Assembly (NCBI RefSeq): GCF_000341735.1
Contig: NZ_KB455575.1
Location: forward strand, 1,515,422-1,579,421
Direction of reading: 5' to 3'
Length of the DNA stretch: 64,000 nucleotides
From: Methylotuvimicrobium buryatense 5G
Lineage (GTDB): Bacteria > Pseudomonadota > Gammaproteobacteria > Methylococcales > Methylomonadaceae
Positions 1-64,000 of this stretch are shown piece by piece. The first letter of the stretch is position 1. Each line of letters starts with the position of its first letter. A model generated the notes under the pieces. That model had not been told where the DNA came from and ran no database searches. It saw only the letters and a program-made list of their open reading frames with translations. The position numbers were made by a program, and so were the translations under genes.

Positions 1-1349
1 ACCCAGACCCGTCGGCTTGTCGCCGTAACGATTTCCATTTCCTCATCAAAAGCGATTCCTTGCGTGGCACAGAGGCCGAATACTTCGCGGATTTTATCGC
101 GCCATTCCGGCGTATAAAAGCTTATGCCTTCTTCGAGTGTCGGCGAATAACCGCTTGGTTTATCATGAATCGCTGCAACAGTATCGGACCATTTGAGCCG
201 GTTGCTGCTTAGGTCGACGCTCCAGCCGCCCATACGACCTAAGCGTTCGGCGATACGCAAAAGCGATGCATATTCTTGTAAGGACTCTTTTTGTCCCAGG
301 TAACGTTGAATAAGCAAATAATGATGGGGTAGTATCGCGGCGATCAGTGTCAGCAGTAATGTCATACCGAGTCCGGCCAATGCGATCCATAAAGGTTGAT
401 GCGACGCAGATTCCGTAGCGCATTCAGGCGGCATTGTTGCGGTCACGGTCCAGGTGTTTCCGGCCAAGGTCAAGCGGCGGCTCAGCGACCTATCGTCCAA
501 TGCCGTGTCGCTGTTCTGTGCGTAGAGTAAATGTTCGGGCGTAGTCGTGATACCGTCATGTATTTTCAGAGACAGCGATGGACACAAATTGAACTGTGGA
601 CGCGACAGCAAATTTTGCATCATGTCTTTGATACGCACGGCGGAGAACACCCAACCGATAAATTTGCGGTTGGATTCGGGCAAGTCCGCATTGCCGGACG
701 TAACCGGATTATAAACGGGCATATACAGAATATATCCGGGCTGTGCTTCGGCTGCGGGCTCATGAATGAGTATCGTTTTGGCCGTCATTGCCGCACGGCC
801 ACTGTCTCGGGCCCTATCCATTGCCATGCGGCGCGACCTTTCCGAATAGCTGTCATAACCTAGCGCTTGCCGGTTTTGTGCGTCGAACGGTTCGATATAG
901 ACAATCGGCGCATGCATGTCATTCGGCATTTCTGGCCAGACCCGATAGCCCGGTAAGCCTTCGGCCCTTACCGCTTCGATGTGCGCGTTAAGTGCGCTGC
1001 GTTCGATCAACGGCGCGAAACCGAACGCGTTGACGCCGGGAAAATAGTTTTGGATGCCGAGCCCGGTAATGAATTGCTGAAACTCCTGACGGTTTACGTG
1101 TTCGCTACTCGCGAAGAGCCCTACAATGCTACGCAAGACTTGTTCACTGTCTTCGATTTTGTCTTGAATCAGAAAGACCAATCGCTCAAATTGATGTTCG
1201 AAGTCTTGCTGGGCATTGTTTTCTTGATTGATCCGGACTTGTTGCCAATAAAGCCCGGTCAGTGTCACTCCACTAATCGCCAATAACAACGGTAATGCGA
1301 TGAAAAGCTTATAAGTTTTTCGCTGAATCGGTTTTGTCGTATTTTTCAT
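1..1349 (-). CDS. CHASE-PAS membrane sensor protein, 3' end outside window
   Basis: An open frame runs without a stop from an ATG at 1349 to the left edge (about 449 codons). A first membrane segment lies near residues 13-31. It is followed by a periplasmic CHASE-type domain (GLFASSEHVNRQEF, then YFPGVNAFGFAP), a second membrane segment near residues 325-350, and the start of a PAS-like domain (GRMGGWSVDL...LKWSD). CHASE domains sense small extracellular ligands. The output domain lies outside the window, so histidine kinase and GGDEF/EAL are both possible. The start overlaps the stop of the upstream HD-GYP regulator by 4 bases (ATGA), implying translational coupling and a shared pathway. The frame was read directly from the minus strand. 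Confidence 0.85.
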   Translation of the reverse strand, partial: MKNTTKPIQRKTYKLFIALPLLLAISGVTLTGLYWQQVRINQENNAQQDFEHQFERLVFLIQDKIEDSEQVLRSIVGLFASSEHVNRQEFQQFITGLGIQNYFPGVNAFGFAPLIERSALNAHIEAVRAEGLPGYRVWPEMPNDMHAPIVYIEPFDAQNRQALGYDSYSERSRRMAMDRARDSGRAAMTAKTILIHEPAAEAQPGYILYMPVYNPVTSGNADLPESNRKFIGWVFSAVRIKDMMQNLLSRPQFNLCPSLSLKIHDGITTTPEHLLYAQNSDTALDDRSLSRRLTLAGNTWTVTATMPPECATESASHQPLWIALAGLGMTLLLTLIAAILPHHYLLIQRYLGQKESLQEYASLLRIAERLGRMGGWSVDLSSNRLKWSDTVAAIHDKPSGYSPTLEEGISFYTPEWRDKIREVFGLCATQGIAFDEEMEIVTATSRRVW

Positions 1350-2461
1350 GTCGCTGAGATTGCCGATAACGACGCTGCGGTATCATCGTCGAATCGTTTG
1401 GCGATCTGTTTAAATGTTGTGTAACAGTGTTGAAATGCATCGATCATATCGGGGTCGAATTGACTGCCTCGACCGGCGACGATCAGGTCTCTCGCTTCAC
1501 CGAACGGCATCGGCGGTTTATAAACGCGCTTTGTCGTCAGTGCATCGAATACGTCGGCAACGGCCATGATGCGTGCAGAAAGCGGAATCGCATCGCCGCT
1601 CAATTCATCCGGATAGCCACTACCGTCCCAGCGTTCGTGATGCCAATGCGCGATTTCTTTGGCCAGCATCAGAAAATCGACATTTATCGCGACATCTTGT
1701 TCGGCTAGCTCAATGGCTGCCGCCCCTCGTTCGGCATGGGTTTTCATGATGACCCATTCGTCATCGGTCAGCGGCCCCGGTTTCAATAGGATATGGTCTG
1801 GAATTGCGACTTTACCGATGTCATGCAGCGGTGCCGAGCGAGTCAAGAGTTCGATGTAATGATCGTCTAAGATGGCATTGAAACGCGGATCTTGCTTCAG
1901 TTGTATCGCCAGTTCGCGCACATAATGTTGCGTGCGCAGAATATGATTGCCGGTCTCAGGGTCTCGGGTTTCCGCCAGATGGGCTAATGCACGAATGCTG
2001 ACTTGTTGGATCAAATCGTTTTCGAGCATGCGTTTTTTAACTTCGCTTTCGAGCCATTTGTTTTGGTCGAACAGACGATCGCGGGCGCTTTTTAAATCGA
2101 TATGCGTTTGCACTCTGGCCAAGACGACCGGCGGCATGATCGGCTTGGTAATATAATCGACCGCACCCAATTGGAAACCGTTGACTTGGTCTTCTTGGCT
2201 GTCCAAAGCGGTAATAAAGATAACCGGAATGTTTTGGGTCGAAGGCTCGGATTTGAGCGTTTGCAGAACATCGTGTCCGCTTAGGTCGGGCATCATCACG
2301 TCGAGTAAGATCAAATCGGGAACGGGTTCCGCTCGGGCCAGCATAAGACCGCGAAGACCGGAATTGGCGACCCGCACGCTGTAATCGGGCTTTAGAATTT
2401 CGCTGATCAGCGCCAGGTTGGAGGGTTCGTCGTCTACGATAAGAACAGTCGGTTGAGTCAT
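1346..2461 (-). CDS. Two-component response regulator with HD-GYP c-di-GMP phosphodiesterase domain (RpfG-like)
   Basis: The N-terminal receiver (about residues 1-125) has VLIVDDE and the phospho-acceptor aspartate in LILLDVMMPD. A linker leads to an HD-GYP domain with HDIGKVAIPD and HHERWDGSGYP, the metal-binding and signature motifs of c-di-GMP phosphodiesterases. I chose the ATG at 2461, directly before TQPTVLIVDDE. An upstream in-frame ATG at 2566 would add 35 residues, many of them encoded by dispersed-repeat DNA, with no family similarity. The downstream CHASE sensor overlaps it by 4 bases, so the two are probably an operon that couples an extracellular signal to c-di-GMP breakdown. Confidence 0.93.
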   Translation of the reverse strand: MTQPTVLIVDDEPSNLALISEILKPDYSVRVANSGLRGLMLARAEPVPDLILLDVMMPDLSGHDVLQTLKSEPSTQNIPVIFITALDSQEDQVNGFQLGAVDYITKPIMPPVVLARVQTHIDLKSARDRLFDQNKWLESEVKKRMLENDLIQQVSIRALAHLAETRDPETGNHILRTQHYVRELAIQLKQDPRFNAILDDHYIELLTRSAPLHDIGKVAIPDHILLKPGPLTDDEWVIMKTHAERGAAAIELAEQDVAINVDFLMLAKEIAHWHHERWDGSGYPDELSGDAIPLSARIMAVADVFDALTTKRVYKPPMPFGEARDLIVAGRGSQFDPDMIDAFQHCYTTFKQIAKRFDDDTAASLSAISAT

Positions 2462-2516
2462 AATCTTCGAGTAAAATGCCGAGAGCTGATGGATATCATC
2501 GAACTCACTACTTTTG

Positions 2517-2740
2517 TAATTATTTACATCCCACCTATCGTTCCCACGCTCCAGCGTCACTGCCATTAAGTTAAGGATTTTTCCGTTCGCCCTGAGCCTG
2601 TCGAAGGGTGAATGGAAAAATCCTGGGTCGATAAGTTAAGCCGTCCATGGTTCGACAGGCTCACCACGAACGGCTTAACTTAATGGCAGTGAGGCAGAGC
2701 GTAGGAACGATAATTGCCGGGGGTCTGAATAGTTGCCTTT
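2517..2740. repeat. Compound palindromic repeat: family F interrupted by inverted-repeat element K
   Basis: The outer parts match the 29513-29593 repeat (CTATCGTTCCCACGC... and ...GAACGATA...). The inner part, 2558-2691, is bounded by perfect 18-bp inverted repeats CACTGCCATTAAGTTAAG (2558-2575 and complement 2674-2691). Inside that are REP-like arms of the TTCGACAGGCTCA type. The arrangement looks like one repeat sitting inside another. No clear target duplication was seen for K. Confidence 0.7.
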
Positions 2741-2823
2741 TATGGATTAAAGAATAACATACCTTCGAATGATTACTTAGCGCATATGATCCAAAGGACT
2801 TACAACGTTTCTTATAGCTTGGG

Positions 2824-2983
2824 TTATACCCGTGTAGATCAAAATTCGCCGCCTGGGTGTCCGCTAGAGGACGCCGTGAATACGTCCATATAGTCTCTAT
2901 GCCAGCTCCATGCTGCCAAAGCCTTTGCGAACGCCCCGACGCCTCCATAAGCTAATGCCGAAATTTGAAGTGCGATAGGTATA
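2824..2983 (+). repeat. Dispersed structured repeat, family A copy A1
   Basis: Family A is a repeat of about 160 bp with imperfect terminal inverted repeats. One end reads TATACCTTTCGCACTTCAAA and the other, inverted, TATACCCATCGTAGATCAAA. Inside is a core near GGACGCCGTGAATACGTCC and a hairpin GCCAGC-TCCAT-GCTGGC. Strand here gives the direction in which the core reads. Ends are usually TA|TACC...GGTA|TA, compatible with a TA target site. In A1 the core reads ACGCCGTGAATACGTCC followed by ATATAGTCT. Confidence 0.85.
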
Positions 2984-3040
2984 AAATTACGGCAACCCCT
3001 AAACTATCGGCCTTGCTGGAGCCGAAAGGCTACATAACTA

Positions 3041-3205
3041 CAGCAATTCCCAGTTTGAGCAGTATCGCCGATTTTAGGGTGTGGGGTATGCCTGTCGAGG
3101 AACGCCGTAAACCCATCCATGGGGGCTTGGCGGCAGCTCCCTGCTGCCGACATCCTCGCCAAGCATACCCCACACCCTTTTTGATCTCCAAATTGGGAAT
3201 TGCTG
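3041..3205 (+). mobile_element. MITE-like element, family B copy B1, with 9-bp target duplication
   Basis: It is a 165-bp element with terminal inverted repeats CAGCAATTCCCA...TGGGAATTGCTG. An inner inverted pair AGGGTGTGGGGTATGC...GCATACCCCACACCCT surrounds a hairpin GGCGGCAG-CTCCC-TGCTGCC. It is flanked by the perfect 9-bp direct repeat ACATAACTA (3032-3040 and 3206-3214). It has no coding capacity for a transposase, so it must be mobilised in trans. Confidence 0.9.
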
Positions 3206-3369
3206 ACATAACTACTACAATTGCAGTTATGACTTGAATCCAATAAGTGATTTTAATGCGTTTGTTCCTGTTTGAACTTTAGCTGAACGGGACAATTCCA
3301 ACCAATGCCGTTTATAATTCATTCGACTTCTCGGATTTATCGCCGCTGACCGCTATTTTTTAAAAACCG

Positions 3370-4311
3370 ATGAAAACCATCCTCGTGACCGGCGCCACCG
3401 GACAAATCGGCTCGGAATTGACGCCAGCTCTCAGACAGCGATACGGCAATGATTCCGTTATTGCCGCCGGCCACCGCAAAAAAACCGATGCCGAGATATC
3501 GAACGCAGGCCCCTATTGCCGGCTGGACATTGAAGACGTCGCGGCGTTGGCCCGAATTGTCGAGGACTATCGCATCGATACGATCATTCACCTCGCTTCG
3601 TTATTGTCCGCAGTTGCCGAAACGGACCCGCAAAGAGCATGGTCGGTCAATATCGATGGCTTGTTCAATGTTTTGGAAATCGCACGCCAACACGCTTGCT
3701 CGGTATTTTTCCCCAGTTCGATAGGCGCCTTCGGCCCTAACACGCCGGCTTTCGATACGCCCCAGGATACGATTCAACGACCCAATACGCTGTACGGCAT
3801 CGGCAAGGTAACCGGCGAATTACTGTGCGATTATTATCACAAGCGCTATAACCTTGACACTCGGGGGCTTAGATTTCCGGGATTGATTTCCTATAAAACA
3901 CCGCCCGGCGGCGGCACGACCGATTACGCGATCGAAATATTCAACGCTGCCGCTCGATGGCAACACTACACATGCTATCTAAAACCCGATACGCAACTGG
4001 ATATGATGTACATGCCGGATGCGATCGATGCGTTTTTGCAGTTAATGACAGCCGATCCCAAACGCTTGATCCACCGCAATGCCTACAATGTGACCGCGAT
4101 GAGTTTCACTCCCGAGCAACTGGCCGCAGAAATTCGCCGGCATATCCCTAATTTCAAAATAAGTTATAAAATCGACCCGCTTAGACAAGCCATCGCCGAC
4201 TCTTGGCCGCGCCACATGGATGATAGCGCCGCCCGGCAAGAATGGGGTTGGCAAGCGCGATACGACCTAGCAACGATGGTCGAAGACATGCTAGAGCACA
4301 TAGCCGAATAA
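3370..4311 (+). CDS. tdh: L-threonine 3-dehydrogenase, SDR/epimerase type
   Basis: This is a 313-residue extended short-chain dehydrogenase with the NAD-binding motif GATGQIG at residues 8-14 and the catalytic YGIGK. It also carries the family blocks SYKTPPGGGTTDYAIEIF, MMYMPDAIDA and AMSFTPEQLA. These are typical of the epimerase-like threonine dehydrogenases that oxidise L-threonine to 2-amino-3-ketobutyrate, rather than sugar epimerases. The next gene on the same strand is a glycine C-acetyltransferase, which takes that unstable product to glycine and acetyl-CoA, so the pair makes a complete threonine degradation pathway. No strong Shine-Dalgarno precedes the ATG. The start is fixed by the Rossmann strand beginning at residue 3. 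Confidence 0.9.
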   Translation: MKTILVTGATGQIGSELTPALRQRYGNDSVIAAGHRKKTDAEISNAGPYCRLDIEDVAALARIVEDYRIDTIIHLASLLSAVAETDPQRAWSVNIDGLFNVLEIARQHACSVFFPSSIGAFGPNTPAFDTPQDTIQRPNTLYGIGKVTGELLCDYYHKRYNLDTRGLRFPGLISYKTPPGGGTTDYAIEIFNAAARWQHYTCYLKPDTQLDMMYMPDAIDAFLQLMTADPKRLIHRNAYNVTAMSFTPEQLAAEIRRHIPNFKISYKIDPLRQAIADSWPRHMDDSAARQEWGWQARYDLATMVEDMLEHIAE

Positions 4312-4342
4312 ACCGATAATGCCCTTTCAATAAACCAAACCC

Positions 4343-4440
4343 CTACTCACTACTCACTACTCACTACTCACTATTCACTATTCACTACTTACTGCTTACC
4401 GCTTACTGCTTACTGCTTACTGCTAACCGCTAACCGCTAA
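4343..4440 (+). repeat. Heptanucleotide tandem array, 14 units
   Basis: Fourteen consecutive 7-bp units are present: four CTACTCA, two CTATTCA, one CTACTTA, then CTGCTTA/CCGCTTA units and finally CTGCTAA/CCGCTAA. The drift from the first to the last type is graded, as expected from slipped-strand expansion followed by mutation. The array ends directly before the AAAGAGG ribosome-binding site of kbl and contains no gene. Confidence 0.95.
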
Positions 4441-4451
4441 AAGAGGTCATC

Positions 4452-5675
4452 ATGACACTTGCCAAACTCGACGCACAGTTAAGGGACCGACTCTCCGCGA
4501 TGCAAGACAAAGGTATCGCAAAAGGCAAGGAAAAAATCATCACCGGCTTCAAACCTGCCGAAAACGGCCTCGGCCCCAGGGTATTGCTTCAGAATTACCC
4601 GGATCGGACATTTTTGAGAATGAATGCCAATGCCTACCTGGGTCTATCGAGCCATCCCGCTGTCATTGCCGCCGAATCCAAAGCCGCCGAAACCTTCGGA
4701 GCGGGTCCCGGCGCGGTGAGGTTTATCAGCGGCACCTATCAACCTCATATCGATTTGGAAAACCGCCTGGCTGAATTTCACGATCGTCACTCGGCCATGC
4801 TATTCAGCGCGGCCTATGCGGCCATGATCGGCATCTTACCGGCGTTGATCGATGAAGACACGTTAGTCGTCAGCGATGCACTCAATCATAACTGCATTAT
4901 CAATGCGATTCGTTTGGCAAAAACGGCGCGAAAAGCCGTCTTTCCGCATCTGGACCTGAGCGAACTGGAACGCATACTGATCGATAACAAAGGCCAAGCG
5001 GAACGAGTCATCATCGTCACCGACGGCGTCTTCAGTATGCGCGGCGACCATGCGCCGCTGGATAAAATCGACGCGATACGCAGAAAACATGAAGCCGATT
5101 ACGCACAAGGAATTTTGACGGTCGTCGACGATTCGCACGGCATCGGCGCGCTCGGATCGTCCGGGCGCGGCACCGAGGAAATCACTGCAAGCCGAGCGGA
5201 CATTTTGATTGCGACACTCGGCAAAGCGCTCGGCGTCAACGGCGGATATGTGGTGTCCAGCCGGACCGTAATCGACTATTTAAGGGAAACATCGGCGAGT
5301 TATATTTATTCCAATCCGATTACCCCTCCGGAAGCGGGGGCAGCTTTGGCCGCATTGAATATACTGGACAGCGCCGAAGGCAAAGGCCTGCTGAACCATA
5401 TCCGAATGCTGGCCTTCAAACTCAGAAGCGGATTAACTCAATTGGGATTCGAAACCTTACCCGGCGAACATCCGATCGTGCCGATCATGATTAGGAATAC
5501 CGATAAAACCGGGGCCTTAGTGCAACATTGCTTCGAGCACGACATATTGGTTACCGGCTTGAATTACCCGATTGTCGCGAAAGGCGAACAAGAAATCCGG
5601 CTACAGATTTCAGCGGCTCACACTGAACAAGACATCGATTATTTTTTGGATGTTCTAAGCCAATTTAAACATTAA
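4452..5675 (+). CDS. kbl: Glycine C-acetyltransferase (2-amino-3-ketobutyrate CoA ligase) family, PLP enzyme
   Basis: This 407-residue member of the alpha-oxoamine synthase family has the PLP lysine in ATLGKALGVNGGY. It also has the cofactor aspartate/histidine in VVDDSHGIGALG, and GPGAVRFISGTYQPH near the N-terminus. The expected reaction is 2-amino-3-ketobutyrate + CoA to glycine + acetyl-CoA. Family relatives include BioF, serine palmitoyltransferase and HemA. The adjacent tdh favours the threonine route, though this protein is somewhat divergent at its N-terminus. The ATG at 4452 follows AGAGG by 5 bases. It is separated from tdh by 140 bases that hold the heptamer array. Confidence 0.85.
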   Translation: MTLAKLDAQLRDRLSAMQDKGIAKGKEKIITGFKPAENGLGPRVLLQNYPDRTFLRMNANAYLGLSSHPAVIAAESKAAETFGAGPGAVRFISGTYQPHIDLENRLAEFHDRHSAMLFSAAYAAMIGILPALIDEDTLVVSDALNHNCIINAIRLAKTARKAVFPHLDLSELERILIDNKGQAERVIIVTDGVFSMRGDHAPLDKIDAIRRKHEADYAQGILTVVDDSHGIGALGSSGRGTEEITASRADILIATLGKALGVNGGYVVSSRTVIDYLRETSASYIYSNPITPPEAGAALAALNILDSAEGKGLLNHIRMLAFKLRSGLTQLGFETLPGEHPIVPIMIRNTDKTGALVQHCFEHDILVTGLNYPIVAKGEQEIRLQISAAHTEQDIDYFLDVLSQFKH

Positions 5676-5891
5676 TCTAATAAAAGCATTTCACCATGAA
5701 GACCATGAAGAATAATAATTTAATTCAAAAACTTATTATTCATATGTAAATCATTTTTGCTCTCCTACTTCTTTTGGATTGACAAATCGTCTAAGAAAAA
5801 AAGGTATAGGATGTGTCTATCGAAGAAGTAATTTTTAACCAAAGGCTATGTAGGTACTTCCATGTACCCGGTCTGAACGTTTACGAGGTTT

Positions 5892-6257
5892 CTAATTTTT
5901 TTTCTCTTTTTTGATGATGACTTTATCGTCGATGACCAAGTCGGAAATACCACCGAGCTCTAAGCGCAAGGTGCAAGAAGCGTTTTTGAATGCATCGGTT
6001 TCACCTTGATAGTTATAAGTTACGTATGACTCCTTGTCGCTTTTCGTTTCGGATGGAAAAAACACCTGCTCGCCGGTTTCTTTCATAATTGCGGCAGGGC
6101 ATTTTTTAGATGCCATTTCCTGCATCGCGACATAAGTTCTAATCATTGCCGCCGACTCTTTTTCCTCGATGGATTCTTGTTTGCTGACACCCACGACAAT
6201 AAATCCGACGACAAAAACGCCGATAACCGCAATTACAATTTTAGTTGTTTCAGTCAT
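5892..6257 (-). CDS. Small single-pass membrane or exported protein, unknown function
   Basis: The protein has 121 residues: one hydrophobic segment (IVIAVIGVFVVGFIVVGV, residues 7-24), then a soluble region with two cysteines (KKCPAA and NASCTL) and a lysine-rich tail. It begins at an ATG preceded by AGAGGGTGCT, a good ribosome-binding site. No family is recognised. The membrane helix and a probable disulfide suggest a membrane-anchored periplasmic protein. The stretch between kbl and this gene (5676-5891) shows no further gene. Confidence 0.7.
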   Translation of the reverse strand: MTETTKIVIAVIGVFVVGFIVVGVSKQESIEEKESAAMIRTYVAMQEMASKKCPAAIMKETGEQVFFPSETKSDKESYVTYNYQGETDAFKNASCTLRLELGGISDLVIDDKVIIKKEKKN

Positions 6258-6378
6258 AGCACCCTCTAGGTTGTTTATTTTTATAAGTATGATACCGAAG
6301 ACATTTCAAAACATTCGGCAATACCCCATGAATTCTATGCCAATACGCTTATCTCGGCAATGCTTCGCTTAGAGCCGT

Positions 6379-6915
6379 TTAAAACTCAACTCCCTGCTCT
6401 GCCTTGATACCCTGGGTATACGCATGCTTAACCAGCGTCATATGGGTCACAGTATCGGCGACTTCAATGACCTCCGGCGCGGCATTGCGCCCGGTCAGCA
6501 CTAAATGCATCCAGGACGGCTTCTCATTTTTAATGAACTCGGCGATTTCTTGTCCGGTGATCCATTCATAACCGCAGCAATAGTTGATTTCATCGAGCAA
6601 TACGAAATCATAGGCTTCAGACTTAATTTTTTCCTTACTGAACTCCCAAATCGAGCGACTGGTTTTAATATCCTGCTCGGGATTTTTGGTATCCCAAGTA
6701 AAACCGTCGCCCAAAGCATGCCATTCGATATTGTCGAAACGTTCCGCGGCTTTGTGTTCGCCCGTTTGCCATTGACCTTTAATGTACTGAATCACGCAAA
6801 CCTTCATGCCCCAGCCGGCGGCGCGAAATACCATACCCAACGCGCTCGAAGATTTGCCCTTCCCTTCGCCGGTATTGACCAACACCAAGCCACGCCGCTT
6901 ATCTCTCGCTTTCAT
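6379..6915 (-). CDS. cobO: Cob(I)yrinic acid a,c-diamide adenosyltransferase
   Basis: This P-loop protein of the CobO/BtuR/CobA type transfers the adenosyl group of ATP to the cobalt of corrinoids, in coenzyme B12 synthesis or salvage. It shows RGLVLVNTGEGKGKSSSALG (P-loop at residues 16-23), VCVIQYIKGQW, and FVLLDEINYCCGY as the Walker B region. LVLTGRNAAPEVIEVADTVT lies near the C-terminus. I took the ATG at 6915 because GGAGATTGG lies directly upstream; an upstream in-frame codon at 6939 would add 8 residues and lacks such a site. It is a stand-alone gene with no other cobalamin genes nearby. Confidence 0.92.
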   Translation of the reverse strand: MKARDKRRGLVLVNTGEGKGKSSSALGMVFRAAGWGMKVCVIQYIKGQWQTGEHKAAERFDNIEWHALGDGFTWDTKNPEQDIKTSRSIWEFSKEKIKSEAYDFVLLDEINYCCGYEWITGQEIAEFIKNEKPSWMHLVLTGRNAAPEVIEVADTVTHMTLVKHAYTQGIKAEQGVEF

Positions 6916-7088
6916 CCAATCTCCTTTACAAGTTATCAAATGTCGAGCAGAGTAACACCTTCATTCGTGAACGCAAGTTTTACCGAGCCTTCAACATCGA
7001 CACTATGACTTCGCTTCATAAAGATCCTTTACCGTTTAAAATCGACACCATGTCAATCGAAATTTCAACTTACAGAATGTGTCAATCT

Positions 7089-7290
7089 TTTATCCTAGAA
7101 AGAGCAGTTGGCATATGTTGTAGACCGTTCATGCTGAGTAAAGTCGAAGCATGAAGGGTCTACAACACTTTCACCGACCTGGTGAATCCTCAAACTCCCG
7201 TTCACCCTTCGACAGGGCTCTCCTGAGCGAAGCAGAAGGGCTCAGGGCGAACGGGAGTTTGAGGCTCTCAACTGATCTTTTTAGGTTTAT
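7089..7290 (+). repeat. Dispersed inverted-repeat element, family E copy E1
   Basis: It contains REP-like arms (GTTGTAGACCGTTC / GGGTCTACAACAC and CAAACTCCCGTTC / GAACGGGAGTTTG). It ends in AACTGATCTTTTTAGGTTTAT, 4 bases before the hydrolase start codon. A longer copy in the opposite orientation lies at 56130-56357, and a short fragment at about 60590-60660. Confidence 0.8.
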
Positions 7291-7294
7291 AGCG

Positions 7295-8251
7295 ATGTTA
7301 ATTGTATTGAGTTGCTGCGGATGCTCCGGCCTATTGTTCTATCCGAATGAACGGCACGTTCTCAAGCCCGTATCGCTGGGTCTTCACTATCGAGACGTCT
7401 ATCTGAAGACTCCGGATGATCTCACGATTCACGGCTGGTTTTTACCGGCGCAGGGCGAACTCAAAGGCAGCGTTTATTTCTTGCACGGCAATGCGCAAAA
7501 TATCAGCACGCACATTCATAACGTCAAATGGCTACCGGAACAGGGCTATCAGGTTTTGTTAATCGATTACCGCGGTTTCGGGCATTCCGAAGGCCAACCG
7601 AACCTGCCAGATATTTTTCTCGATATCGAAACAGGATTCGATTGGCTGATCGCAAAGTCCGAATCGAAACCGCTATTTCTTTTGGGCCAAAGCCTCGGCG
7701 CCAGTCTCGGCATCTACTTTGCCGCCCGGAACCCATCTGCCCGGCAACATCTAGACGGCATCGTTAGCGATGCGGCCTTCACCGGCTATTTTCAAATTGC
7801 CCGCGATGCCGCTGCCAACCATTGGCTAACCTGGCCATTTCAATACCTGTTTGCCTGGTCGTTAAACTACCCCTATAACCCTATCGAAGTCGTCGAACAT
7901 CTCACACCGATTCCATTGCTGTTTTTTCATAGCGCCGACGACAGAATCATTCCATTCGACCACGGCAGGCAACTTTATCGAACCGCCAAGCCACCTAAAC
8001 GATTCCACCCAACTCAAGGCGGTCATATACAGACTTTTAGATTTCGTCAAAACAGGGAAGTCCTCCTAGATTTTTTTGCTACGATAAGCGCCAAAAACCA
8101 ATCGATTATACCCATCGCACTTCAAATTTCGGCATTGACGCATGGATGTGCCGGGTGTTCGGTCGATTTTTGCTCCTCGGCAATTGCTGAGTTACATGGA
8201 TGTAATGAATGCAGAAAATGCAGGAGCATTTTTCTGCCCTGCATCGCCTAA
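7295..8251 (+). CDS. Alpha/beta hydrolase, predicted lipoprotein (YfhR/BEM46-like)
   Basis: From the ATG at 7295 the protein starts with a short signal and a lipobox-like LSCCGCSG, then a BEM46-type hydrolase. The oxyanion region is VYFLHGNAQN, the nucleophile elbow is GQSLGASLG, the acid is in HSADDRI and the histidine in QGGHIQTF. The predicted role is a membrane-anchored serine esterase or thioesterase; the substrate is unknown. Upstream in-frame codons from 7151 lie in repeat E1 and are not part of the gene. The C-terminus is odd: after FFATISAKNQS the frame enters family A copy A2 at 8107 and continues about 48 codons to a stop inside it. The native stop has therefore probably been lost. 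Confidence 0.85.
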   Translation: MLIVLSCCGCSGLLFYPNERHVLKPVSLGLHYRDVYLKTPDDLTIHGWFLPAQGELKGSVYFLHGNAQNISTHIHNVKWLPEQGYQVLLIDYRGFGHSEGQPNLPDIFLDIETGFDWLIAKSESKPLFLLGQSLGASLGIYFAARNPSARQHLDGIVSDAAFTGYFQIARDAAANHWLTWPFQYLFAWSLNYPYNPIEVVEHLTPIPLLFFHSADDRIIPFDHGRQLYRTAKPPKRFHPTQGGHIQTFRFRQNREVLLDFFATISAKNQSIIPIALQISALTHGCAGCSVDFCSSAIAELHGCNECRKCRSIFLPCIA

Positions 8252-8401
8252 AGCGCCTACTGTTGGTGCCCTAATACACGCCATCCATGGCGCTCGCAAA
8301 GGCTTTGACAGCAGGGATGCTGTCACAGAGCCTACATGGACGTATTCACGGCGTCCTTTGACGGACACTCCGGCGCCGAAATTTGACCTGCAAAGGGTAT
8401 A
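8107..8401 (-). repeat. Family A copy A2, long form with internal cassettes
   Basis: This copy has standard family A ends but is about 295 bp because extra modules lie between the left arm and the core: TTACATGGATGTAATGAATG, then GCAGAAAATGCAGGAGC, and ACGCCATCCATGGCG. It carries the stop codon of the hydrolase reading in from the left. Confidence 0.85.
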
Positions 8402-8448
8402 ACGCAACACCACGCGGATCGAAATAAATTTTTTATCGATAGGATTGC

Positions 8449-8961
8449 ATGATGAATAAAAACTTACCCATTCTGATTTTCGGCTACGGCAACCTTAGCC
8501 GGGGCGATGATGCGCTCGGCCCATTACTACTGGAAATGATTCAGGAACGAATGACAACCGGTTCCGTCGAAATTTTGAACGACTTTCAATTACAAGTCGA
8601 ACATGCTCTCGATCTTGAAGACCGGAATCTGGTATTGTTTATCGATGCCTCGGTCGCCTGCGCCGGCGCGTTCGATTTCAAGGAACTCAAACCTGCCCAT
8701 GACAAGAGTTACACCACGCATGCGATGAGCCCTGCCGCCGTGTTGCAAGTGTATCAAACCATCAAACACCAAAACCCTCCGCCGTGCTTCTTATTGAGCA
8801 TTCAAGGCGAACAATTCGAATTAGGCAGCGATTTAAGCTCGAAAGCGCGGGAAAATTTGCAAAGAGCCGGTCATTATGCCGAACAATTATTAAAACAGCC
8901 GAATGTCGACGCTTGGCGTAAACTAGCAGAAAAAGCTCTGTTAGGAACAAGCACGAAATAA
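8449..8961 (+). CDS. [NiFe] hydrogenase maturation protease (HoxW/HyaD family)
   Basis: This is a 170-residue endopeptidase that trims the C-terminus of the large hydrogenase subunit after nickel insertion. It has the family start IFGYGNLSRGDDALGP, with the metal-binding acidic residue. Further blocks are LQVEHALDLEDRNLVLFIDAS and THAMSPAAVL, followed by LLSIQGEQFELG. The pattern is closest to the HoxW type serving NAD-reducing hydrogenases, which is an inference. No hydrogenase structural genes are in the window, so it is separated from its partners. Start codons at 8449 and 8452 are both possible; AGGA lies just upstream. Confidence 0.88.
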   Translation: MMNKNLPILIFGYGNLSRGDDALGPLLLEMIQERMTTGSVEILNDFQLQVEHALDLEDRNLVLFIDASVACAGAFDFKELKPAHDKSYTTHAMSPAAVLQVYQTIKHQNPPPCFLLSIQGEQFELGSDLSSKARENLQRAGHYAEQLLKQPNVDAWRKLAEKALLGTSTK

Positions 8962-8965
8962 CTTC

Positions 8966-9078
8966 GACAAATGCAGAAAATGCAGGAGCAAAGGCTTTGC
9001 CAGCATAGAGCTGACATAGCGTATCTAAAGGGAAGTATTCAAGGCGTCCTTTGACGGACATCCCTGTGCCGAATTAAA
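8966..9078 (-). repeat. Family A copy A3, degenerate fragment
   Basis: It contains ATGCAGAAAATGCAGGAGC joined to AAAGGCTTTGCCAGCAT and the core complement GGCGTCCTTTGACGGACA. Both outer ends are missing. It starts 4 bases after the hydrogenase protease stop. Confidence 0.7.
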
Positions 9079-9157
9079 AAAGTAGTCCTCATTAAAGCAA
9101 ACCGTCTCCGACTACGCTCGAGAGTAAGAGACGGCCGGCTTTAACGCTTGAACGCGC

Positions 9158-9550
9158 TTAATGGCTGATCATCCAAGGCCTTTGCGAAGGAAAGACTTTA
9201 CTTCCGTCTTGCATCAATATCACTTGCTGTCTCAAACTGCTACGATCGGGATGCTTCAGAAGCAACCCTTTGTTGCTACTGCACCCGCAATTCTTGGTGT
9301 GCTTGTGTTCGAGAATTTGATCCTCCCGGCTGTCTGCGGTCGAGAAAACCGGTTCGTGACGCGACTTTTCGTTGATACTCATCGCTTTACGCTTGTCCGG
9401 CGCCATTGCAAGCACCTCGGGCGGTATCATGATAATCCGCGGACTCGAGGTTTGGCAGTGCGGACAAGCCTGTGGAGCGCTGCTTTCTTCGAACGTTGCT
9501 AAGTCGTGGAAAATGCCGTGTTTCGGGCATTTATAGTCATAGAGCGGCAT
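9158..9550 (-). CDS. fmdB: FmdB family zinc-ribbon protein of the formamidase operon
   Basis: The protein has 130 residues. The N-terminus MPLYDYKCPKHG and ACPHCQ form the CxxH/CxxC zinc ribbon typical of the FmdB family (putative regulators found beside amidase genes). A second metal-like cluster, KNCGCSS, lies in the C-terminal half. The role of FmdB is not firmly established; regulation of formamidase expression was proposed in methylotrophs. It is the last gene of the urt-fmd operon and starts at an ATG with TAGGAG upstream. Repeat A4 separates it from fmdA. Confidence 0.85.
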   Translation of the reverse strand: MPLYDYKCPKHGIFHDLATFEESSAPQACPHCQTSSPRIIMIPPEVLAMAPDKRKAMSINEKSRHEPVFSTADSREDQILEHKHTKNCGCSSNKGLLLKHPDRSSLRQQVILMQDGSKVFPSQRPWMISH

Positions 9551-9568
9551 CGCTATTCTCCTAAGTTA

Positions 9569-9730
9569 ATATACCTTTCGCACTTCAAATTTCTGCAGAG
9601 CCTAAGGAGGCATCGGGGTGCTCGGCAAAGGCTTTGCCAGCATGGATGCTGGCATAGAGCCTACATGGATGTATTCACGGCGTCCTTTGGCGGGCACCCC
9701 GGTGCCGAATTTTGATCTGCGATGAGTATA
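9569..9730 (-). repeat. Family A copy A4, inside the urt-fmd operon
   Basis: A complete copy fills the space between fmdA and fmdB. It stops at the base next to the fmdA stop codon and 18 bases before the fmdB start. Its strong hairpins could alter mRNA level between the two genes. Confidence 0.87.
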
Positions 9731-10960
9731 TTACAGATCGGGTGACAACGGCACGTCGACATCGCCGGACAACTCCTTTTTCGGCCCTTCCGAATTCGGC
9801 TTGACGTTGAATTCGAAGATATCGGTCGGCAACCAAAGCGTCGCGCAGGCATTCGGAATATCCACGACGCCGCTGATGTGCCCTTGCACCGGCGCAGTAC
9901 CTAAAATGGCATAAGCTTGGGCTTTCGAATAACCGAATTTCGTCAAATATTCGATCGCATTTAAACAAGCCTGACGATAAGCAATATGAACATCGAGATA
10001 ATGTTGCTTGCCGGACTCGTCGACCGAAATACCTTCGAAGATTAAATAATCGTCATACTGGGGTTTGATCGGACTCGGCTTGAAAATCGGATTTTTGATT
10101 CCGTATTTTTTCATGCCGTCTTTGATCAAACCGACCCGAAGATGCGTCCAACCGGCCATTTCTATCGCGCCGCAAAATGTGATTTCGCCGTCGCCTTGAC
10201 TAAAATGCAAGTCTCCCAAGCTAAGACCGGCATTCTTAACATAAACCGGAAAGTAGACCGTCGAACCTCGAGACAGGTCTTTGATATCGCAGTTTCCGCC
10301 ATGCTCGCGGGGAGGTACCGTTCTTGCAGCTTCGGCCGCCGCTGCCTTTCCAGCATCGCCGCTCATACGTCCCATATGAGCCGTATCGGCATAAGGCAGC
10401 GTTGCCAAGGGCGGAACCCGGTCCGGCTCCGTATCGTAAAGGGCTTTTTCCCGCGTATTCCATTCATCCAACATTTCTTTTGAAGGCAGAGTGCCGATCA
10501 ATCCGGGATGAATCAAGCCGGCAAACTCGACGCCGGGAACATGACGAGACTTCGTAAACATGCCGTTGAAGTCCCAAATCGATTTTTGCGCCTCGGGAAA
10601 ATGTTCGGTTAGAAAGCCGCCGCCGTTCTTTTTTGAAAAAAAGCCGTTAAACCCCCATTGACTGTTTTCAAAAGCCCCGATATCGAGAATATCGACAACC
10701 AGCAAATCCCCTGGCTCCGCACCTTCCACACCGACCGGCCCGGACAAAAAATGCACTTTCGATAAATCGACGTCGCGCACATCATCGGCACTATCGTTGT
10801 TGTTAATTTGTCCTCCGGTCCAATCGTAGGATTCGATGATGAAATCGTCACCCGGTTTAACCATCGCCACCATCGGTATGTCCGGGTGCCACCGGTTATG
10901 AATCATGTCGTTTTCATAAGGTGATTTACTTAAATCGATTTTGATAATGGTTTCAGCCAT
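9731..10960 (-). CDS. fmdA: Formamidase (acetamidase/formamidase family)
   Basis: The 409-residue protein hydrolyses formamide (or acetamide) to formate (or acetate) and ammonia in the cytoplasm. Family blocks are visible: IHNRWHPDIPMVAMVKPGDDF near residue 20, GPVGVEGAEPGDLLVVDIL near 75, and EHGGNCDIKDLSRGS. FSQGDGEITFCGAIEMAG also matches, and the length fits FmdA. The start has AGGAGAAAGGCT upstream. It lies 35 bases after urtE, so it is cotranscribed with the ABC transporter. This points to short-chain amides as at least one transported substrate. No urease genes are seen in the window. Confidence 0.94.
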   Translation of the reverse strand: MAETIIKIDLSKSPYENDMIHNRWHPDIPMVAMVKPGDDFIIESYDWTGGQINNNDSADDVRDVDLSKVHFLSGPVGVEGAEPGDLLVVDILDIGAFENSQWGFNGFFSKKNGGGFLTEHFPEAQKSIWDFNGMFTKSRHVPGVEFAGLIHPGLIGTLPSKEMLDEWNTREKALYDTEPDRVPPLATLPYADTAHMGRMSGDAGKAAAAEAARTVPPREHGGNCDIKDLSRGSTVYFPVYVKNAGLSLGDLHFSQGDGEITFCGAIEMAGWTHLRVGLIKDGMKKYGIKNPIFKPSPIKPQYDDYLIFEGISVDESGKQHYLDVHIAYRQACLNAIEYLTKFGYSKAQAYAILGTAPVQGHISGVVDIPNACATLWLPTDIFEFNVKPNSEGPKKELSGDVDVPLSPDL

Positions 10961-10995
10961 AGCCTTTCTCCTGACAAAGTTTTAATGATTAATAC

Positions 10996-11685
10996 TCATA
11001 CCGATAAATAAGCCGCCACCTTGGCTTCATTGAGCGTTGCACGCTCTTCCTGATGAACGATTTCCCCCTTTTCGAGAACGATGATGCGGTCGGCGATTTC
11101 AAGCGCAAAACTCAACACTTGCTCCGACACGACAATCGATAAACCGCGCGTATCGCGTATTTTTTTTAACGTCCGAGCCATTTCGCGAATGATCGAAGGT
11201 TGAATACCCTCGGTCGGTTCATCCAACAGCAATAATTTAGGCTTGCTGGCCAACGCCCTGGCGATTGCCAATTGCTGCTGCTGTCCTCCGGATAAGTTCC
11301 CGCCTCGGCGATTTCGCATCTCTTCGAGTACCGGAAATAACTCGTAGAGATCGTTAGGAACGATCTTTTCCCCGGTACTGGTCAAACCGGTTTCAATATT
11401 TTCTTTGACCGTCATCGTCGAAAAAATCATCCGCCCTTGCGGAACGAAACCCAGACCTTTCGACACCCGCTGATGGCTTTTGAGTAACGTCAAGTCGACG
11501 TCGTCAAGTTGAACCTCGCCCTTTGCGGTAGGAATCATTCCGATCAACGATTTCATCAACGTCGACTTACCCATGCCGTTGCGTCCCATCACGGCTACGA
11601 TTTCTTTCGGTTTTACATCGAAATTCAATCCGTGCAGCACTTCGCTTTGCCCATAGGCCACGTGGTAATCTTTAACGCTCAGCAT
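10996..11685 (-). CDS. urtE: Urea/short-chain amide ABC transporter, ATP-binding protein UrtE
   Basis: A 229-residue LivF-type ATPase. It has Walker A GRNGMGKST (about residues 35-43), the signature LSGGQQQQLAIARAL and Walker B KLLLLDEPTEGIQPS. GIQPS in place of the LivF GLAP motif is characteristic of UrtE. It works with UrtD on the inner face of the UrtBC permease. AGGAGAAAACAAA lies ahead of the ATG; 24 bases separate it from urtD. Confidence 0.93.
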   Translation of the reverse strand: MLSVKDYHVAYGQSEVLHGLNFDVKPKEIVAVMGRNGMGKSTLMKSLIGMIPTAKGEVQLDDVDLTLLKSHQRVSKGLGFVPQGRMIFSTMTVKENIETGLTSTGEKIVPNDLYELFPVLEEMRNRRGGNLSGGQQQQLAIARALASKPKLLLLDEPTEGIQPSIIREMARTLKKIRDTRGLSIVVSEQVLSFALEIADRIIVLEKGEIVHQEERATLNEAKVAAYLSV

Positions 11686-11709
11686 TTTGTTTTCTCCTGA
11701 TTCGACCGA

Positions 11710-12459
11710 TTAATGGCCGAGATAGACTTCGATAACTTTGGGATCGTTTTTGACTCGCTCCATCGAACCTTCGGACAGCACTTTGCCTTGGTGCATAACG
11801 GTAACCCGATGAGCGATGTCTTCGACAAACTGCATATCGTGCTCGATGACGATTACCGAGCGGCCTTGGGTAATCCGGTTCAACAGTTCGGCGGTTTTTT
11901 TGCGTTCCGCAACCGACATGCCGGCAACCGGTTCGTCCAGCATCAATAAATCCGGTTTTTGAATCAGCAACATGCCGATCTCAAGCCATTGCTTTTGTCC
12001 GTGGCTCAATAAGCCGGCCGGTTTATCGAGATCGTTCTGTAAAAAAATGATTTCAGCTATATTTTCGACTTCTTCGATCACTTCACGGTCGCGCTTAAAC
12101 ATTAACGAGCCGAAAACGGACCGTCCTCGCGGGTATGAAATTTCAAGATTTTCAAACACACTCAAATCGTCGTATATCGAAGGATTTTGAAACTTTCGTC
12201 CAACGCCGTGATGGACGATTTGGTGTTCTTTCATTCGCGTCAACTCTTCTCCGCGAAACTTGATCGACCCGGAGGTGGCTTGAGTTCGTCCGCAGATCAA
12301 ATCGAGTACCGTCGTTTTTCCTGCGCCGTTCGGACCAATGATGACGCGTATTTCCCCCTCGTCGACGTAGAATGACAAGTCATTGACCGCCTTGAAACCG
12401 TCGAAAGAAACCGTCAACCCTTCGACGGCTAAAACGAAATCTTCGTGCTTAGTCGACAT
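11710..12459 (-). CDS. urtD: Urea/short-chain amide ABC transporter, ATP-binding protein UrtD
   Basis: This is a LivG-type ATPase of 249 residues from the ATG at 12459. It has Walker A GPNGAGKT, a signature-like LLSHGQKQWLEIGMLL and Walker B LLMLDEPVAGMSVAERKKT. SHGQKQWLEIGM distinguishes UrtD from LivG. The start is set by GGAGG upstream and by homology beginning at KHEDFVLAVEGL. The longer frame to 12690 is only the antisense continuation into urtC. It overlaps the urtC end by 11 bases. Confidence 0.93.
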   Translation of the reverse strand: MSTKHEDFVLAVEGLTVSFDGFKAVNDLSFYVDEGEIRVIIGPNGAGKTTVLDLICGRTQATSGSIKFRGEELTRMKEHQIVHHGVGRKFQNPSIYDDLSVFENLEISYPRGRSVFGSLMFKRDREVIEEVENIAEIIFLQNDLDKPAGLLSHGQKQWLEIGMLLIQKPDLLMLDEPVAGMSVAERKKTAELLNRITQGRSVIVIEHDMQFVEDIAHRVTVMHQGKVLSEGSMERVKNDPKVIEVYLGH

Positions 12460-13717
12460 ATACGCCTCCTTCCAACTTTTCATCGGAACTTGGCGCCATT
12501 GTCCCGACAGTTTCGGGTTTAGAGATAGGTTTTGAAACCACTCTATTTTTCTCTTCCAAGGCCTCCTTACCCACAGTTTCTTTTGACGAATCCGTCCGCA
12601 TGATAGAAGCACCCAGTCCGGCTGTTTTGCCGCTATACCAAGCAGGCAATTTCGGCTCGATGTAGCGCTTGAATAGACTGGCCAAGCCATTCGGAAATGC
12701 CATCACGACCGCGATGAACAGCGCTCCCATCGCAAACAGCCAAAGCTCTGGGAATGTCTCGGAAAATATCGTTTTAGCCCAATTCACCAACAACGTACCG
12801 TAAACTGCGCCAAGCAAGGAAAGTCGACCGCCCACCGCGCAATAAATCACCATTTCGATCGATGGAACGATGCCGACGAAGGAAGGCGACATAAAGCCGA
12901 CCTGCAGCGTGAACATCGCGCCGCCGATCGCAGAAAACATTGCGCTCAGACAAAAGACGAATATTTTGAAGTTGGCTACGTCGTAACCGGAAAACCGGAC
13001 TCTGTCCTCTCGATCGCGCATCGCGACCAGAATACGTCCAAGTTTTTTATAACGGATAAATTGTGAAAGTAACAAACATATAAAAAGAGCGGCCGAACAG
13101 ACATAATACAAAATCACTTTGGCAGAATCGGAACGAATGTCCCAACCTAACAATGTGCGTAAATCGGTGATACCGTTGACTCCGCCCGTATAGCCTTGTT
13201 GGCCGATAATTAAAATGGTCATGATCGCCGCGATGGCTTGCGTGATGATCGCAAAATAAACCCCACCGACCCGAAGCTTGAACATCGCCACGCCTATGAT
13301 GAATGCAAACAGCGTCGGCAATAGAACGATCGCCGACAACGCAAAAGGAAGTTGCCGAAAAGGCTCCCACCACCAAGGCAATTCGGTGATCTGATTCCAG
13401 TCCATGAAATCGGGTATGCCGGGAGTGGATTGAATTTTGGTCGACTCGGGATCGCTGGCTTCCAATTTGAGAAACATCGCCATGCAATATCCGCCCAAGC
13501 CGAAAAATACTCCCTGCCCCAAGCTCAAAATGCCGCCGTATCCCCAGCACAAAACCAAGCCGAGCGCGACAAAGGCATAGGTCAGATATTTACCGATCAA
13601 ATTCAATCGAAATACATCCAAAGAGAGCGGGATAATCGCTAACAGGATGACCGCCAACAAGACATAGCCAAGCACTTCCTGCCTTGACATAAATCGAATA
13701 TTGCTCCGTTGCCGCAT
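12449..13717 (-). CDS. urtC: Urea/short-chain amide ABC transporter permease UrtC
   Basis: A polytopic LivM-type permease of 422 residues with about 8-10 hydrophobic segments. Family motifs are WGYGGILSLGQGVFFGLGGYCMA, QQGYTGGVNGITDL and the coupling region AMRDREDRVRFSGYDV. The ATG at 13717 follows GGGGGAG. An earlier in-frame codon at 13753 has no such site. The C-terminal tail of about 60 residues after YIEPKLPAW is hydrophilic and longer than usual. Confidence 0.92.
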   Translation of the reverse strand: MRQRSNIRFMSRQEVLGYVLLAVILLAIIPLSLDVFRLNLIGKYLTYAFVALGLVLCWGYGGILSLGQGVFFGLGGYCMAMFLKLEASDPESTKIQSTPGIPDFMDWNQITELPWWWEPFRQLPFALSAIVLLPTLFAFIIGVAMFKLRVGGVYFAIITQAIAAIMTILIIGQQGYTGGVNGITDLRTLLGWDIRSDSAKVILYYVCSAALFICLLLSQFIRYKKLGRILVAMRDREDRVRFSGYDVANFKIFVFCLSAMFSAIGGAMFTLQVGFMSPSFVGIVPSIEMVIYCAVGGRLSLLGAVYGTLLVNWAKTIFSETFPELWLFAMGALFIAVVMAFPNGLASLFKRYIEPKLPAWYSGKTAGLGASIMRTDSSKETVGKEALEEKNRVVSKPISKPETVGTMAPSSDEKLEGGVYVD

Positions 13718-13730
13718 AGGAAACTCCCCC

Positions 13731-14657
13731 TTATTGACGAATTTTGAGAGCAAAAAGCCCTTGAGGACGCAGCATCAGTATGCCGACGACAATCAAAAGC
13801 GTGATGACCTTGGCCATAGATCCGCTCAAGAAAAATTCCAAAGTCGATTGCGATTGTGAAATCGTAAACGCGGAGGCAATCGTGCCGATAAGGCTCTGTG
13901 CTCCGCCGAATACGACGACTAGAAAGGTATCGACAATATAGAGTTGACCCGAAGTCGGTCCTGTCGAACCGATCATCGTAAACGCGCTGCCAGCGATACC
14001 GGCGATGCCGCAACCGATGCCGAACGTGTAACGGTCGACCTTCCCCGTATCGATGCCGACCGCTCCTGCCATGGGTCTATTCTGAACGACGGCCCGCACT
14101 TGCTTGCCCCAGAGTGAGCGAAACATCAAGAAATAGACGCCCGACGCTATAAACAAGGTCAAAACCATCACGAAGATGCCATTGATCGGTACCTCTATCG
14201 TTTCGGTCATGGCATACGATCCCATCATCCATTCCGGAAGAGTCACGCCGACTTCTCGGGCACCGAAAACGGTACGGTACAATTGTTGAAGAATCAAACT
14301 GAGCCCCCAAGTCGCCAATAAGGTATCGAGAGGCCGCTTAAATAGAAACCGGATCATACCCCACTCGACCAACACGCCCAGCGCGAAACACACTAAGAAA
14401 GCCAGAGCCATCGCTACAAAAAAGTAGCCGTCGAATAAAGCCGGCAAATAGGTTTCGAAAATATGGGATGTTAAATAGGTTGTATAGGCGCCCAAAATCA
14501 TGAATTCGCCATGGGCCATATTGATGACGCCCATCTGACCGAAAATGATCGCCAATCCCAATGCCATGAGCACTAAAACCGAAAATAAAATCAAACCGGC
14601 AAAACCCTGCATGAATAAAATATCTGTCAGTTCCGCCATTGAATATTCTTCAAACAT
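13731..14657 (-). CDS. urtB: Urea/short-chain amide ABC transporter permease UrtB
   Basis: A 308-residue LivH-type permease with the diagnostic GQMGVINMAHGEFMILGAYT block, LATWGLSLILQQLYRTVFGAREV, and repeated membrane helices. It pairs with UrtC as the membrane channel. It starts at an ATG with AGAGGATCGAGTC upstream; a second ATG six codons in (MAELTD) is also possible. The urtC start follows after 13 bases. Confidence 0.92.
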   Translation of the reverse strand: MFEEYSMAELTDILFMQGFAGLILFSVLVLMALGLAIIFGQMGVINMAHGEFMILGAYTTYLTSHIFETYLPALFDGYFFVAMALAFLVCFALGVLVEWGMIRFLFKRPLDTLLATWGLSLILQQLYRTVFGAREVGVTLPEWMMGSYAMTETIEVPINGIFVMVLTLFIASGVYFLMFRSLWGKQVRAVVQNRPMAGAVGIDTGKVDRYTFGIGCGIAGIAGSAFTMIGSTGPTSGQLYIVDTFLVVVFGGAQSLIGTIASAFTISQSQSTLEFFLSGSMAKVITLLIVVGILMLRPQGLFALKIRQ

Positions 14658-14698
14658 GACTCGATCCTCTTTGCTAACGGTCGGATTTTTTTAAATTG

Positions 14699-14727
14699 CC
14701 TCTCTCCCTCAAATACCGGGAGAGAGG
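14699..14727 (-). promoter_or_regulatory. Intercistronic stem-loop between urtA and urtB
   Basis: Perfect 10-bp arms CCTCTCTCCC (14699-14708) and GGGAGAGAGG (14718-14727) enclose a 9-base loop. No U-run follows it in the direction of transcription. A role as a processing or stability element, or a partial terminator that raises urtA over the membrane genes, is more likely than full termination. Confidence 0.7.
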
Positions 14728-14764
14728 TTTCAAATGTTGACGGCGCGTGCCGGAGTCAAAGGTT

Positions 14765-16045
14765 TTATTGATAACCTACCGGGAAAGGGTTCGGTTCGAT
14801 CAATTCCTCGCTTTCATAAACGACTTTATATTGACCGTCTTTTTGCGCTAAACCGACTCGAGTCTTGGACCACAAGTGATGATTTTCATGAATGCGAACA
14901 TAGCCTTCCGGTGCGGTCGTCAACTCGATACCCGGCGATGCGGCACGGATTTTATCGATATCGAACGAACCGGCTTTTTCGACGGCAGCTTTCCACAACC
15001 AGGGACCCAAGTAGGCTGCTTGGGTGACGTCGCCTATCACGATATCTTGTCCCCATTTGTCTTTGAATGCTTGCACGAACGCTTGATTGTTCGGATTGTC
15101 GAGGCTTTGAAAATATTTCATCGCGGCATAAGCCCCTTCGATATTTTCACCGCCGATACCCAAAATTTCGTCTTCGGTCACCGAAATCGTCAACAAAAGC
15201 GGCTTTTCTTTAGTCAAGTCAATACCGGCCGCCTTGAGCTGCTTATAGAAGGCAACATTGGAACCGCCGACCACGATGGCATAGATCACATCCGGCTTTT
15301 TCAACTTGATTTTATTGATCACCGAATTGAATTGCGTGTGCCCTAACGGATAATATTCTTCGCCTACAACTTTTAATCCCAGTTTTTCAATATGTTTTCT
15401 GGCGATCTTATTGGAGGTACGGGGCCAGATATAATCCGAACCCAACAAGTAAAAAGTTTTTGCGCCTTTTTCCTTGACCACCCAATCGATACCAGCGATG
15501 ATTTGTTGCGTCGCTTCCTGGCCGGTATAGATTACGTTGGGAGATTGTTCGAGCCCTTCATAGAAAGTCGGATAGTACAGCATGCCGTTATATTGCTCGA
15601 AAACAGGCAGAACGGCCTTGCGCGAGGCCGAAGTCCAACACCCGAAAACGGCGGCGACTTTGTCGTTGACCAATAATTTTTTCGATTTTTCGGCGAAGGT
15701 CGGCCAATCGCTGGCACCGTCCTCTTGAATGTATTCGATCTTACGGCCGAGCACGCCGCCCATGGCGTTTATCTGATCGATCGCAAGCTTTTCCGCTTGC
15801 ACCGATCCGGTTTCGCTAATCGCCATCGTACCGGTAACAGAGTGCAAAATACCGACCGTAACCGTATCGTCGGTCACTGCCAATCCTGTCGTATTGACCT
15901 CACTTGTCGGGGGGTTGGCCCAACTAAGGGTGGAAGATGCCAAGATCAGACCCAGCGGAAAAGCAATCAATGTTTTAATAAAACTCCGGCGCTTGAATAC
16001 CGGAGAATTGTCCCGGCTCCCACTTTCATAATTAAAGATACACAT
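14765..16045 (-). CDS. urtA: Urea/short-chain amide ABC transporter, periplasmic binding protein UrtA
   Basis: The 426-residue product has an N-terminal twin-arginine-type signal (KRRSFIKTL followed by a hydrophobic stretch to SWA). It thus appears to be exported folded by Tat, as is common for UrtA. Type I periplasmic binding protein features follow: VTVGILHSVTGTMAISE, INAMGGVLGRKIEYIQEDGASDWPTFA, then AVFGCWTSASRKAVLP and YYPTFYEG. These fit urea/amide binders better than branched amino acid binders. I chose the ATG at 16045 because GGAG lies 9 bases upstream; an in-frame TTG at 16060 has none. It is first in the operon. Confidence 0.93.
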   Translation of the reverse strand: MCIFNYESGSRDNSPVFKRRSFIKTLIAFPLGLILASSTLSWANPPTSEVNTTGLAVTDDTVTVGILHSVTGTMAISETGSVQAEKLAIDQINAMGGVLGRKIEYIQEDGASDWPTFAEKSKKLLVNDKVAAVFGCWTSASRKAVLPVFEQYNGMLYYPTFYEGLEQSPNVIYTGQEATQQIIAGIDWVVKEKGAKTFYLLGSDYIWPRTSNKIARKHIEKLGLKVVGEEYYPLGHTQFNSVINKIKLKKPDVIYAIVVGGSNVAFYKQLKAAGIDLTKEKPLLLTISVTEDEILGIGGENIEGAYAAMKYFQSLDNPNNQAFVQAFKDKWGQDIVIGDVTQAAYLGPWLWKAAVEKAGSFDIDKIRAASPGIELTTAPEGYVRIHENHHLWSKTRVGLAQKDGQYKVVYESEELIEPNPFPVGYQ

Positions 16046-16136
16046 GTTTAAGCTCTCCAAATTAAATTTTGTTTGGTTCGCTGACAGTGTCCGGCAAAGC
16101 GCTTCGTTTAACCATTAGGCGGATGCTCACCCGCGT

Positions 16137-16152
16137 TACGTCATTTGACGTA
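16137..16152. promoter_or_regulatory. Palindrome upstream of urtA, candidate operator
   Basis: TACGTCA-TT-TGACGTA is a perfect 7-bp inverted repeat. It lies about 92-107 bases upstream of the urtA start in the divergent region shared with the permease-kinase gene. Its size and position fit a dimeric regulator site. The assignment to the LuxR-type response regulator next door is inference. A second, AT-rich inverted repeat ACATGCT...AGCATGT lies at 16200-16232. Confidence 0.45.
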
Positions 16153-16350
16153 TGCCCTTCTCTATAGCTAGCTGTTAATCTTCCAATATAAATTTCATAA
16201 CATGCTGATTTATTATTATATTTTTAGCATGTAGCAAGCCATTCCAACGAGTATATTTCGTTATGAATTCAATAGACATAAAGTCGACAAGAGTACTTTT
16301 CAGCAACTCATTATCCATCGGCATTGATCGATTCAAGCCATGAGCTTTGT

Positions 16351-16515
16351 CAGCAATTCCCAATTTGGGGATCAAAAAGGGTGTGGGGTGTGCTTGGCGA
16401 GGATGTCGGCAGCGGGGAGCTGCCGCCAAGCCCCCATGGATGGGTTTACGGCGTTCCTCGACAGGCATACCCCACACCCTAAGATCGGCGAAAATGCCCA
16501 AACCGGGAACTGCTG
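16351..16515 (-). mobile_element. MITE-like family B copy B2, with 9-bp target duplication, in the urtA/permease-kinase intergenic region
   Basis: This full-length 165-bp copy is flanked by the perfect direct repeat GAGCTTTGT (16342-16350 and 16516-16524). Its right end abuts the kinase gene: the last base of the element plus the duplicated GAG forms GGAG, 9 bases before the ATG at 16528. Confidence 0.9.
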
Positions 16516-16527
16516 GAGCTTTGTTGC

Positions 16528-19500
16528 ATGAACGGCCAACAAAAAATCTTTCGAGTACGGCGCAATTACAACCGGTGGGTCGCCAATCAAACGCTCGAAG
16601 ATTATGCGCTCCGCTTTACCGCTAAAAAATCCAGGAAATGGTCCGAATGGCAAGTATCGTTGACTGCGCTGGGTGGGATTTCGTTTCTCGCGCTCGAAGC
16701 GATCGGCGGCACCTTGACCTTGACCTACGGATTCGTCAATGCGGTGTCGGCCGTTTTAACCGTCGGCGCGATCATTTTTTTAACCGGTTTACCGATCAGC
16801 TATCACGCCGCCAAACTAGGCACGGACATCGATCTTCTTACCCGCGGAGCGGGATTCGGCTATATCGGATCCACGGTCACTTCATTGATTTATGCGTCGT
16901 TCACTTTCATTTTTTTTGCACTGGAAGCCACCATTCTCTCAATGGCGCTGGAGCTCACGCTAAATATCCCATTATCTATCGGTTATCTTATTAGCTCTTT
17001 GGTCGTTATCCCTCTAGTCACGCATGGCATTACGCTAATCAGCCGATTTCAAGTATGGACTCACCCGCTTTGGATCGCGCTTCAAATCATTCCTCTGGTC
17101 TGTATCGCTCTTAAATCGGACGATGCGATGGCTCTCTGGACAGGGTATAAGCCGATAACGGCGACAGAAGGCTTTGATATAACGGCTTTCGGCGCTGCAT
17201 CCGTCGTTGCGTTTTCCTTGATTGCTCAAGTCGGCGAACAAGTCGACTTTCTCAGATTTCTGCCCGAAAAAAGCAATCAGAACAAGCTTACCTGGTGGGC
17301 CGCTTTGATTTCCGCCGGCCCCGGCTGGATTTTCCCCGGAATGGCTAAAATCCTCATCGGCTCGTTTCTTGCCGTTTTGGCTATCGAGCACGGCATCGGC
17401 TTTGACCAAGCTTCGGACCCGAATCACATGTATCTAACCGCATTCGGCTATTTGACCTCATCCCCGGAACTGCCGCTGTTATTGACCGGCATTTTTGTCA
17501 TATTCTCGCAACTGAAAATCAATGTGACGAATGCCTATGCCGGGTCCATCGCATGGTCTAATTTTTTTTCCAGAACGACTCAAAATCATCCCGGGCGCGT
17601 GGTTTGGTTGGTTTTCAATGTCGTCATCGCACTGATGTTGATGGAACTGGGAATTTATCATGCACTTAAAGAAATCCTTGGCTTGTTTGCCATCATCGCT
17701 ATTGCTTGGGTCGGTTCATTGGCAGCCGATTTGACTATCAACCTCCCTCTTGGCCTAAGACCCCGAAAAATGGAATTCAAAAGGGCCCATTTATACGATA
17801 TCAACCCGGTCGGTATCGGTTCTATGCTGACCGCCTCTTTGATTGGTTTGATCGCTTATAGCGGCTTGCTCGGTATTAACTTTCAGGCCCTGTCGCCTTA
17901 TCTCACATTAGCCCTTACTTTTGTTTGTACGCCCTTGATTGCCTGGCTGACGAATGGACGTTATTACATCGCCAGGGATCCGGAGAATGCCGATAAAAAT
18001 CCCGACCAGGTTTGTTGTATTTGCGAACATCACTTCGAGCCGGAAGACATGTCGCTTTGTCCGGCCTATGCGGGAGCAATCTGCTCGCTATGCTGCTCTC
18101 TCGACAGTCGGTGTCACGATATGTGTAAAACCAATGCCGGCATGGCGGATCAAATTTCCTCGGCATTGAACAAAATCATGCCGGACGCTTGGAGCGGAAT
18201 CGTCACGGCAAGGCTAGGAAACTTTTTCGGCTTGTTTGTACTTACCGGCATTTTGATGTCCTCCTTGCTTGCGCTGATTTATTTCCAGATTACGTCGGAC
18301 GAAACTATCGATAAAGCTTTGATCACCGATGCCCTAATCAATATTTTCTTCATCTTGCTGATTATTTCAGGCGTCGTATCGTGGATGTTCTCTCTACTTC
18401 ATGAAAGCAGAAAACTGGCGCTGGAGGAATCCCGCAATCAAACCGATCTGCTGATTGCTGAAATCGAAGCCCATCAAATGACCGATCTTAAGCTGCAGCA
18501 AGCGAAAGAAGTAGCGGAAGCCGCGAATCAAGCGAAGAGCCGTTATCTGACCGGTATTAGCCACGAATTGAGGTCGCCGCTCAATGCGATACTCGGCTAT
18601 GCTCAACTACTGGAGAAAGATAAAGCCATTCCCGGCAACCGAAGAGACGCTTTGTCGGTCATTCGACGCAGCAGCGAACATCTGGCGGATATTATCGAAG
18701 GTCTATTGGATATTTCCAGAATAGAAGCCGGCCGGCTACAAATCTCTAAGAACGATGTCGACTTTATCGCGATGCTCGATCAAATCGTGAATATGTTTAA
18801 GGTTCAGTCTACTGCCAAAGGTATTCAATTCGTGCACGAACAGTTGACGCCTTTACCGAAAACCATTCGTACCGATGAAAAACGCTTACGCCAAATATTG
18901 ATCAATTTGATTTCGAACGCCGTTAAATATACGCATCAGGGCGAAGTATATTTTTCAGTATCCTATCGCAACCAAGTCGCCGTCTTTTCGATGAAGGACA
19001 CCGGAGAAGGCATCGAACCGGAAAATATTGAAAAAATCTTTCAACCTTTCGAAAGAATTCGAAAAGCCGGAGCGCCTTACATTTCCGGCACAGGCCTTGG
19101 CCTGACGATTACGCGCTTCTTGACCGATATACTAGGCGGAGAAATCACCGTAAAAAGCAGTCCCAATCAAGGCAGTCTTTTCAAAGTTTCTTTAATGCTT
19201 TCCAGTGTCAACGCCATAAAAGCACCGCACAGCCTACCTGCCGCCATACCCAGCGGCTATCAAGGCATCGAGCAGACGATTTTCATCGTCGACGACGATC
19301 CCAGTCATCGCGGCTTGTTGGTTGACATGCTGTCTCCTCTGGGATTCAACGTGTTTCAAGCTCAAGACGGCTTTACTTGCCTGGATATGTTGCAATATTG
19401 CAAAAAAAAGCCCCAACTTTTTTTATTGGATATAGCCATGCCCGGCATGAGCGGTTGGGAATTGGCCGGTCGCATTCGAAGCCAAATTCCATCGGCAACC

Positions 19501-19950
19501 GTAATCATGGTTTCCGCTAATGCCCATCAACCGAATTCGATATTCGCGGAACATCTACCCTACGATGCTTATCTCGTCAAACCGATAAAATTGACCGATA
19601 TGATGGATCTGATCCAAAAATATTTGCCGATTCGTTGGGTCTACGGCACCGGCGGCTCTTTTTCCGATGAAGGGAAAATAGCCCCTCTCTTAGCGAGTGA
19701 AAGCGCTTCACCTAGTAAAATCGAAAGTAAGTCCGAAATAACGTTGCTACCCTACCGAATGCTCGATCGATCGGATCGAGAAACGATGATCCAGCTCGCT
19801 AAAATCGGCTATATGAACGAATTACTCAGTTTCTTGAAAGGCTTAGAAGAAGATCGAAAATTAAACAAGCAACACGCCGATCGCCTTACAAGCCTTGTTA
19901 AAAACTACCGATTCGATGAACTCATTACTTGCCTTGAAGAAATGCTATGA
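16528..19950 (+). CDS. NCS1-type permease / Cys-rich module / hybrid histidine kinase / receiver fusion
   Basis: The protein has 1140 residues. Residues 1 to about 480 form a polytopic domain like NCS1 nucleobase/hydantoin/allantoin permeases (FGYIGSTVTSLIYASFTFIFFA, QVGEQVDFLRFLPE, KINVTNAYAGSIAWSNFF). Residues about 494-535 hold eight clustered cysteines (CxxC, CPAY, ICSLCC, RCHDMC). Two further helices (about 560-585 and 604-628) lead to HisKA (SHELRSPLN, His near 678), an ATPase domain (DTGEGIEP, GTGLGL) and a receiver (IVDDDPS, Asp in LLDIAMPG near 967). A tail of about 80 residues of unknown type ends the protein. It probably senses a nitrogenous solute with a transporter-derived input. 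It is divergent from urtA and overlaps the next gene by 4 bases. Confidence 0.9.
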   Translation: MNGQQKIFRVRRNYNRWVANQTLEDYALRFTAKKSRKWSEWQVSLTALGGISFLALEAIGGTLTLTYGFVNAVSAVLTVGAIIFLTGLPISYHAAKLGTDIDLLTRGAGFGYIGSTVTSLIYASFTFIFFALEATILSMALELTLNIPLSIGYLISSLVVIPLVTHGITLISRFQVWTHPLWIALQIIPLVCIALKSDDAMALWTGYKPITATEGFDITAFGAASVVAFSLIAQVGEQVDFLRFLPEKSNQNKLTWWAALISAGPGWIFPGMAKILIGSFLAVLAIEHGIGFDQASDPNHMYLTAFGYLTSSPELPLLLTGIFVIFSQLKINVTNAYAGSIAWSNFFSRTTQNHPGRVVWLVFNVVIALMLMELGIYHALKEILGLFAIIAIAWVGSLAADLTINLPLGLRPRKMEFKRAHLYDINPVGIGSMLTASLIGLIAYSGLLGINFQALSPYLTLALTFVCTPLIAWLTNGRYYIARDPENADKNPDQVCCICEHHFEPEDMSLCPAYAGAICSLCCSLDSRCHDMCKTNAGMADQISSALNKIMPDAWSGIVTARLGNFFGLFVLTGILMSSLLALIYFQITSDETIDKALITDALINIFFILLIISGVVSWMFSLLHESRKLALEESRNQTDLLIAEIEAHQMTDLKLQQAKEVAEAANQAKSRYLTGISHELRSPLNAILGYAQLLEKDKAIPGNRRDALSVIRRSSEHLADIIEGLLDISRIEAGRLQISKNDVDFIAMLDQIVNMFKVQSTAKGIQFVHEQLTPLPKTIRTDEKRLRQILINLISNAVKYTHQGEVYFSVSYRNQVAVFSMKDTGEGIEPENIEKIFQPFERIRKAGAPYISGTGLGLTITRFLTDILGGEITVKSSPNQGSLFKVSLMLSSVNAIKAPHSLPAAIPSGYQGIEQTIFIVDDDPSHRGLLVDMLSPLGFNVFQAQDGFTCLDMLQYCKKKPQLFLLDIAMPGMSGWELAGRIRSQIPSATVIMVSANAHQPNSIFAEHLPYDAYLVKPIKLTDMMDLIQKYLPIRWVYGTGGSFSDEGKIAPLLASESASPSKIESKSEITLLPYRMLDRSDRETMIQLAKIGYMNELLSFLKGLEEDRKLNKQHADRLTSLVKNYRFDELITCLEEML

Positions 19951-20864
19951 ATCCGACACGCCCGTTAGAATTGAAAAAAGATATCGTGCTGGTCGTCGAC
20001 GATTCGCCGGACACGCTGAGCATGCTCAACGACACATTGGATAGAGCGGGATTTGCCGTCTTAGTTGCACTGGAAGGTTCGCAAGCACTAACAATCCTAA
20101 ACAATATCAATCCCGACATTATCTTGTTGGACGCACTCATGCCCAATATGGACGGCTTCGAGACCTGCAAAAAACTTAAACAACATCGCAATTCGGCCGA
20201 TATTCCCGTTGTTTTCATGACCGGTTTGTCGGATTCTGAAAGCATCGTTAAAGGATTGGAAGCCGGCGGAGTCGATTACGTCACGAAACCGGTAAAAGGA
20301 GAGGAACTCATCGCAAGAATGCGGGTTCATTTGGCAAATGCCAGATTAACAAAAAGCGCCCGCGCCGCATTGGATTCGGCAGGACAATATTTATTTTCGA
20401 TCGATTCTAACGGCCGCTTGCTTTGGGCCACTCCACAAGCCGTTCAATTATTCTCGGACTCCGGCTTGAATACCGAACAGCTCGATGAATCGTTGATAAA
20501 ACCGCTCAGACTCATGCTATCGCCTCAATACAACAGAGAAAAAGGGCAAACGGTAAACCTGGAGACAAAATCTCTTGAAATGAAATATATCGGTCAAACC
20601 GGTAACAAAGAACATCTAATACGAATCGTTGATTCGGAACGCGCAACTGAAGAGGAAATATTACGAGCCAACCTTTTTTTAACGGAGCGCGAATCCGAAG
20701 TACTGCTTTGGATAGCCAAAGGTAAAACCAACCGCGAGATTGGATCAATCCTCGAAATGAGCCCTCGCACCGTCAACAAACATCTAGAGCAAGTGTTTAA
20801 AAAAATGAACGTGGAAAACCGCACCAGCGCCGCAGTGATGGCATTGAAATATCTGAAATCGTGA
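19947..20864 (+). CDS. LuxR-type response regulator, cognate to the permease-kinase
   Basis: The 305-residue protein has a receiver with VLVVDDSPD and the phospho-aspartate in ILLDALMPNMDGFE (about residue 61), and KPVKGEE at its end. A PAS-like middle (LFSIDSNGRLLWATPQAVQLF) and a C-terminal LuxR/NarL helix-turn-helix (TERESEVLLWIAKGKTNREI, MSPRTVNKHLEQVF) follow. The ATGA overlap with the kinase gene implies translational coupling and a dedicated pair. The likely target is the urtA operon across the divergent promoter region, which is an inference from position. A paralogue lies at 29896-30843. The space 20865-21061 shows no gene. Confidence 0.92.
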   Translation: MNPTRPLELKKDIVLVVDDSPDTLSMLNDTLDRAGFAVLVALEGSQALTILNNINPDIILLDALMPNMDGFETCKKLKQHRNSADIPVVFMTGLSDSESIVKGLEAGGVDYVTKPVKGEELIARMRVHLANARLTKSARAALDSAGQYLFSIDSNGRLLWATPQAVQLFSDSGLNTEQLDESLIKPLRLMLSPQYNREKGQTVNLETKSLEMKYIGQTGNKEHLIRIVDSERATEEEILRANLFLTERESEVLLWIAKGKTNREIGSILEMSPRTVNKHLEQVFKKMNVENRTSAAVMALKYLKS

Positions 20865-21061
20865 TGCCGGTTTATACATTTTGCTATCGCCTCCCAAAAA
20901 TTAAATTGCGTACTACAGGCAAGCAAAAAGATAGGGGGGTAAAGATAATGCAAAATGAAAGGCTTGGCCCCAGATATGGAAAGCAACACTGTCTGTACAA
21001 TCAGGAATGAGGCAGCATCAGATTGATCGAAGATCCGAAATTGGCAATGACTTACCGGCTG

Positions 21062-21721
21062 TCACAACACCTCATTTCTAGCAATGCGCACAAGTTTTTG
21101 AGCGATATTTTCCGGTGACAGAACAAAATCGATGCAACCACTCGCAATTGCTGTCTCCGGCATGTCTGGCTGAATAGCGGTATCAAGCTTTTGAGCAATG
21201 GTGATGCCGCCGACTTCTTTGATGCCGCAAAGCGCGTCAGCTCCGTCACCATCATAGCCAGAGACAATCACAGCAATCAGCTTACCGTCCCAATGCTCCG
21301 TCAATGAGCGTAGAAATACCGTGATGACATCGGGCCAACCATGAGGCTTCGATATTGGCTTTAAATGAAACTGTCCATCGGTGACGTGTAAATCCCGATT
21401 GGCTGGAATGATAAACACGCGGTTAGGTTTCATTTGCAGACTTTCCGTGATTAGCTCAACAGGCATGGTGGTATAAGTCGGCAGAACTTCATGCAGCATG
21501 GTCGGCATTTTTGTGATGTGATTAACAATGACGATAGCTACGCCTAGGTTTGCCGGCAGATTTTGCAACAACCTAATATAAGCGTCGAGCCCGCCCGCCG
21601 AACCGCCCACACAAACGACAGGAAAATCGTTCTCCAAGGAAACCGCTTCGTTTACTCTGTTGCCGTTTGCTACCCCTGAAGTTTCTGATTCATTAACGGC
21701 TCCGTATCTATCGTGTATCAT
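21062..21721 (-). CDS. Orphan CheB-type methylesterase domain protein
   Basis: From the ATG at 21721 (AGAGGTACTC upstream) the protein has 219 residues. It shows the CheB catalytic serine in CVGGSAGGLDA, the histidine in VIVNHITK, and the aspartate in VSGYDGDGADAL. There is no receiver domain. About 30 non-conserved residues precede the catalytic domain. CheB removes methyl groups from, or deamidates, chemoreceptors. Without receiver or chemotaxis genes nearby, its substrate is unclear; such stand-alone CheB proteins occur with CheR in two-component networks. It converges on the response regulator upstream. Confidence 0.88.
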   Translation of the reverse strand: MIHDRYGAVNESETSGVANGNRVNEAVSLENDFPVVCVGGSAGGLDAYIRLLQNLPANLGVAIVIVNHITKMPTMLHEVLPTYTTMPVELITESLQMKPNRVFIIPANRDLHVTDGQFHLKPISKPHGWPDVITVFLRSLTEHWDGKLIAVIVSGYDGDGADALCGIKEVGGITIAQKLDTAIQPDMPETAIASGCIDFVLSPENIAQKLVRIARNEVL

Positions 21722-21914
21722 GAGTACCTCTTTAATTGTCGACAAACAACCATCCTATACCAAGAAGAAAAGGGGTCAGGTTACTTTTCAAGACTAATTC
21801 GCAGACTTCGACAGGTAAGTAGGTGAGCTTATTTTTGCGCAACCCTTCCAACGAGCGGGCACATAGCGCCCTGCCTATTTTTTATCGCCACGCCGAATGT
21901 TCTCCAATACTTGT

Positions 21915-22275
21915 TAAGGAACGAGCATGAAATAACTTAGACAACTGTTGGAAGGGGGTTTGGTGGCTCGATTGACAGGTGTCGGCGGCAGGGATAGCCG
22001 CCGTCAAGCCTACACGGACGTATTCACGGCGTCCTGTCAAGCGAGTCACCAAACCGCAGCAATTCCCAGTTTGAGCAGTTTCGCCGATTTTAGGGTGCGG
22101 GGTATGCCTGTCGAGGAACGCCGTAGACCCATCCATGGGGGCTTGGCGGCAGCTCCCTGCTGCCGATATCCTCGCCAAGCATACCCCACACCCTTTTTGA
22201 TCTCCAAATTGGGAATTGCTGACCAAACCGCCACAAAGCCTACTACTTGTATAAGTTATTTTGTGCATATTCCTA
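21915..22275 (-). repeat. Family C copy C1, interrupted by element B3
   Basis: Family C has ends TAAGGAACGAGCATGAAATA and the complement of TAAGGAATATGCACAAAATA. Inside is the core complement GGACGTATTCACGGCGTCC with hairpin GGCGGC...GCCGCC and outer arms TTGACAGG / CCTGTCAA. C1 differs from the intact copy C2 (42772-42959) by the inserted B3 element. Confidence 0.88.
22057..22221 (+). mobile_element. MITE-like family B copy B3, inserted in a family C repeat
   Basis: The element is 165 bp. ACCAAACCG stands immediately before (22048-22056) and after (22222-22230) it. The uninterrupted family C copy at 42772 has a single related ACCGAATCG at the same site. This shows both the insertion and its 9-bp duplication. 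Confidence 0.92.
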
Positions 22276-22294
22276 AGGCGATTTTCTGCGAAGC

Positions 22295-23158
22295 CTATCG
22301 ATCCGGACGCCGCTCCAGAACCAGAAATTGATTCGGCTCTCCGACTACATAAATTCGGCCGTCATTATCAACGGCCACACCTTCCGGTTGCCATAACCAG
22401 CCAATCAATCCTAATTTTCCTGCGCGTAAACTGAGCCGCGACAATTCCCGCCCCTGCATGTCGACGACATGCAGACTGTCGGAGGATTCACTCAATATCA
22501 ATAACTTGTCTTCCTTCCCCGGTAATACGCTCAATCCAGCATAATCCCTTACCTTCAGTCGCATAGACAATAATCCTGACAAATCTACCCCCATACCCCA
22601 TTCGTCAACTGGCTGATGCAAAAGGGTAGGAGGCGTTTCTTTCACTGCAAATAAGCCAAATTGTTGCGACCACGCTACGCCTTCGATACCGTTATTGTCA
22701 TCATCTTCTTCTGCCAGATTAAACCTGACTGCCTGATCGTGCGTTATCGATTCCGTAGCTTCAGTGATTTCCACCCGCATCAGGTTGTAGAGATTTTCTT
22801 CGGCAATCACAAAAAAGTTATCATACAGGTAGGTTATGGACTCGGTATCCCGAAAACCGGGTAAATCAATTGTCCGCTGCAACTCGCCATTTTTATTGAG
22901 AACATGAACCTTACAGGGTCTATTGGTCACCGCATAAAGCAGACCCGATGGCGGATGATAGGTGATGCCCGAGAGATTTTCTTGGATGCCGTCGACATGG
23001 CGAGCAGGCTCAATCGGTTGATAACGACTCAGATCCCAATCCGTTTCTATTCCGCTTATTAAAGGCGAGTTATCAGGAAAATGCCATGCAATCCATCCGG
23101 ACAAAAGTAACAACGGCAATAACAACCACAAACGTTTTTTCCTGACACTGGATTTCAT
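22295..23158 (-). CDS. SdiA-regulated (YjiK-like) beta-propeller protein
   Basis: The 287 residues begin with a cationic N-terminus (KSSVRKKR) and a hydrophobic signal or anchor helix (residues 9-27). Propeller-like repeats follow: NLSGITYHPPSGLLYAVTNR, DTESITYLYDNFFVIAEE, GIEGVAWSQQFGLFAVKE and QPEGVAVDNDGRIYVVGEPN. This pattern is that of the SdiA-regulated family (E. coli YjiK), periplasmic or membrane-anchored proteins without a known enzymatic role. The ATG at 23158 is the natural start. It lies downstream of the MaoC-like gene on the same strand, with repeat A5 between. Confidence 0.85.
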   Translation of the reverse strand: MKSSVRKKRLWLLLPLLLLSGWIAWHFPDNSPLISGIETDWDLSRYQPIEPARHVDGIQENLSGITYHPPSGLLYAVTNRPCKVHVLNKNGELQRTIDLPGFRDTESITYLYDNFFVIAEENLYNLMRVEITEATESITHDQAVRFNLAEEDDDNNGIEGVAWSQQFGLFAVKETPPTLLHQPVDEWGMGVDLSGLLSMRLKVRDYAGLSVLPGKEDKLLILSESSDSLHVVDMQGRELSRLSLRAGKLGLIGWLWQPEGVAVDNDGRIYVVGEPNQFLVLERRPDR

Positions 23159-23239
23159 TAAACCTTCGTAAATTTACACAAGTTCGGATTCTCGATTGTT
23201 TATGTTAACTCGAACTTAAATTAACAATTAATACTATTT

Positions 23240-23397
23240 ACTCATCGTAGATCAAAATTCGGCGCCGGGGTGTCCGTCAAAGGACGCCGTGAATACGTCC
23301 ATATAGGCTCTATGCCGGCTCCATGCTGGCAAAGCCTTTGTCGAGCCCCCGGAGCCTCCTTAGACGCTGCCGAAATTTGAAGTGCGAAAGGCATATT
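23240..23397 (+). repeat. Family A copy A5
   Basis: A near-complete copy between the YjiK-like and MaoC-like genes. The core reads GGACGCCGTGAATACGTCC followed by a GCCGGC-TCCAT-GCTGGC hairpin, where the stem keeps pairing through a G-T change. Confidence 0.85.
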
Positions 23398-23434
23398 AAG
23401 GTTTACTACCGACTCCCCTGTTAACTTTTAAATT

Positions 23435-24352
23435 TCAAATTTTTAAGATTTCTTCCAACGGCACCAAATTTAGTTTGATTCTAAATAGAATCTCTTTATT
23501 TTCCAGCACCCCGTAACATTCGTAAGAACGCAACAAGATTCTAGTGTTATTGAGTGTATTATCCTTGGACTCCGGCAGTTGTTTGACCAATATGTAAACT
23601 TTATCGTTGTTTTTCAGTTGCCCAACCCAATGACGGTCGATCGATAACTCATGCGAGGTATAAACCATTGGATTAGCCTTGAAATCGTGATTCTCAAGTT
23701 GAGCCTTTTCCAGTAAGACTCCGGAAGTTAAGCTGCAAGGGAATATTTCAGGATAATGGGCAACTTCGGCCAGTTCGTCAAAATAATCGGATTGCTCGGC
23801 CAAAGAACCCGACAAAAAATTTTTGACATTGCCGTTATGCATCCATTTTCGCATTAAAAAGTAATCGCTGCCCGGAACCAGAGTTTTATCTGCAACCGTA
23901 TTCAGATCCGGCAAACCGTTTAAATCAGTATTTGCAAGAAACAGCGGAGCTTGGGTTTCTTTTTTATAGCCAAGCAAAATCGTTTTGCCTTGCGACTTGA
24001 TAACGACTCGGTTAGTCAACGTCAAATCGGGAATCGTGTTGATCAAGGTTTTTTTAATTTCCAGCGAAAATTCCTGACTTGGTCGTAAGGCGTTGACGAA
24101 AATAGTCTGGTAATTGCTAAATCGCAATTGCTTATCAACTATGATCTGCTCCTCATGCTGTGCCTCGCGGTACAGACGCATCTGGTATTCGATCAGCGTA
24201 TTCAACTGAAAACCCAGCACGATGGGGCCTTTGAATGGATTATGAGTAATCTGCAACCATTTGTGTTTGTCGTGAAACAGGTTGAAATCGTCGGAAGCAT
24301 TTCGTGCGACTTCAATATGAATTTGTTCAAAAGTAAACGATTGCTTTTTCAT
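23435..24352 (-). CDS. MaoC-like double hot-dog fold protein, possible acyl dehydratase
   Basis: The 305 residues carry the hydratase-type motif of MaoC domains near the N-terminus: ASDDFNLFHDKHKWLQITHN, followed by PFKGPIVLGFQL. The D/N-H pair and the following glycine-rich turn match (R)-specific enoyl hydratases. A second hot-dog-like half follows (NPMVYTSHELSIDRHWVGQL). The substrate would be an acyl-CoA or acyl-ACP. No other lipid genes adjoin it. The ketosynthase/ACP genes at 61393-62937 are a conceivable functional partner, but only speculatively. The region is AT-richer than its neighbours, suggesting acquisition. Confidence 0.65.
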   Translation of the reverse strand: MKKQSFTFEQIHIEVARNASDDFNLFHDKHKWLQITHNPFKGPIVLGFQLNTLIEYQMRLYREAQHEEQIIVDKQLRFSNYQTIFVNALRPSQEFSLEIKKTLINTIPDLTLTNRVVIKSQGKTILLGYKKETQAPLFLANTDLNGLPDLNTVADKTLVPGSDYFLMRKWMHNGNVKNFLSGSLAEQSDYFDELAEVAHYPEIFPCSLTSGVLLEKAQLENHDFKANPMVYTSHELSIDRHWVGQLKNNDKVYILVKQLPESKDNTLNNTRILLRSYECYGVLENKEILFRIKLNLVPLEEILKI

Positions 24353-24886
24353 GTTTAATTTGGCCGCGACAATTCGAAAACAACCATTTTAGTTGCGGAT
24401 TGAAATTAGTCGGAAAGTTTTTTCACATGATCATAATCATGACATCAATCTGAAAAAAGAGACTGGGGTACTACTCTTGTTGGCCGCCATCAATCAAAAA
24501 AAGTAACCTGACCCCTTTTCGTTTCCTTTTCGTTTTATTTGGCCTATCGGGTAAATGACGTATACCGAAAAACCGGCAGGCATTCTAAAGTGCGTCAAGC
24601 TTTATTAAACACGCTCGAAGTGTTCCGGCCAAAACCGTAACGGATACATAGTTTTTGCGTGTCGATATGCCGAATGACTCGATACTAAAATCGCTGATAA
24701 ACAAATCGGTAATCAAGCGATCGAATTTAATTTGGCATCGCTGTTGCTTATTTTTCAGTGATCGCACCCATTTTCGTTTTTGGCTTCCCTCTCCCCTGAA
24801 CCGTGCCTAAGCGAGTGGGAGCGATTACGCCAAAATTTGAAGCGCGAAAAGAAGTAGAATTTATTTTTATCAATCACAGGATAGCC
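24353..24886. other. Gene-poor spacer
   Basis: This stretch holds the right 21-bp inverted repeat (24499-24519) and a small palindrome CATGATCATAATCATG near 24427. A 60-codon minus-strand frame (24585-24767) has no ribosome-binding site or recognisable similarity. I see no convincing gene here. Confidence 0.5.
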
Positions 24887-25654
24887 ATGATCGAACCGTT
24901 GCATCACCTAAAATCAAGCGTTTTCATCGCTCTTTCGGTTATCTCGACAACCTTAATCGGATGCACGATAGGCCCGGATATGAAACGAGTGCCGATCGAT
25001 GCCGCTTCGGTAAAGCAAATCTTTTTCGAAATCGATATCGAAGCGGCCGGCTATCAAGCCGATGACACGGCGAATCATGAAATGGCCGAAACAATCGCAA
25101 GCCATTTAAACGAATGGGGTTATACCATCGGCATTGATGCCGATAAACCCGCCGACCATCGGATGCAGGCAACGATCGAAGCCGTCAAGCACGGTAGCAC
25201 CCCAACCGGCTTTTCATTTACTGCCGGAAATTCCGACCCGCGAGCGGTAAACTTTCAAAAAGCGGAAATCGTGCCGATCACCTGCTCGCTAATCTCGACC
25301 GCGAACAGCACCGAGTCGGCGTACTATACGATGGAATTTATCGCTAAACCGCTCTCAGGGGGCGAAAAACGCTCGCGATTGATCGACCAAGTGAGCACCG
25401 TTTGCCTGAATTTGCTGAAATCGCTCAAAGTTCAACCGGAAGAACGTGCAGATGCGCTTCAAGCCACCAGTCCTAGCTGGGCACCGGATGTTTTGATCGA
25501 AACCGTTGAAGAGCCGGAAACGCAAACCGAACCAGGCAAGCCAGTGCCCTCCGAGACAAATGACATTAACGCCGAAAAGAAAAGCTATAAACAAATTACG
25601 ATCCATAACCAAGGTTCGCCCGTTATTTTGAAACTTGGCCATGAAAGAAAATAA
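24887..25654 (+). CDS. Predicted lipoprotein, unknown function
   Basis: From the ATG at 24887 (AGGATAGCC upstream) the protein has 255 residues. A signal peptide ends in the lipobox TLIGC, so the protein is probably lipid-anchored at Cys28. The body (DIEAAGYQADDTANHEMAE to LLKSLKVQ) resembles small YajG/LptE-like lipoproteins in layout only. The tail is rich in proline, glutamate and threonine. The longer frame from 24803 lacks a signal at its start. It precedes the second permease-kinase gene by 340 bases; a link is unproven. Confidence 0.75.
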   Translation: MIEPLHHLKSSVFIALSVISTTLIGCTIGPDMKRVPIDAASVKQIFFEIDIEAAGYQADDTANHEMAETIASHLNEWGYTIGIDADKPADHRMQATIEAVKHGSTPTGFSFTAGNSDPRAVNFQKAEIVPITCSLISTANSTESAYYTMEFIAKPLSGGEKRSRLIDQVSTVCLNLLKSLKVQPEERADALQATSPSWAPDVLIETVEEPETQTEPGKPVPSETNDINAEKKSYKQITIHNQGSPVILKLGHERK

Positions 25655-25993
25655 TTCGGAATTATAGCGCTCGCTCGTTAAATTTCCGATTTATGAAAGT
25701 TTACCCCTGCACTCTCCCTTTCGGGAGAGTCGCATGATCACGATATTCGATATGCACGAGGCATAGAAAAACCGCACTCCGCCCACCGCCCTCTTCCGTA
25801 GCACTAAGAATGTGCGTTTTTTCGTCATTCGCACCATATCAATACACGCCACCGCCGTTATTTGACACATGCGCACCGAACGGGTGCCGGGCGCCTTGAA
25901 AACAGTTTATTACAATTACGGCATATAAATTGCCTTAATTATTCATTGTTCAATGACTTGCTTTCAAAGCCGAAACCTCATGCCTGATTATCA
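25655..25993. other. Intergenic region upstream of the second permease-kinase
   Basis: It contains a perfect stem-loop ACTCTCCC-TTTC-GGGAGAGT at 25711-25730 without a T-run. Its stem sequence resembles the urtA/urtB stem-loop at 14699-14727. No gene is visible, and no copy of TACGTCATTTGACGTA was found here. Confidence 0.6.
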
Positions 25994-28900
25994 ATGAGCG
26001 CCCCGATTCATCAGAACATCTCGAAAATTCGCCGCGACTATAACGCTTGGGTCGCTAACGAATCTCTAGAAGATTATGCACTTCGTTTTGCGCCGCGCAG
26101 TTTTCGCAAATGGTCCGAGTTCCAAGTGGCCAATACGGCCTTCGGATCGACTTCGTTTCTGGTTTTGGAAGCCATCGGCGGTTTTCTGTCTATCAATTAC
26201 GGATTTACCAACGCGTTCTGGGCCATTTTAGTGGTTGGCCTAGTCATCTTCATCACCGGTTTTCCCATAAGTTATTATGCCGCCCGGTATAACATCGACA
26301 TCGATTTACTGACTCGTAGCGCCGGTTTCGGCTATATCGGCTCGACCGTTACCTCGTTGATTTATGCCTCGTTTACCTTCACGCTTTTTGCACTCGAAGC
26401 GTCGATCATGTCGCTCGCACTCGAACTCTATTTTCAAATCCCGATCGCATTGGCCCATGTCATCAGCGCGGTGATCGTAATACCGTTGGTCGCATTCGGA
26501 ATCACGACGATCAGCCGGCTGCAACTATGGACTCAGCCGATCTGGCTGATTTTGTTGATCGCGCCTTATATCGCCGTTTACCGGCACGAACCCGAAGCGC
26601 TACTGACACTCAAAACCTATTTTTGGATCGCCGGCAGCGGACGCGATTTCGACTGGCTATTGTTCGGCAGCGCTGCGACGGTGGCTTTTTCGATGGTCGC
26701 TCAAATCGGCGAACAAGTCGACTTTTTGCGTTTCATGCCCGAAAAAACTCGACAGAACCGCTTTCGTTGGTGGTTCGGTACCATTGCCGCCGGTCCCGGC
26801 TGGGTATTATTCGGCATGCTCAGACAGTTAGGCGGGGCTTTGCTCGCACATCTCGCACTGCGTAACGGCATCGCAGCGGAGCACGCACACGAACCGACGC
26901 AAATGTATTTGATCGCTTATAACGATCTGTTCGGCAATCCTGCGATTGCGCTCGCCGTCACGACGCTGTTCGTCGTCATCTGCCAGATAAAAATCAACGT
27001 AACCAACGCCTATGCCGGCTCACTCGCCTGGTCGAATTTTTTTTCGCGAGTGACGCACAGTCATCCCGGACGCGTCGTTTGGTTAGTATTCAATGTCTCG
27101 ATCGCGTTATTGTTGATGGAGTTCGGCGTTTTCGGCGCTTTGGAAAAAGTGTTGGGTTTGTTTTCCAATATCTCGATCGCTTGGATCAGCGCGGTTGCCG
27201 CCGAATTGATGATCAATAAGCCGTTGGGCCTCAGCCCCAAAATCGTCGAATTCAAGCGCGCCTACCTACCCGACCTCAATCCGGTCGGCATTATCGCAAC
27301 CTTATGCGCGTCGATCGTTTCGATACTGGCCTACCTTGGCGCCTTCGGCGATTATCCGCGTGCTTTCTCGGCGTTTATTTCGCTTGGCCTAGCCTTTATT
27401 CTTGTTCCTCTCATCGCAGTCGTTTCCGGGCCTAAACATTATCTGGCTCGCGACCGGGACGAAAACAACAAGGCGTCTCATCAACACTGCAGCATTTGCG
27501 GCAACGCATTCGAGCAGGAAGACATCGCCTATTGTCCAGCCTATCAAGGCAGTATTTGTTCGTTGTGTTGCACGCTCGAAGCGCGATGTCTGGATGCTTG
27601 CAAACCCGGAGCACGACTCGACGATTATTTGGAAATAGTGGCCCGGCGCTTTCTGCCGAAAACGCTATCGCTACAGGCTCGTTTGCGATTACTGCGCTTT
27701 GGCCTGCTGTTTTTGTTTCTGACGGTACTTACCAGTATTTTTATCGGCATCATTTATTATCAGGATTTGTTGACCGCCCAACCTTATCCACCTGCTTTTC
27801 GACTGTTATTGGAAAATTTCGTCAAGATTTATGCATCGTTGTTGGTATTTATCGGTTTGTGTACCTGGTGGCTGATTTTGAACGATGAGAGCCGCCGCGT
27901 CGCCCATGAAGAAACGGCTAAACAAACGCAATTATTGTTGATGGAAATCGAGGAACACAAAAAGACCGACGTGAAACTAGCCCAAGCCTTAAAAATGGCC
28001 GACGCTGCCAATAGCGCAAAAAGCCGTTTTTTGAGTAACATGAGCCATGAAATCAGAACACCCCTCAATAGCATCATCGGTTACGCTTATATTCTTCATA
28101 AAGACACGGAAATACCTGAACGCCGCCGCCAAGCGGTCGAAACATTAAAACGGAGCGGCGAACATTTGTCATCGCTAGTCGAAGATATCCTCGATATTGC
28201 GAGTATCGAGGCGCGTAAATTCGAAATTAAATCGGCGCCGTTTCATTTTCCGGCTTTTATCGATCATTTAGTGCGGGTCTACAAACCCCAGGCCGAATCG
28301 AAAGGTTTATCGTTTTGCTGCCAGTTCACCCATTCCCTGCCCCAGCGAATTCGCGGCGATGAAAAACGGGTCGGACAAATTCTGATTAATTTGCTGAGTA
28401 ACGCCGTCAAGTTCACAGAAACGGGAGGTATCATCTTCCGCATCGGTTACAGCGGCGAGGTCGCCAACTTTCAAGTCATCGACACCGGCAAAGGCATCGA
28501 GCCGAAACATTTGCAAAACATCTTCCAACCCTTCACACGGATACACGACAGTAGCGGAAATGCCGTTTCAGGCAGCGGACTCGGGCTTACGATCAGCAAA
28601 ATTTTCGCCGAAATCATGGGAGGAGAACTGTCGGTTACGAGCGAACCCGGTCGGGGCTCTGCATTCACGGTACGCCTGTTTTTACCGAATCAAGGCGCGA
28701 CGCCGGAAGCCGTCAGAGATAATGACGTCCAAGGCTACTCAGGACGCCGCAAACGCTTGCTCGTCGTCGACGATCAGGCTGAACATCGCGATTTAATCGT
28801 CTCGATTCTGGAACCCCTCGGTTTCGTCATGGATGAAGCCGAATCCGGTGGAGTTTGTATCGACATCGTTTCGGACAATCCTCCCGACCTCATTCTGCTC

Positions 28901-29395
28901 GATCTTTCGATGCCGGATATCGACGGTTTAGCAACCGCTACTGTGCTACGCGAGAAAGGCTATAAACACCCCATCGTTGTACTGAGTGCTAACGCCTATT
29001 TGACGGACCGAGTCGCCGCTATCAACGCCGGTTGCAACGATTTTCTCTCGAAGCCGGTAAAAATTCGCGAATTATTATACAAACTTGGACTGCATCTCTC
29101 GCTGGAATGGATTCACCAGCATGATGACACGCTTGTTTTGAATCAGTCGGCAAATAATGCGATCGTATTCCCCCCGCAACAAGTAATCGACGAACTCGCC
29201 GGATTCGTTCGAATCGGCGATTTAACCGGATTGAAGACTCGATTAGACCTTTTAGCTTCGGAATACGCGCTATTCGTCGCCAAAATAAAAAAATTGGCCT
29301 ACGAATTTAAAATCGGGGAAATCAAAAAACTGCTGTTATCGAGTAATGATGTTGAAATTACGCGAGTGAAGACCGATTCGATCGATAAGATTTGA
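25994..29395 (+). CDS. Second NCS1-type permease / Cys-rich module / hybrid histidine kinase / receiver fusion
   Basis: This 1133-residue protein is co-linear with the protein at 16528-19950 over its whole length. The permease domain is at about 1-485 (FGYIGSTVTSLIYASFTFTLFA, QIGEQVDFLRFMPE, KINVTNAYAGSLAWSNFF). The eight-Cys module is at about 498-540 (CSIC, CPAY, ICSLCC, RCLDAC). HisKA has SHEIRTPLN (His near 685), the ATPase has DTGKGIEP and GSGLGL, and the receiver has LLVVDDQAE with Asp in LLDLSMPD near 970. All phosphotransfer residues are kept, so it should be active. No Shine-Dalgarno is evident before the ATG; homology supports this start. No transporter or catabolic operon adjoins it, unlike the first copy. 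Confidence 0.9.
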   Translation: MSAPIHQNISKIRRDYNAWVANESLEDYALRFAPRSFRKWSEFQVANTAFGSTSFLVLEAIGGFLSINYGFTNAFWAILVVGLVIFITGFPISYYAARYNIDIDLLTRSAGFGYIGSTVTSLIYASFTFTLFALEASIMSLALELYFQIPIALAHVISAVIVIPLVAFGITTISRLQLWTQPIWLILLIAPYIAVYRHEPEALLTLKTYFWIAGSGRDFDWLLFGSAATVAFSMVAQIGEQVDFLRFMPEKTRQNRFRWWFGTIAAGPGWVLFGMLRQLGGALLAHLALRNGIAAEHAHEPTQMYLIAYNDLFGNPAIALAVTTLFVVICQIKINVTNAYAGSLAWSNFFSRVTHSHPGRVVWLVFNVSIALLLMEFGVFGALEKVLGLFSNISIAWISAVAAELMINKPLGLSPKIVEFKRAYLPDLNPVGIIATLCASIVSILAYLGAFGDYPRAFSAFISLGLAFILVPLIAVVSGPKHYLARDRDENNKASHQHCSICGNAFEQEDIAYCPAYQGSICSLCCTLEARCLDACKPGARLDDYLEIVARRFLPKTLSLQARLRLLRFGLLFLFLTVLTSIFIGIIYYQDLLTAQPYPPAFRLLLENFVKIYASLLVFIGLCTWWLILNDESRRVAHEETAKQTQLLLMEIEEHKKTDVKLAQALKMADAANSAKSRFLSNMSHEIRTPLNSIIGYAYILHKDTEIPERRRQAVETLKRSGEHLSSLVEDILDIASIEARKFEIKSAPFHFPAFIDHLVRVYKPQAESKGLSFCCQFTHSLPQRIRGDEKRVGQILINLLSNAVKFTETGGIIFRIGYSGEVANFQVIDTGKGIEPKHLQNIFQPFTRIHDSSGNAVSGSGLGLTISKIFAEIMGGELSVTSEPGRGSAFTVRLFLPNQGATPEAVRDNDVQGYSGRRKRLLVVDDQAEHRDLIVSILEPLGFVMDEAESGGVCIDIVSDNPPDLILLDLSMPDIDGLATATVLREKGYKHPIVVLSANAYLTDRVAAINAGCNDFLSKPVKIRELLYKLGLHLSLEWIHQHDDTLVLNQSANNAIVFPPQQVIDELAGFVRIGDLTGLKTRLDLLASEYALFVAKIKKLAYEFKIGEIKKLLLSSNDVEITRVKTDSIDKI

Positions 29396-29512
29396 ACTTG
29401 CGATTATGAATATTCAGCCTTTATCCTAAATTCAGCAATTTGACCATGAAGCACATGAAGTTCCTATAGAATTTCAATATATTACCTAAGCGTTCTCGCT
29501 AACATCTTGAGT

Positions 29513-29593
29513 GGTAATTATTCACATCCCCCCTATCGTTCCCACGCAGAGCGTGGGAACGATAGTTGCTCGGGGACTGAATATTTACCTTGG
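29513..29593. repeat. Family F palindromic repeat, intact copy
   Basis: It is centred on the palindrome CTATCGTTCCCACGC-AGA-GCGTGGGAACGATAG, with flanks GTAATTATTCACATCCC and GGGGACTGAATATT. The related copy at 2517-2740 is interrupted by element K. Confidence 0.8.
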
Positions 29594-29654
29594 GCGAGTG
29601 AATGATCCATACAAATTCATAGCAAGTTATTGAATTAAATTCATATTCTTCATG

Positions 29655-29818
29655 TTATACCCTTTGCCAGTCAAATTTCGGCGTCGGGATGCCCGTCAAA
29701 GGACGCCGTGAATACGTCCATGTAGGCTCCATGACAGCATCCATGCTGCCAAAGCCTTTGACGAACACCCCGACGCCTCCATACGCTAATGCCGAAATTT
29801 GAAGTGCGATAGGTATAT
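29655..29818 (+). repeat. Family A copy A6
   Basis: A complete copy upstream of the second LuxR-type regulator. Its left end reads TATACCCTTTGCCAGTCAAA, an atypical version of the terminal repeat. It separates the kinase and regulator genes that overlap in the first system. Confidence 0.85.
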
Positions 29819-29895
29819 TCATGGTGAAACGCTTTTTTAGGTTTATGGGCCTGCATTTAACATTTACCAAAATGGCTTGGAAACAATTTTAAATT

Positions 29896-30843
29896 ATGAC
29901 TGCGGCAAATCATTCCGTTAATAAGGGCACAGTATTGATCATCGACGATACGCCCGGTAATTTGGCGTTTTTATCCGACACGCTCTCGGAAGCCGGGTAC
30001 CGGGTGTTGGTCGCCATCGACGGGCATTCCGCACTCGAGCAAATCGGTTTTTTGCACCCCGATATTATTTTGCTCGATGTCGTCATGCCGGGAATCGACG
30101 GTTTCGAAACCTGTCGAAAAATAAAGAGCAATCCGGCCACAACCGACATTCCTATTTTGTTCATGACCGGACTGGGCGAGCTGGATAATCTATTAAGGGG
30201 CTTCGACGAAGGCGGCCTGGACTATATTGTCAAACCGATCAAACCGACCGAAGTTTTGGCACGAGTCGATGTTCATCTGACCCAAGCCAGAACAATCAGC
30301 CGCGCCAAAACCGCGTTGAAACATGCCCCGTTCGCCGCTTTAACTGTGGATAGGTCCGGACGGATTACTTGGCTGACACCATGCGCGGAAACATTGTTGA
30401 GCCAATTAACCGAAAAACTTGATTCAAGCCGGAAAGTAGAAATCGGCGCACTCCCTCCGCAACCGATTTCGGGATGGCTCCGAGAACAAATTCAGGCTAA
30501 CCATATAGGTCGGGAATTACCTTCGGAAATAGATCACATACTCGGCAACTTATCGATCAAACTCTCTCGAAGCGCGGACTCCCATGAATTCCTACTGCTT
30601 TTGCAACAACGCGCAGGCTCACGAGATTGGAATCTTGAGTCGCTGAAAGACTCCTTGGGTCTTACATTAAGAGAAGCGGAAATACTGATGTGGATTTCCC
30701 GCGGCAAAACCAACAAAGAAATCGGCATCATCCTCGGCAGTAGCCCACGCACCGTGAACAAGCATTTGGAGCATATCTTCGAAAAACTCGGCGTTGTCAC
30801 GCGAGCCGCCGCCGTTGCCATGGTCATGCAAAAAGCTACCTGA
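29896..30843 (+). CDS. LuxR-type response regulator, paralogue of the one at 19947
   Basis: The 315 residues comprise a receiver (TVLIIDDTPGN, Asp in ILLDVVMPGIDGFE), a PAS-like middle (AALTVDRSGRITWLTPCAETLL) and a LuxR helix-turn-helix (TLREAEILMWISRGKTNKEI, SSPRTVNKHLEHIF). It is 500 bases from its kinase rather than overlapping; repeats F and A6 fill the gap. The final codons CT ACC TGA run into repeat G1, which begins ACCTGATTAGCAAG, so the stop codon belongs to the repeat and the original C-terminus may have differed. Confidence 0.9.
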   Translation: MTAANHSVNKGTVLIIDDTPGNLAFLSDTLSEAGYRVLVAIDGHSALEQIGFLHPDIILLDVVMPGIDGFETCRKIKSNPATTDIPILFMTGLGELDNLLRGFDEGGLDYIVKPIKPTEVLARVDVHLTQARTISRAKTALKHAPFAALTVDRSGRITWLTPCAETLLSQLTEKLDSSRKVEIGALPPQPISGWLREQIQANHIGRELPSEIDHILGNLSIKLSRSADSHEFLLLLQQRAGSRDWNLESLKDSLGLTLREAEILMWISRGKTNKEIGIILGSSPRTVNKHLEHIFEKLGVVTRAAAVAMVMQKAT

Positions 30844-30998
30844 TTAGCAAGTTTCTTCAGCTAAAGCCCAAAAACCGGCATATCCCTAGCAGGACGGGGT
30901 TTGCAACCCTGTCCTAAACGTTTTGACTTTGGCCGAAGTTAGCCGAAATGTTTAGGGCAAACCGAAACGTTGGGGACGGGTTAAATAACCCGTCCCGC
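30838..30998 (+). repeat. Family G repeat, copy G1
   Basis: It is nearly identical to the first 165 bases of G2 (60126-60360). Two palindromes, AGGACGGGG...CCCTGTCCT and GGGACGGGTTA-AA-TAACCCGTCCC, are separated by a conserved spacer with AAACGTTTTGACTTTGG. The right terminal inverted repeat seen in G2 is missing. It supplies the stop codon of the preceding regulator. Confidence 0.85.
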
Positions 30999-31009
30999 AA
31001 AGGGACGGC

Positions 31010-31116
31010 AAAGCGTAGCTTCACATCAATGTAACCTGAATATCGGCAATCCATGCCGAGATGACGAATAATGCCGCATATGCACCATAGAGCAGGCACT
31101 AAGTTGGCGCTTATGG
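31010..31116 (-). repeat. Family H repeat, partial copy
   Basis: It ends in TAAGTTGGCGCTTATGG, the terminal repeat of the intact element at 35256-35434. The opposite end is missing. Between 31117 and 31400 there is more repeat-like DNA, including a 26-base string (31291-31316) that recurs at 58953-58978 and an inverted piece of family H around 31338-31405. Confidence 0.7.
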
Positions 31117-31642
31117 GGGCTATTGTTAGTCTTTTGTCGGTGATCTTAGACTATAAAGTGCCAAGTGCAGGGTGAGCATTGCGCAACTGGGCCGGGACAT
31201 CTTGTTGGGTTCGGCGCCGTGGAAAGATGCGCGATGCGTACCTACGGTGCTGGGTTCAAGGCGGTCCTCGCTAGTCACACCCCATACTTTCATAAAGTTA
31301 GCCATTTTTTGAGTATGGAGGGAGTAAGAAAATAATGCGTCTTCCGCCAGGGATTGTCGGAATCCAGCCCCCAGTGCCAAGAATGGCACTGCGTAGCTTC
31401 ACATCCATGCAACCAGGACCCGAGTAATCCGCCGGGGCGATGCATTTATGGGTTGAATTCGCCGCGTTTCAATTTTAGCTAAAACTTATAAATAACTAGT
31501 GAATACTCTATTCTGCGGACAAAATCGCAGTTATAAACTGTAGCGTCTGAAACAATTATAACCGCTATCTTTATTTTGATTTTAGGCTTTAAACTAAAAT
31601 ATCGTAGTAACAGATAGTCAATTTTCGATTGACCCCCACTTT

Positions 31643-31672
31643 AGGGCTGCCTGGAGGCAGCCCTCTTTTTTC
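31643..31672 (+). terminator. Strong rho-independent terminator without an assigned gene
   Basis: AGGGCTGCC-TGGA-GGCAGCCCT is followed by CTTTTTT, a GC-rich 9-bp stem with a T-run. The nearest upstream plus-strand gene ends 800 bases away, with repeats in between. The 200 bases before it (31440-31642) have no open frame of note, so a small RNA ending here is possible. Confidence 0.8.
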
Positions 31673-31678
31673 CGATTT

Positions 31679-31815
31679 ATACCTTTCGCACTTCAAATTT
31701 CGGCAGTGCTTGAGGAGGCGCCAGGGTGTGCGGCAAAGGCTTTGACAGCAGGGACGTATTCACGGCGTCCTTTGACGGAGCCCCCTGGGCCGAAATTTGA
31801 CCAGCAAAGGGTATA
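31679..31815 (-). repeat. Family A copy A7, shortened
   Basis: Both ends are present, but the segment GCATGGATGCTGGCATAGAGCC between the arm and the core is missing, so the second hairpin is lost. It follows the terminator by 7 bases. Confidence 0.8.
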
Positions 31816-31970
31816 AAACGATATCGAAGGTGCTTCGTTTTACCCCAGCGACGAATTTCCTTAGCCAAAACTCCTTTTTCCTAGGATTCGATTTTTCTTT
31901 CTCGCACTTATTGTCGATAGCTATTGAAATGCACTGGCGAATTGCCTATGCTCCGCAAGCGGAGTTTGAA

Positions 31971-32135
31971 TTATACCCATCGTAGATCAAAATTCGGCAC
32001 CGGGGTGTCTCCGTCAAAGGACGCCGTGAATACGTCCCTGTAGGCTCTCTATACCGGCTCCATGCTGGCAAAGCCTTTGCCGGACACCCCCGCGCCTCTT
32101 TAGGCAATGTCGAAATTTCAAGTGCGAAAGGTATA
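31971..32135 (+). repeat. Family A copy A8
   Basis: A complete copy located about 140 bases upstream of pntA. The core is GGACGCCGTGAATACGTCC followed by CTGTAGGCT and a GCCGGC/GCTGGC hairpin. Confidence 0.85.
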
Positions 32136-32270
32136 AGTCCGCATTTCATAACGCTCGACTCGATTCACGGCACATCAACAACGATATTGCCCTATAAGCC
32201 CACAGGTCTAATCGGTCAGTAGCCCTCATACCGGGACGATGTGCTTAAACAAAAACAAAAAGGAAGCACT

Positions 32271-33833
32271 ATGAAAATTGGTATCCCTAAAGAAGTACAC
32301 GAAGGTGAAAAGCGCGTCGCGACGACGCCCGAGGCCGCCGAAAAAATCATAAAGCTCGGCTTTTCGGTCGCGGTCGAATCCGGCGCGGGTCTCGGTGCCG
32401 ATATTTCCGATGACGCCTATCGAAAAGTCGGTGTCGAGATTGTCGATAGTCCCGAAAAAATTTGGGAGGACTGCGATCTGGTCATGAAGGTACGTCCGCC
32501 GCAAAAACATCCGAAACTCAAAAAAGACGAAGCCGAATTGCTCAAGGACGGCGGTCATTTAATCAGTTTTATTTGGCCTGCACAAAATGAACAATTAATG
32601 CAGAAGCTGGCCGCGAAAAATGCCACGGTACTGGCGATGGACAGCATTCCCCGAATATCTCGCGCGCAAAAAATGGATGCGCTCAGTTCGATGGCCAACA
32701 TTGCCGGCTACCGCGCAGTGATCGAGGCGGCTCAACATTTCGGCCGCTTCTTTACCGGCCAAATCACCGCGGCCGGTAAAATTCCACCCGCCAAAGTCTT
32801 GGTCATCGGCGCCGGCGTTGCAGGGCTTGCCGCGATCGGTGCCGCAAAATCGCTTGGTGCGATCGTCCGGGCTTTCGATACCCGCCCCGAAGTGAAAGAG
32901 CAAATCGAAAGCATGGACGCCGAATTCTTGATGCTGGATTTCGAGGAAGAAGGCTCCGGCACCGGCGGCTATGCCAAAACCATGTCCAAGGAATTCATTG
33001 AAGCCGAAATGGCCTTGTTCGCGCAACAAGCCAAGGATGTCGACATCATCATCACGACCGCTTTGATTCCCGGAAAACCGGCACCTAAGTTGATTACCAA
33101 GGCAATGGTCGAGTCGATGAAATCCGGCAGCATCGTCGTCGATTTAGCCTCGGAGCAAGGCGGCAACTGCGAACTCACGCAAAAAGACAAGGTCGTTGTC
33201 GAACACAACGTCACGATCATCGGCTACAGCAATCTGCCCAGTCGCTTGGCCAATCAATCCAGCCAACTCTATTCTACCAATTTAAGACATTTGTTGACCG
33301 ACCTTTGCCCGGAAAAAAACGGACAACTCAATATCGACATGGAAGATGAAGCGATACGCGGCGCCACGGTCATCAAGGAAGGCAAGATTACCTGGCCGCC
33401 GCCTCCGCCGACATTGTCTGTCGTGCCGAAAACAACGGACGATACCAAAGTCCCGGCCGTCATCGAGAAGCCTTCAGGATTGCCGATACCGCAACCGGTT
33501 AAACAACTGCTACCGCTGATTCTCGGAGGCCTGGCGCTGTTCAGTGTCGGATCGGTCGCACCGGAATCGTTCATGTCGCATTTCACCGTGTTCGTGCTGG
33601 CCTGCTTCATCGGTTATCAAGTGATCTGGAATGTCTCGCCGTCGCTGCATACGCCGTTGATGAGCGTTACCAATGCGATTAGCGGCATCATCGTGATAGG
33701 CGCGTTGATCCAAGTCTCGGCGCCGGGCTTTTTGATGACGTTATTGGCGGGTCTCGCCGTGTTGGTCGCGTCGATCAATATCGTCGGCGGCTTTGTCGTA
33801 ACGCGCCGTATGTTAGAAATGTTCAGGAAATAG
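32271..33833 (+). CDS. pntA: NAD(P) transhydrogenase, alpha subunit
   Basis: The 520-residue E. coli-type alpha subunit has the NAD(H)-binding domain I ([20 protein letters not shown]; Rossmann motif [20 protein letters not shown] near residue 180). The [20 protein letters not shown] block is also present, and membrane helices from about residue 405 to the end form part of domain II. With PntB it couples proton entry to hydride transfer from NADH to NADP+. The ATG at 32271 has AAGGAAGC upstream; 10 extra in-frame codons from 32241 are not conserved. pntB follows after 9 bases. Confidence 0.96.
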
Positions 33834-33842
33834 GAAGGTCCC

Positions 33843-35234
33843 ATGTCTCAAAGTCTAGTTTCAATGTCTTACATCGCGGCGGCCGTTCTGTTTATCTTGA
33901 GCCTGAGCGGACTCAGCAATCAAGAAACCGCCCGTCGCGGCAATTATTACGGCATGGCCGGCATGACCATCGCGATCTTGGCCACGGTGCTGAGCGATTC
34001 GGTCACGGCCTATGTCACGCTGATCATTGCCTTGCTAATCGGCGGTACTATCGGCGTCAAAGCCGCTCTGAAAGTCGAAATGACGCAAATGCCGGAATTG
34101 GTTGCGATCATGCATAGCCTGGTCGGGCTAGCGGCGGTTCTGGTCGGCTACGCGAATTTTATCGAGGAAGGCACTTCCCTTTTCGGAGTCGAAAAAACGA
34201 TACATGAAATCGAAATTTATGTCGGCGTGCTGATCGGCGCGATTACGTTTTCCGGTTCGGTGATCGCATTCGGAAAGCTTAGCGGCCGTATCGACGGTAA
34301 ACCGCTAATATTGCCCGCCCGGCACTGGCTTAATCTTAGTCTGCTGATCTTGGCTATTTTGTTCGGCAAATGGTTTCTCGCGCAAGCCGAAACCGGCGGC
34401 GGCATGCTTCCGTTACTGTTGATGACGGTTATCGCGCTGGCCTTCGGTGTACACATGGTCATGGCGATCGGCGGCGCGGATATGCCGGTCGTTGTTTCGA
34501 TGCTGAACAGTTATTCCGGATGGGCCGCAGCCGCGACCGGTTTCATGCTTAGTAACGATTTATTGATCGTTACCGGCGCGTTGGTCGGTAGCAGCGGCGC
34601 GATCTTGAGCTACATCATGTGCCGTGCGATGAACCGGCATTTTCTCAGCGTGATTGCCGGCGGTTTCGGTACCGGTAGCAGCGGCGCGGCGGCTGAAATC
34701 GTCGGCGACGTCAATCCGATCACGCCGGAAGAAACCGCGCAATTGCTGATGTCGGCAGGACACATCGTGATCGTTCCAGGCTACGGCATGGCAGTCGCAC
34801 AGGCGCAGCATACCGTGTTTGAAATCACAAAACTGCTCCGCCACAAGGGTAAGAATGTGCGCTTCGGTATTCACCCTGTCGCGGGACGCATGCCCGGCCA
34901 CATGAATGTACTGCTGGCCGAAGCCAAGGTCCCTTACGACATCGTTTTTGAAATGGAGGAAATCAACGAAGACTTTCCCCATATCGATGTCACGCTGGTG
35001 ATCGGCGCAAACGATATCGTCAATCCGTCGGCGCTCGACGATCCGAACAGTCCGATCGCCGGCATGCCGGTTCTTGAAGTCTGGAAGGGTCAAACGACGA
35101 TCGCGATGAAGCGCAGCATGGCCTCGGGCTACGCCGGCGTCGGCAATCCCTTGTTCGTGATGGAAAACACCCGCATGCTGTTCGGCGATGCGAACGACAC
35201 GCTGCAGGCGGTTTTGAAAGCGTTGAGCGCTTAA
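33843..35234 (+). CDS. pntB: NAD(P) transhydrogenase, beta subunit
   Basis: The 463 residues comprise about nine N-terminal membrane helices (domain II), then the NADP(H)-binding domain III. The latter has the motif [13 protein letters not shown] and [39 protein letters not shown] and [12 protein letters not shown]. Length and motifs match E. coli PntB. The start has AGGAAGGTCCC upstream. It acts with pntA in the cytoplasmic membrane to supply NADPH. Confidence 0.97.
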
Positions 35235-35255
35235 AAAAAGCGGGGGCCTAACTCC

Positions 35256-35434
35256 CCATAAGCGCCAACTTAGTGCCTATTCTATGGTGCGTTTATGGCT
35301 TTATTCGTCATATTGGTATGGGTTGTCGATATCCATGTTGCATGGATGCGGTGCTACGCATTGCCATCCTTGGCCCTGGATTCCGCCAATCCCTGGCGGA
35401 ATGACGCGTTCCTTCCTTAAGTTGGCGCTTATGG
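35256..35434. mobile_element. MITE-like family H element with 17-bp terminal inverted repeats
   Basis: CCATAAGCGCCAACTTA at 35256-35272 and its exact complement at 35418-35434 enclose a non-coding 179-bp element. Flanks are CCTAACTCC (35247-35255) and CCTAGCTCC (35435-35443), an 8/9 match consistent with an aged 9-bp target duplication. The inside has TCCATGTTGCATGGATG and CCGCCAATCCCTGGCGG hairpins. Confidence 0.82.
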
Positions 35435-35453
35435 CCTAGCTCCCTAGCCGGAC

Positions 35454-35479
35454 GGAGTCTTTGCTCCGTCCGCTTCAAC
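35454..35479. other. Hairpin downstream of pntB
   Basis: CGGACGGAG-TCTTTG-CTCCGTCCG forms a 9-bp stem. No T-run follows on either strand, so it is not a canonical terminator. Confidence 0.5.
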
Positions 35480-35695
35480 CGAAGACGGCATGATTTTCCG
35501 CGCCTACTGTCGAGGCAACACATGATGTCCAATAGAATTATTTTGTCACTCCGGTTCATCTTCCTCTTCGTTTCAATCGCGATGATTTACGAAGTGGTGA
35601 GCACTCGATCGCATTTATTTTAAACCACTAGACTGCTGCTTGTTTGTTAGAATAATGCAATATAAATTGTAACTATTCAGCGCATGCGGTAGGTT

Positions 35696-35795
35696 GGTGT
35701 CAGGCATTGATTTCTAAGGACGCGTGAATACATCCCTGTAAGCTCTGACTGCAACGTCCTGTTGCAGACAGCCTTATAAATCAATGCCTGACACC
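35696..35795 (+). repeat. Family I element: 18-bp inverted repeats around the shared core
   Basis: Perfect inverted repeats GGTGTCAGGCATTGATTT (35696-35713 and complement 35778-35795) enclose a variant of the shared core (AAGGACGCGTGAATACATCC). A hairpin CTGCAAC-GTCCT-GTTGCAG follows it. It is a single copy in this window and shows the core in a context unrelated to family A ends. Confidence 0.75.
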
Positions 35796-35936
35796 TTCTC
35801 ATACATGACTTATGCTGAATAATTACTATAAATTAAAACTTCTTGCAAAATAGACAAACGGCCTCCCCTGCTTGCATTAGGATTATTTGCATGGCTCGAC
35901 GCTCCCTTAACAAATTAAGGTTCAAGGTGATTTATC

Positions 35937-37001
35937 ATGGACGTGAAGAACGTAGATATATTAATTGTTGACGATACCCCCGCCAACCTCCACTTATTGG
36001 CCAGTATTCTTAAGGAAGAAGGCTATAAAGTCAGACCTGCCGCAAATGGTGAAATGGCTTTGGCGGCCATTGCTAGCAGGGCCCCCGACTTGATCCTTTT
36101 GGACATTAAAATGCCCGGCATGAACGGCTTTGAAGTTTGCGCACGCTTGAAGTCCGACCCGTCCACACGCAATATTCCGGTACTATTCATCAGCGCCCTA
36201 ACCGACGTCACCGATAAACTCAAAGCCTTCAGTGTCGGTGGACTGGACTATATTAGTAAGCCCTTCCAGTTCGAAGAGGTCAAAGCGCGCGTTTCCACGC
36301 ATTTGCAGTTGAAAGAACTGCAAAATCAGATGGAACGAAAGATCGAGAATGGCGTGCGAAGGATTCAACAACTCAACCGGGAAATTATCGACACGCAGCG
36401 CGAAGTCATTTTAACGCTGGGCGAAATTTGCGAAACGCGCTCTCACGAAACGGGCCTGCATGTCAGGCGCGTGGCCGAGTTCAGCTATTTGCTCGCGCAA
36501 CTGCGCGGCTACGAAGAAGCGGAATTGATCAAACACGCCTCGCCGATGCACGACATCGGCAAGGTGGCGATTCCGGATCATATTCTAAACAAACCCGGCA
36601 AACTGACTGCCGAAGAATGGAAGATCATGAAAACCCATAGCGAATTGGGCTTTCAAATGTTATCGGTTTCTAATCGACCGCTATTGCGCATGGCGGCAAT
36701 CATCGCGCAGCAACATCATGAGAAATGGGATGGCAGCGGCTACCCCCTGGGCTTACAAGGCGAAAATATTCATATCGCAGGCCGCATCACCGCGATCGCC
36801 GATGTCTTGGATGCCCTTGGCCACGAGCGCTGCTATAAACCGGCTTGGGCAATAGACGACATACTGGATTTTTTTAATGAACAAAGAGGCAAACACTTCG
36901 ACCCGGTACTAATCGATTTGTTTATGGAAAATCTCGATCAGTTCTTGGCCAAGATAGAATTTTTTAAACAATTAGATCGATTCGACGCGACCATCGTTTG
37001 A
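35937..37001 (+). CDS. Response regulator with HD-GYP domain, first gene of a sensory operon
   Basis: The 354 residues comprise a receiver (ILIVDDTPAN; Asp in LILLDIKMPGMNGFE), a coiled linker (about 140-165) and an HD-GYP domain. The latter has HDIGKVAIPDHIL, then HHEKWDGSGYP and GRITAIADVLDALGHERCY. It is predicted to hydrolyse c-di-GMP when phosphorylated. AAGGTGA lies ahead of the ATG. It resembles the regulator at 1346-2461 in layout but has a different linker. The downstream genes (serine hydrolase, two binding proteins, hybrid kinase) follow on the same strand at short spacing. Confidence 0.93.
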   Translation: MDVKNVDILIVDDTPANLHLLASILKEEGYKVRPAANGEMALAAIASRAPDLILLDIKMPGMNGFEVCARLKSDPSTRNIPVLFISALTDVTDKLKAFSVGGLDYISKPFQFEEVKARVSTHLQLKELQNQMERKIENGVRRIQQLNREIIDTQREVILTLGEICETRSHETGLHVRRVAEFSYLLAQLRGYEEAELIKHASPMHDIGKVAIPDHILNKPGKLTAEEWKIMKTHSELGFQMLSVSNRPLLRMAAIIAQQHHEKWDGSGYPLGLQGENIHIAGRITAIADVLDALGHERCYKPAWAIDDILDFFNEQRGKHFDPVLIDLFMENLDQFLAKIEFFKQLDRFDATIV

Positions 37002-37006
37002 GGCCG

Positions 37007-37040
37007 AAGCATGCCTTTCGCACTTCACACTTCGGCACCG
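37007..37040. repeat. Remnant of a family A end
   Basis: GCATGCCTTTCGCACTTCAC followed by ACTTCGGCAC matches a family A terminal repeat with changes. The rest of the element is absent. It lies between the HD-GYP gene and the serine hydrolase and is not part of either. Confidence 0.55.
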
Positions 37041-37082
37041 ACACTCCATACTCTGAACGCACAAAAACACAAGAGAAACCTC

Positions 37083-38408
37083 ATGCTTTCAGCATTAAGA
37101 CTATTGATTGCCCTACTCCTAACGCAAACTCCGGCTTTCGCTAAAGAAATCGCACTCCCCGTTCCTCCCGAATCTGTCGGTCTATCTTCGCCGCGATTAC
37201 AGCATATCAGCCGTTTAATCGACCGGCATATCGACGAGAAAAAGATCGCCGGCGCCGTCGTACTCGTCGCGCGTAAAGGCGAGATCGCCTATTTTCGCGA
37301 AGCGGGACAAGCCGGCACCGACCAGGCCATGCAAAAAGACACTATTTTTAGAGTGGTGTCGATGACCAAACCGTTGACTAGCGTGGCGACGATGTTGTTG
37401 TACGAAGAAGGCAAGCTATTGCTGTCCGATCCCGTTTCTAAATACATCCCCGAGTTCAAAGATCCCAAGGTATTGGAAATGCAACCGCCCGGCTCGGCAT
37501 CCGAATACAAACTGGTGCCTGCAAAACGGGAAATAACCATTCGCGATCTCCTCAGCCATACTTCCGGCTTGCTATATCTGTTTCCTAATAACTATTATCA
37601 TGAACGAAACCGGCAGTTAGTGGTCGATTTCTACAAAGAAGCGGGGATTACCGACGGTTTTTGCCGGCCGAACGAAACGATTGGCGACATGGTCAAACGG
37701 CTTGCGCGCTTGCCGCTTTATCAGCATCCGGGCGAACTTTGGGAATACAGTCTCGCCAGCGACGTGTTGGGTTATCTGGTGGAAGTCGTATCCGGCATGC
37801 CGTTCGACCGATTCATGCAACAACGCATTTTCGATCCGCTAAAAATGCACGACAGTCATTTTTATTTGCCCAAGGAAAAAATGCACCGCCTGGCTTCCGT
37901 TTGGAAAAGCGATTGGCAAGGCTCCTTGGCTCCCGCCCCCGACAAGATGCTTGACGGCGATCTAGCCCTATGTCCATCCGATGCACTGGCCTTATCCGGA
38001 AAATACCTTACCGGCGGCGCCAATGTATTGTCCACGGCACATGACTATTACCGTTTCGCGCAAATGCTGCTCAACAAGGGCGAACTGGACGGCGTGCGCC
38101 TGTTGAGCCGTAAAACGGTGGAGTTGATGACCGCTACCAACCATATCGGCCATTTCGATGCGGACTTCTTACACGGGCCGGGCTGGAAATTCGGCTTAGG
38201 CTTCGCCATTCAGCAAGACCGCGAACATGATGTCGATTCCGGCGATCCGGGCGTATTCGAATGGGCGGGCATCTACTCGACCCGCTTTAGCATTAACCCG
38301 AAAGAAGAAACCATTACAATATTCCTGTCGCAAACCTCGCCGTTCAACTTGCATTTCGGATTGTGGGATACCTTGCTGGTGTTGACCAACTCGGCCATTA
38401 TCGATTAA
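37083..38408 (+). CDS. Exported serine hydrolase, class C beta-lactamase/PBP4* family
   Basis: From the ATG at 37083 (441 residues) a signal peptide (LLIALLLTQTPAFA) leads to a penicillin-binding/beta-lactamase fold. It has the active-site SMTK motif and EYSLASDVLGYLVE as the second-motif region (Y-x-N equivalent, here Y-S-L). HGPGWKFGLGF lies near the third motif. The family includes esterases, peptidases and class C beta-lactamases; the substrate cannot be told from sequence. An upstream in-frame start at 37011 lies in the family A remnant and would place the signal peptide internally. Its place among sensory genes suggests it makes or removes the signal. Confidence 0.85.
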   Translation: MLSALRLLIALLLTQTPAFAKEIALPVPPESVGLSSPRLQHISRLIDRHIDEKKIAGAVVLVARKGEIAYFREAGQAGTDQAMQKDTIFRVVSMTKPLTSVATMLLYEEGKLLLSDPVSKYIPEFKDPKVLEMQPPGSASEYKLVPAKREITIRDLLSHTSGLLYLFPNNYYHERNRQLVVDFYKEAGITDGFCRPNETIGDMVKRLARLPLYQHPGELWEYSLASDVLGYLVEVVSGMPFDRFMQQRIFDPLKMHDSHFYLPKEKMHRLASVWKSDWQGSLAPAPDKMLDGDLALCPSDALALSGKYLTGGANVLSTAHDYYRFAQMLLNKGELDGVRLLSRKTVELMTATNHIGHFDADFLHGPGWKFGLGFAIQQDREHDVDSGDPGVFEWAGIYSTRFSINPKEETITIFLSQTSPFNLHFGLWDTLLVLTNSAIID

Positions 38409-38421
38409 ACGAAGGACTGAC

Positions 38422-39255
38422 ATGAAATTCACTAAAAATCCGTTTCGATTGAGCATTGCGTTAATCGCAATCTTATTGTTTTCCGCCAACTCCTCAGCGA
38501 CGGGACCTCGCATCAAACTCGACATGTTCACCGACAGCGCCAATGTCATTTACGCGCTTGACGGCCCGCCCTTGATCACGACCCAGCTTAGCGGGGGCGG
38601 AGTAGCGCTCGAACTCGTCAACACGATCATGGAAAGACAAAATATCCAAGCTCCGATCAATACCCTCCCTTTATCGCGCATGCTGAAATATTACATGTTT
38701 CAAGAAAACGCGTTGGCCTTGGTCGGCTCTCCGCTTAGCTTTACTGAAGACCAACAAAAATCACTGATTTTCATTCCGCTATTGCGCTTACAGGATCATT
38801 ATTTTATTTACCGCCCCAATCAATCCGAAGGATTTCCGTGGTCGGGCGACCTTAAAGCTCTGGCCGGACGCGTCTATGGCGCGAACCCGGAGGAAGATGT
38901 CAGCGCTTACCGGCAAGCCGGTATTAAAACGATAACAGGCAACACACTCAACCTATTGGAAAGGTTGAAATCCGGTTCGGTCGATTTCATCGGCGATACG
39001 GAATTGACCGTCGATTGGTTTCTCGATAAAAACTTATCGACCGAAAAGCCGCGTTTTATCAAGCTGGAACCCGCTGCGGGAGAGCGCAACTTATCCATTA
39101 TTTTCAATAAAAAGCACCCGGAAGGCGAATCCTTGGCAAAGCAATTCAGACAAGGCCTCGATGCCATCATCGCCGACGGAACTTACCAAAAAATACTCGA
39201 ACAGGCATTCGGCGAAAATAAAGCCGTAAGCACGTCCGTCTTACCTCTCAAGTAG
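38422..39255 (+). CDS. Periplasmic solute-binding protein, family 3-like
   Basis: The 277 residues comprise a signal peptide (LSIALIAILLFSANSSA) and a type II periplasmic binding fold. PPLITTQLSGGGVALELVNTIM, TLPLSRMLKYY and LKALAGRVYGANPEEDV are visible, with AKQFRQGLDAIIADGTYQKIL near the C-terminus as in amino acid binders. No permease or ATPase gene is near. It is followed 7 bases later by a second such protein and then by a hybrid kinase, so a sensory rather than a transport role is likely. Confidence 0.85.
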   Translation: MKFTKNPFRLSIALIAILLFSANSSATGPRIKLDMFTDSANVIYALDGPPLITTQLSGGGVALELVNTIMERQNIQAPINTLPLSRMLKYYMFQENALALVGSPLSFTEDQQKSLIFIPLLRLQDHYFIYRPNQSEGFPWSGDLKALAGRVYGANPEEDVSAYRQAGIKTITGNTLNLLERLKSGSVDFIGDTELTVDWFLDKNLSTEKPRFIKLEPAAGERNLSIIFNKKHPEGESLAKQFRQGLDAIIADGTYQKILEQAFGENKAVSTSVLPLK

Positions 39256-39262
39256 ATTGTCG

Positions 39263-40051
39263 ATGCGTTGGTTTTTGTTATCGCTTTGGCTAGGCATCCC
39301 GATCGCGCGTGCCGATACCGATTTCGTCGTCATCGATGCGAATGAAAGCGTCCCCTATTGGTGTCGATTCACCCCCGAAGGAGGCATGGGCAGCGAGTTA
39401 CTGCAAGCCATGTCGTCCGCCGCGGGCTTAACCACGCAAATTCGTTTCGTACCGCTGTCGAGAATGATTGAAGACCGGTCCAATAACGACTCGGGTAACC
39501 CCGAGTTTTTCATGTGGCAACAAGAGTTTGCCGCGATCATCCCGATCGCGATTTCGGAAATGTCGCTATTTTATTATCGCCCTCATCACTCTAAACCGCT
39601 GAAAGTCAAAGGCTTTGACGATCTCAAATCTTATAAGATCGGCGTTTTAAAAGGCATTTTGATCGACCGAAAAGCCTTGGAACAAATGGGGCTCACTTTT
39701 GAAAGCAGTTATACTCAAGCCTCCTTATTCAAAAAACTTAAAGTAGGCCGTATCGACTTGGTCATTGAAATCGATTTAGTAGGCCGGCAAATGATTAATC
39801 AACTTTATCCGGAACTTGCCGATGATTTCGTCCGCATGCCGCTATCCAATACCGTTTCGCCGATCGCGATCATGATCGATGCCAATTATCCGAACGCCGA
39901 CAGTATTGCCGAACGTTATCGAAAAGGCTTAGCAAGCATTATCGCTAATGGCGAGTATCAACGAATCGTCGAACGTTATTATCCTGACAGCAAACTGCCG
40001 GACGGTTGGTTTGACAATTTGTACCGTTTCCAACAAATGTATGCCTATTAA
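39263..40051 (+). CDS. Second periplasmic solute-binding protein, family 3-like
   Basis: About 262 residues, with a short signal (FLLSLWLGIPIARA). It has the layout of the preceding gene product: GGMGSELLQAMSSAAGL, FVPLSRMIEDR, and YRKGLASIIANGEYQRIVERYY. The two are diverged paralogues, as the shared VPLSRM/LPLSRM and C-terminal helices show. An in-frame TTG at 39257 would add two residues; I prefer the ATG. The hybrid kinase starts 8 bases after the stop. Confidence 0.84.
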   Translation: MRWFLLSLWLGIPIARADTDFVVIDANESVPYWCRFTPEGGMGSELLQAMSSAAGLTTQIRFVPLSRMIEDRSNNDSGNPEFFMWQQEFAAIIPIAISEMSLFYYRPHHSKPLKVKGFDDLKSYKIGVLKGILIDRKALEQMGLTFESSYTQASLFKKLKVGRIDLVIEIDLVGRQMINQLYPELADDFVRMPLSNTVSPIAIMIDANYPNADSIAERYRKGLASIIANGEYQRIVERYYPDSKLPDGWFDNLYRFQQMYAY

Positions 40052-40059
40052 GGCTCTGC

Positions 40060-42372
40060 ATGAAATTCCGTTTAAAAAGCATCAAGTCCAGGCTCACCCT
40101 CTTACTGCTGACCATTGCCGTAATGGGTTTCGGCCCTTACGAAACTTACAACTATATCCAGACAAAGCAGCGTCTCCATGATGAACTGGAAATTTCGGCC
40201 GATAGGCAAATAAGGCGCTTGAAAGAAAGTCTCATCATTCCATTATGGGAAATGGACGACCATTGGATCGACAAATTAATCAACATCGACATGCTCAACG
40301 AGGATACCTATGCGATACAAGTATCCGGCGATGAGAAATTATGGGTCGCCCGAATCCGAAATGACGAATGGCAAGCCATTCCGGGAAATCGTCAACCGAT
40401 CGACGGCAACTTTGTTTATCGCGAAGGCTCGGTGAAACAGGATGATATCGAAATCGGTCGAATAAAGCTTTATCTCAGTAAAAAGCGCTTAGATGAGCAA
40501 TTGCAAGAGGCTCGATTGGTCACCACGATCAGGGGTCTAACGCTCATTTTTCTAATTGTGTTTTGTCTTCGTCTCGCTTTGGAACTGATCGTCGTAAAAC
40601 CGATGTTACAGTTGCTTGACGTAGTCAAACGAATTGCCGCCGGCAATTACAACGTCACTTTTAACCAGAGGCTACATGGCGAGTTAGGATTATTGGCGCG
40701 CGGCATTCTGCAAATGATGCAAAATCTGCATCAGCGTGAAACGGAACGCGATATCGTTACCGCCGAATTACAACAAACCAACAAGAAACTGGCTCACGAA
40801 TTACACGAGCATGCCAAGGCGCAAATCGCTCTGAAAGAACTGAACGAAACCCTAGAGCAGCGCATCGATGAACGTACCAAGGATTTAAATCGCACCAATC
40901 AATCCTTACGGGAAATCAGTCTTGCCTTCGAAAAAGCCAAAAATGACGCCGAATCGGCCAATAAAGCGAAAAGCATTTTCCTAGCCAACATGACCCATGA
41001 ACTGCGTACGCCAATGAATGCCGTATTGGGATTTTCCAGGTTGATGCAAAGCGATAGCGACCTAACCGCCACGCAACGCGAAAACCTCGACATCATCAAC
41101 CGAAGCGGAACTTACCTGTTGGAATTAATCAATCAGGTGCTGGACATGGCTAAAATCGAATCGGGGCGCATGATCGTCGAAAACGCACCTTTCGATTTAG
41201 GCTCCGTAATCCGCAACATCATCGACATGATGCAAGAGCGCGCCAAGTCGAAAGGCTTGCAACTACGTATCGACCAATGCTCGACCTTTCCCCGATTTAT
41301 CGATGCCGACACCGCAAAATTTCGGCATATCCTGGTCAATCTTTTGAGCAATGCAATCAAATACACGAAACAGGGCGAAATCACCTTAAGGCTCAATGCG
41401 CACCGCCAAACCGACCGAGACGGTTTGATGTTGGTTTGCGAGGTTGAAGATACCGGGATTGGCATAGCCACCGAAGACATACCCTATATTTTTGCCCCAT
41501 TCGTACAGCTAGGTTCTTTATCGGATCAACAAGGTACGGGCTTAGGCCTTGTCATTACCAAGCAATATGTCGAACTCATGGAAGGCGTGATTAGCGTTCA
41601 TAGTCAGCCGGGAAAAGGTTCGCTATTTCGCGTCGAGATTCCGGTCGGCGATGTCGCCGAATCTACGATCGAAGACTTTCATGACTCCATCAATAGCCGC
41701 GTTATCGGTCTGGAACCCGGCCAACCCGACTACAAAATACTGATCGTCGAAGACAAAGCGGAAAATCGCTTGTTGTTGAAAAAAATATTGAAATCGGTCG
41801 GCTTTAACGTTATGGAGGCAACAAACGGACAAGAAGGCGTCGAGGCATTCAAACAGTGGCATCCAGATTTTATCTGGATGGACCGACGCATGCCGGTCAT
41901 GGATGGAATCGAAGCGACTAAAACCATTCTAGCCTTGCCGGAAGCCGACAAGGTCAAAATCGCCGCGGTCACGGCATCGGTTTATTTGGAAGATCGGCAA
42001 GCTTTTTTGAAGGCCGGAGCCTGCGACATCGTTAACAAACCCTATCGTAACGAGGAGATTTTCGATTGCATGGCCAAGCATTTAGATGTGCGCTATTTAT
42101 ATGATCAAACCGAAATTAAAAGCGCTTCAAACGATGAAATGATTCAGGAAAATCTACTTGAAAAGCTCAAACAGCAACCCTTAAACTGGCTTAAGTCGTT
42201 GGAACTTTCCGCAATCGAACTGGATGTCGAGCAATGCCTCGAACTTGTCAAGAGCGTCGACACGGACGACACCGAACTTTCGGAGCAATTATTAGCAATA
42301 ATTAATCACTTCGAATTTGACCGTCTATTGCAGCTATTAACAACAGTCCAACAAAATATGAAAGAGAGTTAG
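40060..42372 (+). CDS. Hybrid histidine kinase with periplasmic sensor, HAMP and receiver
   Basis: This 770-residue protein has an N-terminal helix (about 12-30) and a periplasmic region of about 120 residues without a recognised domain. A second helix (about 148-175) leads to HAMP (VKPMLQLLDVVKRIAAGNYNV). A coiled coil and HisKA (THELRTPMN, His near 312) follow. The ATPase has NLLSNAIKYT, DTGIGIA and GTGLGL. A receiver has LIVEDKAENRLL with Asp in FIWMDRRMP near 607. The tail of about 75 residues resembles the tails of the permease-kinases. It probably phosphorylates the HD-GYP regulator at the head of the operon. The ligand may be presented by the two binding proteins. Confidence 0.93.
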   Translation: MKFRLKSIKSRLTLLLLTIAVMGFGPYETYNYIQTKQRLHDELEISADRQIRRLKESLIIPLWEMDDHWIDKLINIDMLNEDTYAIQVSGDEKLWVARIRNDEWQAIPGNRQPIDGNFVYREGSVKQDDIEIGRIKLYLSKKRLDEQLQEARLVTTIRGLTLIFLIVFCLRLALELIVVKPMLQLLDVVKRIAAGNYNVTFNQRLHGELGLLARGILQMMQNLHQRETERDIVTAELQQTNKKLAHELHEHAKAQIALKELNETLEQRIDERTKDLNRTNQSLREISLAFEKAKNDAESANKAKSIFLANMTHELRTPMNAVLGFSRLMQSDSDLTATQRENLDIINRSGTYLLELINQVLDMAKIESGRMIVENAPFDLGSVIRNIIDMMQERAKSKGLQLRIDQCSTFPRFIDADTAKFRHILVNLLSNAIKYTKQGEITLRLNAHRQTDRDGLMLVCEVEDTGIGIATEDIPYIFAPFVQLGSLSDQQGTGLGLVITKQYVELMEGVISVHSQPGKGSLFRVEIPVGDVAESTIEDFHDSINSRVIGLEPGQPDYKILIVEDKAENRLLLKKILKSVGFNVMEATNGQEGVEAFKQWHPDFIWMDRRMPVMDGIEATKTILALPEADKVKIAAVTASVYLEDRQAFLKAGACDIVNKPYRNEEIFDCMAKHLDVRYLYDQTEIKSASNDEMIQENLLEKLKQQPLNWLKSLELSAIELDVEQCLELVKSVDTDDTELSEQLLAIINHFEFDRLLQLLTTVQQNMKES

Positions 42373-42418
42373 GATTGGATCACACTCCTTTCATACTGAA
42401 AAACCGTACGACTTGATT

Positions 42419-42581
42419 TATACCTTTCGCACTTGAAATTTCGGTAGCGCCGGAGGGGAGGCATCGGGTCGTCTCGGCAAAGGCTTTGCCGGAATGTAGC
42501 TGGCATAGAGCTTACATTGACGTATTTACGGCGTCCTTTGACGGGCACCCCGAGGCCGAATTTTCATCTACGATGGGCTTA
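42419..42581 (-). repeat. Family A copy A9
   Basis: A complete but diverged copy 47 bases after the hybrid kinase stop. Its core complement reads GACGTATTTACGGCGTCC, one change from consensus. Confidence 0.82.
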
Positions 42582-42771
42582 TTTTACAGGGCTGTCAGTT
42601 GCATCCCTACTTTCAAAATCATCGAACAATTTTTCAGAATGAAGGGCGCAATGAGGAGCCCAAGCCTTATTCTAAACATAAGGCCGTCAAGCTTGTTGCT
42701 TATTACGAAATGCCGGTGTTAAAGTACAGATAAGATTGATTGAATAAAGTCGCATGGCGTCTTAATAAAGG

Positions 42772-42959
42772 TAAGGAACGAGCATGAAATAACTTCGACA
42801 ACTTCTGGGAGGGGGATCGGTGGCTCGATTGACAGCTGTCGGCGGCAGGGAAAGCCGCCGTCAAGCCTACATGGAAGTATTCACAGCGTCCTGTCAAGCG
42901 AGTCACCGAATCGCCGCAAAGCCTACTACTTGTAGCAGTTATTTTGTGCATATTCCTTA
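42772..42959 (-). repeat. Family C copy C2, uninterrupted
   Basis: This 188-bp element ends in TAAGGAACGAGCATGAAATA and the complement of TAAGGAATATGCACAAAATA. It is the reference for reading C1 (21915-22275). The hairpin stem is GGCGGC...GCCGCC with arms TTGACAG/CTGTCAA. The remaining space 42582-42771 and 42960-43003 shows no gene. Confidence 0.85.
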
Positions 42960-43003
42960 GTCAAATCAATTAACTGTCACACCACTTTTTAACGGTTACG
43001 CTT

Positions 43004-44191
43004 ATGATCCATCATGCCCTAGCCTTACATTTCCACCAACCAGCCGGTAACCTTGAGTTTCTTTGGGAACATGAACCTTGGGAAGCGGAAAGAATTCTCT
43101 TTGCGCTTGACCGGATTCCGAGAACGCTTTGGCCATATCAAGGCTTGGGTAAAGTCCATATCTCGTTATCGGGAACTTTACTCGAAACTCTGTCGAACCC
43201 CTCTTTCCAGCAGCTCGTATACGGAAAAGTCGACTGCGGTACGTTGCTATGGTATCTCCAAAATGAAGAGATCATCAGAGTACTCGGCTCCGCTTATTAC
43301 CACCCCGTTCTGCCCCTGATACCCATAGCCGATCGCGAGCCTCAGGTGGAGCGCTGGCTGGGTATAGGAAAACACCTCTTCAACCGCGAGAAATTTACAG
43401 GTTTTTGGCCGCCGGAAATGGGTTTCACGATGGAGATGATTCCACTACTCAAACGATTCGGCTACCGATATGTGTTTGTCGATAGCGAACATGTGGAAGC
43501 ATTAACACCGATGAGCTGGGAAGAATTGCATTATCGGCCTCACATAGCCCGTAACGGCACCGATAGCATCGTAGTGATCGTCAGAGACAGAGATCTATCG
43601 AACGCTCAAGAGTCCGGGATGGACTACGGGTGGTTCAGCCGCGAGGTTCACGATAGAACCCGTTGGTGTAATTTCGAACCGTTAGTCACAACCTGTTCCG
43701 ATGGCGACAATGGCGGCTGGTTCCGCGACACCTCGCCCCATAACAACTTCTGGGGCGTGTTCTATCAAGAGTTCATGGCTCAAGCCCAAAGCGGCACCGA
43801 TGATATCCGACCTGCATTTGTGGAAGATTATTTGGACGAGCACGGTACCTATGGCGAAGTCTACATCCGCCCGGGCGCTTGGAATACCGGTTGGCATCAT
43901 GGCCGCGACTTTCAACAATGGACCGGTTCGCAAGCTCAAAAAGACGCCTTGGCTCGTGTCCATGCGATCAGCAAAATCGTTCACGAAGTCCACTGGCAGA
44001 ATCTAGAACAACAAGATACCAATCATGCTCTGGAGAAATTACTGGAATCCACGATGTGGCATTTGCTTCGTTCGGAAACGAGTTGCAACTTTTATTGGGG
44101 AGAAGCTTGGGTTCATCGTTGTCATGAAGACCTTAACGACTGTGTATCGACCTTGGAAGCCATTCACGAACTTCTTACCAATATAAAATGA
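43004..44191 (+). CDS. Glycoside hydrolase family 57 protein
   Basis: The 395 residues begin HHALALHFHQPAGNLEF, the first conserved GH57 block. GFWPPEMGF carries the predicted glutamate nucleophile and CSDGDNGGWF the predicted acid aspartate. GH57 enzymes act on alpha-glucans (amylase, 4-alpha-glucanotransferase, branching enzyme). At 395 residues this is a short member without the C-terminal domain of branching enzymes, so the exact activity is open. No signal peptide is seen, so it should act on internal glycogen. A second GH57 gene follows at 44775. The start has only a weak ribosome site. Confidence 0.88.
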   Translation: MIHHALALHFHQPAGNLEFLWEHEPWEAERILFALDRIPRTLWPYQGLGKVHISLSGTLLETLSNPSFQQLVYGKVDCGTLLWYLQNEEIIRVLGSAYYHPVLPLIPIADREPQVERWLGIGKHLFNREKFTGFWPPEMGFTMEMIPLLKRFGYRYVFVDSEHVEALTPMSWEELHYRPHIARNGTDSIVVIVRDRDLSNAQESGMDYGWFSREVHDRTRWCNFEPLVTTCSDGDNGGWFRDTSPHNNFWGVFYQEFMAQAQSGTDDIRPAFVEDYLDEHGTYGEVYIRPGAWNTGWHHGRDFQQWTGSQAQKDALARVHAISKIVHEVHWQNLEQQDTNHALEKLLESTMWHLLRSETSCNFYWGEAWVHRCHEDLNDCVSTLEAIHELLTNIK

Positions 44192-44319
44192 ACGATCAAG
44201 ATCAGATCGCGCATTAAAAATTAGTCGCGATAAGCGAGAGCATTAAACCGATTGCCAAAAATAAACATACCCAAATGACTCAGGAAATTTGTTCGACTAC
44301 AAAATCCGGAAATGAGCGC

Positions 44320-44479
44320 ATATACCTTTCGCGCTTTAAACTTCGGGAGTGCCTGAGGAGGTCCCGGGTGCTCGGCAAAGGCTTTGCCAGCGTGGAGCTG
44401 GCATAGAGCTTACATGAACGTATTAACGGCGTCCTTTGACGGGCATCCCGGGGCCTAATTTTGATCTACGATGGATATA
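44320..44479 (-). repeat. Family A copy A10
   Basis: A complete copy between the two GH57 genes. The core complement is AACGTATTAACGGCGTCC, more diverged than most copies. Confidence 0.82.
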
Positions 44480-44638
44480 ATTGCGCTCTGTTACCTTTCC
44501 CGCCCTGCAGTAGATGGGCCGAAATATCTTCAGTTGGGTTTGTTTGTCGCCGGAAATCGCTTAAACCAACGTTTATCGTTGATACTTCACCCCCTCATCA
44601 TCCCTATCGTCAAGCTTTCAAGGAAGGCAAAGCCATTG

Positions 44639-44739
44639 CTATACCTTTCGCACTTCAAATTTCGGCAATGCCAGAGGAGGCGCCTGGGCGTCCTTTGGCG
44701 GACACCCAGGCGCCGAATTTTGATCTACGACGGGTATAT
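44639..44739 (-). repeat. Family A copy A11, core deleted
   Basis: Only 101 bp. Both terminal repeats and the arms GCGCCTGGG/CCCAGGCGCC are intact, but the sequence between GGGTGCTCGGCAAAGG and GGCGTCCTTTGG is gone. It is flanked by perfect-looking TA ends. Confidence 0.85.
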
Positions 44740-44774
44740 AACCTAACGTAAACTTAACCAATGAGGAATCTCAA

Positions 44775-46238
44775 ATGGATCAACTTCCGGAATATGTCGA
44801 TGAATTTCCCAATTTTTGCGGTGCAGAAGAACAAGTCTTGAAAACCGTCCGACAAGGACGTCGCCAAGAATTCTATCGAGAAGCCGGCAAAATAGACTTC
44901 AGCAATACTCGCGCCGCCTGCGCGATTGCACTACACATGCATCAACCGTTGATTCCTGCCGGCGGAGGCGACTTGTCGACCGCGGCCATTATCAGCAATC
45001 TGCAATATATGATGGAACACCCCGATATCGGCGACAATCACAATGCCGGCGCGTTCCATTATTGCTATAAACGAATAGGCGAATTTATCCCGCAATTAAT
45101 CAGTGAAGGCAAGAACCCTCGCGCGATGTTGGAGTATTCCGGCACGCTATTCCATGGTCTGCGCAAGATGGGTCTTCACGATGTTTTCGATACGCTCAAA
45201 ACCGTCACTTGCAATCCCGAATTCAATCACGCGGTCGAATGGTTAGGCGCGCCATGGGGACATGCCGTCGCCCCGTCGACACCGGTTCAGGATTTTCGTT
45301 TACACGTATTGGCGTGGCAACAGCATTTCGCGGCTATTTTCGGTTGGCAAGCCTTAGAGCGAGTCAGAGGCTTTTCGCCATCGGAAATGGCATTGCCCAA
45401 TCACCCGGATGTCGCTTATGAATTCGTTAAAACACTTGTCGATTGCGGTTATCAATGGGTGCTCGTGCAAGAACATAGCGTCGAACATCCCGAAGACGGC
45501 AACAACCCACGTCAGCCGCATTTACCGCATCGTCTGGTTTGCACCAACTCAGCCGGCGAAACCGCGAGCATTATCGCTATTATCAAAACTCAAGGTTCCG
45601 ATACCAAACTGGTAGCGCAAATGCAGCCTTGGTACGAAGCACAAAGCCTATCGACGCTAACGCTAGCCGGACACAAGGTACCGCCATTAGTAACGCAAAT
45701 CGCCGACGGCGAAAACGGCGGCGTCATGATGAACGAGTTTCCCGCCAAATTCATGGAAGTCGCTAGGGAATCTTCTTGGGGCGATGTACCTATGATAAAT
45801 GCCAGCGAATATCTGGAGCATCTTTGGTCGATCGGCATAAAAGAAGATGATTTGCCGGCGATTCAACCGGTTTATCAACGGGCTATTTGGCAGCGGATGA
45901 AGCCGGGCGAGGGCTCGGATAGCCTAGCTAAAGTCATCGAAGAGATTAAAGGCGAAGACCATCGATTTCATATGGATGGCGGCAGTTGGACCAACGATTT
46001 GTCCTGGGTCCACGGTTATGAAAACGTGCTGGGACCGATGGAAGAGATCAGCTCGCTGTTCAATGAAAAAGTCATTAAAACGAAAATACCGAGTTCCGAT
46101 GCACGTTATCGTAACGCTCTGTTCCACTTATTGTCATCGCAAACCAGTTGTTATCGTTACTGGGGACAAGGCCAATGGACCGACTACGGACGGGAAATTT
46201 GCCGGCGCGCAAAAAATGTCTTGGAATATGATTTTTGA
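44775..46238 (+). CDS. Glycoside hydrolase family 57 protein, second gene
   Basis: The 487 residues include ACAIALHMHQPLIPAGGGD (first block), GFSPSEMALP (predicted nucleophile region) and QIADGENGGVMMNE (predicted acid region). A C-terminal LLSSQTSCYRYWGQGQWTDY resembles LLRSETSCNFYWGEAWV of the neighbouring GH57 gene, so the two proteins share a C-terminal helix motif. It is cytoplasmic (no signal). The function lies somewhere in alpha-glucan turnover; the specific reaction cannot be assigned. GAGGAATCTCAA precedes the ATG. Confidence 0.87.
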   Translation: MDQLPEYVDEFPNFCGAEEQVLKTVRQGRRQEFYREAGKIDFSNTRAACAIALHMHQPLIPAGGGDLSTAAIISNLQYMMEHPDIGDNHNAGAFHYCYKRIGEFIPQLISEGKNPRAMLEYSGTLFHGLRKMGLHDVFDTLKTVTCNPEFNHAVEWLGAPWGHAVAPSTPVQDFRLHVLAWQQHFAAIFGWQALERVRGFSPSEMALPNHPDVAYEFVKTLVDCGYQWVLVQEHSVEHPEDGNNPRQPHLPHRLVCTNSAGETASIIAIIKTQGSDTKLVAQMQPWYEAQSLSTLTLAGHKVPPLVTQIADGENGGVMMNEFPAKFMEVARESSWGDVPMINASEYLEHLWSIGIKEDDLPAIQPVYQRAIWQRMKPGEGSDSLAKVIEEIKGEDHRFHMDGGSWTNDLSWVHGYENVLGPMEEISSLFNEKVIKTKIPSSDARYRNALFHLLSSQTSCYRYWGQGQWTDYGREICRRAKNVLEYDF

Positions 46239-46426
46239 TGTTTCAAGCTTTACCATGAAGCCCGCGAAGATCATCAAGTGATTCAAGAAACTGAAACCCT
46301 CCTTTGTTTTTCATTTTCTTTGCGGCTTTTCTTCTTTTCGCTCTTTCCCCAGTAGCTATTAAAGCACGTAGCCCGTATGCAGCGTAGCGGAATACGGGAA
46401 TGGCATGGCTCCGAACTTCCCGGATT

Positions 46427-46520
46427 GCGGGACGGGTTATTTAACCCGTCCCCAATGTTTCGGTTTGCTTCGCCCACCGCTGAAACGTTTCCGACGCACG
46501 GGTTGTAAACCCCGTTCTGC
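46427..46520 (-). repeat. Family G repeat, copy G3 (inner part)
   Basis: GGGACGGGTTA-TT-TAACCCGTCCC and a diverged ACGGGGT...ACCCCGT palindrome are separated by the AATGTTTCGGTTTGC spacer. It is followed by a family A fragment (about 46550-46600) running up to the haoB stop. Confidence 0.78.
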
Positions 46521-46600
46521 CAAAAATAGAAGCACCGGGGGTACAACGTTTTTCGACAGGCATTCCGGTGCCGCGAAATTTAACTCGCAAAGGGTTTAAA

Positions 46601-47599
46601 TCAGCGTTCGACTTTATAAACGGATAAATAACCGCCCCACCCGCTTTGGTAAACCAAATCAACCCCTTCAGGCAACTTTTTCAGCGAATCGATAAACGGC
46701 AGCAGACGAACCAAGAGCGTATTCTTGCTATCGCCTTCCGTTTCCGTCACCCATGTCCGGTAATAACGCCCTTCTTTATGAGCCAGATAGTTGCCTTCCC
46801 CGGTTTCATGGGCCCAACGTTTAACCTGTGCGATATCGCCATGCAGGTTGGTTCCGGCCGGAATGTTTTTGTTTTTTAAACCTAAATCCGAACCGCCGTA
46901 AGCCTTGATTTCAGACAGCCGCAATAGCACATCATTATTGACCAATAAGTAGATAGGACGCGATTTGCCGAAATACGCGACAATTTCGCTTAATGCCTTG
47001 TCTGCATCCATCGTCAGCCAACGCGCCATATGCTCCAATCGATCTCTGTCCTTGTTAGACGCTTCAATCAAGTCTGAACGAAAAGCCCCCCAAACCGAGC
47101 TAGAAAAAGTTTCTTCCCCTGGCTTTTGTAGCCAAGCTTCTCGTCCGCTTAAATATTGAATTCGTTGACCGTCGTCCCACCAACTCAAAAACAGCGCCTC
47201 TTCAGGCGCATGTTTCAAAATGGCTTCACTGGCTGACTGCCAAATTTCGTTTCGTAATCCCGTTTGACTGGATGAAATCACCCCGTCTTGCGATTCCTTC
47301 GGAAAAAGTACCGCGCTCGACCTTGCTCCCGAAGCATTTCGATACTGGACGACTGCTAAGCTGAAAGCATCTTTATCGTCATAACGAAAGGAATAAAGCT
47401 GCGCGGAATCGGCCGGAAAAAACCCCGGTAAATCGGTCGGTTGTAAGGATGAAGAATTAACATTCAATCGTTCGTCGGCTTGAACGGCGCCGGGCGAAGC
47501 CGGGCCGCTCAATTCATGAAAGAGTATCGCACCGCCTCCCAGCAGCGATGCGATACCGACCAACAATAGAAGCGCTTTTCCGTAGCGTCCTTTTATCAC
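46601..47599 (-). CDS. haoB: Hydroxylamine oxidation accessory protein HaoB
   Basis: The 332 residues contain an N-terminal membrane helix (LLLLVGIASLLGGGAILF) and a large extracytoplasmic domain (DLPGFFPADSAQLYSFRYDDKDAF, LFLSWWDDGQRIQYLSGREAWL). It matches the protein normally encoded directly after haoA in ammonia oxidisers and methanotrophs. Its biochemical role is not settled; assembly or membrane tethering of HAO is suggested. The start is a GTG that overlaps the haoA stop (GTGA), so translation is coupled. Confidence 0.88.
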   Translation of the reverse strand: MIKGRYGKALLLLVGIASLLGGGAILFHELSGPASPGAVQADERLNVNSSSLQPTDLPGFFPADSAQLYSFRYDDKDAFSLAVVQYRNASGARSSAVLFPKESQDGVISSSQTGLRNEIWQSASEAILKHAPEEALFLSWWDDGQRIQYLSGREAWLQKPGEETFSSSVWGAFRSDLIEASNKDRDRLEHMARWLTMDADKALSEIVAYFGKSRPIYLLVNNDVLLRLSEIKAYGGSDLGLKNKNIPAGTNLHGDIAQVKRWAHETGEGNYLAHKEGRYYRTWVTETEGDSKNTLLVRLLPFIDSLKKLPEGVDLVYQSGWGGYLSVYKVER

Positions 47600-49251
47600 T
47601 GTGGTCCTTGGTCCGATTCAGGTTTTGCCGGCTTTAGCAACACATAAGCAATACCTAAACCGAATGCAATTAACAACAACGCACTAAGGAGCAGGCTGTT
47701 ATCTTTGTCCGAGGACGGTTGTTGGGCCGAAGCGGAAACCGTTTGGAATTTACCGCCCGATTTCATCGCGGCCATTTCGCGCAAACGCGTATCTTCGTCC
47801 ATAATCTCGGTGTAACCGCGCATCAGGTTCGACCAACCCTCAGTGTAAGTAAAACCGCCGGGATTAGCATGGAAGATGCCTTTATAGTGCTTGATGACAT
47901 CATGTTCCCACATGTCGGCATAGACCCTTTCAACGTGGCTCGGATTATTGCCTTTAGCCCAGAACAATTGGAAGAATCCGCCGGCCGCATCCTTTTCAGG
48001 TGCGGGAGGCGCCGGACGATTGCTGTTTTGGCCGACCAATAAACCATCGTCATAGAGTTTGTTAATGACTTTTTTGGCTTCCTGTTCAACCGCTAGTCCT
48101 TGAATCGTGCCTTTATCGGCCGCATCGAGGTAAGCTTTGGCAAAACTGGCCGAGTGACACAGACTACAAGTCTCTACCCATGACTCTTTACGCTCTTCGA
48201 ACCAAGGATGACCTAAGTTGTCGGCAATCGCCGGAGTCGGGTTGAACGCCCAACGTACCTTGCGCACCAGATTGTGCGAGTATTCGCCCTTGTATTCGAA
48301 ATGACACAGCTGACAGGTCGGCGCGGTATAGCCGCCTTTAGCGATCGCGTCTTTCAACGGCACTTCGAAATTCCAGTTGGCTTTACCCAAAGTTTGATAC
48401 TGCGTACCGTGCTTCGAGGTCATGAAGTTTTCGAACTCATTATGATCGACGCCGTTGTGACAAGTCGCACAAGCTTCGGGTTGTCTAGCTTCGGCGACCG
48501 AAAAGGTGTGTCGGGTATGACAGCCGTCGCATTTGTTTTGCTGATAATGGCACATGTCGCAGCCTTGAGCGACTTCACGCTCAGGCATCGCCGCCCAAAT
48601 CGTATTTTCGACGTTAGCTTCCCAATCGACCGCATGCGAAGGATGGCCTTTGCTCCATTGCTTTTGCGGCCATTCTTGATCTTTTTCCGATTCGGCTTCG
48701 GCAAACTCGCTCAAATGGCAAGTACCGCAAGCGACCCGGTCCGGCATGACCAAATTTTCGGCGTGATTGATGGTATCTTTACCGACTCCGCCATGACAGT
48801 CGATACAACCGACTTGGTCGAGTTGTTGGCCTTTGTCGAGCAAGCCTAGCTTTGTCAAATTGGCTTCGACTTCCGCTAATTTTTTCTTTTTATAGGCGCG
48901 CACGTCGCTATCCGGCAAGTTGCGGATCTTTTTCAAATCGCCATGAACACTGTTTTTCCAAGCATGGAATGCGCCGGGTGAGGTGCTTTGGTGACAACCG
49001 ATACAGGTATCGCGACCAACTTCGCCCTGAACGGTTTTAGGTGGTGTATAGAAATCTTTGGGATTCCAATATTTTTGAATAGGAATCGGCTCCCAATATT
49101 TACCGTGAGATCCTTTCCCCGGATGCGATTCGTAATAATCTTTTTTAAGTTGTTCGAAATCGGGTTGTGCGGCGAAGGCAAAATTACCCACTCCAAACCC
49201 GATTAGACTGAACAACAACGCGATCAGTAAACTGAGCGATTTGTTTTTCAT
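47596..49251 (-). CDS. haoA: Hydroxylamine oxidoreductase, octahaem cytochrome c
   Basis: The 551 residues from the ATG at 49251 (GGGAGGGGAACGTC upstream) have a signal peptide ending FAFA-AQPDF and exactly eight CxxCH haem sites: CIGCH, CIDCH, CGTCH, CDMCH, CDGCH, CATCH, CQLCH and CSLCH. HYKGIFHANPGGFTY matches the region that carries the tyrosine cross-linked to haem P460 in HAO, so hydroxylamine oxidation rather than nitrite reduction is expected. A C-terminal helix (LLLSALLLIAFGLGIAYVLL) would anchor it in the membrane. In methanotrophs HAO detoxifies hydroxylamine formed when methane monooxygenase oxidises ammonia. The frame continues 23 codons upstream into repeat A12. Confidence 0.95.
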   Translation of the reverse strand: MKNKSLSLLIALLFSLIGFGVGNFAFAAQPDFEQLKKDYYESHPGKGSHGKYWEPIPIQKYWNPKDFYTPPKTVQGEVGRDTCIGCHQSTSPGAFHAWKNSVHGDLKKIRNLPDSDVRAYKKKKLAEVEANLTKLGLLDKGQQLDQVGCIDCHGGVGKDTINHAENLVMPDRVACGTCHLSEFAEAESEKDQEWPQKQWSKGHPSHAVDWEANVENTIWAAMPEREVAQGCDMCHYQQNKCDGCHTRHTFSVAEARQPEACATCHNGVDHNEFENFMTSKHGTQYQTLGKANWNFEVPLKDAIAKGGYTAPTCQLCHFEYKGEYSHNLVRKVRWAFNPTPAIADNLGHPWFEERKESWVETCSLCHSASFAKAYLDAADKGTIQGLAVEQEAKKVINKLYDDGLLVGQNSNRPAPPAPEKDAAGGFFQLFWAKGNNPSHVERVYADMWEHDVIKHYKGIFHANPGGFTYTEGWSNLMRGYTEIMDEDTRLREMAAMKSGGKFQTVSASAQQPSSDKDNSLLLSALLLIAFGLGIAYVLLKPAKPESDQGPQ

Positions 49252-49300
49252 GACGTTCCCCTCCCAGAGGTTGGTTTGATTTTTTTGTAGTTTGACTGCG

Positions 49301-49614
49301 TTATACCTTTCGCACTTCAAATTTCGGCAGTGCCTAAGTAGGCACCGTGGTGTTCGGTCGATTTTTGCTCCTCGGCAATTGCTGAGTTACATGGATGTAA
49401 TGAATGCAGAAAATGCAGGAGCATTTTTCTGTCCTGCATTGCCCTAATACACGCCATCCGTGGCGTAATGCAAAATCGACATTCACGCCATCCATGGCGC
49501 TCGCAAAGGCTTTGCCAGCATGGATGCTGGCATAGAGCCTACAGGGACGTATTCACGGCGTCCTTTGACGGACACCCCGCCCCGGCGCCGAATTTTGATC
49601 TATGATGGGTATAA
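49301..49614 (-). repeat. Family A copy A12, long form upstream of haoA
   Basis: A 314-bp copy with standard ends carries the cassettes ACATGGATGTAATGAATG and GCAGAAAATGCAGGAGC, and two ACGCCATCC...GGCG hairpins. It lies 50 bases upstream of haoA, so the haoA promoter is either inside or just beyond it. The space 49615-49798 holds no gene. Confidence 0.87.
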
Positions 49615-49798
49615 TAAACTTAGTCATAGCTTCGGAGCACTCTCTCTTGCCCGATTTTTCCACCGAATTGGATAGCCCGATAATAATTTTACACAGCCGA
49701 TACAGACATATAGTTTCGTATCGAAACTTAATTTTAACAAGAACCGACCTTTTTCCCTAATTTTTATCAAAGCAGCCAATCGGCATGAATGCAGCGGT

Positions 49799-51880
49799 TC
49801 AAGAACCATTATAAAATTCCACACGATTTCGTCCATTTTTCTTTGCTCGATACAAAGCTTGATCGGCGCGAATCAAGACAGAGTCGGCTTGAATATCTTT
49901 TGAAATCAATTCGGAAATGCCGATACTGACAGTAGTGGCGATCGCTTGCCCATCGGCTAATAAAGGCGTTTGAGCGAGTTCTTGTCGTAAACGCTCCGCA
50001 AATACTCCGGCATCGGAAAGGCTTGTTTCAGGAAGAAATATCCCAAACTCCTCCCCGCCGAGCCGGCCGACAGTATCGATTTTGCGCAGCTCTTTACGCA
50101 AAATTGCGGAAAAATGCTTCAGTACCCGGTCACCAACGGCATGACCATATCGGTCGTTGATTTTTTTGAAATTATCCAAATCAAGCATCAAAACCGCGAC
50201 TTGATGAGAATTATTACGCTCCGAGCGGTTGATCTCCTCGCCTAATCGTTCCATGAAATGCCTTCTATTAGGCAATCCTGTCAGCGGATCGGTAGTCGCC
50301 AATTGTATTAGTTCGGCCTCCAACCTTTTACGCTCACTGATGTCCTGCTTAATTCCGACGAAGTGCGTAATCTTACCCTTATCATCCGTGACCGGAGCAA
50401 TTGTGAGTTCTTCATCATACAAATCGCCGTTTTTACGTTTGTTGATCAATTCTCCGCACCAGGTTTTACCGGAACGAATGGTTTGCCACATGTCATCGTA
50501 AAACAAAGAATCCTGCTTTCCGGATTTAACAAGATCTTTCGGAGCCTTGCCGAGCGCTTCCTCGAGCGTATAGCCGGTCAGTTTCCCGAAGGCCGGGTTA
50601 GCCCATTCGATGCGAGCATTGGTGTCGGTAATCACAATACCATGACCGACCGCCTCGAGCGCCGCAATCAACAATCGGTCGCGGGCCTCGGCTTGCTTAC
50701 GTTCGGAAATATCCTCATGCGCCACGACGATGTATTCGTTACTGTCTTTGAAAGGCGTGACCCGGGCATTGAACCAACGCACTTCGTGTTCTGAATGACA
50801 TGGATATTCCATCTCAAAAATAGCTTTATCACCCTTCATGACCGAACGAATGCCTGCAGCCATTTGCGCTGCTTGATCCGAACTTTCATCCGTTGTGCAA
50901 TCACAAACAGCTAGATAGTTACTGTCGATAACCGATATACAATTACTCGACGCACCCGCATTATTTTGGTAAAACTCTCGCCATGCTCGATTGACCGCCA
51001 CAATTGCACCGGATTTATCCAATACGCAAATGTGGGCCGATAACGCGTCGATGGTAGAAACCGCAAACTGTTTGGATTGTTGCAGCTCCTGCTCCATATT
51101 TTTCCGATTGGTGATATCGGACAATGTACCGATCATTCGTTGAGGAAGCCCCATATCGGTCCAACTGACGACAACGCCGCGATCCATAAACCATCGCCAC
51201 TGCCCGTTCTTACACATCAAACGATGCTCGCAATCATAACTGTCGACTCTGCCGTCGAGATGAGCTTGAATATTGGCTATCGCAATCGGCAAGTCCAATG
51301 GATAAACGCGCTTCTCCCATTCGTTGAGATTATTGCCAATCTCATCTTCGGAAAAGCCGAGAAGCGCTTTCCATCGCGGAGAATAGAAAACCTCATTGGT
51401 CAATAAATTCCAATCCCAAACACCATCGCCGGCGCCCTCCAAAGCAAATCGCCAACGCTCTTCCGCTTCATGTAAACTTTGTTCGAGCTTCGAACGATGT
51501 AATGCATACCGGATGGCTCGAATCAAGGCATCCCCATCGAAACGACCTTTGATTAAATAATCCTGAACGCCGGACTCTAATATATCGAGCGCAAAACCTG
51601 TATCGTCATGCCCGGTTAAAACAATCAACGGCAAAGAGAAATGAGTGGACGAACGTATCGCTTTTACTGTTTCAAGTCCTTTAGAATCCGGTAACGATAA
51701 ATCCAACAACAATATATCGTGTTCATTTTTCTGTAACTGCGCTAAGCCTTCGGATAAAGAAACGACCCATGTCAATTCGAAACCGACATCCGTAGACAAC
51801 TTCAAATAACGACTTACCAGGTGCGCATCACTAGGATCGTCTTCAATTAATAACACTCGATAAGACAACTTGGCATACAT
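49799..51880 (-). CDS. Receiver-PAS-PAS-PAS-GGDEF diguanylate cyclase
   Basis: From the ATG at 51880 (693 residues): a receiver (VLLIEDDPSDAHL, Asp in ILLLDLSLPDSKG), then three PAS/PAC units (near RWRFALEGAGDGVWDW, DALSAHICVLDKSG and ALEAVGHGIVITDTNARIEW). A GGDEF domain follows (DPLTGLPNRRHF, RLGGEEFGIF, RADQALYRAKKNGRN). The GGEEF signature predicts active c-di-GMP synthesis. The receiver lacks an output of its own, so phosphorylation and PAS ligands together may control the cyclase. It starts 2 bases after the stop of the upstream receiver gene. Confidence 0.93.
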   Translation of the reverse strand: MYAKLSYRVLLIEDDPSDAHLVSRYLKLSTDVGFELTWVVSLSEGLAQLQKNEHDILLLDLSLPDSKGLETVKAIRSSTHFSLPLIVLTGHDDTGFALDILESGVQDYLIKGRFDGDALIRAIRYALHRSKLEQSLHEAEERWRFALEGAGDGVWDWNLLTNEVFYSPRWKALLGFSEDEIGNNLNEWEKRVYPLDLPIAIANIQAHLDGRVDSYDCEHRLMCKNGQWRWFMDRGVVVSWTDMGLPQRMIGTLSDITNRKNMEQELQQSKQFAVSTIDALSAHICVLDKSGAIVAVNRAWREFYQNNAGASSNCISVIDSNYLAVCDCTTDESSDQAAQMAAGIRSVMKGDKAIFEMEYPCHSEHEVRWFNARVTPFKDSNEYIVVAHEDISERKQAEARDRLLIAALEAVGHGIVITDTNARIEWANPAFGKLTGYTLEEALGKAPKDLVKSGKQDSLFYDDMWQTIRSGKTWCGELINKRKNGDLYDEELTIAPVTDDKGKITHFVGIKQDISERKRLEAELIQLATTDPLTGLPNRRHFMERLGEEINRSERNNSHQVAVLMLDLDNFKKINDRYGHAVGDRVLKHFSAILRKELRKIDTVGRLGGEEFGIFLPETSLSDAGVFAERLRQELAQTPLLADGQAIATTVSIGISELISKDIQADSVLIRADQALYRAKKNGRNRVEFYNGS

Positions 51881-51882
51881 GA

Positions 51883-52332
51883 TCAACTCTTTTTGGGCAA
51901 TCGAGTCAACGTAAACCAATAATTATCAAGTTGCCGAATCGCATCGATAAATTGCGCCATATCGACCGGCTTGGTGATGTAACTAGCCGCACCGAGTTTA
52001 TACGAGGCCACGACGTCGCGCTCGACATCGGAAGTCGTCAACACCACGACGGGAATAGCCGAAAAGTGCTCGTCTGTCTTGATTACGCTTAAAAACTCCC
52101 GACCGTTCATGCGCGGCATGTTTAAATCCAATAAAATCAGATCCGGTTGGGGAGCATTTTTATAAACATCGCCTTCGCGCCTCAAAAAACCCAAAGCATC
52201 GCGACCGTCCAATACATGATGCAAGTGACAATACACTTTATTTTCTTTGAGAGCTGACTTCACTAAATGAGCATCGGCCGGCTCATCTTCGACCAGCAAA
52301 ATATCGAAGGGTTGGCTATTTTCAATTAACAT
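51883..52332 (-). CDS. Single-domain response regulator (Rcp1-like receiver)
   Basis: The 149 residues from the ATG at 52332 form a lone receiver of the phytochrome-associated Rcp1 type. ILLVEDEPADAHLVKSAL lies at the N-terminus, LDGRDALGFLRREG is a characteristic insert, and Asp is in ILLDLNMPRMNGREF. VLTTSDVERDV and YITKPVD complete the acidic pocket. An in-frame TTG at 52371 would add 13 residues. It is tightly linked to the diguanylate cyclase downstream, likely as phosphoryl donor, sink or partner. No phytochrome is in the window. Confidence 0.88.
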   Translation of the reverse strand: MLIENSQPFDILLVEDEPADAHLVKSALKENKVYCHLHHVLDGRDALGFLRREGDVYKNAPQPDLILLDLNMPRMNGREFLSVIKTDEHFSAIPVVVLTTSDVERDVVASYKLGAASYITKPVDMAQFIDAIRQLDNYWFTLTRLPKKS

Positions 52333-52387
52333 GTTGAATATTTTCGCGATTTTTGTGTATTTGGTGGACAAGATGTTTGAATAATAA

Positions 52388-53911
52388 TCATTTCGAAACC
52401 ACCGGAATTTTGCCTATCTTGGCTTGCCATTGTTTTGGACCGCTCTTATGAATAGACTCGCCGTCGACATCGACCGCGACCGTGACCGGCATATCCTCGA
52501 TCACGAATTCATGCACGGCTTCCATGCCCAAATCTTCGAATGCGACGACTCGCGCTTTCCGTATCGCTTTCGAAACAAGGTATGCCGCACCACCGACCGC
52601 CATCAAGTAAACCGCACGATGTTTTTTGATCGCTTCAATGGCAATCGGACCGCGTTCCGCCTTGCCGATCATGCCGATCAAACCGGTTTGCGCGAGCATC
52701 GCCTCGGTAAATTTATCCATGCGCGTCGCAGTCGTCGGACCTGCAGGTCCGACCACCTCATCGCGGACCGGGTCGACCGGACCTACGTAATAAATGAATT
52801 TGTTTGTAAAATCGACGCCCTCAGGCAAAGCCTCGCCACGCTCCAGCATCTCGACGATCCGTTTATGGGCGGCGTCTCGGCCAGTGAGTAGCGTGCCGCT
52901 CAGCAATAAAGTTTCGCCGGGCCTCCATGTTGCTATTTCGCCTTTGGTAACGGTGTCGAGATTGACGCGTTTGGCGCTATTCCCGCCTTCCCAAGCAATT
53001 TTCGGCCAATCCTCCAAACACGGCACTGGCAGTTCGGCCGGCCCGGAACCGTCGAGTTCGAAATGAATATGGCGCGTTGCGGCGCAGTTCGGAATCATCG
53101 CGACCGGTTTATTGGCCGCATGCGCCGGATAATCCTTGATCTTAATATCCAAGACAGTGGTCAACCCGCCCATGCCTTGTGCACCGATACCGAGTGCATT
53201 GACCTTTTCGTACAACTCCAAACGTAATTCCTCGAGCGCATTGACCGGTCCGCGCGCAATCAACTCGTGAATATCGACCGACTCCATGCAAGCCTGCTTC
53301 GCGAGCAGCATCGCTTTTTCGGCGGTACCGCCGATACCGATGCCTAATATCCCAGGAGGACACCATCCCGCGCCCATCGAAGGTACGGTTTGCATGACCC
53401 AATCGACGATGCTGTCGGACGGGTTCAACATCGCAAACTTGGATTTGGCTTCGGAACCGCCACCCTTGGCGGCAATTTCGACTTCGACCCTATCCCCGGG
53501 AACGACCTCCATATGTATGACAGCCGGCGTATTATCGCGCGTATTGATGCGTTTGCCGGCCGGATCGGACAGAATCGATGCACGCAGTATGTTGTCGGGG
53601 TGCATAAACGCACGTCGAACGCCTTCGTTGACCATATCCGTGATACTTATTTGAGCATCCCACTGTACGTTCATACCGATTTTCAGAAATACCACTACGA
53701 TGCCGGTATCCTGGCAAATCGGCCTGTGTCCTTCGGCACACATTCTCGAATTAATTAAGATTTGCGCGATTGCATCCTTGGCGGCGGAACTTTGTTCATT
53801 TTGGTAAGCTCGATACATCGCCTCAATGAAATCTTGCGGATGATAATAAGAAATGTATTGCAGCGATTCGAATATGCTTTGAATAAAGTCTTCTTGGCGA
53901 ATCAAGGTCAT
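52388..53911 (-). CDS. fumA: Fumarate hydratase, class I (iron-sulfur)
   Basis: The 507-residue fused alpha-beta class I fumarase interconverts fumarate and L-malate using a [4Fe-4S] cluster. Cluster cysteines are visible in GHRPICQDTGI, WCPPGILGIGIGGTAEKAML and IPNCAATRH. The beta part has LLLSGTLLTGRDAAHKRI, KFIYYVGPVDPVRDEVVGP and GKAERGPIAIEAIKKH. The length is close to the E. coli class I enzymes. AGGTAATTACGC precedes the ATG. It is next to signalling genes but probably transcribed alone. Confidence 0.95.
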   Translation of the reverse strand: MTLIRQEDFIQSIFESLQYISYYHPQDFIEAMYRAYQNEQSSAAKDAIAQILINSRMCAEGHRPICQDTGIVVVFLKIGMNVQWDAQISITDMVNEGVRRAFMHPDNILRASILSDPAGKRINTRDNTPAVIHMEVVPGDRVEVEIAAKGGGSEAKSKFAMLNPSDSIVDWVMQTVPSMGAGWCPPGILGIGIGGTAEKAMLLAKQACMESVDIHELIARGPVNALEELRLELYEKVNALGIGAQGMGGLTTVLDIKIKDYPAHAANKPVAMIPNCAATRHIHFELDGSGPAELPVPCLEDWPKIAWEGGNSAKRVNLDTVTKGEIATWRPGETLLLSGTLLTGRDAAHKRIVEMLERGEALPEGVDFTNKFIYYVGPVDPVRDEVVGPAGPTTATRMDKFTEAMLAQTGLIGMIGKAERGPIAIEAIKKHRAVYLMAVGGAAYLVSKAIRKARVVAFEDLGMEAVHEFVIEDMPVTVAVDVDGESIHKSGPKQWQAKIGKIPVVSK

Positions 53912-53936
53912 GCGTAATTACCTGAAATATTGGTTA

Positions 53937-54243
53937 TTATACCCATTGTAGATCAAAATTCGGCACCGGGGTGCTCGTCAAAGGACGCCGTGAATACGGT
54001 CCATGTAGGCTCTATGCCAGCTCCAGCAGGCAAAGCCTTTGCGAGCGCCATGGATGGCGTGAATGTCGATTTTGCATTACGCCACGGATGGCGTGTATTA
54101 GGGCAATGCAGGGCAGAAAAATGCTCCTGCATTTTCTGCATTCATTACATCCATGTAACTCAGCAATTGCCGAGGAGCAAAAATCGACCGAACACCCCGG
54201 CGCCTCCTTAGGCACTGCCGAAATTTGAATTGTGAAAGATATA
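53937..54243 (+). repeat. Family A copy A13, long form upstream of fumA
   Basis: This long copy is inverted relative to A12 and carries the same cassettes: GCGCCATGGATGGCGTGAAT, ACGCCACGGATGGCG and GCAGAAAAATGCTCC. One arm carries an extra G in the core (GAATACGGTCC). The 54244-54329 spacer shows nothing further. Confidence 0.86.
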
Positions 54244-54329
54244 GTTTGGACGCAGCTTTCTTTGTTGCCGCATTTAATATTTTCGAAACGTTTTTAGATT
54301 AATGTACACTTATTGCTTGCCATCAACTG

Positions 54330-56102
54330 TCACCGTAATCTGTCGACGAAGCTTTTGTCGATTCGGCAGCCGCCTATCTCAGGGTAATCGTTCAGGCTTT
54401 GCTCGAAATCCCGAAAAGTCGGATGCTGAAAAGCAATCCGCGAAATTTTTCCGGATTGAATTTCAAATTCTATAGCTCCGCCTTTCGGCCATGGCGAACC
54501 GTCTTGCGTCGTAAACATCAATAAACCGATATGGCCTAATGGCTTGCCTTGCTCGATGGCCGGCCGCGTACAACTCAGTTGATCGATATAAAGCCACGAA
54601 AAAACTTGTTCGAATTGCTGATAACCGATCACTATCCCTTCTCCGGGCATATAGTCGATGCCGAGCATACTCTCGAGGCCGAATTCGCCAAGATGATTCT
54701 GCAATAGCACCTTACCGCCTCCTTCTTTAGGGGTGGCAATCAACGGATAAATCTGTCTCGCCATTTCCGCCGGATTTTTGTTTTGAATCACCGAGGTCAA
54801 TTGGCGTCCGATCGATTGTACCGGTCCCAGCACGCTTTCTTTCTTTTGACGGGCATCCTGAATGGCCTGCCAGTCTTGCGCGCTATTGACGGACAAGCCC
54901 ATCATCGCCATCGTTTGATAATCTTCATCGATCAAACAGCCGGAAAAATTGCGGCTTCGAAATTGTTGTAGCGTTGCCGGACGAAGGTCATCTGCGATAG
55001 CTCGAATTTTCGGAATATTGTAGTTCGACCAGTCCGGAGACTGAGCGAGATAATAATAAAGCACTGCATTCCGGTCGAATTTATTAAATCCCAAGCCTCG
55101 CAAGACCCGCTTTAACTTACGGCATTGGCTTTCAACTTCACCGTATTTCCTCCAATCCGGCTGCAAATTCGGCTTTTCATCGATTGGAGAGTTTTCCAGC
55201 AATTGCCTGAGCTCGATATTGCCTTCACCCATTCGAATCGGCATGCTCAATAACTCCTGCAACGAAACATCCCTCGCACTGGGTATCCCTGCGGAAACTT
55301 GTTTGAGCAATAAAGACGAGCGTATCTCGGGGTAAATCCTCAATTCGCCCAATTGTTTCGGTCCGCCTGAGAACGGATTGCCGCCTTCGACGACTTCATA
55401 AACCGGCAGACGCGTCTCTCTAAATACCGTCTTATTGCCATCGCTTTGAATAGCGAGCGGCAAGGTATGGGTCTCGGTACTGACTTTTGCTTCGGACGGC
55501 GCCGATACCGCAGTTTGTCCGATCGGGCTCTGCACCCACTCGTCGGCCAACTTACCCATCACAGCAATGCCGATACCGACCCCGGTCAAGGCCAGAAGAT
55601 TTGTACTTTTATGAACATCGCCGATAATTTTGGATATATCGGTATCGCTCTGATTACTGGTCATGAATTGGTAATCAATCGTAGTGTCCTTGCTTAAATC
55701 CAGTCTTAACCATGGCGTTAGCGCGGCTTTACGCGTTTCGAGATTGAAGTTGCATTTTCCGCTGCTACCTTGATAAACGAGTGCCGTAACCTCCTGTTTA
55801 TAATTTAGCGCTTCGTTTTTAACTTTAAAAACAACCCCCGCTGTCGAACTTCCTTTTTCATAGCCGGACCCTATTTCGCTGCAGCCCGTTTTGAGCGTAC
55901 TATCGCCTTTTAACTCGAATTCGGAAAATAACTGAACGTAATAGTCGTCTCCGTCAACGGCTTGATAACCGCCAAGGGGCTTTAAATCATTTGCTTGAGC
56001 AACCGGATAATCGACCGCAATCTGACGGGAAGTTGAGCATCCTGTCAGGACAAGACCAACCGCCCCAGCGATTTGCAGCAGAAAAAAATTACGAAAACGC
56101 AT
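54330..56102 (-). CDS. Large predicted lipoprotein, unknown function
   Basis: About 590 residues with signal FLLQIAGAVGLVLTGC (lipobox LTGC), so it is probably anchored by the cysteine in the outer membrane. Near residues 170-190 is a glycine-rich hydrophobic stretch (LLALTGVGIGIAVMG). The C-terminal half contains LGEFGLESMLGIDYMPGEG and FQHPTFRDFEQSLNDYPEIGGCR. No family is recognised. I prefer the ATG at 56102 because AAGG stands 7 bases ahead of it; the ATG at 56108 is too close to that site. A family E repeat precedes it. Confidence 0.75.
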   Translation of the reverse strand: MRFRNFFLLQIAGAVGLVLTGCSTSRQIAVDYPVAQANDLKPLGGYQAVDGDDYYVQLFSEFELKGDSTLKTGCSEIGSGYEKGSSTAGVVFKVKNEALNYKQEVTALVYQGSSGKCNFNLETRKAALTPWLRLDLSKDTTIDYQFMTSNQSDTDISKIIGDVHKSTNLLALTGVGIGIAVMGKLADEWVQSPIGQTAVSAPSEAKVSTETHTLPLAIQSDGNKTVFRETRLPVYEVVEGGNPFSGGPKQLGELRIYPEIRSSLLLKQVSAGIPSARDVSLQELLSMPIRMGEGNIELRQLLENSPIDEKPNLQPDWRKYGEVESQCRKLKRVLRGLGFNKFDRNAVLYYYLAQSPDWSNYNIPKIRAIADDLRPATLQQFRSRNFSGCLIDEDYQTMAMMGLSVNSAQDWQAIQDARQKKESVLGPVQSIGRQLTSVIQNKNPAEMARQIYPLIATPKEGGGKVLLQNHLGEFGLESMLGIDYMPGEGIVIGYQQFEQVFSWLYIDQLSCTRPAIEQGKPLGHIGLLMFTTQDGSPWPKGGAIEFEIQSGKISRIAFQHPTFRDFEQSLNDYPEIGGCRIDKSFVDRLR

Positions 56103-56129
56103 ACTCATACCTTAGATAATAAAAATGAC

Positions 56130-56357
56130 ATAAACCTAAAAAGAGCAGTTGAGAGTCTCAAACTACCGTTCGCCCTGAGCCCTTCGGCTACGCTCAGGAG
56201 AGCCCCTTCGACTACGCTCAGGAGAGTCCTGTCGAAGGGTAAAGGGTAGCTTGAGGCTTCACAAAGCTGGTGAAAGTGTTGTAGCCCCTTCATGCTTCGA
56301 CAGGGCTCAGCACGAACGGTCTACAACACTTGCCAACTGCTCTTTTTTAGGATAAAG
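56130..56357 (-). repeat. Family E copy E2
   Basis: It is the reverse-oriented longer version of E1, with a partly duplicated GCTACGCTCAGGAGAG arm. As with E1, its TTTTTAGGTTTAT end faces a lipoprotein start codon, here 28 bases away. Confidence 0.82.
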
Positions 56358-56381
56358 GATCACTTTGTGTATTCGACTAGT

Positions 56382-57518
56382 TCATTCGACCATCGACTGC
56401 AAAATAACGAATTTACGATTAGCGGCAATTACCGAAACATTGCCGAACAATTTCTTCAACTCCAGATGATAACCCAAGTGGCGATTACCAATGACCAGCA
56501 ACTTCCCTCCTCGCTTTATGACTTCTCTCGCTTGCCGAAACATTTTAGCGGCGATCATATCGCCGACCGCATTCTGTTGATGAAAAGGCGGATTGCACAA
56601 AATCACATCGGCCGATTCTGCGGTAAAGTCGGACAAACAATCGCCGACACTAAAATTCGCTAACCTGCTCTCGCCGAAAGCCAATTTAAAATTTTCCCGC
56701 GCCGACGCAATCGCCATGAACGACTCGTCGACGAAATGCACCACCGCATTCGGATTGCGTTCGGCTGCAAGCAAGCCTACGATACCATTACCGCAGCCAA
56801 GATCTATGATAGTTTCGGCATTGGGAAAACAACCGATATGCTCAATAAAAAAACGAGTACCGATATCGAGGCTGTCCCGCGAAAACACATTGGCATGATT
56901 AACGATCGTATAATTCGTCCCCTCTAACCGGTAACTCAACGGATAAGGATTTACCGGCAACGAAATATTATCGTCCGGTTCGGAAAAAATCAGTCGCGAT
57001 TTTTTCCATGCCTGCGCGGTGCTTGTTGTACCGACAATCGTTTCCAATAAGCGCCAAACGTTAGCGCTAAGATTTTTGACCATCCCGGCTGTGATGATTC
57101 GAGTTGCCGAGGTCATGAAAGGCCGTAACGAAATCAGTTGGTATTCGAGCAATGCCAATGTTTTCGGCGCCTTAATCACAATTAAATCATACTTTTGCAC
57201 GGGCAACTCGAGACTTGTCATCAATCGAACGCCGTCTATCGACAAGGCATTCTCGGAAAAATTCATTAGTGTCGCTTGCTGGCTTAAATAGGAGTCGGAT
57301 AATGCGGACGGCTTGAAGCCATGTAAGGCAACCGTTAGAGCGCCGAAACTGTCATTAACGATCAAAACGCGAGCGCCAATAGAAGGCAATTGAGCTTCGG
57401 ACAGATAATTTAGCAAATATTCGTCGGAAGCATCGTATGCCCTAAGGAGCTCACGCCGACGCAAGGGCAAGCGCCGTAAGTTAAATCGACCTTGCGGGAC
57501 CGATAAGACATCAGCCAT
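56382..57518 (-). CDS. rlmG: 23S rRNA (guanine-1835-N2)-methyltransferase
   Basis: The 378 residues are the same length as E. coli RlmG (YgjO). An N-terminal inactive methyltransferase-like half (ARVLIVNDSFGALTVAL) precedes a C-terminal active half. The latter has the S-adenosylmethionine motif IIDLGCGNGIVGLLAA (near residue 240) and the catalytic NPPFHQQ. This two-domain layout separates RlmG/RsmC from single-domain enzymes. RsmC is the main alternative, but the length and N-terminal start favour RlmG. It is transcribed divergently from the oxygenase at 57689. Confidence 0.85.
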   Translation of the reverse strand: MADVLSVPQGRFNLRRLPLRRRELLRAYDASDEYLLNYLSEAQLPSIGARVLIVNDSFGALTVALHGFKPSALSDSYLSQQATLMNFSENALSIDGVRLMTSLELPVQKYDLIVIKAPKTLALLEYQLISLRPFMTSATRIITAGMVKNLSANVWRLLETIVGTTSTAQAWKKSRLIFSEPDDNISLPVNPYPLSYRLEGTNYTIVNHANVFSRDSLDIGTRFFIEHIGCFPNAETIIDLGCGNGIVGLLAAERNPNAVVHFVDESFMAIASARENFKLAFGESRLANFSVGDCLSDFTAESADVILCNPPFHQQNAVGDMIAAKMFRQAREVIKRGGKLLVIGNRHLGYHLELKKLFGNVSVIAANRKFVILQSMVE

Positions 57519-57688
57519 AAGAAAACAAATATTTTAATGGGCGGTTCTGTGGCATCATTGATGAAGAAATGGGCAAGCCATAATCGGCGCGATATTATAG
57601 CCTAGAATTAAACCGTATCTTTAGTCTTGCTTTTTTTGCATTTCAAGGCTAAATTCGCGCGGCTTTTCATTTACTTGAGTAATATTAC

Positions 57689-58339
57689 TTGCAACCCAGC
57701 TTATTACCTACCACGACACCGACTCATCCGAAGCCTATTTTCGACGAACTGGCCGATCAATTGATCGATAGAGGCTGGCATGTCATTGAAAACTATTTCG
57801 ATACTACGTTAATAAAAAGCTTAGTTGCCGACCTTAAAGCCTACGATAACGATGGCGAACTAACTCCGGCCGGCATCGGCCGGGGCATCGGCTTCACGTT
57901 GGACGAAAATATCCGCGGCGATAAAACCCGTTGGCTTACACGAAGCACCAATGCCCAAAAGCGCTATTTAGACGAAATGGAGGTGCTTCGTCATGAAATC
58001 AACCGGCTGCTTTTCATGGGCTTATTCGAATATGAAAGCCATTTTGCATGCTATGAACCGGGCGCTTATTATCTAAAGCATAGGGACAGTTTTCGAGGTG
58101 CGGCAGGCCGAATCTTAACGACAGTGGCTTACCTTAACGAAACTTGGCAAAACGAGGACGGCGGCTTTCTGGCCATCTACAACCCGAAAAGCGAACAAGT
58201 CGCAGCACGGATCAAACCTTTGGCAGGAACACTGGTCGTATTTCTCAGTGAAGATATACCGCACGAGGTCGAGCCGACAAACCGTCAACGCTTGAGTATT
58301 GCCGGCTGGTTTAAATGCAATACCGGCGAAATTATCTAA
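57689..58339 (+). CDS. 2-oxoglutarate/Fe(II)-dependent dioxygenase (prolyl 4-hydroxylase-like)
   Basis: The 216 residues hold the iron ligands His and Asp in LKHRDSF and the distal His in EDIPHEV. The 2-oxoglutarate arginine lies in NRQRLSIAGWF, all in the usual order and spacing. The fold predicts hydroxylation of a protein or small molecule; the substrate is unknown. No in-frame ATG lies near the N-terminus, so a TTG start (after TGAGTAATATTAC) is assumed. The start is the least certain part. The final residues KCNTGEII end before a repeat-poor spacer. Confidence 0.82.
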   Translation: MQPSLLPTTTPTHPKPIFDELADQLIDRGWHVIENYFDTTLIKSLVADLKAYDNDGELTPAGIGRGIGFTLDENIRGDKTRWLTRSTNAQKRYLDEMEVLRHEINRLLFMGLFEYESHFACYEPGAYYLKHRDSFRGAAGRILTTVAYLNETWQNEDGGFLAIYNPKSEQVAARIKPLAGTLVVFLSEDIPHEVEPTNRQRLSIAGWFKCNTGEII

Positions 58340-58453
58340 CTCCGAAGCCAATTTTTCCGAAAAATAGACCATTGGCACCTGATTGACTGACAAAAGTCGA
58401 AAAGATTAGGGGATAATACCGATATTTGACCGGTTCTAGCAAGAAAGCGAAAC

Positions 58454-58978
58454 ATGCAGCGGAGCACGCCTTTATACGATAGCATCTTGAAATTATTGCG
58501 CCATGCGCCATGGCGCGATAGACGGCACCTGTATACCGTGGCTTGGATGGTTTTGGGTTTATTGTCCAGTGGTTGGATCAGTCTAAGTAAGCGGTCGCCT
58601 TATGTCGTGAGTCGTGCGGAACTGGCGCAAAGCGTCGAGAGACGTTTCAAGCGTTGGCTGACGAATGGGCGTATCGATGTGTTGCGTTTGTATGCGGCGT
58701 TATTGCGGGAGGCTCTGAAGGACGTGGCGGAAGAGCCGTTGCTGGTCGCCTTAGATATACCTTTCGCACTTCAAATTTCGGCGCAGGGGTGTCCGTCAAA
58801 GGACACCGTGAATACGTCCATGTAGGCTCTGAGACAGCATCCCTGCTGTCAAAGCCTCTGCCGAACACCCCGGTGCCTCCATACGTCAATGCCGAAATTT
58901 GAAGTGCGATGAGTATATATGTTGTGGCTACTACGGGAAATCCGGAAGAGCCCATAAAGTTAGCCATTTTTTGAGTAT
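58454..58978 (+). pseudogene. Transposase remnant (IS4-like N-terminus), interrupted by a family A repeat
   Basis: From the ATG at 58454 about 101 codons read as the N-terminal part of a DDE transposase (LLRHAPWRDRRHLYTVAWMV, SRAELAQSVERRFKRWL, PLLVALD). The frame is broken right at VALD, the usual position of the first catalytic aspartate, by repeat A14. After the repeat, ATGTTGTGG could continue it as MLW before a stop. The terminal string from 58953 recurs at 31291, so the right end of the same element is probably present there too. It cannot encode an active enzyme. Confidence 0.75.
58756..58917 (+). repeat. Family A copy A14, inside a transposase remnant, with two like ends
   Basis: Unlike other copies, both termini are of the CACTTCAAATTTCGG type. 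The left end TACCTTTCGCACTTCAAA is followed at once by the body in the orientation that normally has the GATCAAAATTCGG end. The copy is a hybrid or has an inverted end. Confidence 0.85.
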
Positions 58979-58999
58979 AAAGGGACTATGTCAACGTCT

Positions 59000-59842
59000 T
59001 CATAATCGCCCTAACAATTCGGCTTTTTTGGCATTGTATTCATCGTCAGTCAATATGCCTTTATTTTTCAAATCAGTGAGCTTTTCGATAGTCACAAAAA
59101 TGTCCTCTTCATGGCCTGATGCCGGCTTATTGCGTGCAGTCGACTGCTGCTGGTCAGATGTAGACTTGGCTTCCCGTGGTACGTTGTCGACCGAAATCAC
59201 AGGCAAACTGTTTACGTCGACCAAACCGTATTGGCTGGAAAAAGACAAAGATCCTCCTACCGACTGTTGCTGAGAAAACCCACTAATTTGGTGATCCAGC
59301 GTGTCGTAAAGCGTTACATGCCCATTGGCTTCAATCGCTAATCGGTGAATAGTCGCAAAATAGGCATAACGTACATTGTTTTGTGCCCCTGTACTGGTAG
59401 GAAATTGTAAACCGACAGGCCACCAGTTTGCGGACTGAGTATTTGAAGGCGGGACGAATAAGCTAACCGGCCCCGATGGCCCATTGCTATTTTGCTGCTG
59501 TTGGCCTCCAGAATAATTGCTTTGCTGCTGAGATCCTTGTGATTGCGACTGGAAAGACCGCGTTTGAAGCAAATTCGACTGGCTCGCGACTAAATCGGAT
59601 AATTCTTGACACAATCCAGCGATGGAATTTTTGAGTTGATTATTAAACATGTCGCCCACCATAATCATTCCGCCACGCATCCATTGCCCCGAGCCGCCGA
59701 ATTCAGGATGATTGAATTGAGCCATCGATCCGTTGCCATTGATCACAGATTGCAAAAGACTGAACACCGCATCAAAGCTGAAATGATAACGCTGAGCGAG
59801 TTGATTGATAATGGAAGAGCCTTCCGGCGTAAGCTGATTCAT
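59000..59842 (-). CDS. SHOCT-domain protein with Gln/Ser-rich middle
   Basis: The 280 residues run from the ATG at 59842. The N-terminal part (about 1-75) is helical and glycine-containing (HPEFGGSGQWMRGGMIMVGDMF). A low-complexity Gln/Ser/Gly stretch (about 85-125) and a globular middle (WWPVGLQFPTSTGAQNNVRY) follow. The C-terminal SHOCT motif reads IEKLTDLKNKGILTDDEYNA followed by KKAELL. SHOCT domains are found at the ends of many membrane-associated or oligomeric proteins; no enzymatic function is known. It lies between repeats and is not in an operon. Confidence 0.8.
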   Translation of the reverse strand: MNQLTPEGSSIINQLAQRYHFSFDAVFSLLQSVINGNGSMAQFNHPEFGGSGQWMRGGMIMVGDMFNNQLKNSIAGLCQELSDLVASQSNLLQTRSFQSQSQGSQQQSNYSGGQQQQNSNGPSGPVSLFVPPSNTQSANWWPVGLQFPTSTGAQNNVRYAYFATIHRLAIEANGHVTLYDTLDHQISGFSQQQSVGGSLSFSSQYGLVDVNSLPVISVDNVPREAKSTSDQQQSTARNKPASGHEEDIFVTIEKLTDLKNKGILTDDEYNAKKAELLGRL

Positions 59843-59887
59843 TGAATTTTCCGCCAAAGTACAAAATTGAGAGCGTTTACTTCTTAC

Positions 59888-60097
59888 TATACTCATCGCA
59901 GATCAAAATTCGGCGCCGGGAAGCCCGTCAAAGGACGCCGTGAATACGTCCATGTAGGCTCTATGCCAGCTCCATGTTGGCAAAGCCTTTGCGAGCGCCA
60001 TGGATGGCGTGAATGTCGATTTTGCAGGAGCAAAAATCGACCTAGCACCCCGGAGCCTCCTTAGTCACCTGCCGAATTTTGAAGTACGAAAGGTATA
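59888..60097 (+). repeat. Family A copy A15, with one extra cassette
   Basis: This copy has the cassette GCGCCATGGATGGCGTGAAT with a following GATTTTGCAGGAGCAAAAATC hairpin inserted after CAAAGCCTTTGCGA. The same cassette occurs in the unrelated element B4. Confidence 0.86.
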
Positions 60098-60125
60098 TTT
60101 CCGATAATTTACCCGGCCCATAAGA

Positions 60126-60360
60126 TAACCTGATTAGCAAGTTTCTTCAGCTAAAGCCCAAAAACCAGCATATCCCTAGCAGGACGGGGTTTGCAACCCC
60201 GTCCTAAACGTTTTGACTTTGGCCGAAGTTAGCCGAAATGTTTAGGGCAAACCGAAACGTTGGGGACGGGTTAAATAACCCGTCCCGCAGAAGTGGCTAC
60301 GACTGGCCACTGCTCGGACAATTGGCTTCAGCAAGCTGAAGCATCTTGCTAATCAGGTTA
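60126..60360. repeat. Family G repeat, complete copy G2 with terminal inverted repeats
   Basis: The left end TAACCTGATTAGCAAG...CTTCAGC is mirrored at the right as GCTGAAG...CTTGCTAATCAGGTTA. The inner part holds the two GGACGGGG-type palindromes. This copy defines the element ends. Between 60361 and 60732 I see only a family E fragment and no gene. Confidence 0.85.
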
Positions 60361-60732
60361 AGTTAAACCTAAATGTCGGCATCCAATCCATATGAATGCC
60401 TTCAAACCAAAGTCATCGTTAGCTCTAAGTTCCTGTAGTCCATTCTAGAATAATGTTTTCTGTTAACTTAAAGACAGTGAGATAGGATTTAATCAATGGA
60501 AAGATTGAAACGATTTCCTTGCTTTGTCAATAACTTTCTAATCGAAGAATGGGCGGGATTTAGAATACTCATTCAATGGGTAGCGCGTGGAATCCGCTCA
60601 TGCTTCGACAGGCCCAGCACGAACGGATTTCAGGAGGTTAACTGATTTTTTTAGGTTCATATCAACAGAGCGCCAAATGGAATAGTAATCGTACTCCCTT
60701 TTGATTGAAAAATCGTCCAAGCGTCCAGACCC

Positions 60733-60996
60733 CAGCAATTCCCAGTTTGAGCAGTTTCGCCGATTTTAGGGTGTGGGGTATGTCTGTCGAGGAACGTCGT
60801 AAACCCATCCATCGGGGCTTGGCGGCAGCTCGAACGCCAAGGATGGCGTGAATGCCGATTTTGCATGGAGCAAAAACCTGCGAACGCCAAGGATGGCGTG
60901 AATGCAGATTTTGCAGGAGCAAAAATCTGCCCTGCTGCCGACACCCTCGCCAAGCATACCCCACACCCTTTTTGATCTCCAAATTGGGAATTGCTG
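60733..60996 (+). mobile_element. MITE-like family B copy B4, expanded by a tandem cassette
   Basis: The family B ends are intact, but two tandem 50-bp units (60831-60880 and 60881-60930, each starting CGAACGCCAAGGATGGCGTG) sit in the loop of the GGCGGCAG...CTGCCG hairpin. Flanks TCCAGACCC and ACCAGGCCC match at 7 of 9 positions, suggesting an aged target duplication. Confidence 0.87.
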
Positions 60997-61033
60997 ACCA
61001 GGCCCGCCGTGCTTGCAATACTAATTTTTGTCA

Positions 61034-61208
61034 TTACAATCGAACCCCAGTCTGTTTAGCTATCTGGTAGATCGGTAAATCGACTGACGTACCGGCTCTG
61101 TGCAAAGCGATATCGATTTTTTGATAGCCGATTTTTTCGTGGAGCTCGCGTAAAAATTGTAATTTGTCCGTTATCAGTTCCTCGGCATTTTGTGTTAGTG
61201 TTTCGATA
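61034..61208 (-). pseudogene. 3' remnant of an unidentified gene, truncated by repeat A16
   Basis: About 57 codons read IETLTQNAEELITDKLQFLRE, then LHEKIGYQKIDIALHRAG and end IYQIAKQTGVRL. The composition is protein-like, with amphipathic helices, and differs from the repeat-derived frames around it. The frame opens only through repeat A16, so the start of the gene appears to have been removed. No family is recognised. Confidence 0.45.
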
Positions 61209-61366
61209 TATACCCATCGTAGATCAAAATTCGGCACCGGGGTGTCCGCCAAAGGATGCCGTGAATACGTCCATGTAGGCTCTATGCCAGCTCCATGCTG
61301 GCAAAGCCTTTGTCAGACACCCCGGCGCCTCGGACACTGCCGGAATTTGAAGTACGAAAGATATAG
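61209..61366 (+). repeat. Family A copy A16
   Basis: A complete copy 26 bases upstream of the ketosynthase start. The core has GGATGCCGTGAATACGTCC, one change. It cuts the remnant at 61034-61208. Confidence 0.85.
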
Positions 61367-61392
61367 CCAATAAACATTGTAAGGAATTAAAT

Positions 61393-62457
61393 TTGAACCC
61401 CATCCGTTATATCAATAATATATTCACCCTGGAAACAGGCATTTTTAATTCAAACAACGACCTGCTTGGTTATTACGAAGAAGCTGTAGACAAGCTGGAC
61501 ATGGATGTAGAGGAAAAGGAAAAACTGCACAAGGCGGTTAAATATTTTCTCGTTGGGCAACGCACCCGCCGCGTTGTAGATGGTTGGCTGGACTTTAAAA
61601 ACTTTGACGAAAAAGCCGCCGGTTTCGAACGGGGAATCGATGAGTCTATTGCCGGTCTTTCCTTACAGCTTTCTGAAGCGTTTGCCGATAAAAATATTTC
61701 GTTTGATGCTGTGTTCACCATCAGCGCTACCGGTACTATTATGCCAGGGATCAGTTATCGTTTAGCTCGTCATTTGCCGGATTTGATTCGCCCCAACAGT
61801 TTGATTATAGACTTAGGCCATGTCGGCTGTACCGGTGGAGTAAAAGCCTTGAATCTGGCTAAATCTTTAAGTTCAGACTTTAAAAATATTTTAGTGGTCA
61901 GCATCGAAGTGCCTTGTACGTTGGCTAATTTACAATCCAAAAAGGTAGATGTTTGGCAGGGTAATTGCACTTTTGGCGACGGCGCGGCTGCGTTGTGGAT
62001 TTCCTCTGATGCAGAACAAGGCGACATGGCGCTGGAGCTGGAGCAGATTCACTACACCCAAAAAGCCCAACAAGGACTGGATTTAATCCATTGGGGTTAT
62101 GACGGTTATTACAGCTTTGAACTGGCTGATGAAACGACTTTTAACCGAGATGTGCAAGCGTTTGTTCTGGAAGTGTTAAAAGAAACCGAACAGACCTGGC
62201 GCAGCAATAACCAATGGGCGATTCATCCAGCCGGTATTCTGCTGTTGTTAAAACTCAGCAAAAAACTGGGCTTGCCGCGTGGTACTATTGCCCCTTCTGT
62301 CGCACATTATGAAAAGTTTTCCAATATGAGCAGCGCCAGCATTATGTATATTCTCAAAGAGATTGCCAAAGCAGAAAGTCAGAATCAGGCTATCAATCTG
62401 CTGACAATGGGCGCGGGTTTTAACGTAATTTATGGTTGTGTAAGAAAGGTACGCTAA
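61393..62457 (+). CDS. Ketosynthase III / type III polyketide synthase-like condensing enzyme
   Basis: The 354-residue thiolase-fold enzyme has a predicted Cys nucleophile in LGHVGCTGGVKAL, His in WAIHPAGILLLL, and Asn in FSNMSSASIMYIL. This Cys-His-Asn set is shared by KAS III and chalcone synthase-type enzymes. It would condense an acyl starter with malonyl groups; the adjacent ACP gene favours an ACP-dependent KAS III role. The start is a TTG supported by AAGGA 7 bases upstream. AT-rich codon use here and in the next gene differs from the surrounding genes, suggesting horizontal transfer. Confidence 0.82.
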   Translation: MNPIRYINNIFTLETGIFNSNNDLLGYYEEAVDKLDMDVEEKEKLHKAVKYFLVGQRTRRVVDGWLDFKNFDEKAAGFERGIDESIAGLSLQLSEAFADKNISFDAVFTISATGTIMPGISYRLARHLPDLIRPNSLIIDLGHVGCTGGVKALNLAKSLSSDFKNILVVSIEVPCTLANLQSKKVDVWQGNCTFGDGAAALWISSDAEQGDMALELEQIHYTQKAQQGLDLIHWGYDGYYSFELADETTFNRDVQAFVLEVLKETEQTWRSNNQWAIHPAGILLLLKLSKKLGLPRGTIAPSVAHYEKFSNMSSASIMYILKEIAKAESQNQAINLLTMGAGFNVIYGCVRKVR

Positions 62458-62739
62458 ATGAATAAAACAGAGATTTTACAATTTATGCAAGATTATATTG
62501 TCAACAATACTACACATAAAGATATTGCCGACATTGCTGACTATCGTATGTCAGAGCTGTTGACCAGCAGTCTTGATATTGTTTATTTTGCGGTAGACCT
62601 GGAAGAGGTTTTAGGGTTTGAGGAAGACACGCTCAATATTGAAGAATGGGTGGATAAATTTGAAAAAATCACTTTTGACAAGTTAGCTGAGCAGCTTGAA
62701 CAAATGGTTGTTGATATTAAAGGTGCAAATCAGGCTTAA
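62458..62739 (+). CDS. Acyl carrier protein
   Basis: The 93 residues include the phosphopantetheine serine in LLTSSLDIVYFAVDLEEVLG, a variant of the usual DSLD motif (SSLD). Acidic helices follow, as in ACPs. Its ATG directly follows the ketosynthase stop, so the two are cotranscribed. The N-terminal MNKTEILQFMQDYI is mirrored in the truncated copy at 62761. Dedicated ACPs of this kind carry intermediates for a specialised acyl or polyketide product rather than general fatty acid synthesis. Confidence 0.85.
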   Translation: MNKTEILQFMQDYIVNNTTHKDIADIADYRMSELLTSSLDIVYFAVDLEEVLGFEEDTLNIEEWVDKFEKITFDKLAEQLEQMVVDIKGANQA

Positions 62740-62760
62740 AACATTTTTTGATAGCGGATT

Positions 62761-62937
62761 ATGAACAGTTCGGATATTTTAAACTTCATGCAAAGTTATA
62801 TTGCCAGAAATACACCGTATAAAGAAATTGCAGAAATTAGCGCTTATCAAATAAAAGAATTGCTGATCAACAGTCTTGACACAGTTGATTTTGCAATGGA
62901 TTTGCATCGCTTTTTCTTGGCGGGGCGAGTTATTTAA
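62761..62937 (+). pseudogene. Second acyl carrier protein, truncated by repeat G4
   Basis: The frame gives 58 residues, MNSSDILNFMQSYIARNTPY to FAMDLHRFFLAGRVI. It aligns with the preceding ACP through the phosphopantetheine serine (INSLDTVDF) and then runs into repeat G4 at about 62919. The last residues (LAGRVI) and the stop come from the repeat. The second half of the carrier fold (helix III onward) is missing, so function is doubtful. Confidence 0.8.
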
Positions 62938-63009
62938 TCCGCCCCGAACGTTTTGGTTTGGCTTGGCCACGTTCGAAACGTTCAGGACGGGGTTACAAAC
63001 CCCGCCCTG
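62919..63009 (-). repeat. Family G repeat, copy G4 (inner part)
   Basis: GGCGGGGCGAGTTA-TT-TAATCCGCCCC and AGGACGGGGT...ACCCCGCCCT palindromes are separated by the AACGTTTTGGTTTGG spacer. It lies across the 3' end of the second ACP gene. Confidence 0.8.
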
Positions 63010-63037
63010 TTCAGCAGAACAAAAACAGACTTAATTA

Positions 63038-63177
63038 ATATACCTTTCGCACTTCAAATTTCGGCAGTCCATAAGGAGGCGCCGGGGTGCTCGGCAAAGG
63101 CTTTGCCTTCATGGGATCTATTCACGGCGTCCTTTGACGGACACCCTGGTGCCGAATTTTGATCTGCGATGGGCATA
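63038..63177 (-). repeat. Family A copy A17, shortened
   Basis: The second hairpin is reduced: GCTTTGCCTTCATGGGATC replaces the usual GCCAGCAT...GCTGGC. It ends 19 bases before the hydrolase start. Confidence 0.82.
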
Positions 63178-63196
63178 TAAAGGGAGACAATTAAAA

Positions 63197-63781
63197 ATGA
63201 AGGTCATACTAGTTCACGGTATATTTGATACCGGCCGTGTTTTTAAACATATGACCTCTAAGCTTGAAGCAAGCGGGCATGAATGCCACGCACCTAATTT
63301 AAAACCGTCCAACGCCGAATTAGGCATCACTGATTTATCGATAAAGCTAAAAAATTATATCGATCAACAAATTAGCGTAGACCAACCTATTGCTATTATC
63401 GGTTTTAGCATGGGGTGTATGGTTTCTCGTTATTATCTGCAAATCCTCGAAGGACACGAGAGAACCAAGGCTTTTTTTGCTATATCCGGCCCACATTACG
63501 GAACGATGACAGCTTATTTTTACCCAAGCAAAGGGGCAAAAGATATGAGGCCAAATAGCCGCTTTCTCGCTGATTTAGCAATTACTGAAAATAGACTCGA
63601 AAATATTCAGCTCTATTCGTATAGAACACCTTTCGATGCCATGATTGTTCCGTCAAAAAGCTCTGATTGGAAAATTGCTAACAACAAACGGGCTAATGCG
63701 ATTGTGCATAGCCTCATGGTTAGGGACAGGTCGGTGATTTCGGACATTGTTAAAAATCTTCGGCGGCTAGAAGCACGTTAG
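63197..63781 (+). CDS. Alpha/beta hydrolase, triacylglycerol lipase-like
   Basis: The 194 residues open with the oxyanion strand VILVHGIFDTGRVF and have the nucleophile elbow IIGFSMGCMVSRYYL. AFFAISGPHYGT and KDMRPNSRFLADL are typical of bacterial lipase/esterase proteins, and DAMIVPSKSS and VHSLMVRD are candidate acid and histidine regions. It could release or modify the acyl product of the ketosynthase/ACP genes just upstream, which is inference from position. The ATG at 63197 has AGGGAG ahead. In-frame codons from 63134 lie in repeat A17. Confidence 0.85.
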   Translation: MKVILVHGIFDTGRVFKHMTSKLEASGHECHAPNLKPSNAELGITDLSIKLKNYIDQQISVDQPIAIIGFSMGCMVSRYYLQILEGHERTKAFFAISGPHYGTMTAYFYPSKGAKDMRPNSRFLADLAITENRLENIQLYSYRTPFDAMIVPSKSSDWKIANNKRANAIVHSLMVRDRSVISDIVKNLRRLEAR

Positions 63782-63807
63782 CCAAGCAGGGCGAATTAGT
63801 GTTCATG

Positions 63808-63973
63808 CATACCTTTCGGACTTCAAATTTCGGCAGTGTCTGAGGAGGCACTAGGGTGTGCTGCCCCTCACCTAACGCTAGGCGAGAGGGGCCAGCATAA
63901 AGCCTACAGAGACGTATTCACGGCGTCCTTCGACGGACACCCTGGTACCGAATTTTGATCTACGATGGGTATA
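63808..63973 (-). repeat. Family A copy A18, with a substituted hairpin
   Basis: The usual GCCAGCAT...GCTGGC hairpin is replaced by CCCCTCACCTAACGCTAGGC and GAGAGGGG, itself able to pair (CCCCTC...GAGGGG). The core complement GACGTATTCACGGCGTCC is intact. Confidence 0.83.
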
Positions 63974-64000
63974 CACTTCGTAAATAAGCGCAGACTGCAC

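Follow-up and report, generated by a model that had tools for sequence, protein, structure and literature searches.

Several families of small repeats in the 64,000-nucleotide stretch of Methylotuvimicrobium buryatense 5G analysed here (the window) have unrelated ends but the same interior, which raises the question of what this common core is and why different elements carry it. Allowing up to three mismatches, the window contains 19 occurrences of the pattern GGACGCCGTGAATACGTCC, against a mean of 0.02 in 100 shuffles, and the whole genome holds 546 cores with at most two mismatches. With a covariance model (R1) that covers 100 positions of core with arms and was derived from 44 sequences, all from outside the window and its genome, 23 core copies are recovered in the window at E < 0.01, and relaxing the threshold to E ≤ 1 gives 25. 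By ends and stems, family A accounts for 17 of these matches, B for 4, C for 2 and I for 1, which leaves a doubtful one; one of the four B copies is reached only at E 0.051. The 18, 4, 2 and 1 members of A, B, C and I counted in an earlier, sequence-only reading fit these matches plus the A remnant at 44640-44738 (Table 1).

Table 1. Copies of the core and of the second module in the window
Feature	Position	Strand	Evidence
Doubtful R1 match	2620-2678		E 0.13
Core, family A (element about 2822-2985)	2839-2936	-	R1 48.3 bits, E 5e-12
Core, family B (element about 3036-3220)	3070-3168	-	R1 85.5 bits
Core, family A, nested second module	8289-8385	+	R1 68.1 bits; fold
Core fragment, family A	8989-9053	+	R1 20.2 bits, E 0.001
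Core, family A	9616-9715	+	R1 89.7 bits
Core, family B	16388-16486	+	R1 81.8 bits
Core, family C (element about 21915-22062)	21964-22064	+	R1 88.5 bits
Core, family B	22086-22184	-	R1 77.4 bits
Core, family A	23252-23350	-	R1 64.4 bits
Core, family A	29671-29770	-	R1 85.6 bits
Core with internal deletion, family A	31724-31800	+	R1 17.3 bits, E 0.0071
Core, family A	31989-32089	-	R1 62.2 bits
Core, lone member of a further family (I)	35688-35787	-	R1 62.1 bits
Core, family A	42468-42566	+	R1 44.9 bits
Core, family C	42821-42921	+	R1 75.2 bits
Core, family A	44366-44464	+	R1 67 bits
Family A remnant, 99 bp, both A ends, core mostly deleted	44640-44738		Paired ends
Core, family A, nested modules	49495-49593	+	R1 70.8 bits; fold
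Core, family A (element about 53938-54244)	53954-54049	-	R1 50.8 bits; empty sites
Core, family A	58771-58870	-	R1 77.8 bits
Core, family A, second module adjoining	59904-59999	-	R1 59.5 bits
Second module (repeat family D13)	59990-60041	+	CGCC-ATGGAT-GGCG hairpin, TGAATG, GC-AGGA-GC hairpin
Family B copy, first hairpin loop with two tandem second modules	60762-60842	-	R1 14.4 bits, E 0.051
Two tandem second modules (D13) within family B copy	60829-60930	+	Sequence and fold
Core, family A	61224-61322	-	R1 77.9 bits
Core with internal deletion, family A	63085-63162	+	R1 21.2 bits
Partial core, family A	63886-63931	+	R1 21.6 bits

The strand opposite to the one first described folds into a three-way junction made of an outer helix and two hairpins. 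The outer helix, of about 23 bp, is free in sequence and keeps its pairing; the first hairpin carries an ANGGA(N) loop, and the second corresponds to GCC-NNC-ANGGAN-GNN-UUYAC-GGC. The two GGA motifs are spaced by 20 nt in 70 of 90 cases, with a range of 19-22. The TCCAT/TCCCT loops reported for the other strand are therefore ATGGA/AGGGA here, and the stems of the window copies indeed vary by family and stay paired, as had been claimed. The TGTAGGCT-like string was wrongly taken as unpaired, because its opening bases form the 3' arm of the second hairpin (TAC-GTCCAT-GTA), where they co-vary with their partners (CCC/GGG, TCC/GGA, ATC/GAT). For the same reason, a REP-like reading of the string GTAGGCT was rejected, this being a covarying stem arm. 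REP elements are described, in the part of the source considered, as palindromes of 20-40 bp with a GTAG or CGTC tag (PMC3733652), and REP/RAYT membership was also discarded given the 100 positions of the core with its arms.

Covariation is strong in an alignment (A1) of 91 sequences, comprising 88 of 140 non-redundant sequences and three window elements. In A1, 90.9% of the cells are paired versus 57.8% after shuffling, and the covariation score is 0.823, compared with 0.213 for shuffled and at most 0.184 for slid versions. Since the search pattern dictated the GCC/GGC clamp, the bulge and, in genomes other than the own one, the second loop, the invariance of these parts in A1 is no independent evidence. 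In the own genome, with the second loop free to vary, it reads CANGGANG in 131 of 148 cases. The first hairpin was left free by every search, and its loop holds GGA in 104 of 105 stems found in named genomes (among the matches listed), 40 of 42 in relatives and 68 of 97 in the own genome, the letter-shuffle control giving 8-10%. Moreover, in the outer helix read on the GGA strand, the ratio of G-U to A-C pairs is 111:64 in the own genome, 185:52 in named genomes (among the matches listed, from a scan of at least 118 stretches that is no census) and 90:27 in relatives, counted after deduplication (own 131 to 116, named 128 to 126, relatives 48 to 48). Sequence by sequence in A1, G-U outnumbers A-C in 54 and falls short of it in 8. 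Because G-U exceeds A-C on the GGA strand, this is the folded strand. Selection on a folded single strand, as first proposed, is thus supported both by this excess and by covariation well above the shuffled and slid controls. As a separate and weak observation, the orientation of the GGA strand with respect to replication fork movement is the same in 107 of 180 A/C-type cores of an own-genome sample; the tally uses binned positions and, from GC skew, places ter at about 1.1 Mb and ori at about 3.4 Mb.

Nonetheless, pairing could also be increased in the absence of selection, by template-switch correction of palindromes, and the core might then have no function, its sharing being due to recombination between selfish MITEs. 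The long, nearly perfect arms would agree with this, and so would the patchy occurrence of the core, with large expansions in some genomes. For example, in a draw across the class the covarying core structure is present in 27 of 272 genera, and genome G037 contains 188 exact matches to the core pattern. However, correction should be strand-symmetric, yet G-U prevails over A-C (the 185:52 among the named-genome matches listed); the loops, which correction would not protect, are conserved where the searches left them free; and very different genera share the core with unrelated arms. A core without function is therefore very unlikely.

The elements are mobile, according to filled and empty sites in comparison with sister species. 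Family A has terminal inverted repeats and a TA target duplication, and one whole A element (about 53938-54244) is missing at the corresponding site in genomes G060 and G037. Family B has terminal repeats and a target duplication of about 8 bp, the latter observed once, at a site whose flank has diverged. The distance between paired A ends is 140-179 bp in 85 of 132 cases, and the elements have the features of MITEs, being short and non-coding, with terminal inverted repeats, target duplication and insertion polymorphism. The suggestion that one mobilising system acts on all families did not hold, and a single transposase shared by A and B was rejected, because their target duplications differ (TA for A, about 8 bp for B, the latter from one case). 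Given these duplications and the unrelated ends, the core would be cargo-like and common to several transposition systems, although it may still have some role in mobility.

In this regard, the fold itself could be a mobility signal, in which the junction and loops of single-stranded DNA or of an RNA intermediate are recognised by an enzyme encoded elsewhere, CsrA being irrelevant. REP hairpins and integron attC sites are folds read by an enzyme in a comparable way. The outer helix kept as structure and not as sequence, the fold on one strand only, the lack of bias towards neighbouring transcription (see below) and the second modules nested within a family B hairpin loop are all consistent with such a signal, as are the YPAL/RU-2 duplications of 3-26 bp, with targets at or beside dyad symmetry (PMC2229807, in the part considered). 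Against it, the ends and duplications of A and B are those of ordinary transposons, no candidate enzyme was found when DUF3800, the only one looked for, was searched, and the close fit of an ANGGA(N) pair at 20 nt to a known RNA-binding protein would be left to chance. This explanation is possible, albeit rather doubtful.

On the question of known relatives, the impression that the core was absent from described families was mistaken, since by sequence comparison the core is already present in YPAL/RU-2 and in the Rfam family Ysr224. YPAL/RU-2 is a Yersinia palindromic sequence (De Gregorio 2006, as cited in PMC2759123 and PMC2229807), and the 168-nt RU-2 sequence given in PMC2759123 has an exact core-pattern match at position 92 with both GGA hairpins. 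Like the elements described here, YPAL is small, intergenic, multi-copy and mobile by filled and empty sites (PMC2229807). Its inverted repeats are internal, it lacks TA ends and its duplications range from 3 to 26 bp, whereas families A and B have terminal inverted repeats and TA or ~8-bp duplications; for this reason, the window elements are considered YPAL-related and not YPAL proper. The parts of the YPAL descriptions considered make no link to CsrA. For Ysr224 (RF02770), the copy L134 from Yersinia proxima exceeds the gathering score of 70 with 94.0 bits, and its genome contains 17 copies of the core pattern. The Rfam scan of the window gave no family at its gathering score, Ysr224 (70 bits) included, and the Ysr224 model has weak matches (E < 1) in 9 of 19 loci from other genomes. 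This RNA is described, in the sources as far as considered, as temperature-responsive and, in Y. ruckeri, as multi-copy with differing expression, and it is modelled on the strand first described, not on the GGA strand. Surveys of sRNAs that count Ysr224 may therefore be counting a mobile repeat.

Other RNAs share parts of this architecture. TwoAYGGAY (RF01731) also has an outer stem and two hairpins with NGGA loops, its listed hosts include Gammaproteobacteria, and motif matches have led to the prediction that it sequesters CsrA (PMC4333381, in part). Membership was rejected, as a family B copy reaches 22.4 bits where gathering requires 43, and the own genome gave no match at E ≤ 1, although the control genomes were silent as well. 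DUF3800-IV (RF02963) has a similar three-way layout with a consensus without GGA loops. Its 17 matches in the own genome are below threshold (best 34.3 bits, 33.7 in the window, gathering score 60.7), and the link was rejected as membership, the copy-rich genome G037 having no DUF3800 gene match. The CsrB/RsmY/RsmZ sRNAs, in the descriptions considered, resemble the core in having many hairpins with ANGGA loops, but the elements reported here have two sites each and hundreds of dispersed mobile copies.

Why, then, would two GGA loops be kept? In the parts of a review considered here, the SELEX consensus for CsrA is RUACARGGAUGU, RsmE recognises an ANGGAN hexaloop with variable N, and a CsrA dimer bridges sites spaced by 10-63 nt, optimally by more than 18. 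Because the core loops match this CsrA/RsmA site, CsrA is the putative partner, and the core has the at least two ANGGA stem loops, at a spacing that a dimer could bridge, expected of a CsrA/RsmA-binding RNA. The host genome has one csrA gene found. Recognition of the loops by a CsrA/RsmA-type protein would be the likeliest reading, with a probability of about 0.5. The elements form a gammaproteobacterial superfamily of small mobile repeats built around one structured core, the same as in Yersinia YPAL/RU-2, and under this reading a transcript of the GGA strand would offer two hexaloop sites at a bridgeable spacing to one CsrA dimer. Each copy would be a portable putative CsrA-binding module, acting as a sponge or as a cis site depending on the unit that transcribes it. 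With less certainty, CsrA binding might protect the element RNA or give it access to Csr control, and such a benefit would favour retention of the core in unrelated mobile elements.

The second module bears on CsrA recognition in both directions. Its sequence is different from that of the core and it likewise has two paired GGA loops, which was counted as support; its first hairpin has 82 matches in 1.66 Mb. Counted against it, in 56 of 71 instances near a core the second module carries its GGA loops on the strand opposite to those of the core, and in family B it interrupts the first GGA loop. The opposite strand of the Ysr224 model also counts against CsrA, and a SELEX summary, as far as considered, indicates that very stable stems may disfavour its binding. 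Genome comparison offers no useful contrast: in the class draw, csrA was detected in 27 of the 30 genomes with elements and in 286 of the remaining 339. One genome (G443, 98% complete) has four core copies and no csrA match.

Transcription of the copies is also relevant to a simpler explanation, in which cotranscribed copies are robust RNA hairpins that stabilise or destabilise the upstream mRNA, or weakly terminate, without a specific protein. YPAL might affect upstream transcript stability (PMC2229807, in the part considered), and 204 of the 220 own-genome cores lie outside ORFs of at least 130 aa, in line with this explanation. The other 16 lie inside such ORFs, as do 28 of 152 named copies (among the matches listed), 12 of 37 in the multi-copy set and 10 of 49 in relatives. 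Some of the ORFs overlapping core copies are probably spurious, and a cruder gene finder used earlier placed more copies within ORFs. However, hairpins alone would leave unexplained both the GGA loops, conserved where free to vary, and their constant spacing. Moreover, in gaps between co-oriented genes from four sets, the folded strand is sense in 86 cases and antisense in 97, which gives no sign of selection for co-transcription. On this lack of strand bias, a cis-acting element transcribed together with the adjacent genes was rejected. The same lack counts against CsrA recognition and against hairpins acting alone, the latter being an unlikely explanation overall.

Taken further, CsrA recognition leads to a broader proposal, advanced tentatively from motif and fold: class-wide selfish elements may carry a ready-made CsrA dimer-binding RNA, their hundreds of copies may titrate or rewire Csr/Rsm, and unrelated transposons may have taken up the module for persistence. 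If so, every new insertion would add a CsrA site to the transcript that it joins, and YPAL and Ysr224 would be the Yersinia branch of a CsrA-binding element system. In a partial survey of the literature on CsrA with dispersed repeats or MITEs, no title linked them, and Xanthomonas RsmU, an RsmA-binding sRNA, is reported in the part considered as confined to Xanthomonas. What is new here is the class-wide superfamily, the folded strand, the two-loop architecture and the presence of the core within unrelated MITEs. One covarying structure unites a Yersinia MITE (YPAL/RU-2), an Rfam sRNA (Ysr224) and the abundant MITEs of this genome, and the core makes it testable whether mobile elements spread binding sites of a global RNA regulator.

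Finally, in 1.66 Mb, about one third of the genome, a search for A ends only gave eight end pairs more than 1 kb apart, each spanning cores. The ten ORFs within these pairs comprise host-type genes, two without family and one rve integrase, located at 13390-14460 of locus L040, downstream of a complete A copy.

At up to three mismatches the window contains 19 instances of the core string (0.02 expected), and R1, a covariance model built from 44 sequences, all from other genomes, recovers 23 window copies at E<0.01 and 127 copies in 800 kb of the genome outside the window. These searches bear out the families described in the sequence-only reading (A, B, C and I, with unrelated ends and one shared core) and their counts. 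Across the whole genome, an 18-base form of the core is found 546 times at up to two mismatches (264 forward and 282 reverse), its reversed control giving 0. No Rfam model reached its gathering score in the window.

Read on the strand opposite to that of the sequence-only reading (the GGA strand), an alignment of 91 elements (88 of them from other genomes, three from the window) shows a shared three-way junction formed by an outer helix and two hairpins. Paired cells amount to 90.9%, against 57.8% after shuffling, and the covariation score reaches 0.823, whereas shuffles give 0.213 and slid controls at most 0.184. Two-sided changes are observed in 34 of 38 pairs, no more than shuffling yields (33.1 on average, with 128 of 500 at 34 or above), because the alignment columns are highly variable; the case for covariation is carried by the paired-cell share and the score, not by this count. 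For the four remaining pairs, the search pattern itself dictated the bases: they are the GCC/GGC clamp and the C-G pair that closes the second loop. RNAalifold, given no structure, arrives at the same set of helices. Moreover, the two inner stem pairs of the second hairpin, unconstrained by the pattern, are Watson-Crick in 229/232 cases in the host genome, 249/252 in the named genomes and 92/96 in the relatives, with types including TA/TA, CC/GG, TC/GA, AT/AT, GA/TC and GC/GC. By-eye counting of 17 copies in the Yersinia genome of locus L134 gives 13 CCC/GGG, two TAC/GTA and one ATC/GAT stems, the remaining copy having a G-U on the GGA strand. These covarying stems contradict the earlier view that TGTAGGCT is conserved and unpaired.

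When only Watson-Crick matches are used to align the outer helix, the G-U:A-C ratio on the GGA strand is 111:64 in 83 host elements, 185:52 in 111 from named genomes and 90:27 in 40 from relatives. In the 91-element alignment it is 142:56, G-U exceeding A-C in 54 sequences and falling below it in 8. This excess favours folding of the GGA strand, as RNA or single-stranded DNA; a strand-biased mutation process producing the same excess is a possible alternative.

A comparison of the host with sister genomes G010, G037 and G060 reveals elements present or absent in both directions. One family A copy of the window is missing from G060 and G037, another (L040) shows a TA duplication between filled and empty sites, and a family B copy is flanked by two copies of TTATTGTT, one flank having diverged (85% identity). 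In addition, G010 carries core-bearing insertions with other ends at two sites that are empty in the window. The core is therefore carried by more than one transposon family, indeed by several. A search for an autonomous parent of family A among eight A-end pairs longer than 1 kb, in the sampled third of the genome, recognised none; these pairs span cores, and of ten ORFs inside them two belong to no family, one is an rve integrase next to a complete copy of A, and the others are host-type genes. A nearly core-less family A remnant keeps both ends and an outer helix, the core being mostly deleted. Other insertions were also seen: a different element of ~216 bp with CCTAAAAAGAGCAGTTG-like ends, its site empty in G037, G078 and G093 loci, and two core-less ones of ~150 bp in G010 C2 with common ATTCAGTCCCCCGGCAATTATCGTTC-like ends, absent from the matching host sites.

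The element is real, strongly covarying, mobile and structured, and it is related to a Yersinia repeat that has already been described. The RU-2/YPAL sequence printed in PMC2759123 contains the exact core pattern at position 92, and the Yersinia proxima copy at L134 matches Rfam RF02770, Ysr224, at 94.0 bits. In the portion of PMC2229807 covered, YPAL/RU-2 is a recently mobile 168-bp element with duplications of 3-26 bp and targets at or near dyad symmetry. The partly covered literature held no link between YPAL and Ysr224, or of either with CsrA; one could exist elsewhere. Another stretch of the Y. proxima contig weakly matches the Vibrio RNA AS5 (39.2 bits, gathering 96).

The range is much wider than in the YPAL/RU-2 descriptions covered. 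The free-stem pattern was found in 21/151 genomes of the family draw, 36/201 of the order, 30/369 of the class and 16/398 of the phylum draw, overlapping draws whose counts are not additive; the phylum draw gave no match outside the class. Hosts named among the matches listed include Stenotrophomonas, Xanthomonas, Marinobacter, Microbulbifer, Rheinheimera, Idiomarina, Yersinia, Vibrio and Methylomonas, and three stretches matched in viral contigs. Stretches in 33 plasmid records are 60-80% identical to the Yersinia copy, with no annotated feature among the 20 matches listed; enterobacterial plasmids carry such stretches at ~72% identity, likewise with no listed feature.

Conservation of the second loop in other genomes is by construction, since the pattern fixed it as ANGGAN; with eight loop-region bases unconstrained in the host genome, CANGGANG appears in 131/148. 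The first hairpin was never set by any pattern, its stems being located by pairing alone, and GGA lies within the loop of 104/105 named, 40/42 relative and 68/97 host stems so located (8-10% in letter shuffles). The GGA motifs are 19-22 nt apart, 20 nt in 70/90. Among hairpins in 1.66 Mb of the host genome whose stem is 7 bp or longer, AGGA (31), GGGA (20) and CGGA (12) are the commonest of 181 four-base loops and ATGGA (41/246) the commonest five-base loop, a tally for much of which the elements themselves account.

A second structured module of ~49 bp, at times tandem, lies inside A, B and C elements. Its sequence is unlike the core, its first hairpin has 82 matches in the same 1.66 Mb, and in the copies read an ANGGAN hairpin is paired with one whose loop is AGGA or ATGGA. 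Some copies hold extra sequence nested in their own AGGA loop.

In the parts of PMC7652899 covered, the CsrA SELEX consensus is RUACARGGAUGU, mostly in a six-base loop with AC/GU closure, RsmE sites are ANGGAN hexaloops with variable N, and two-site bridging occurs at 10-63 nt (optimum >18). The commonest second hairpin, UACANGGANGUA, closely matches these sites, and the GGA spacing also fits. From this fit and the paired GGA hairpins of the second module, recognition by CsrA/RsmA would be the likeliest meaning of the loops, at about even odds, and a specific, testable candidate for the putative function. Co-occurrence does not test this idea because csrA is nearly ubiquitous (313/369 class-draw genomes; 27/30 element carriers).

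The main rival is that the core is a mobility signal, and the results counted against CsrA fit it as well. The folded strand shows no sense enrichment in four sets of gaps between co-oriented genes (sense 45, 5, 29, 7; antisense 52, 4, 25, 16), placement approximating the share of each intergenic gap kind. Rfam models Ysr224 on the strand opposite to the GGA strand. Three carriers (G256, G443 and G589) gave no csrA match, G443 being 98% complete. Finally, 71 second modules lie no more than 220 bp from a core; their GGA loops are on the opposite strand to the core's in 56 and on the same strand in 15, and in family B the module sits within the hairpin loop, splitting the first loop.

Coordinates of the elements, insertion sites and related stretches
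Feature	Sequence	Position
Second module	window	60829-60930
Second module	window	59990-60041
Second module	L053	~1830-1980, minus strand
Family A copy missing from two sister genomes	window	53938-54244
Family A copy with TA duplication	L040	12354-12513
Family B copy	L007	17138-17403
Empty sites of G010 insertions	window	57597; 52375
Family A remnant (nearly core-less MITE)	window	44640-44738
Different ~216 bp element	window	56135-56352
Core-less insertion, G010	L270	18508-18658
Core-less insertion, G010	L274	18825-18974
AS5-like stretch	L134	7209-7330
Plasmid stretch	NZ_CP067312.1	71599-71714
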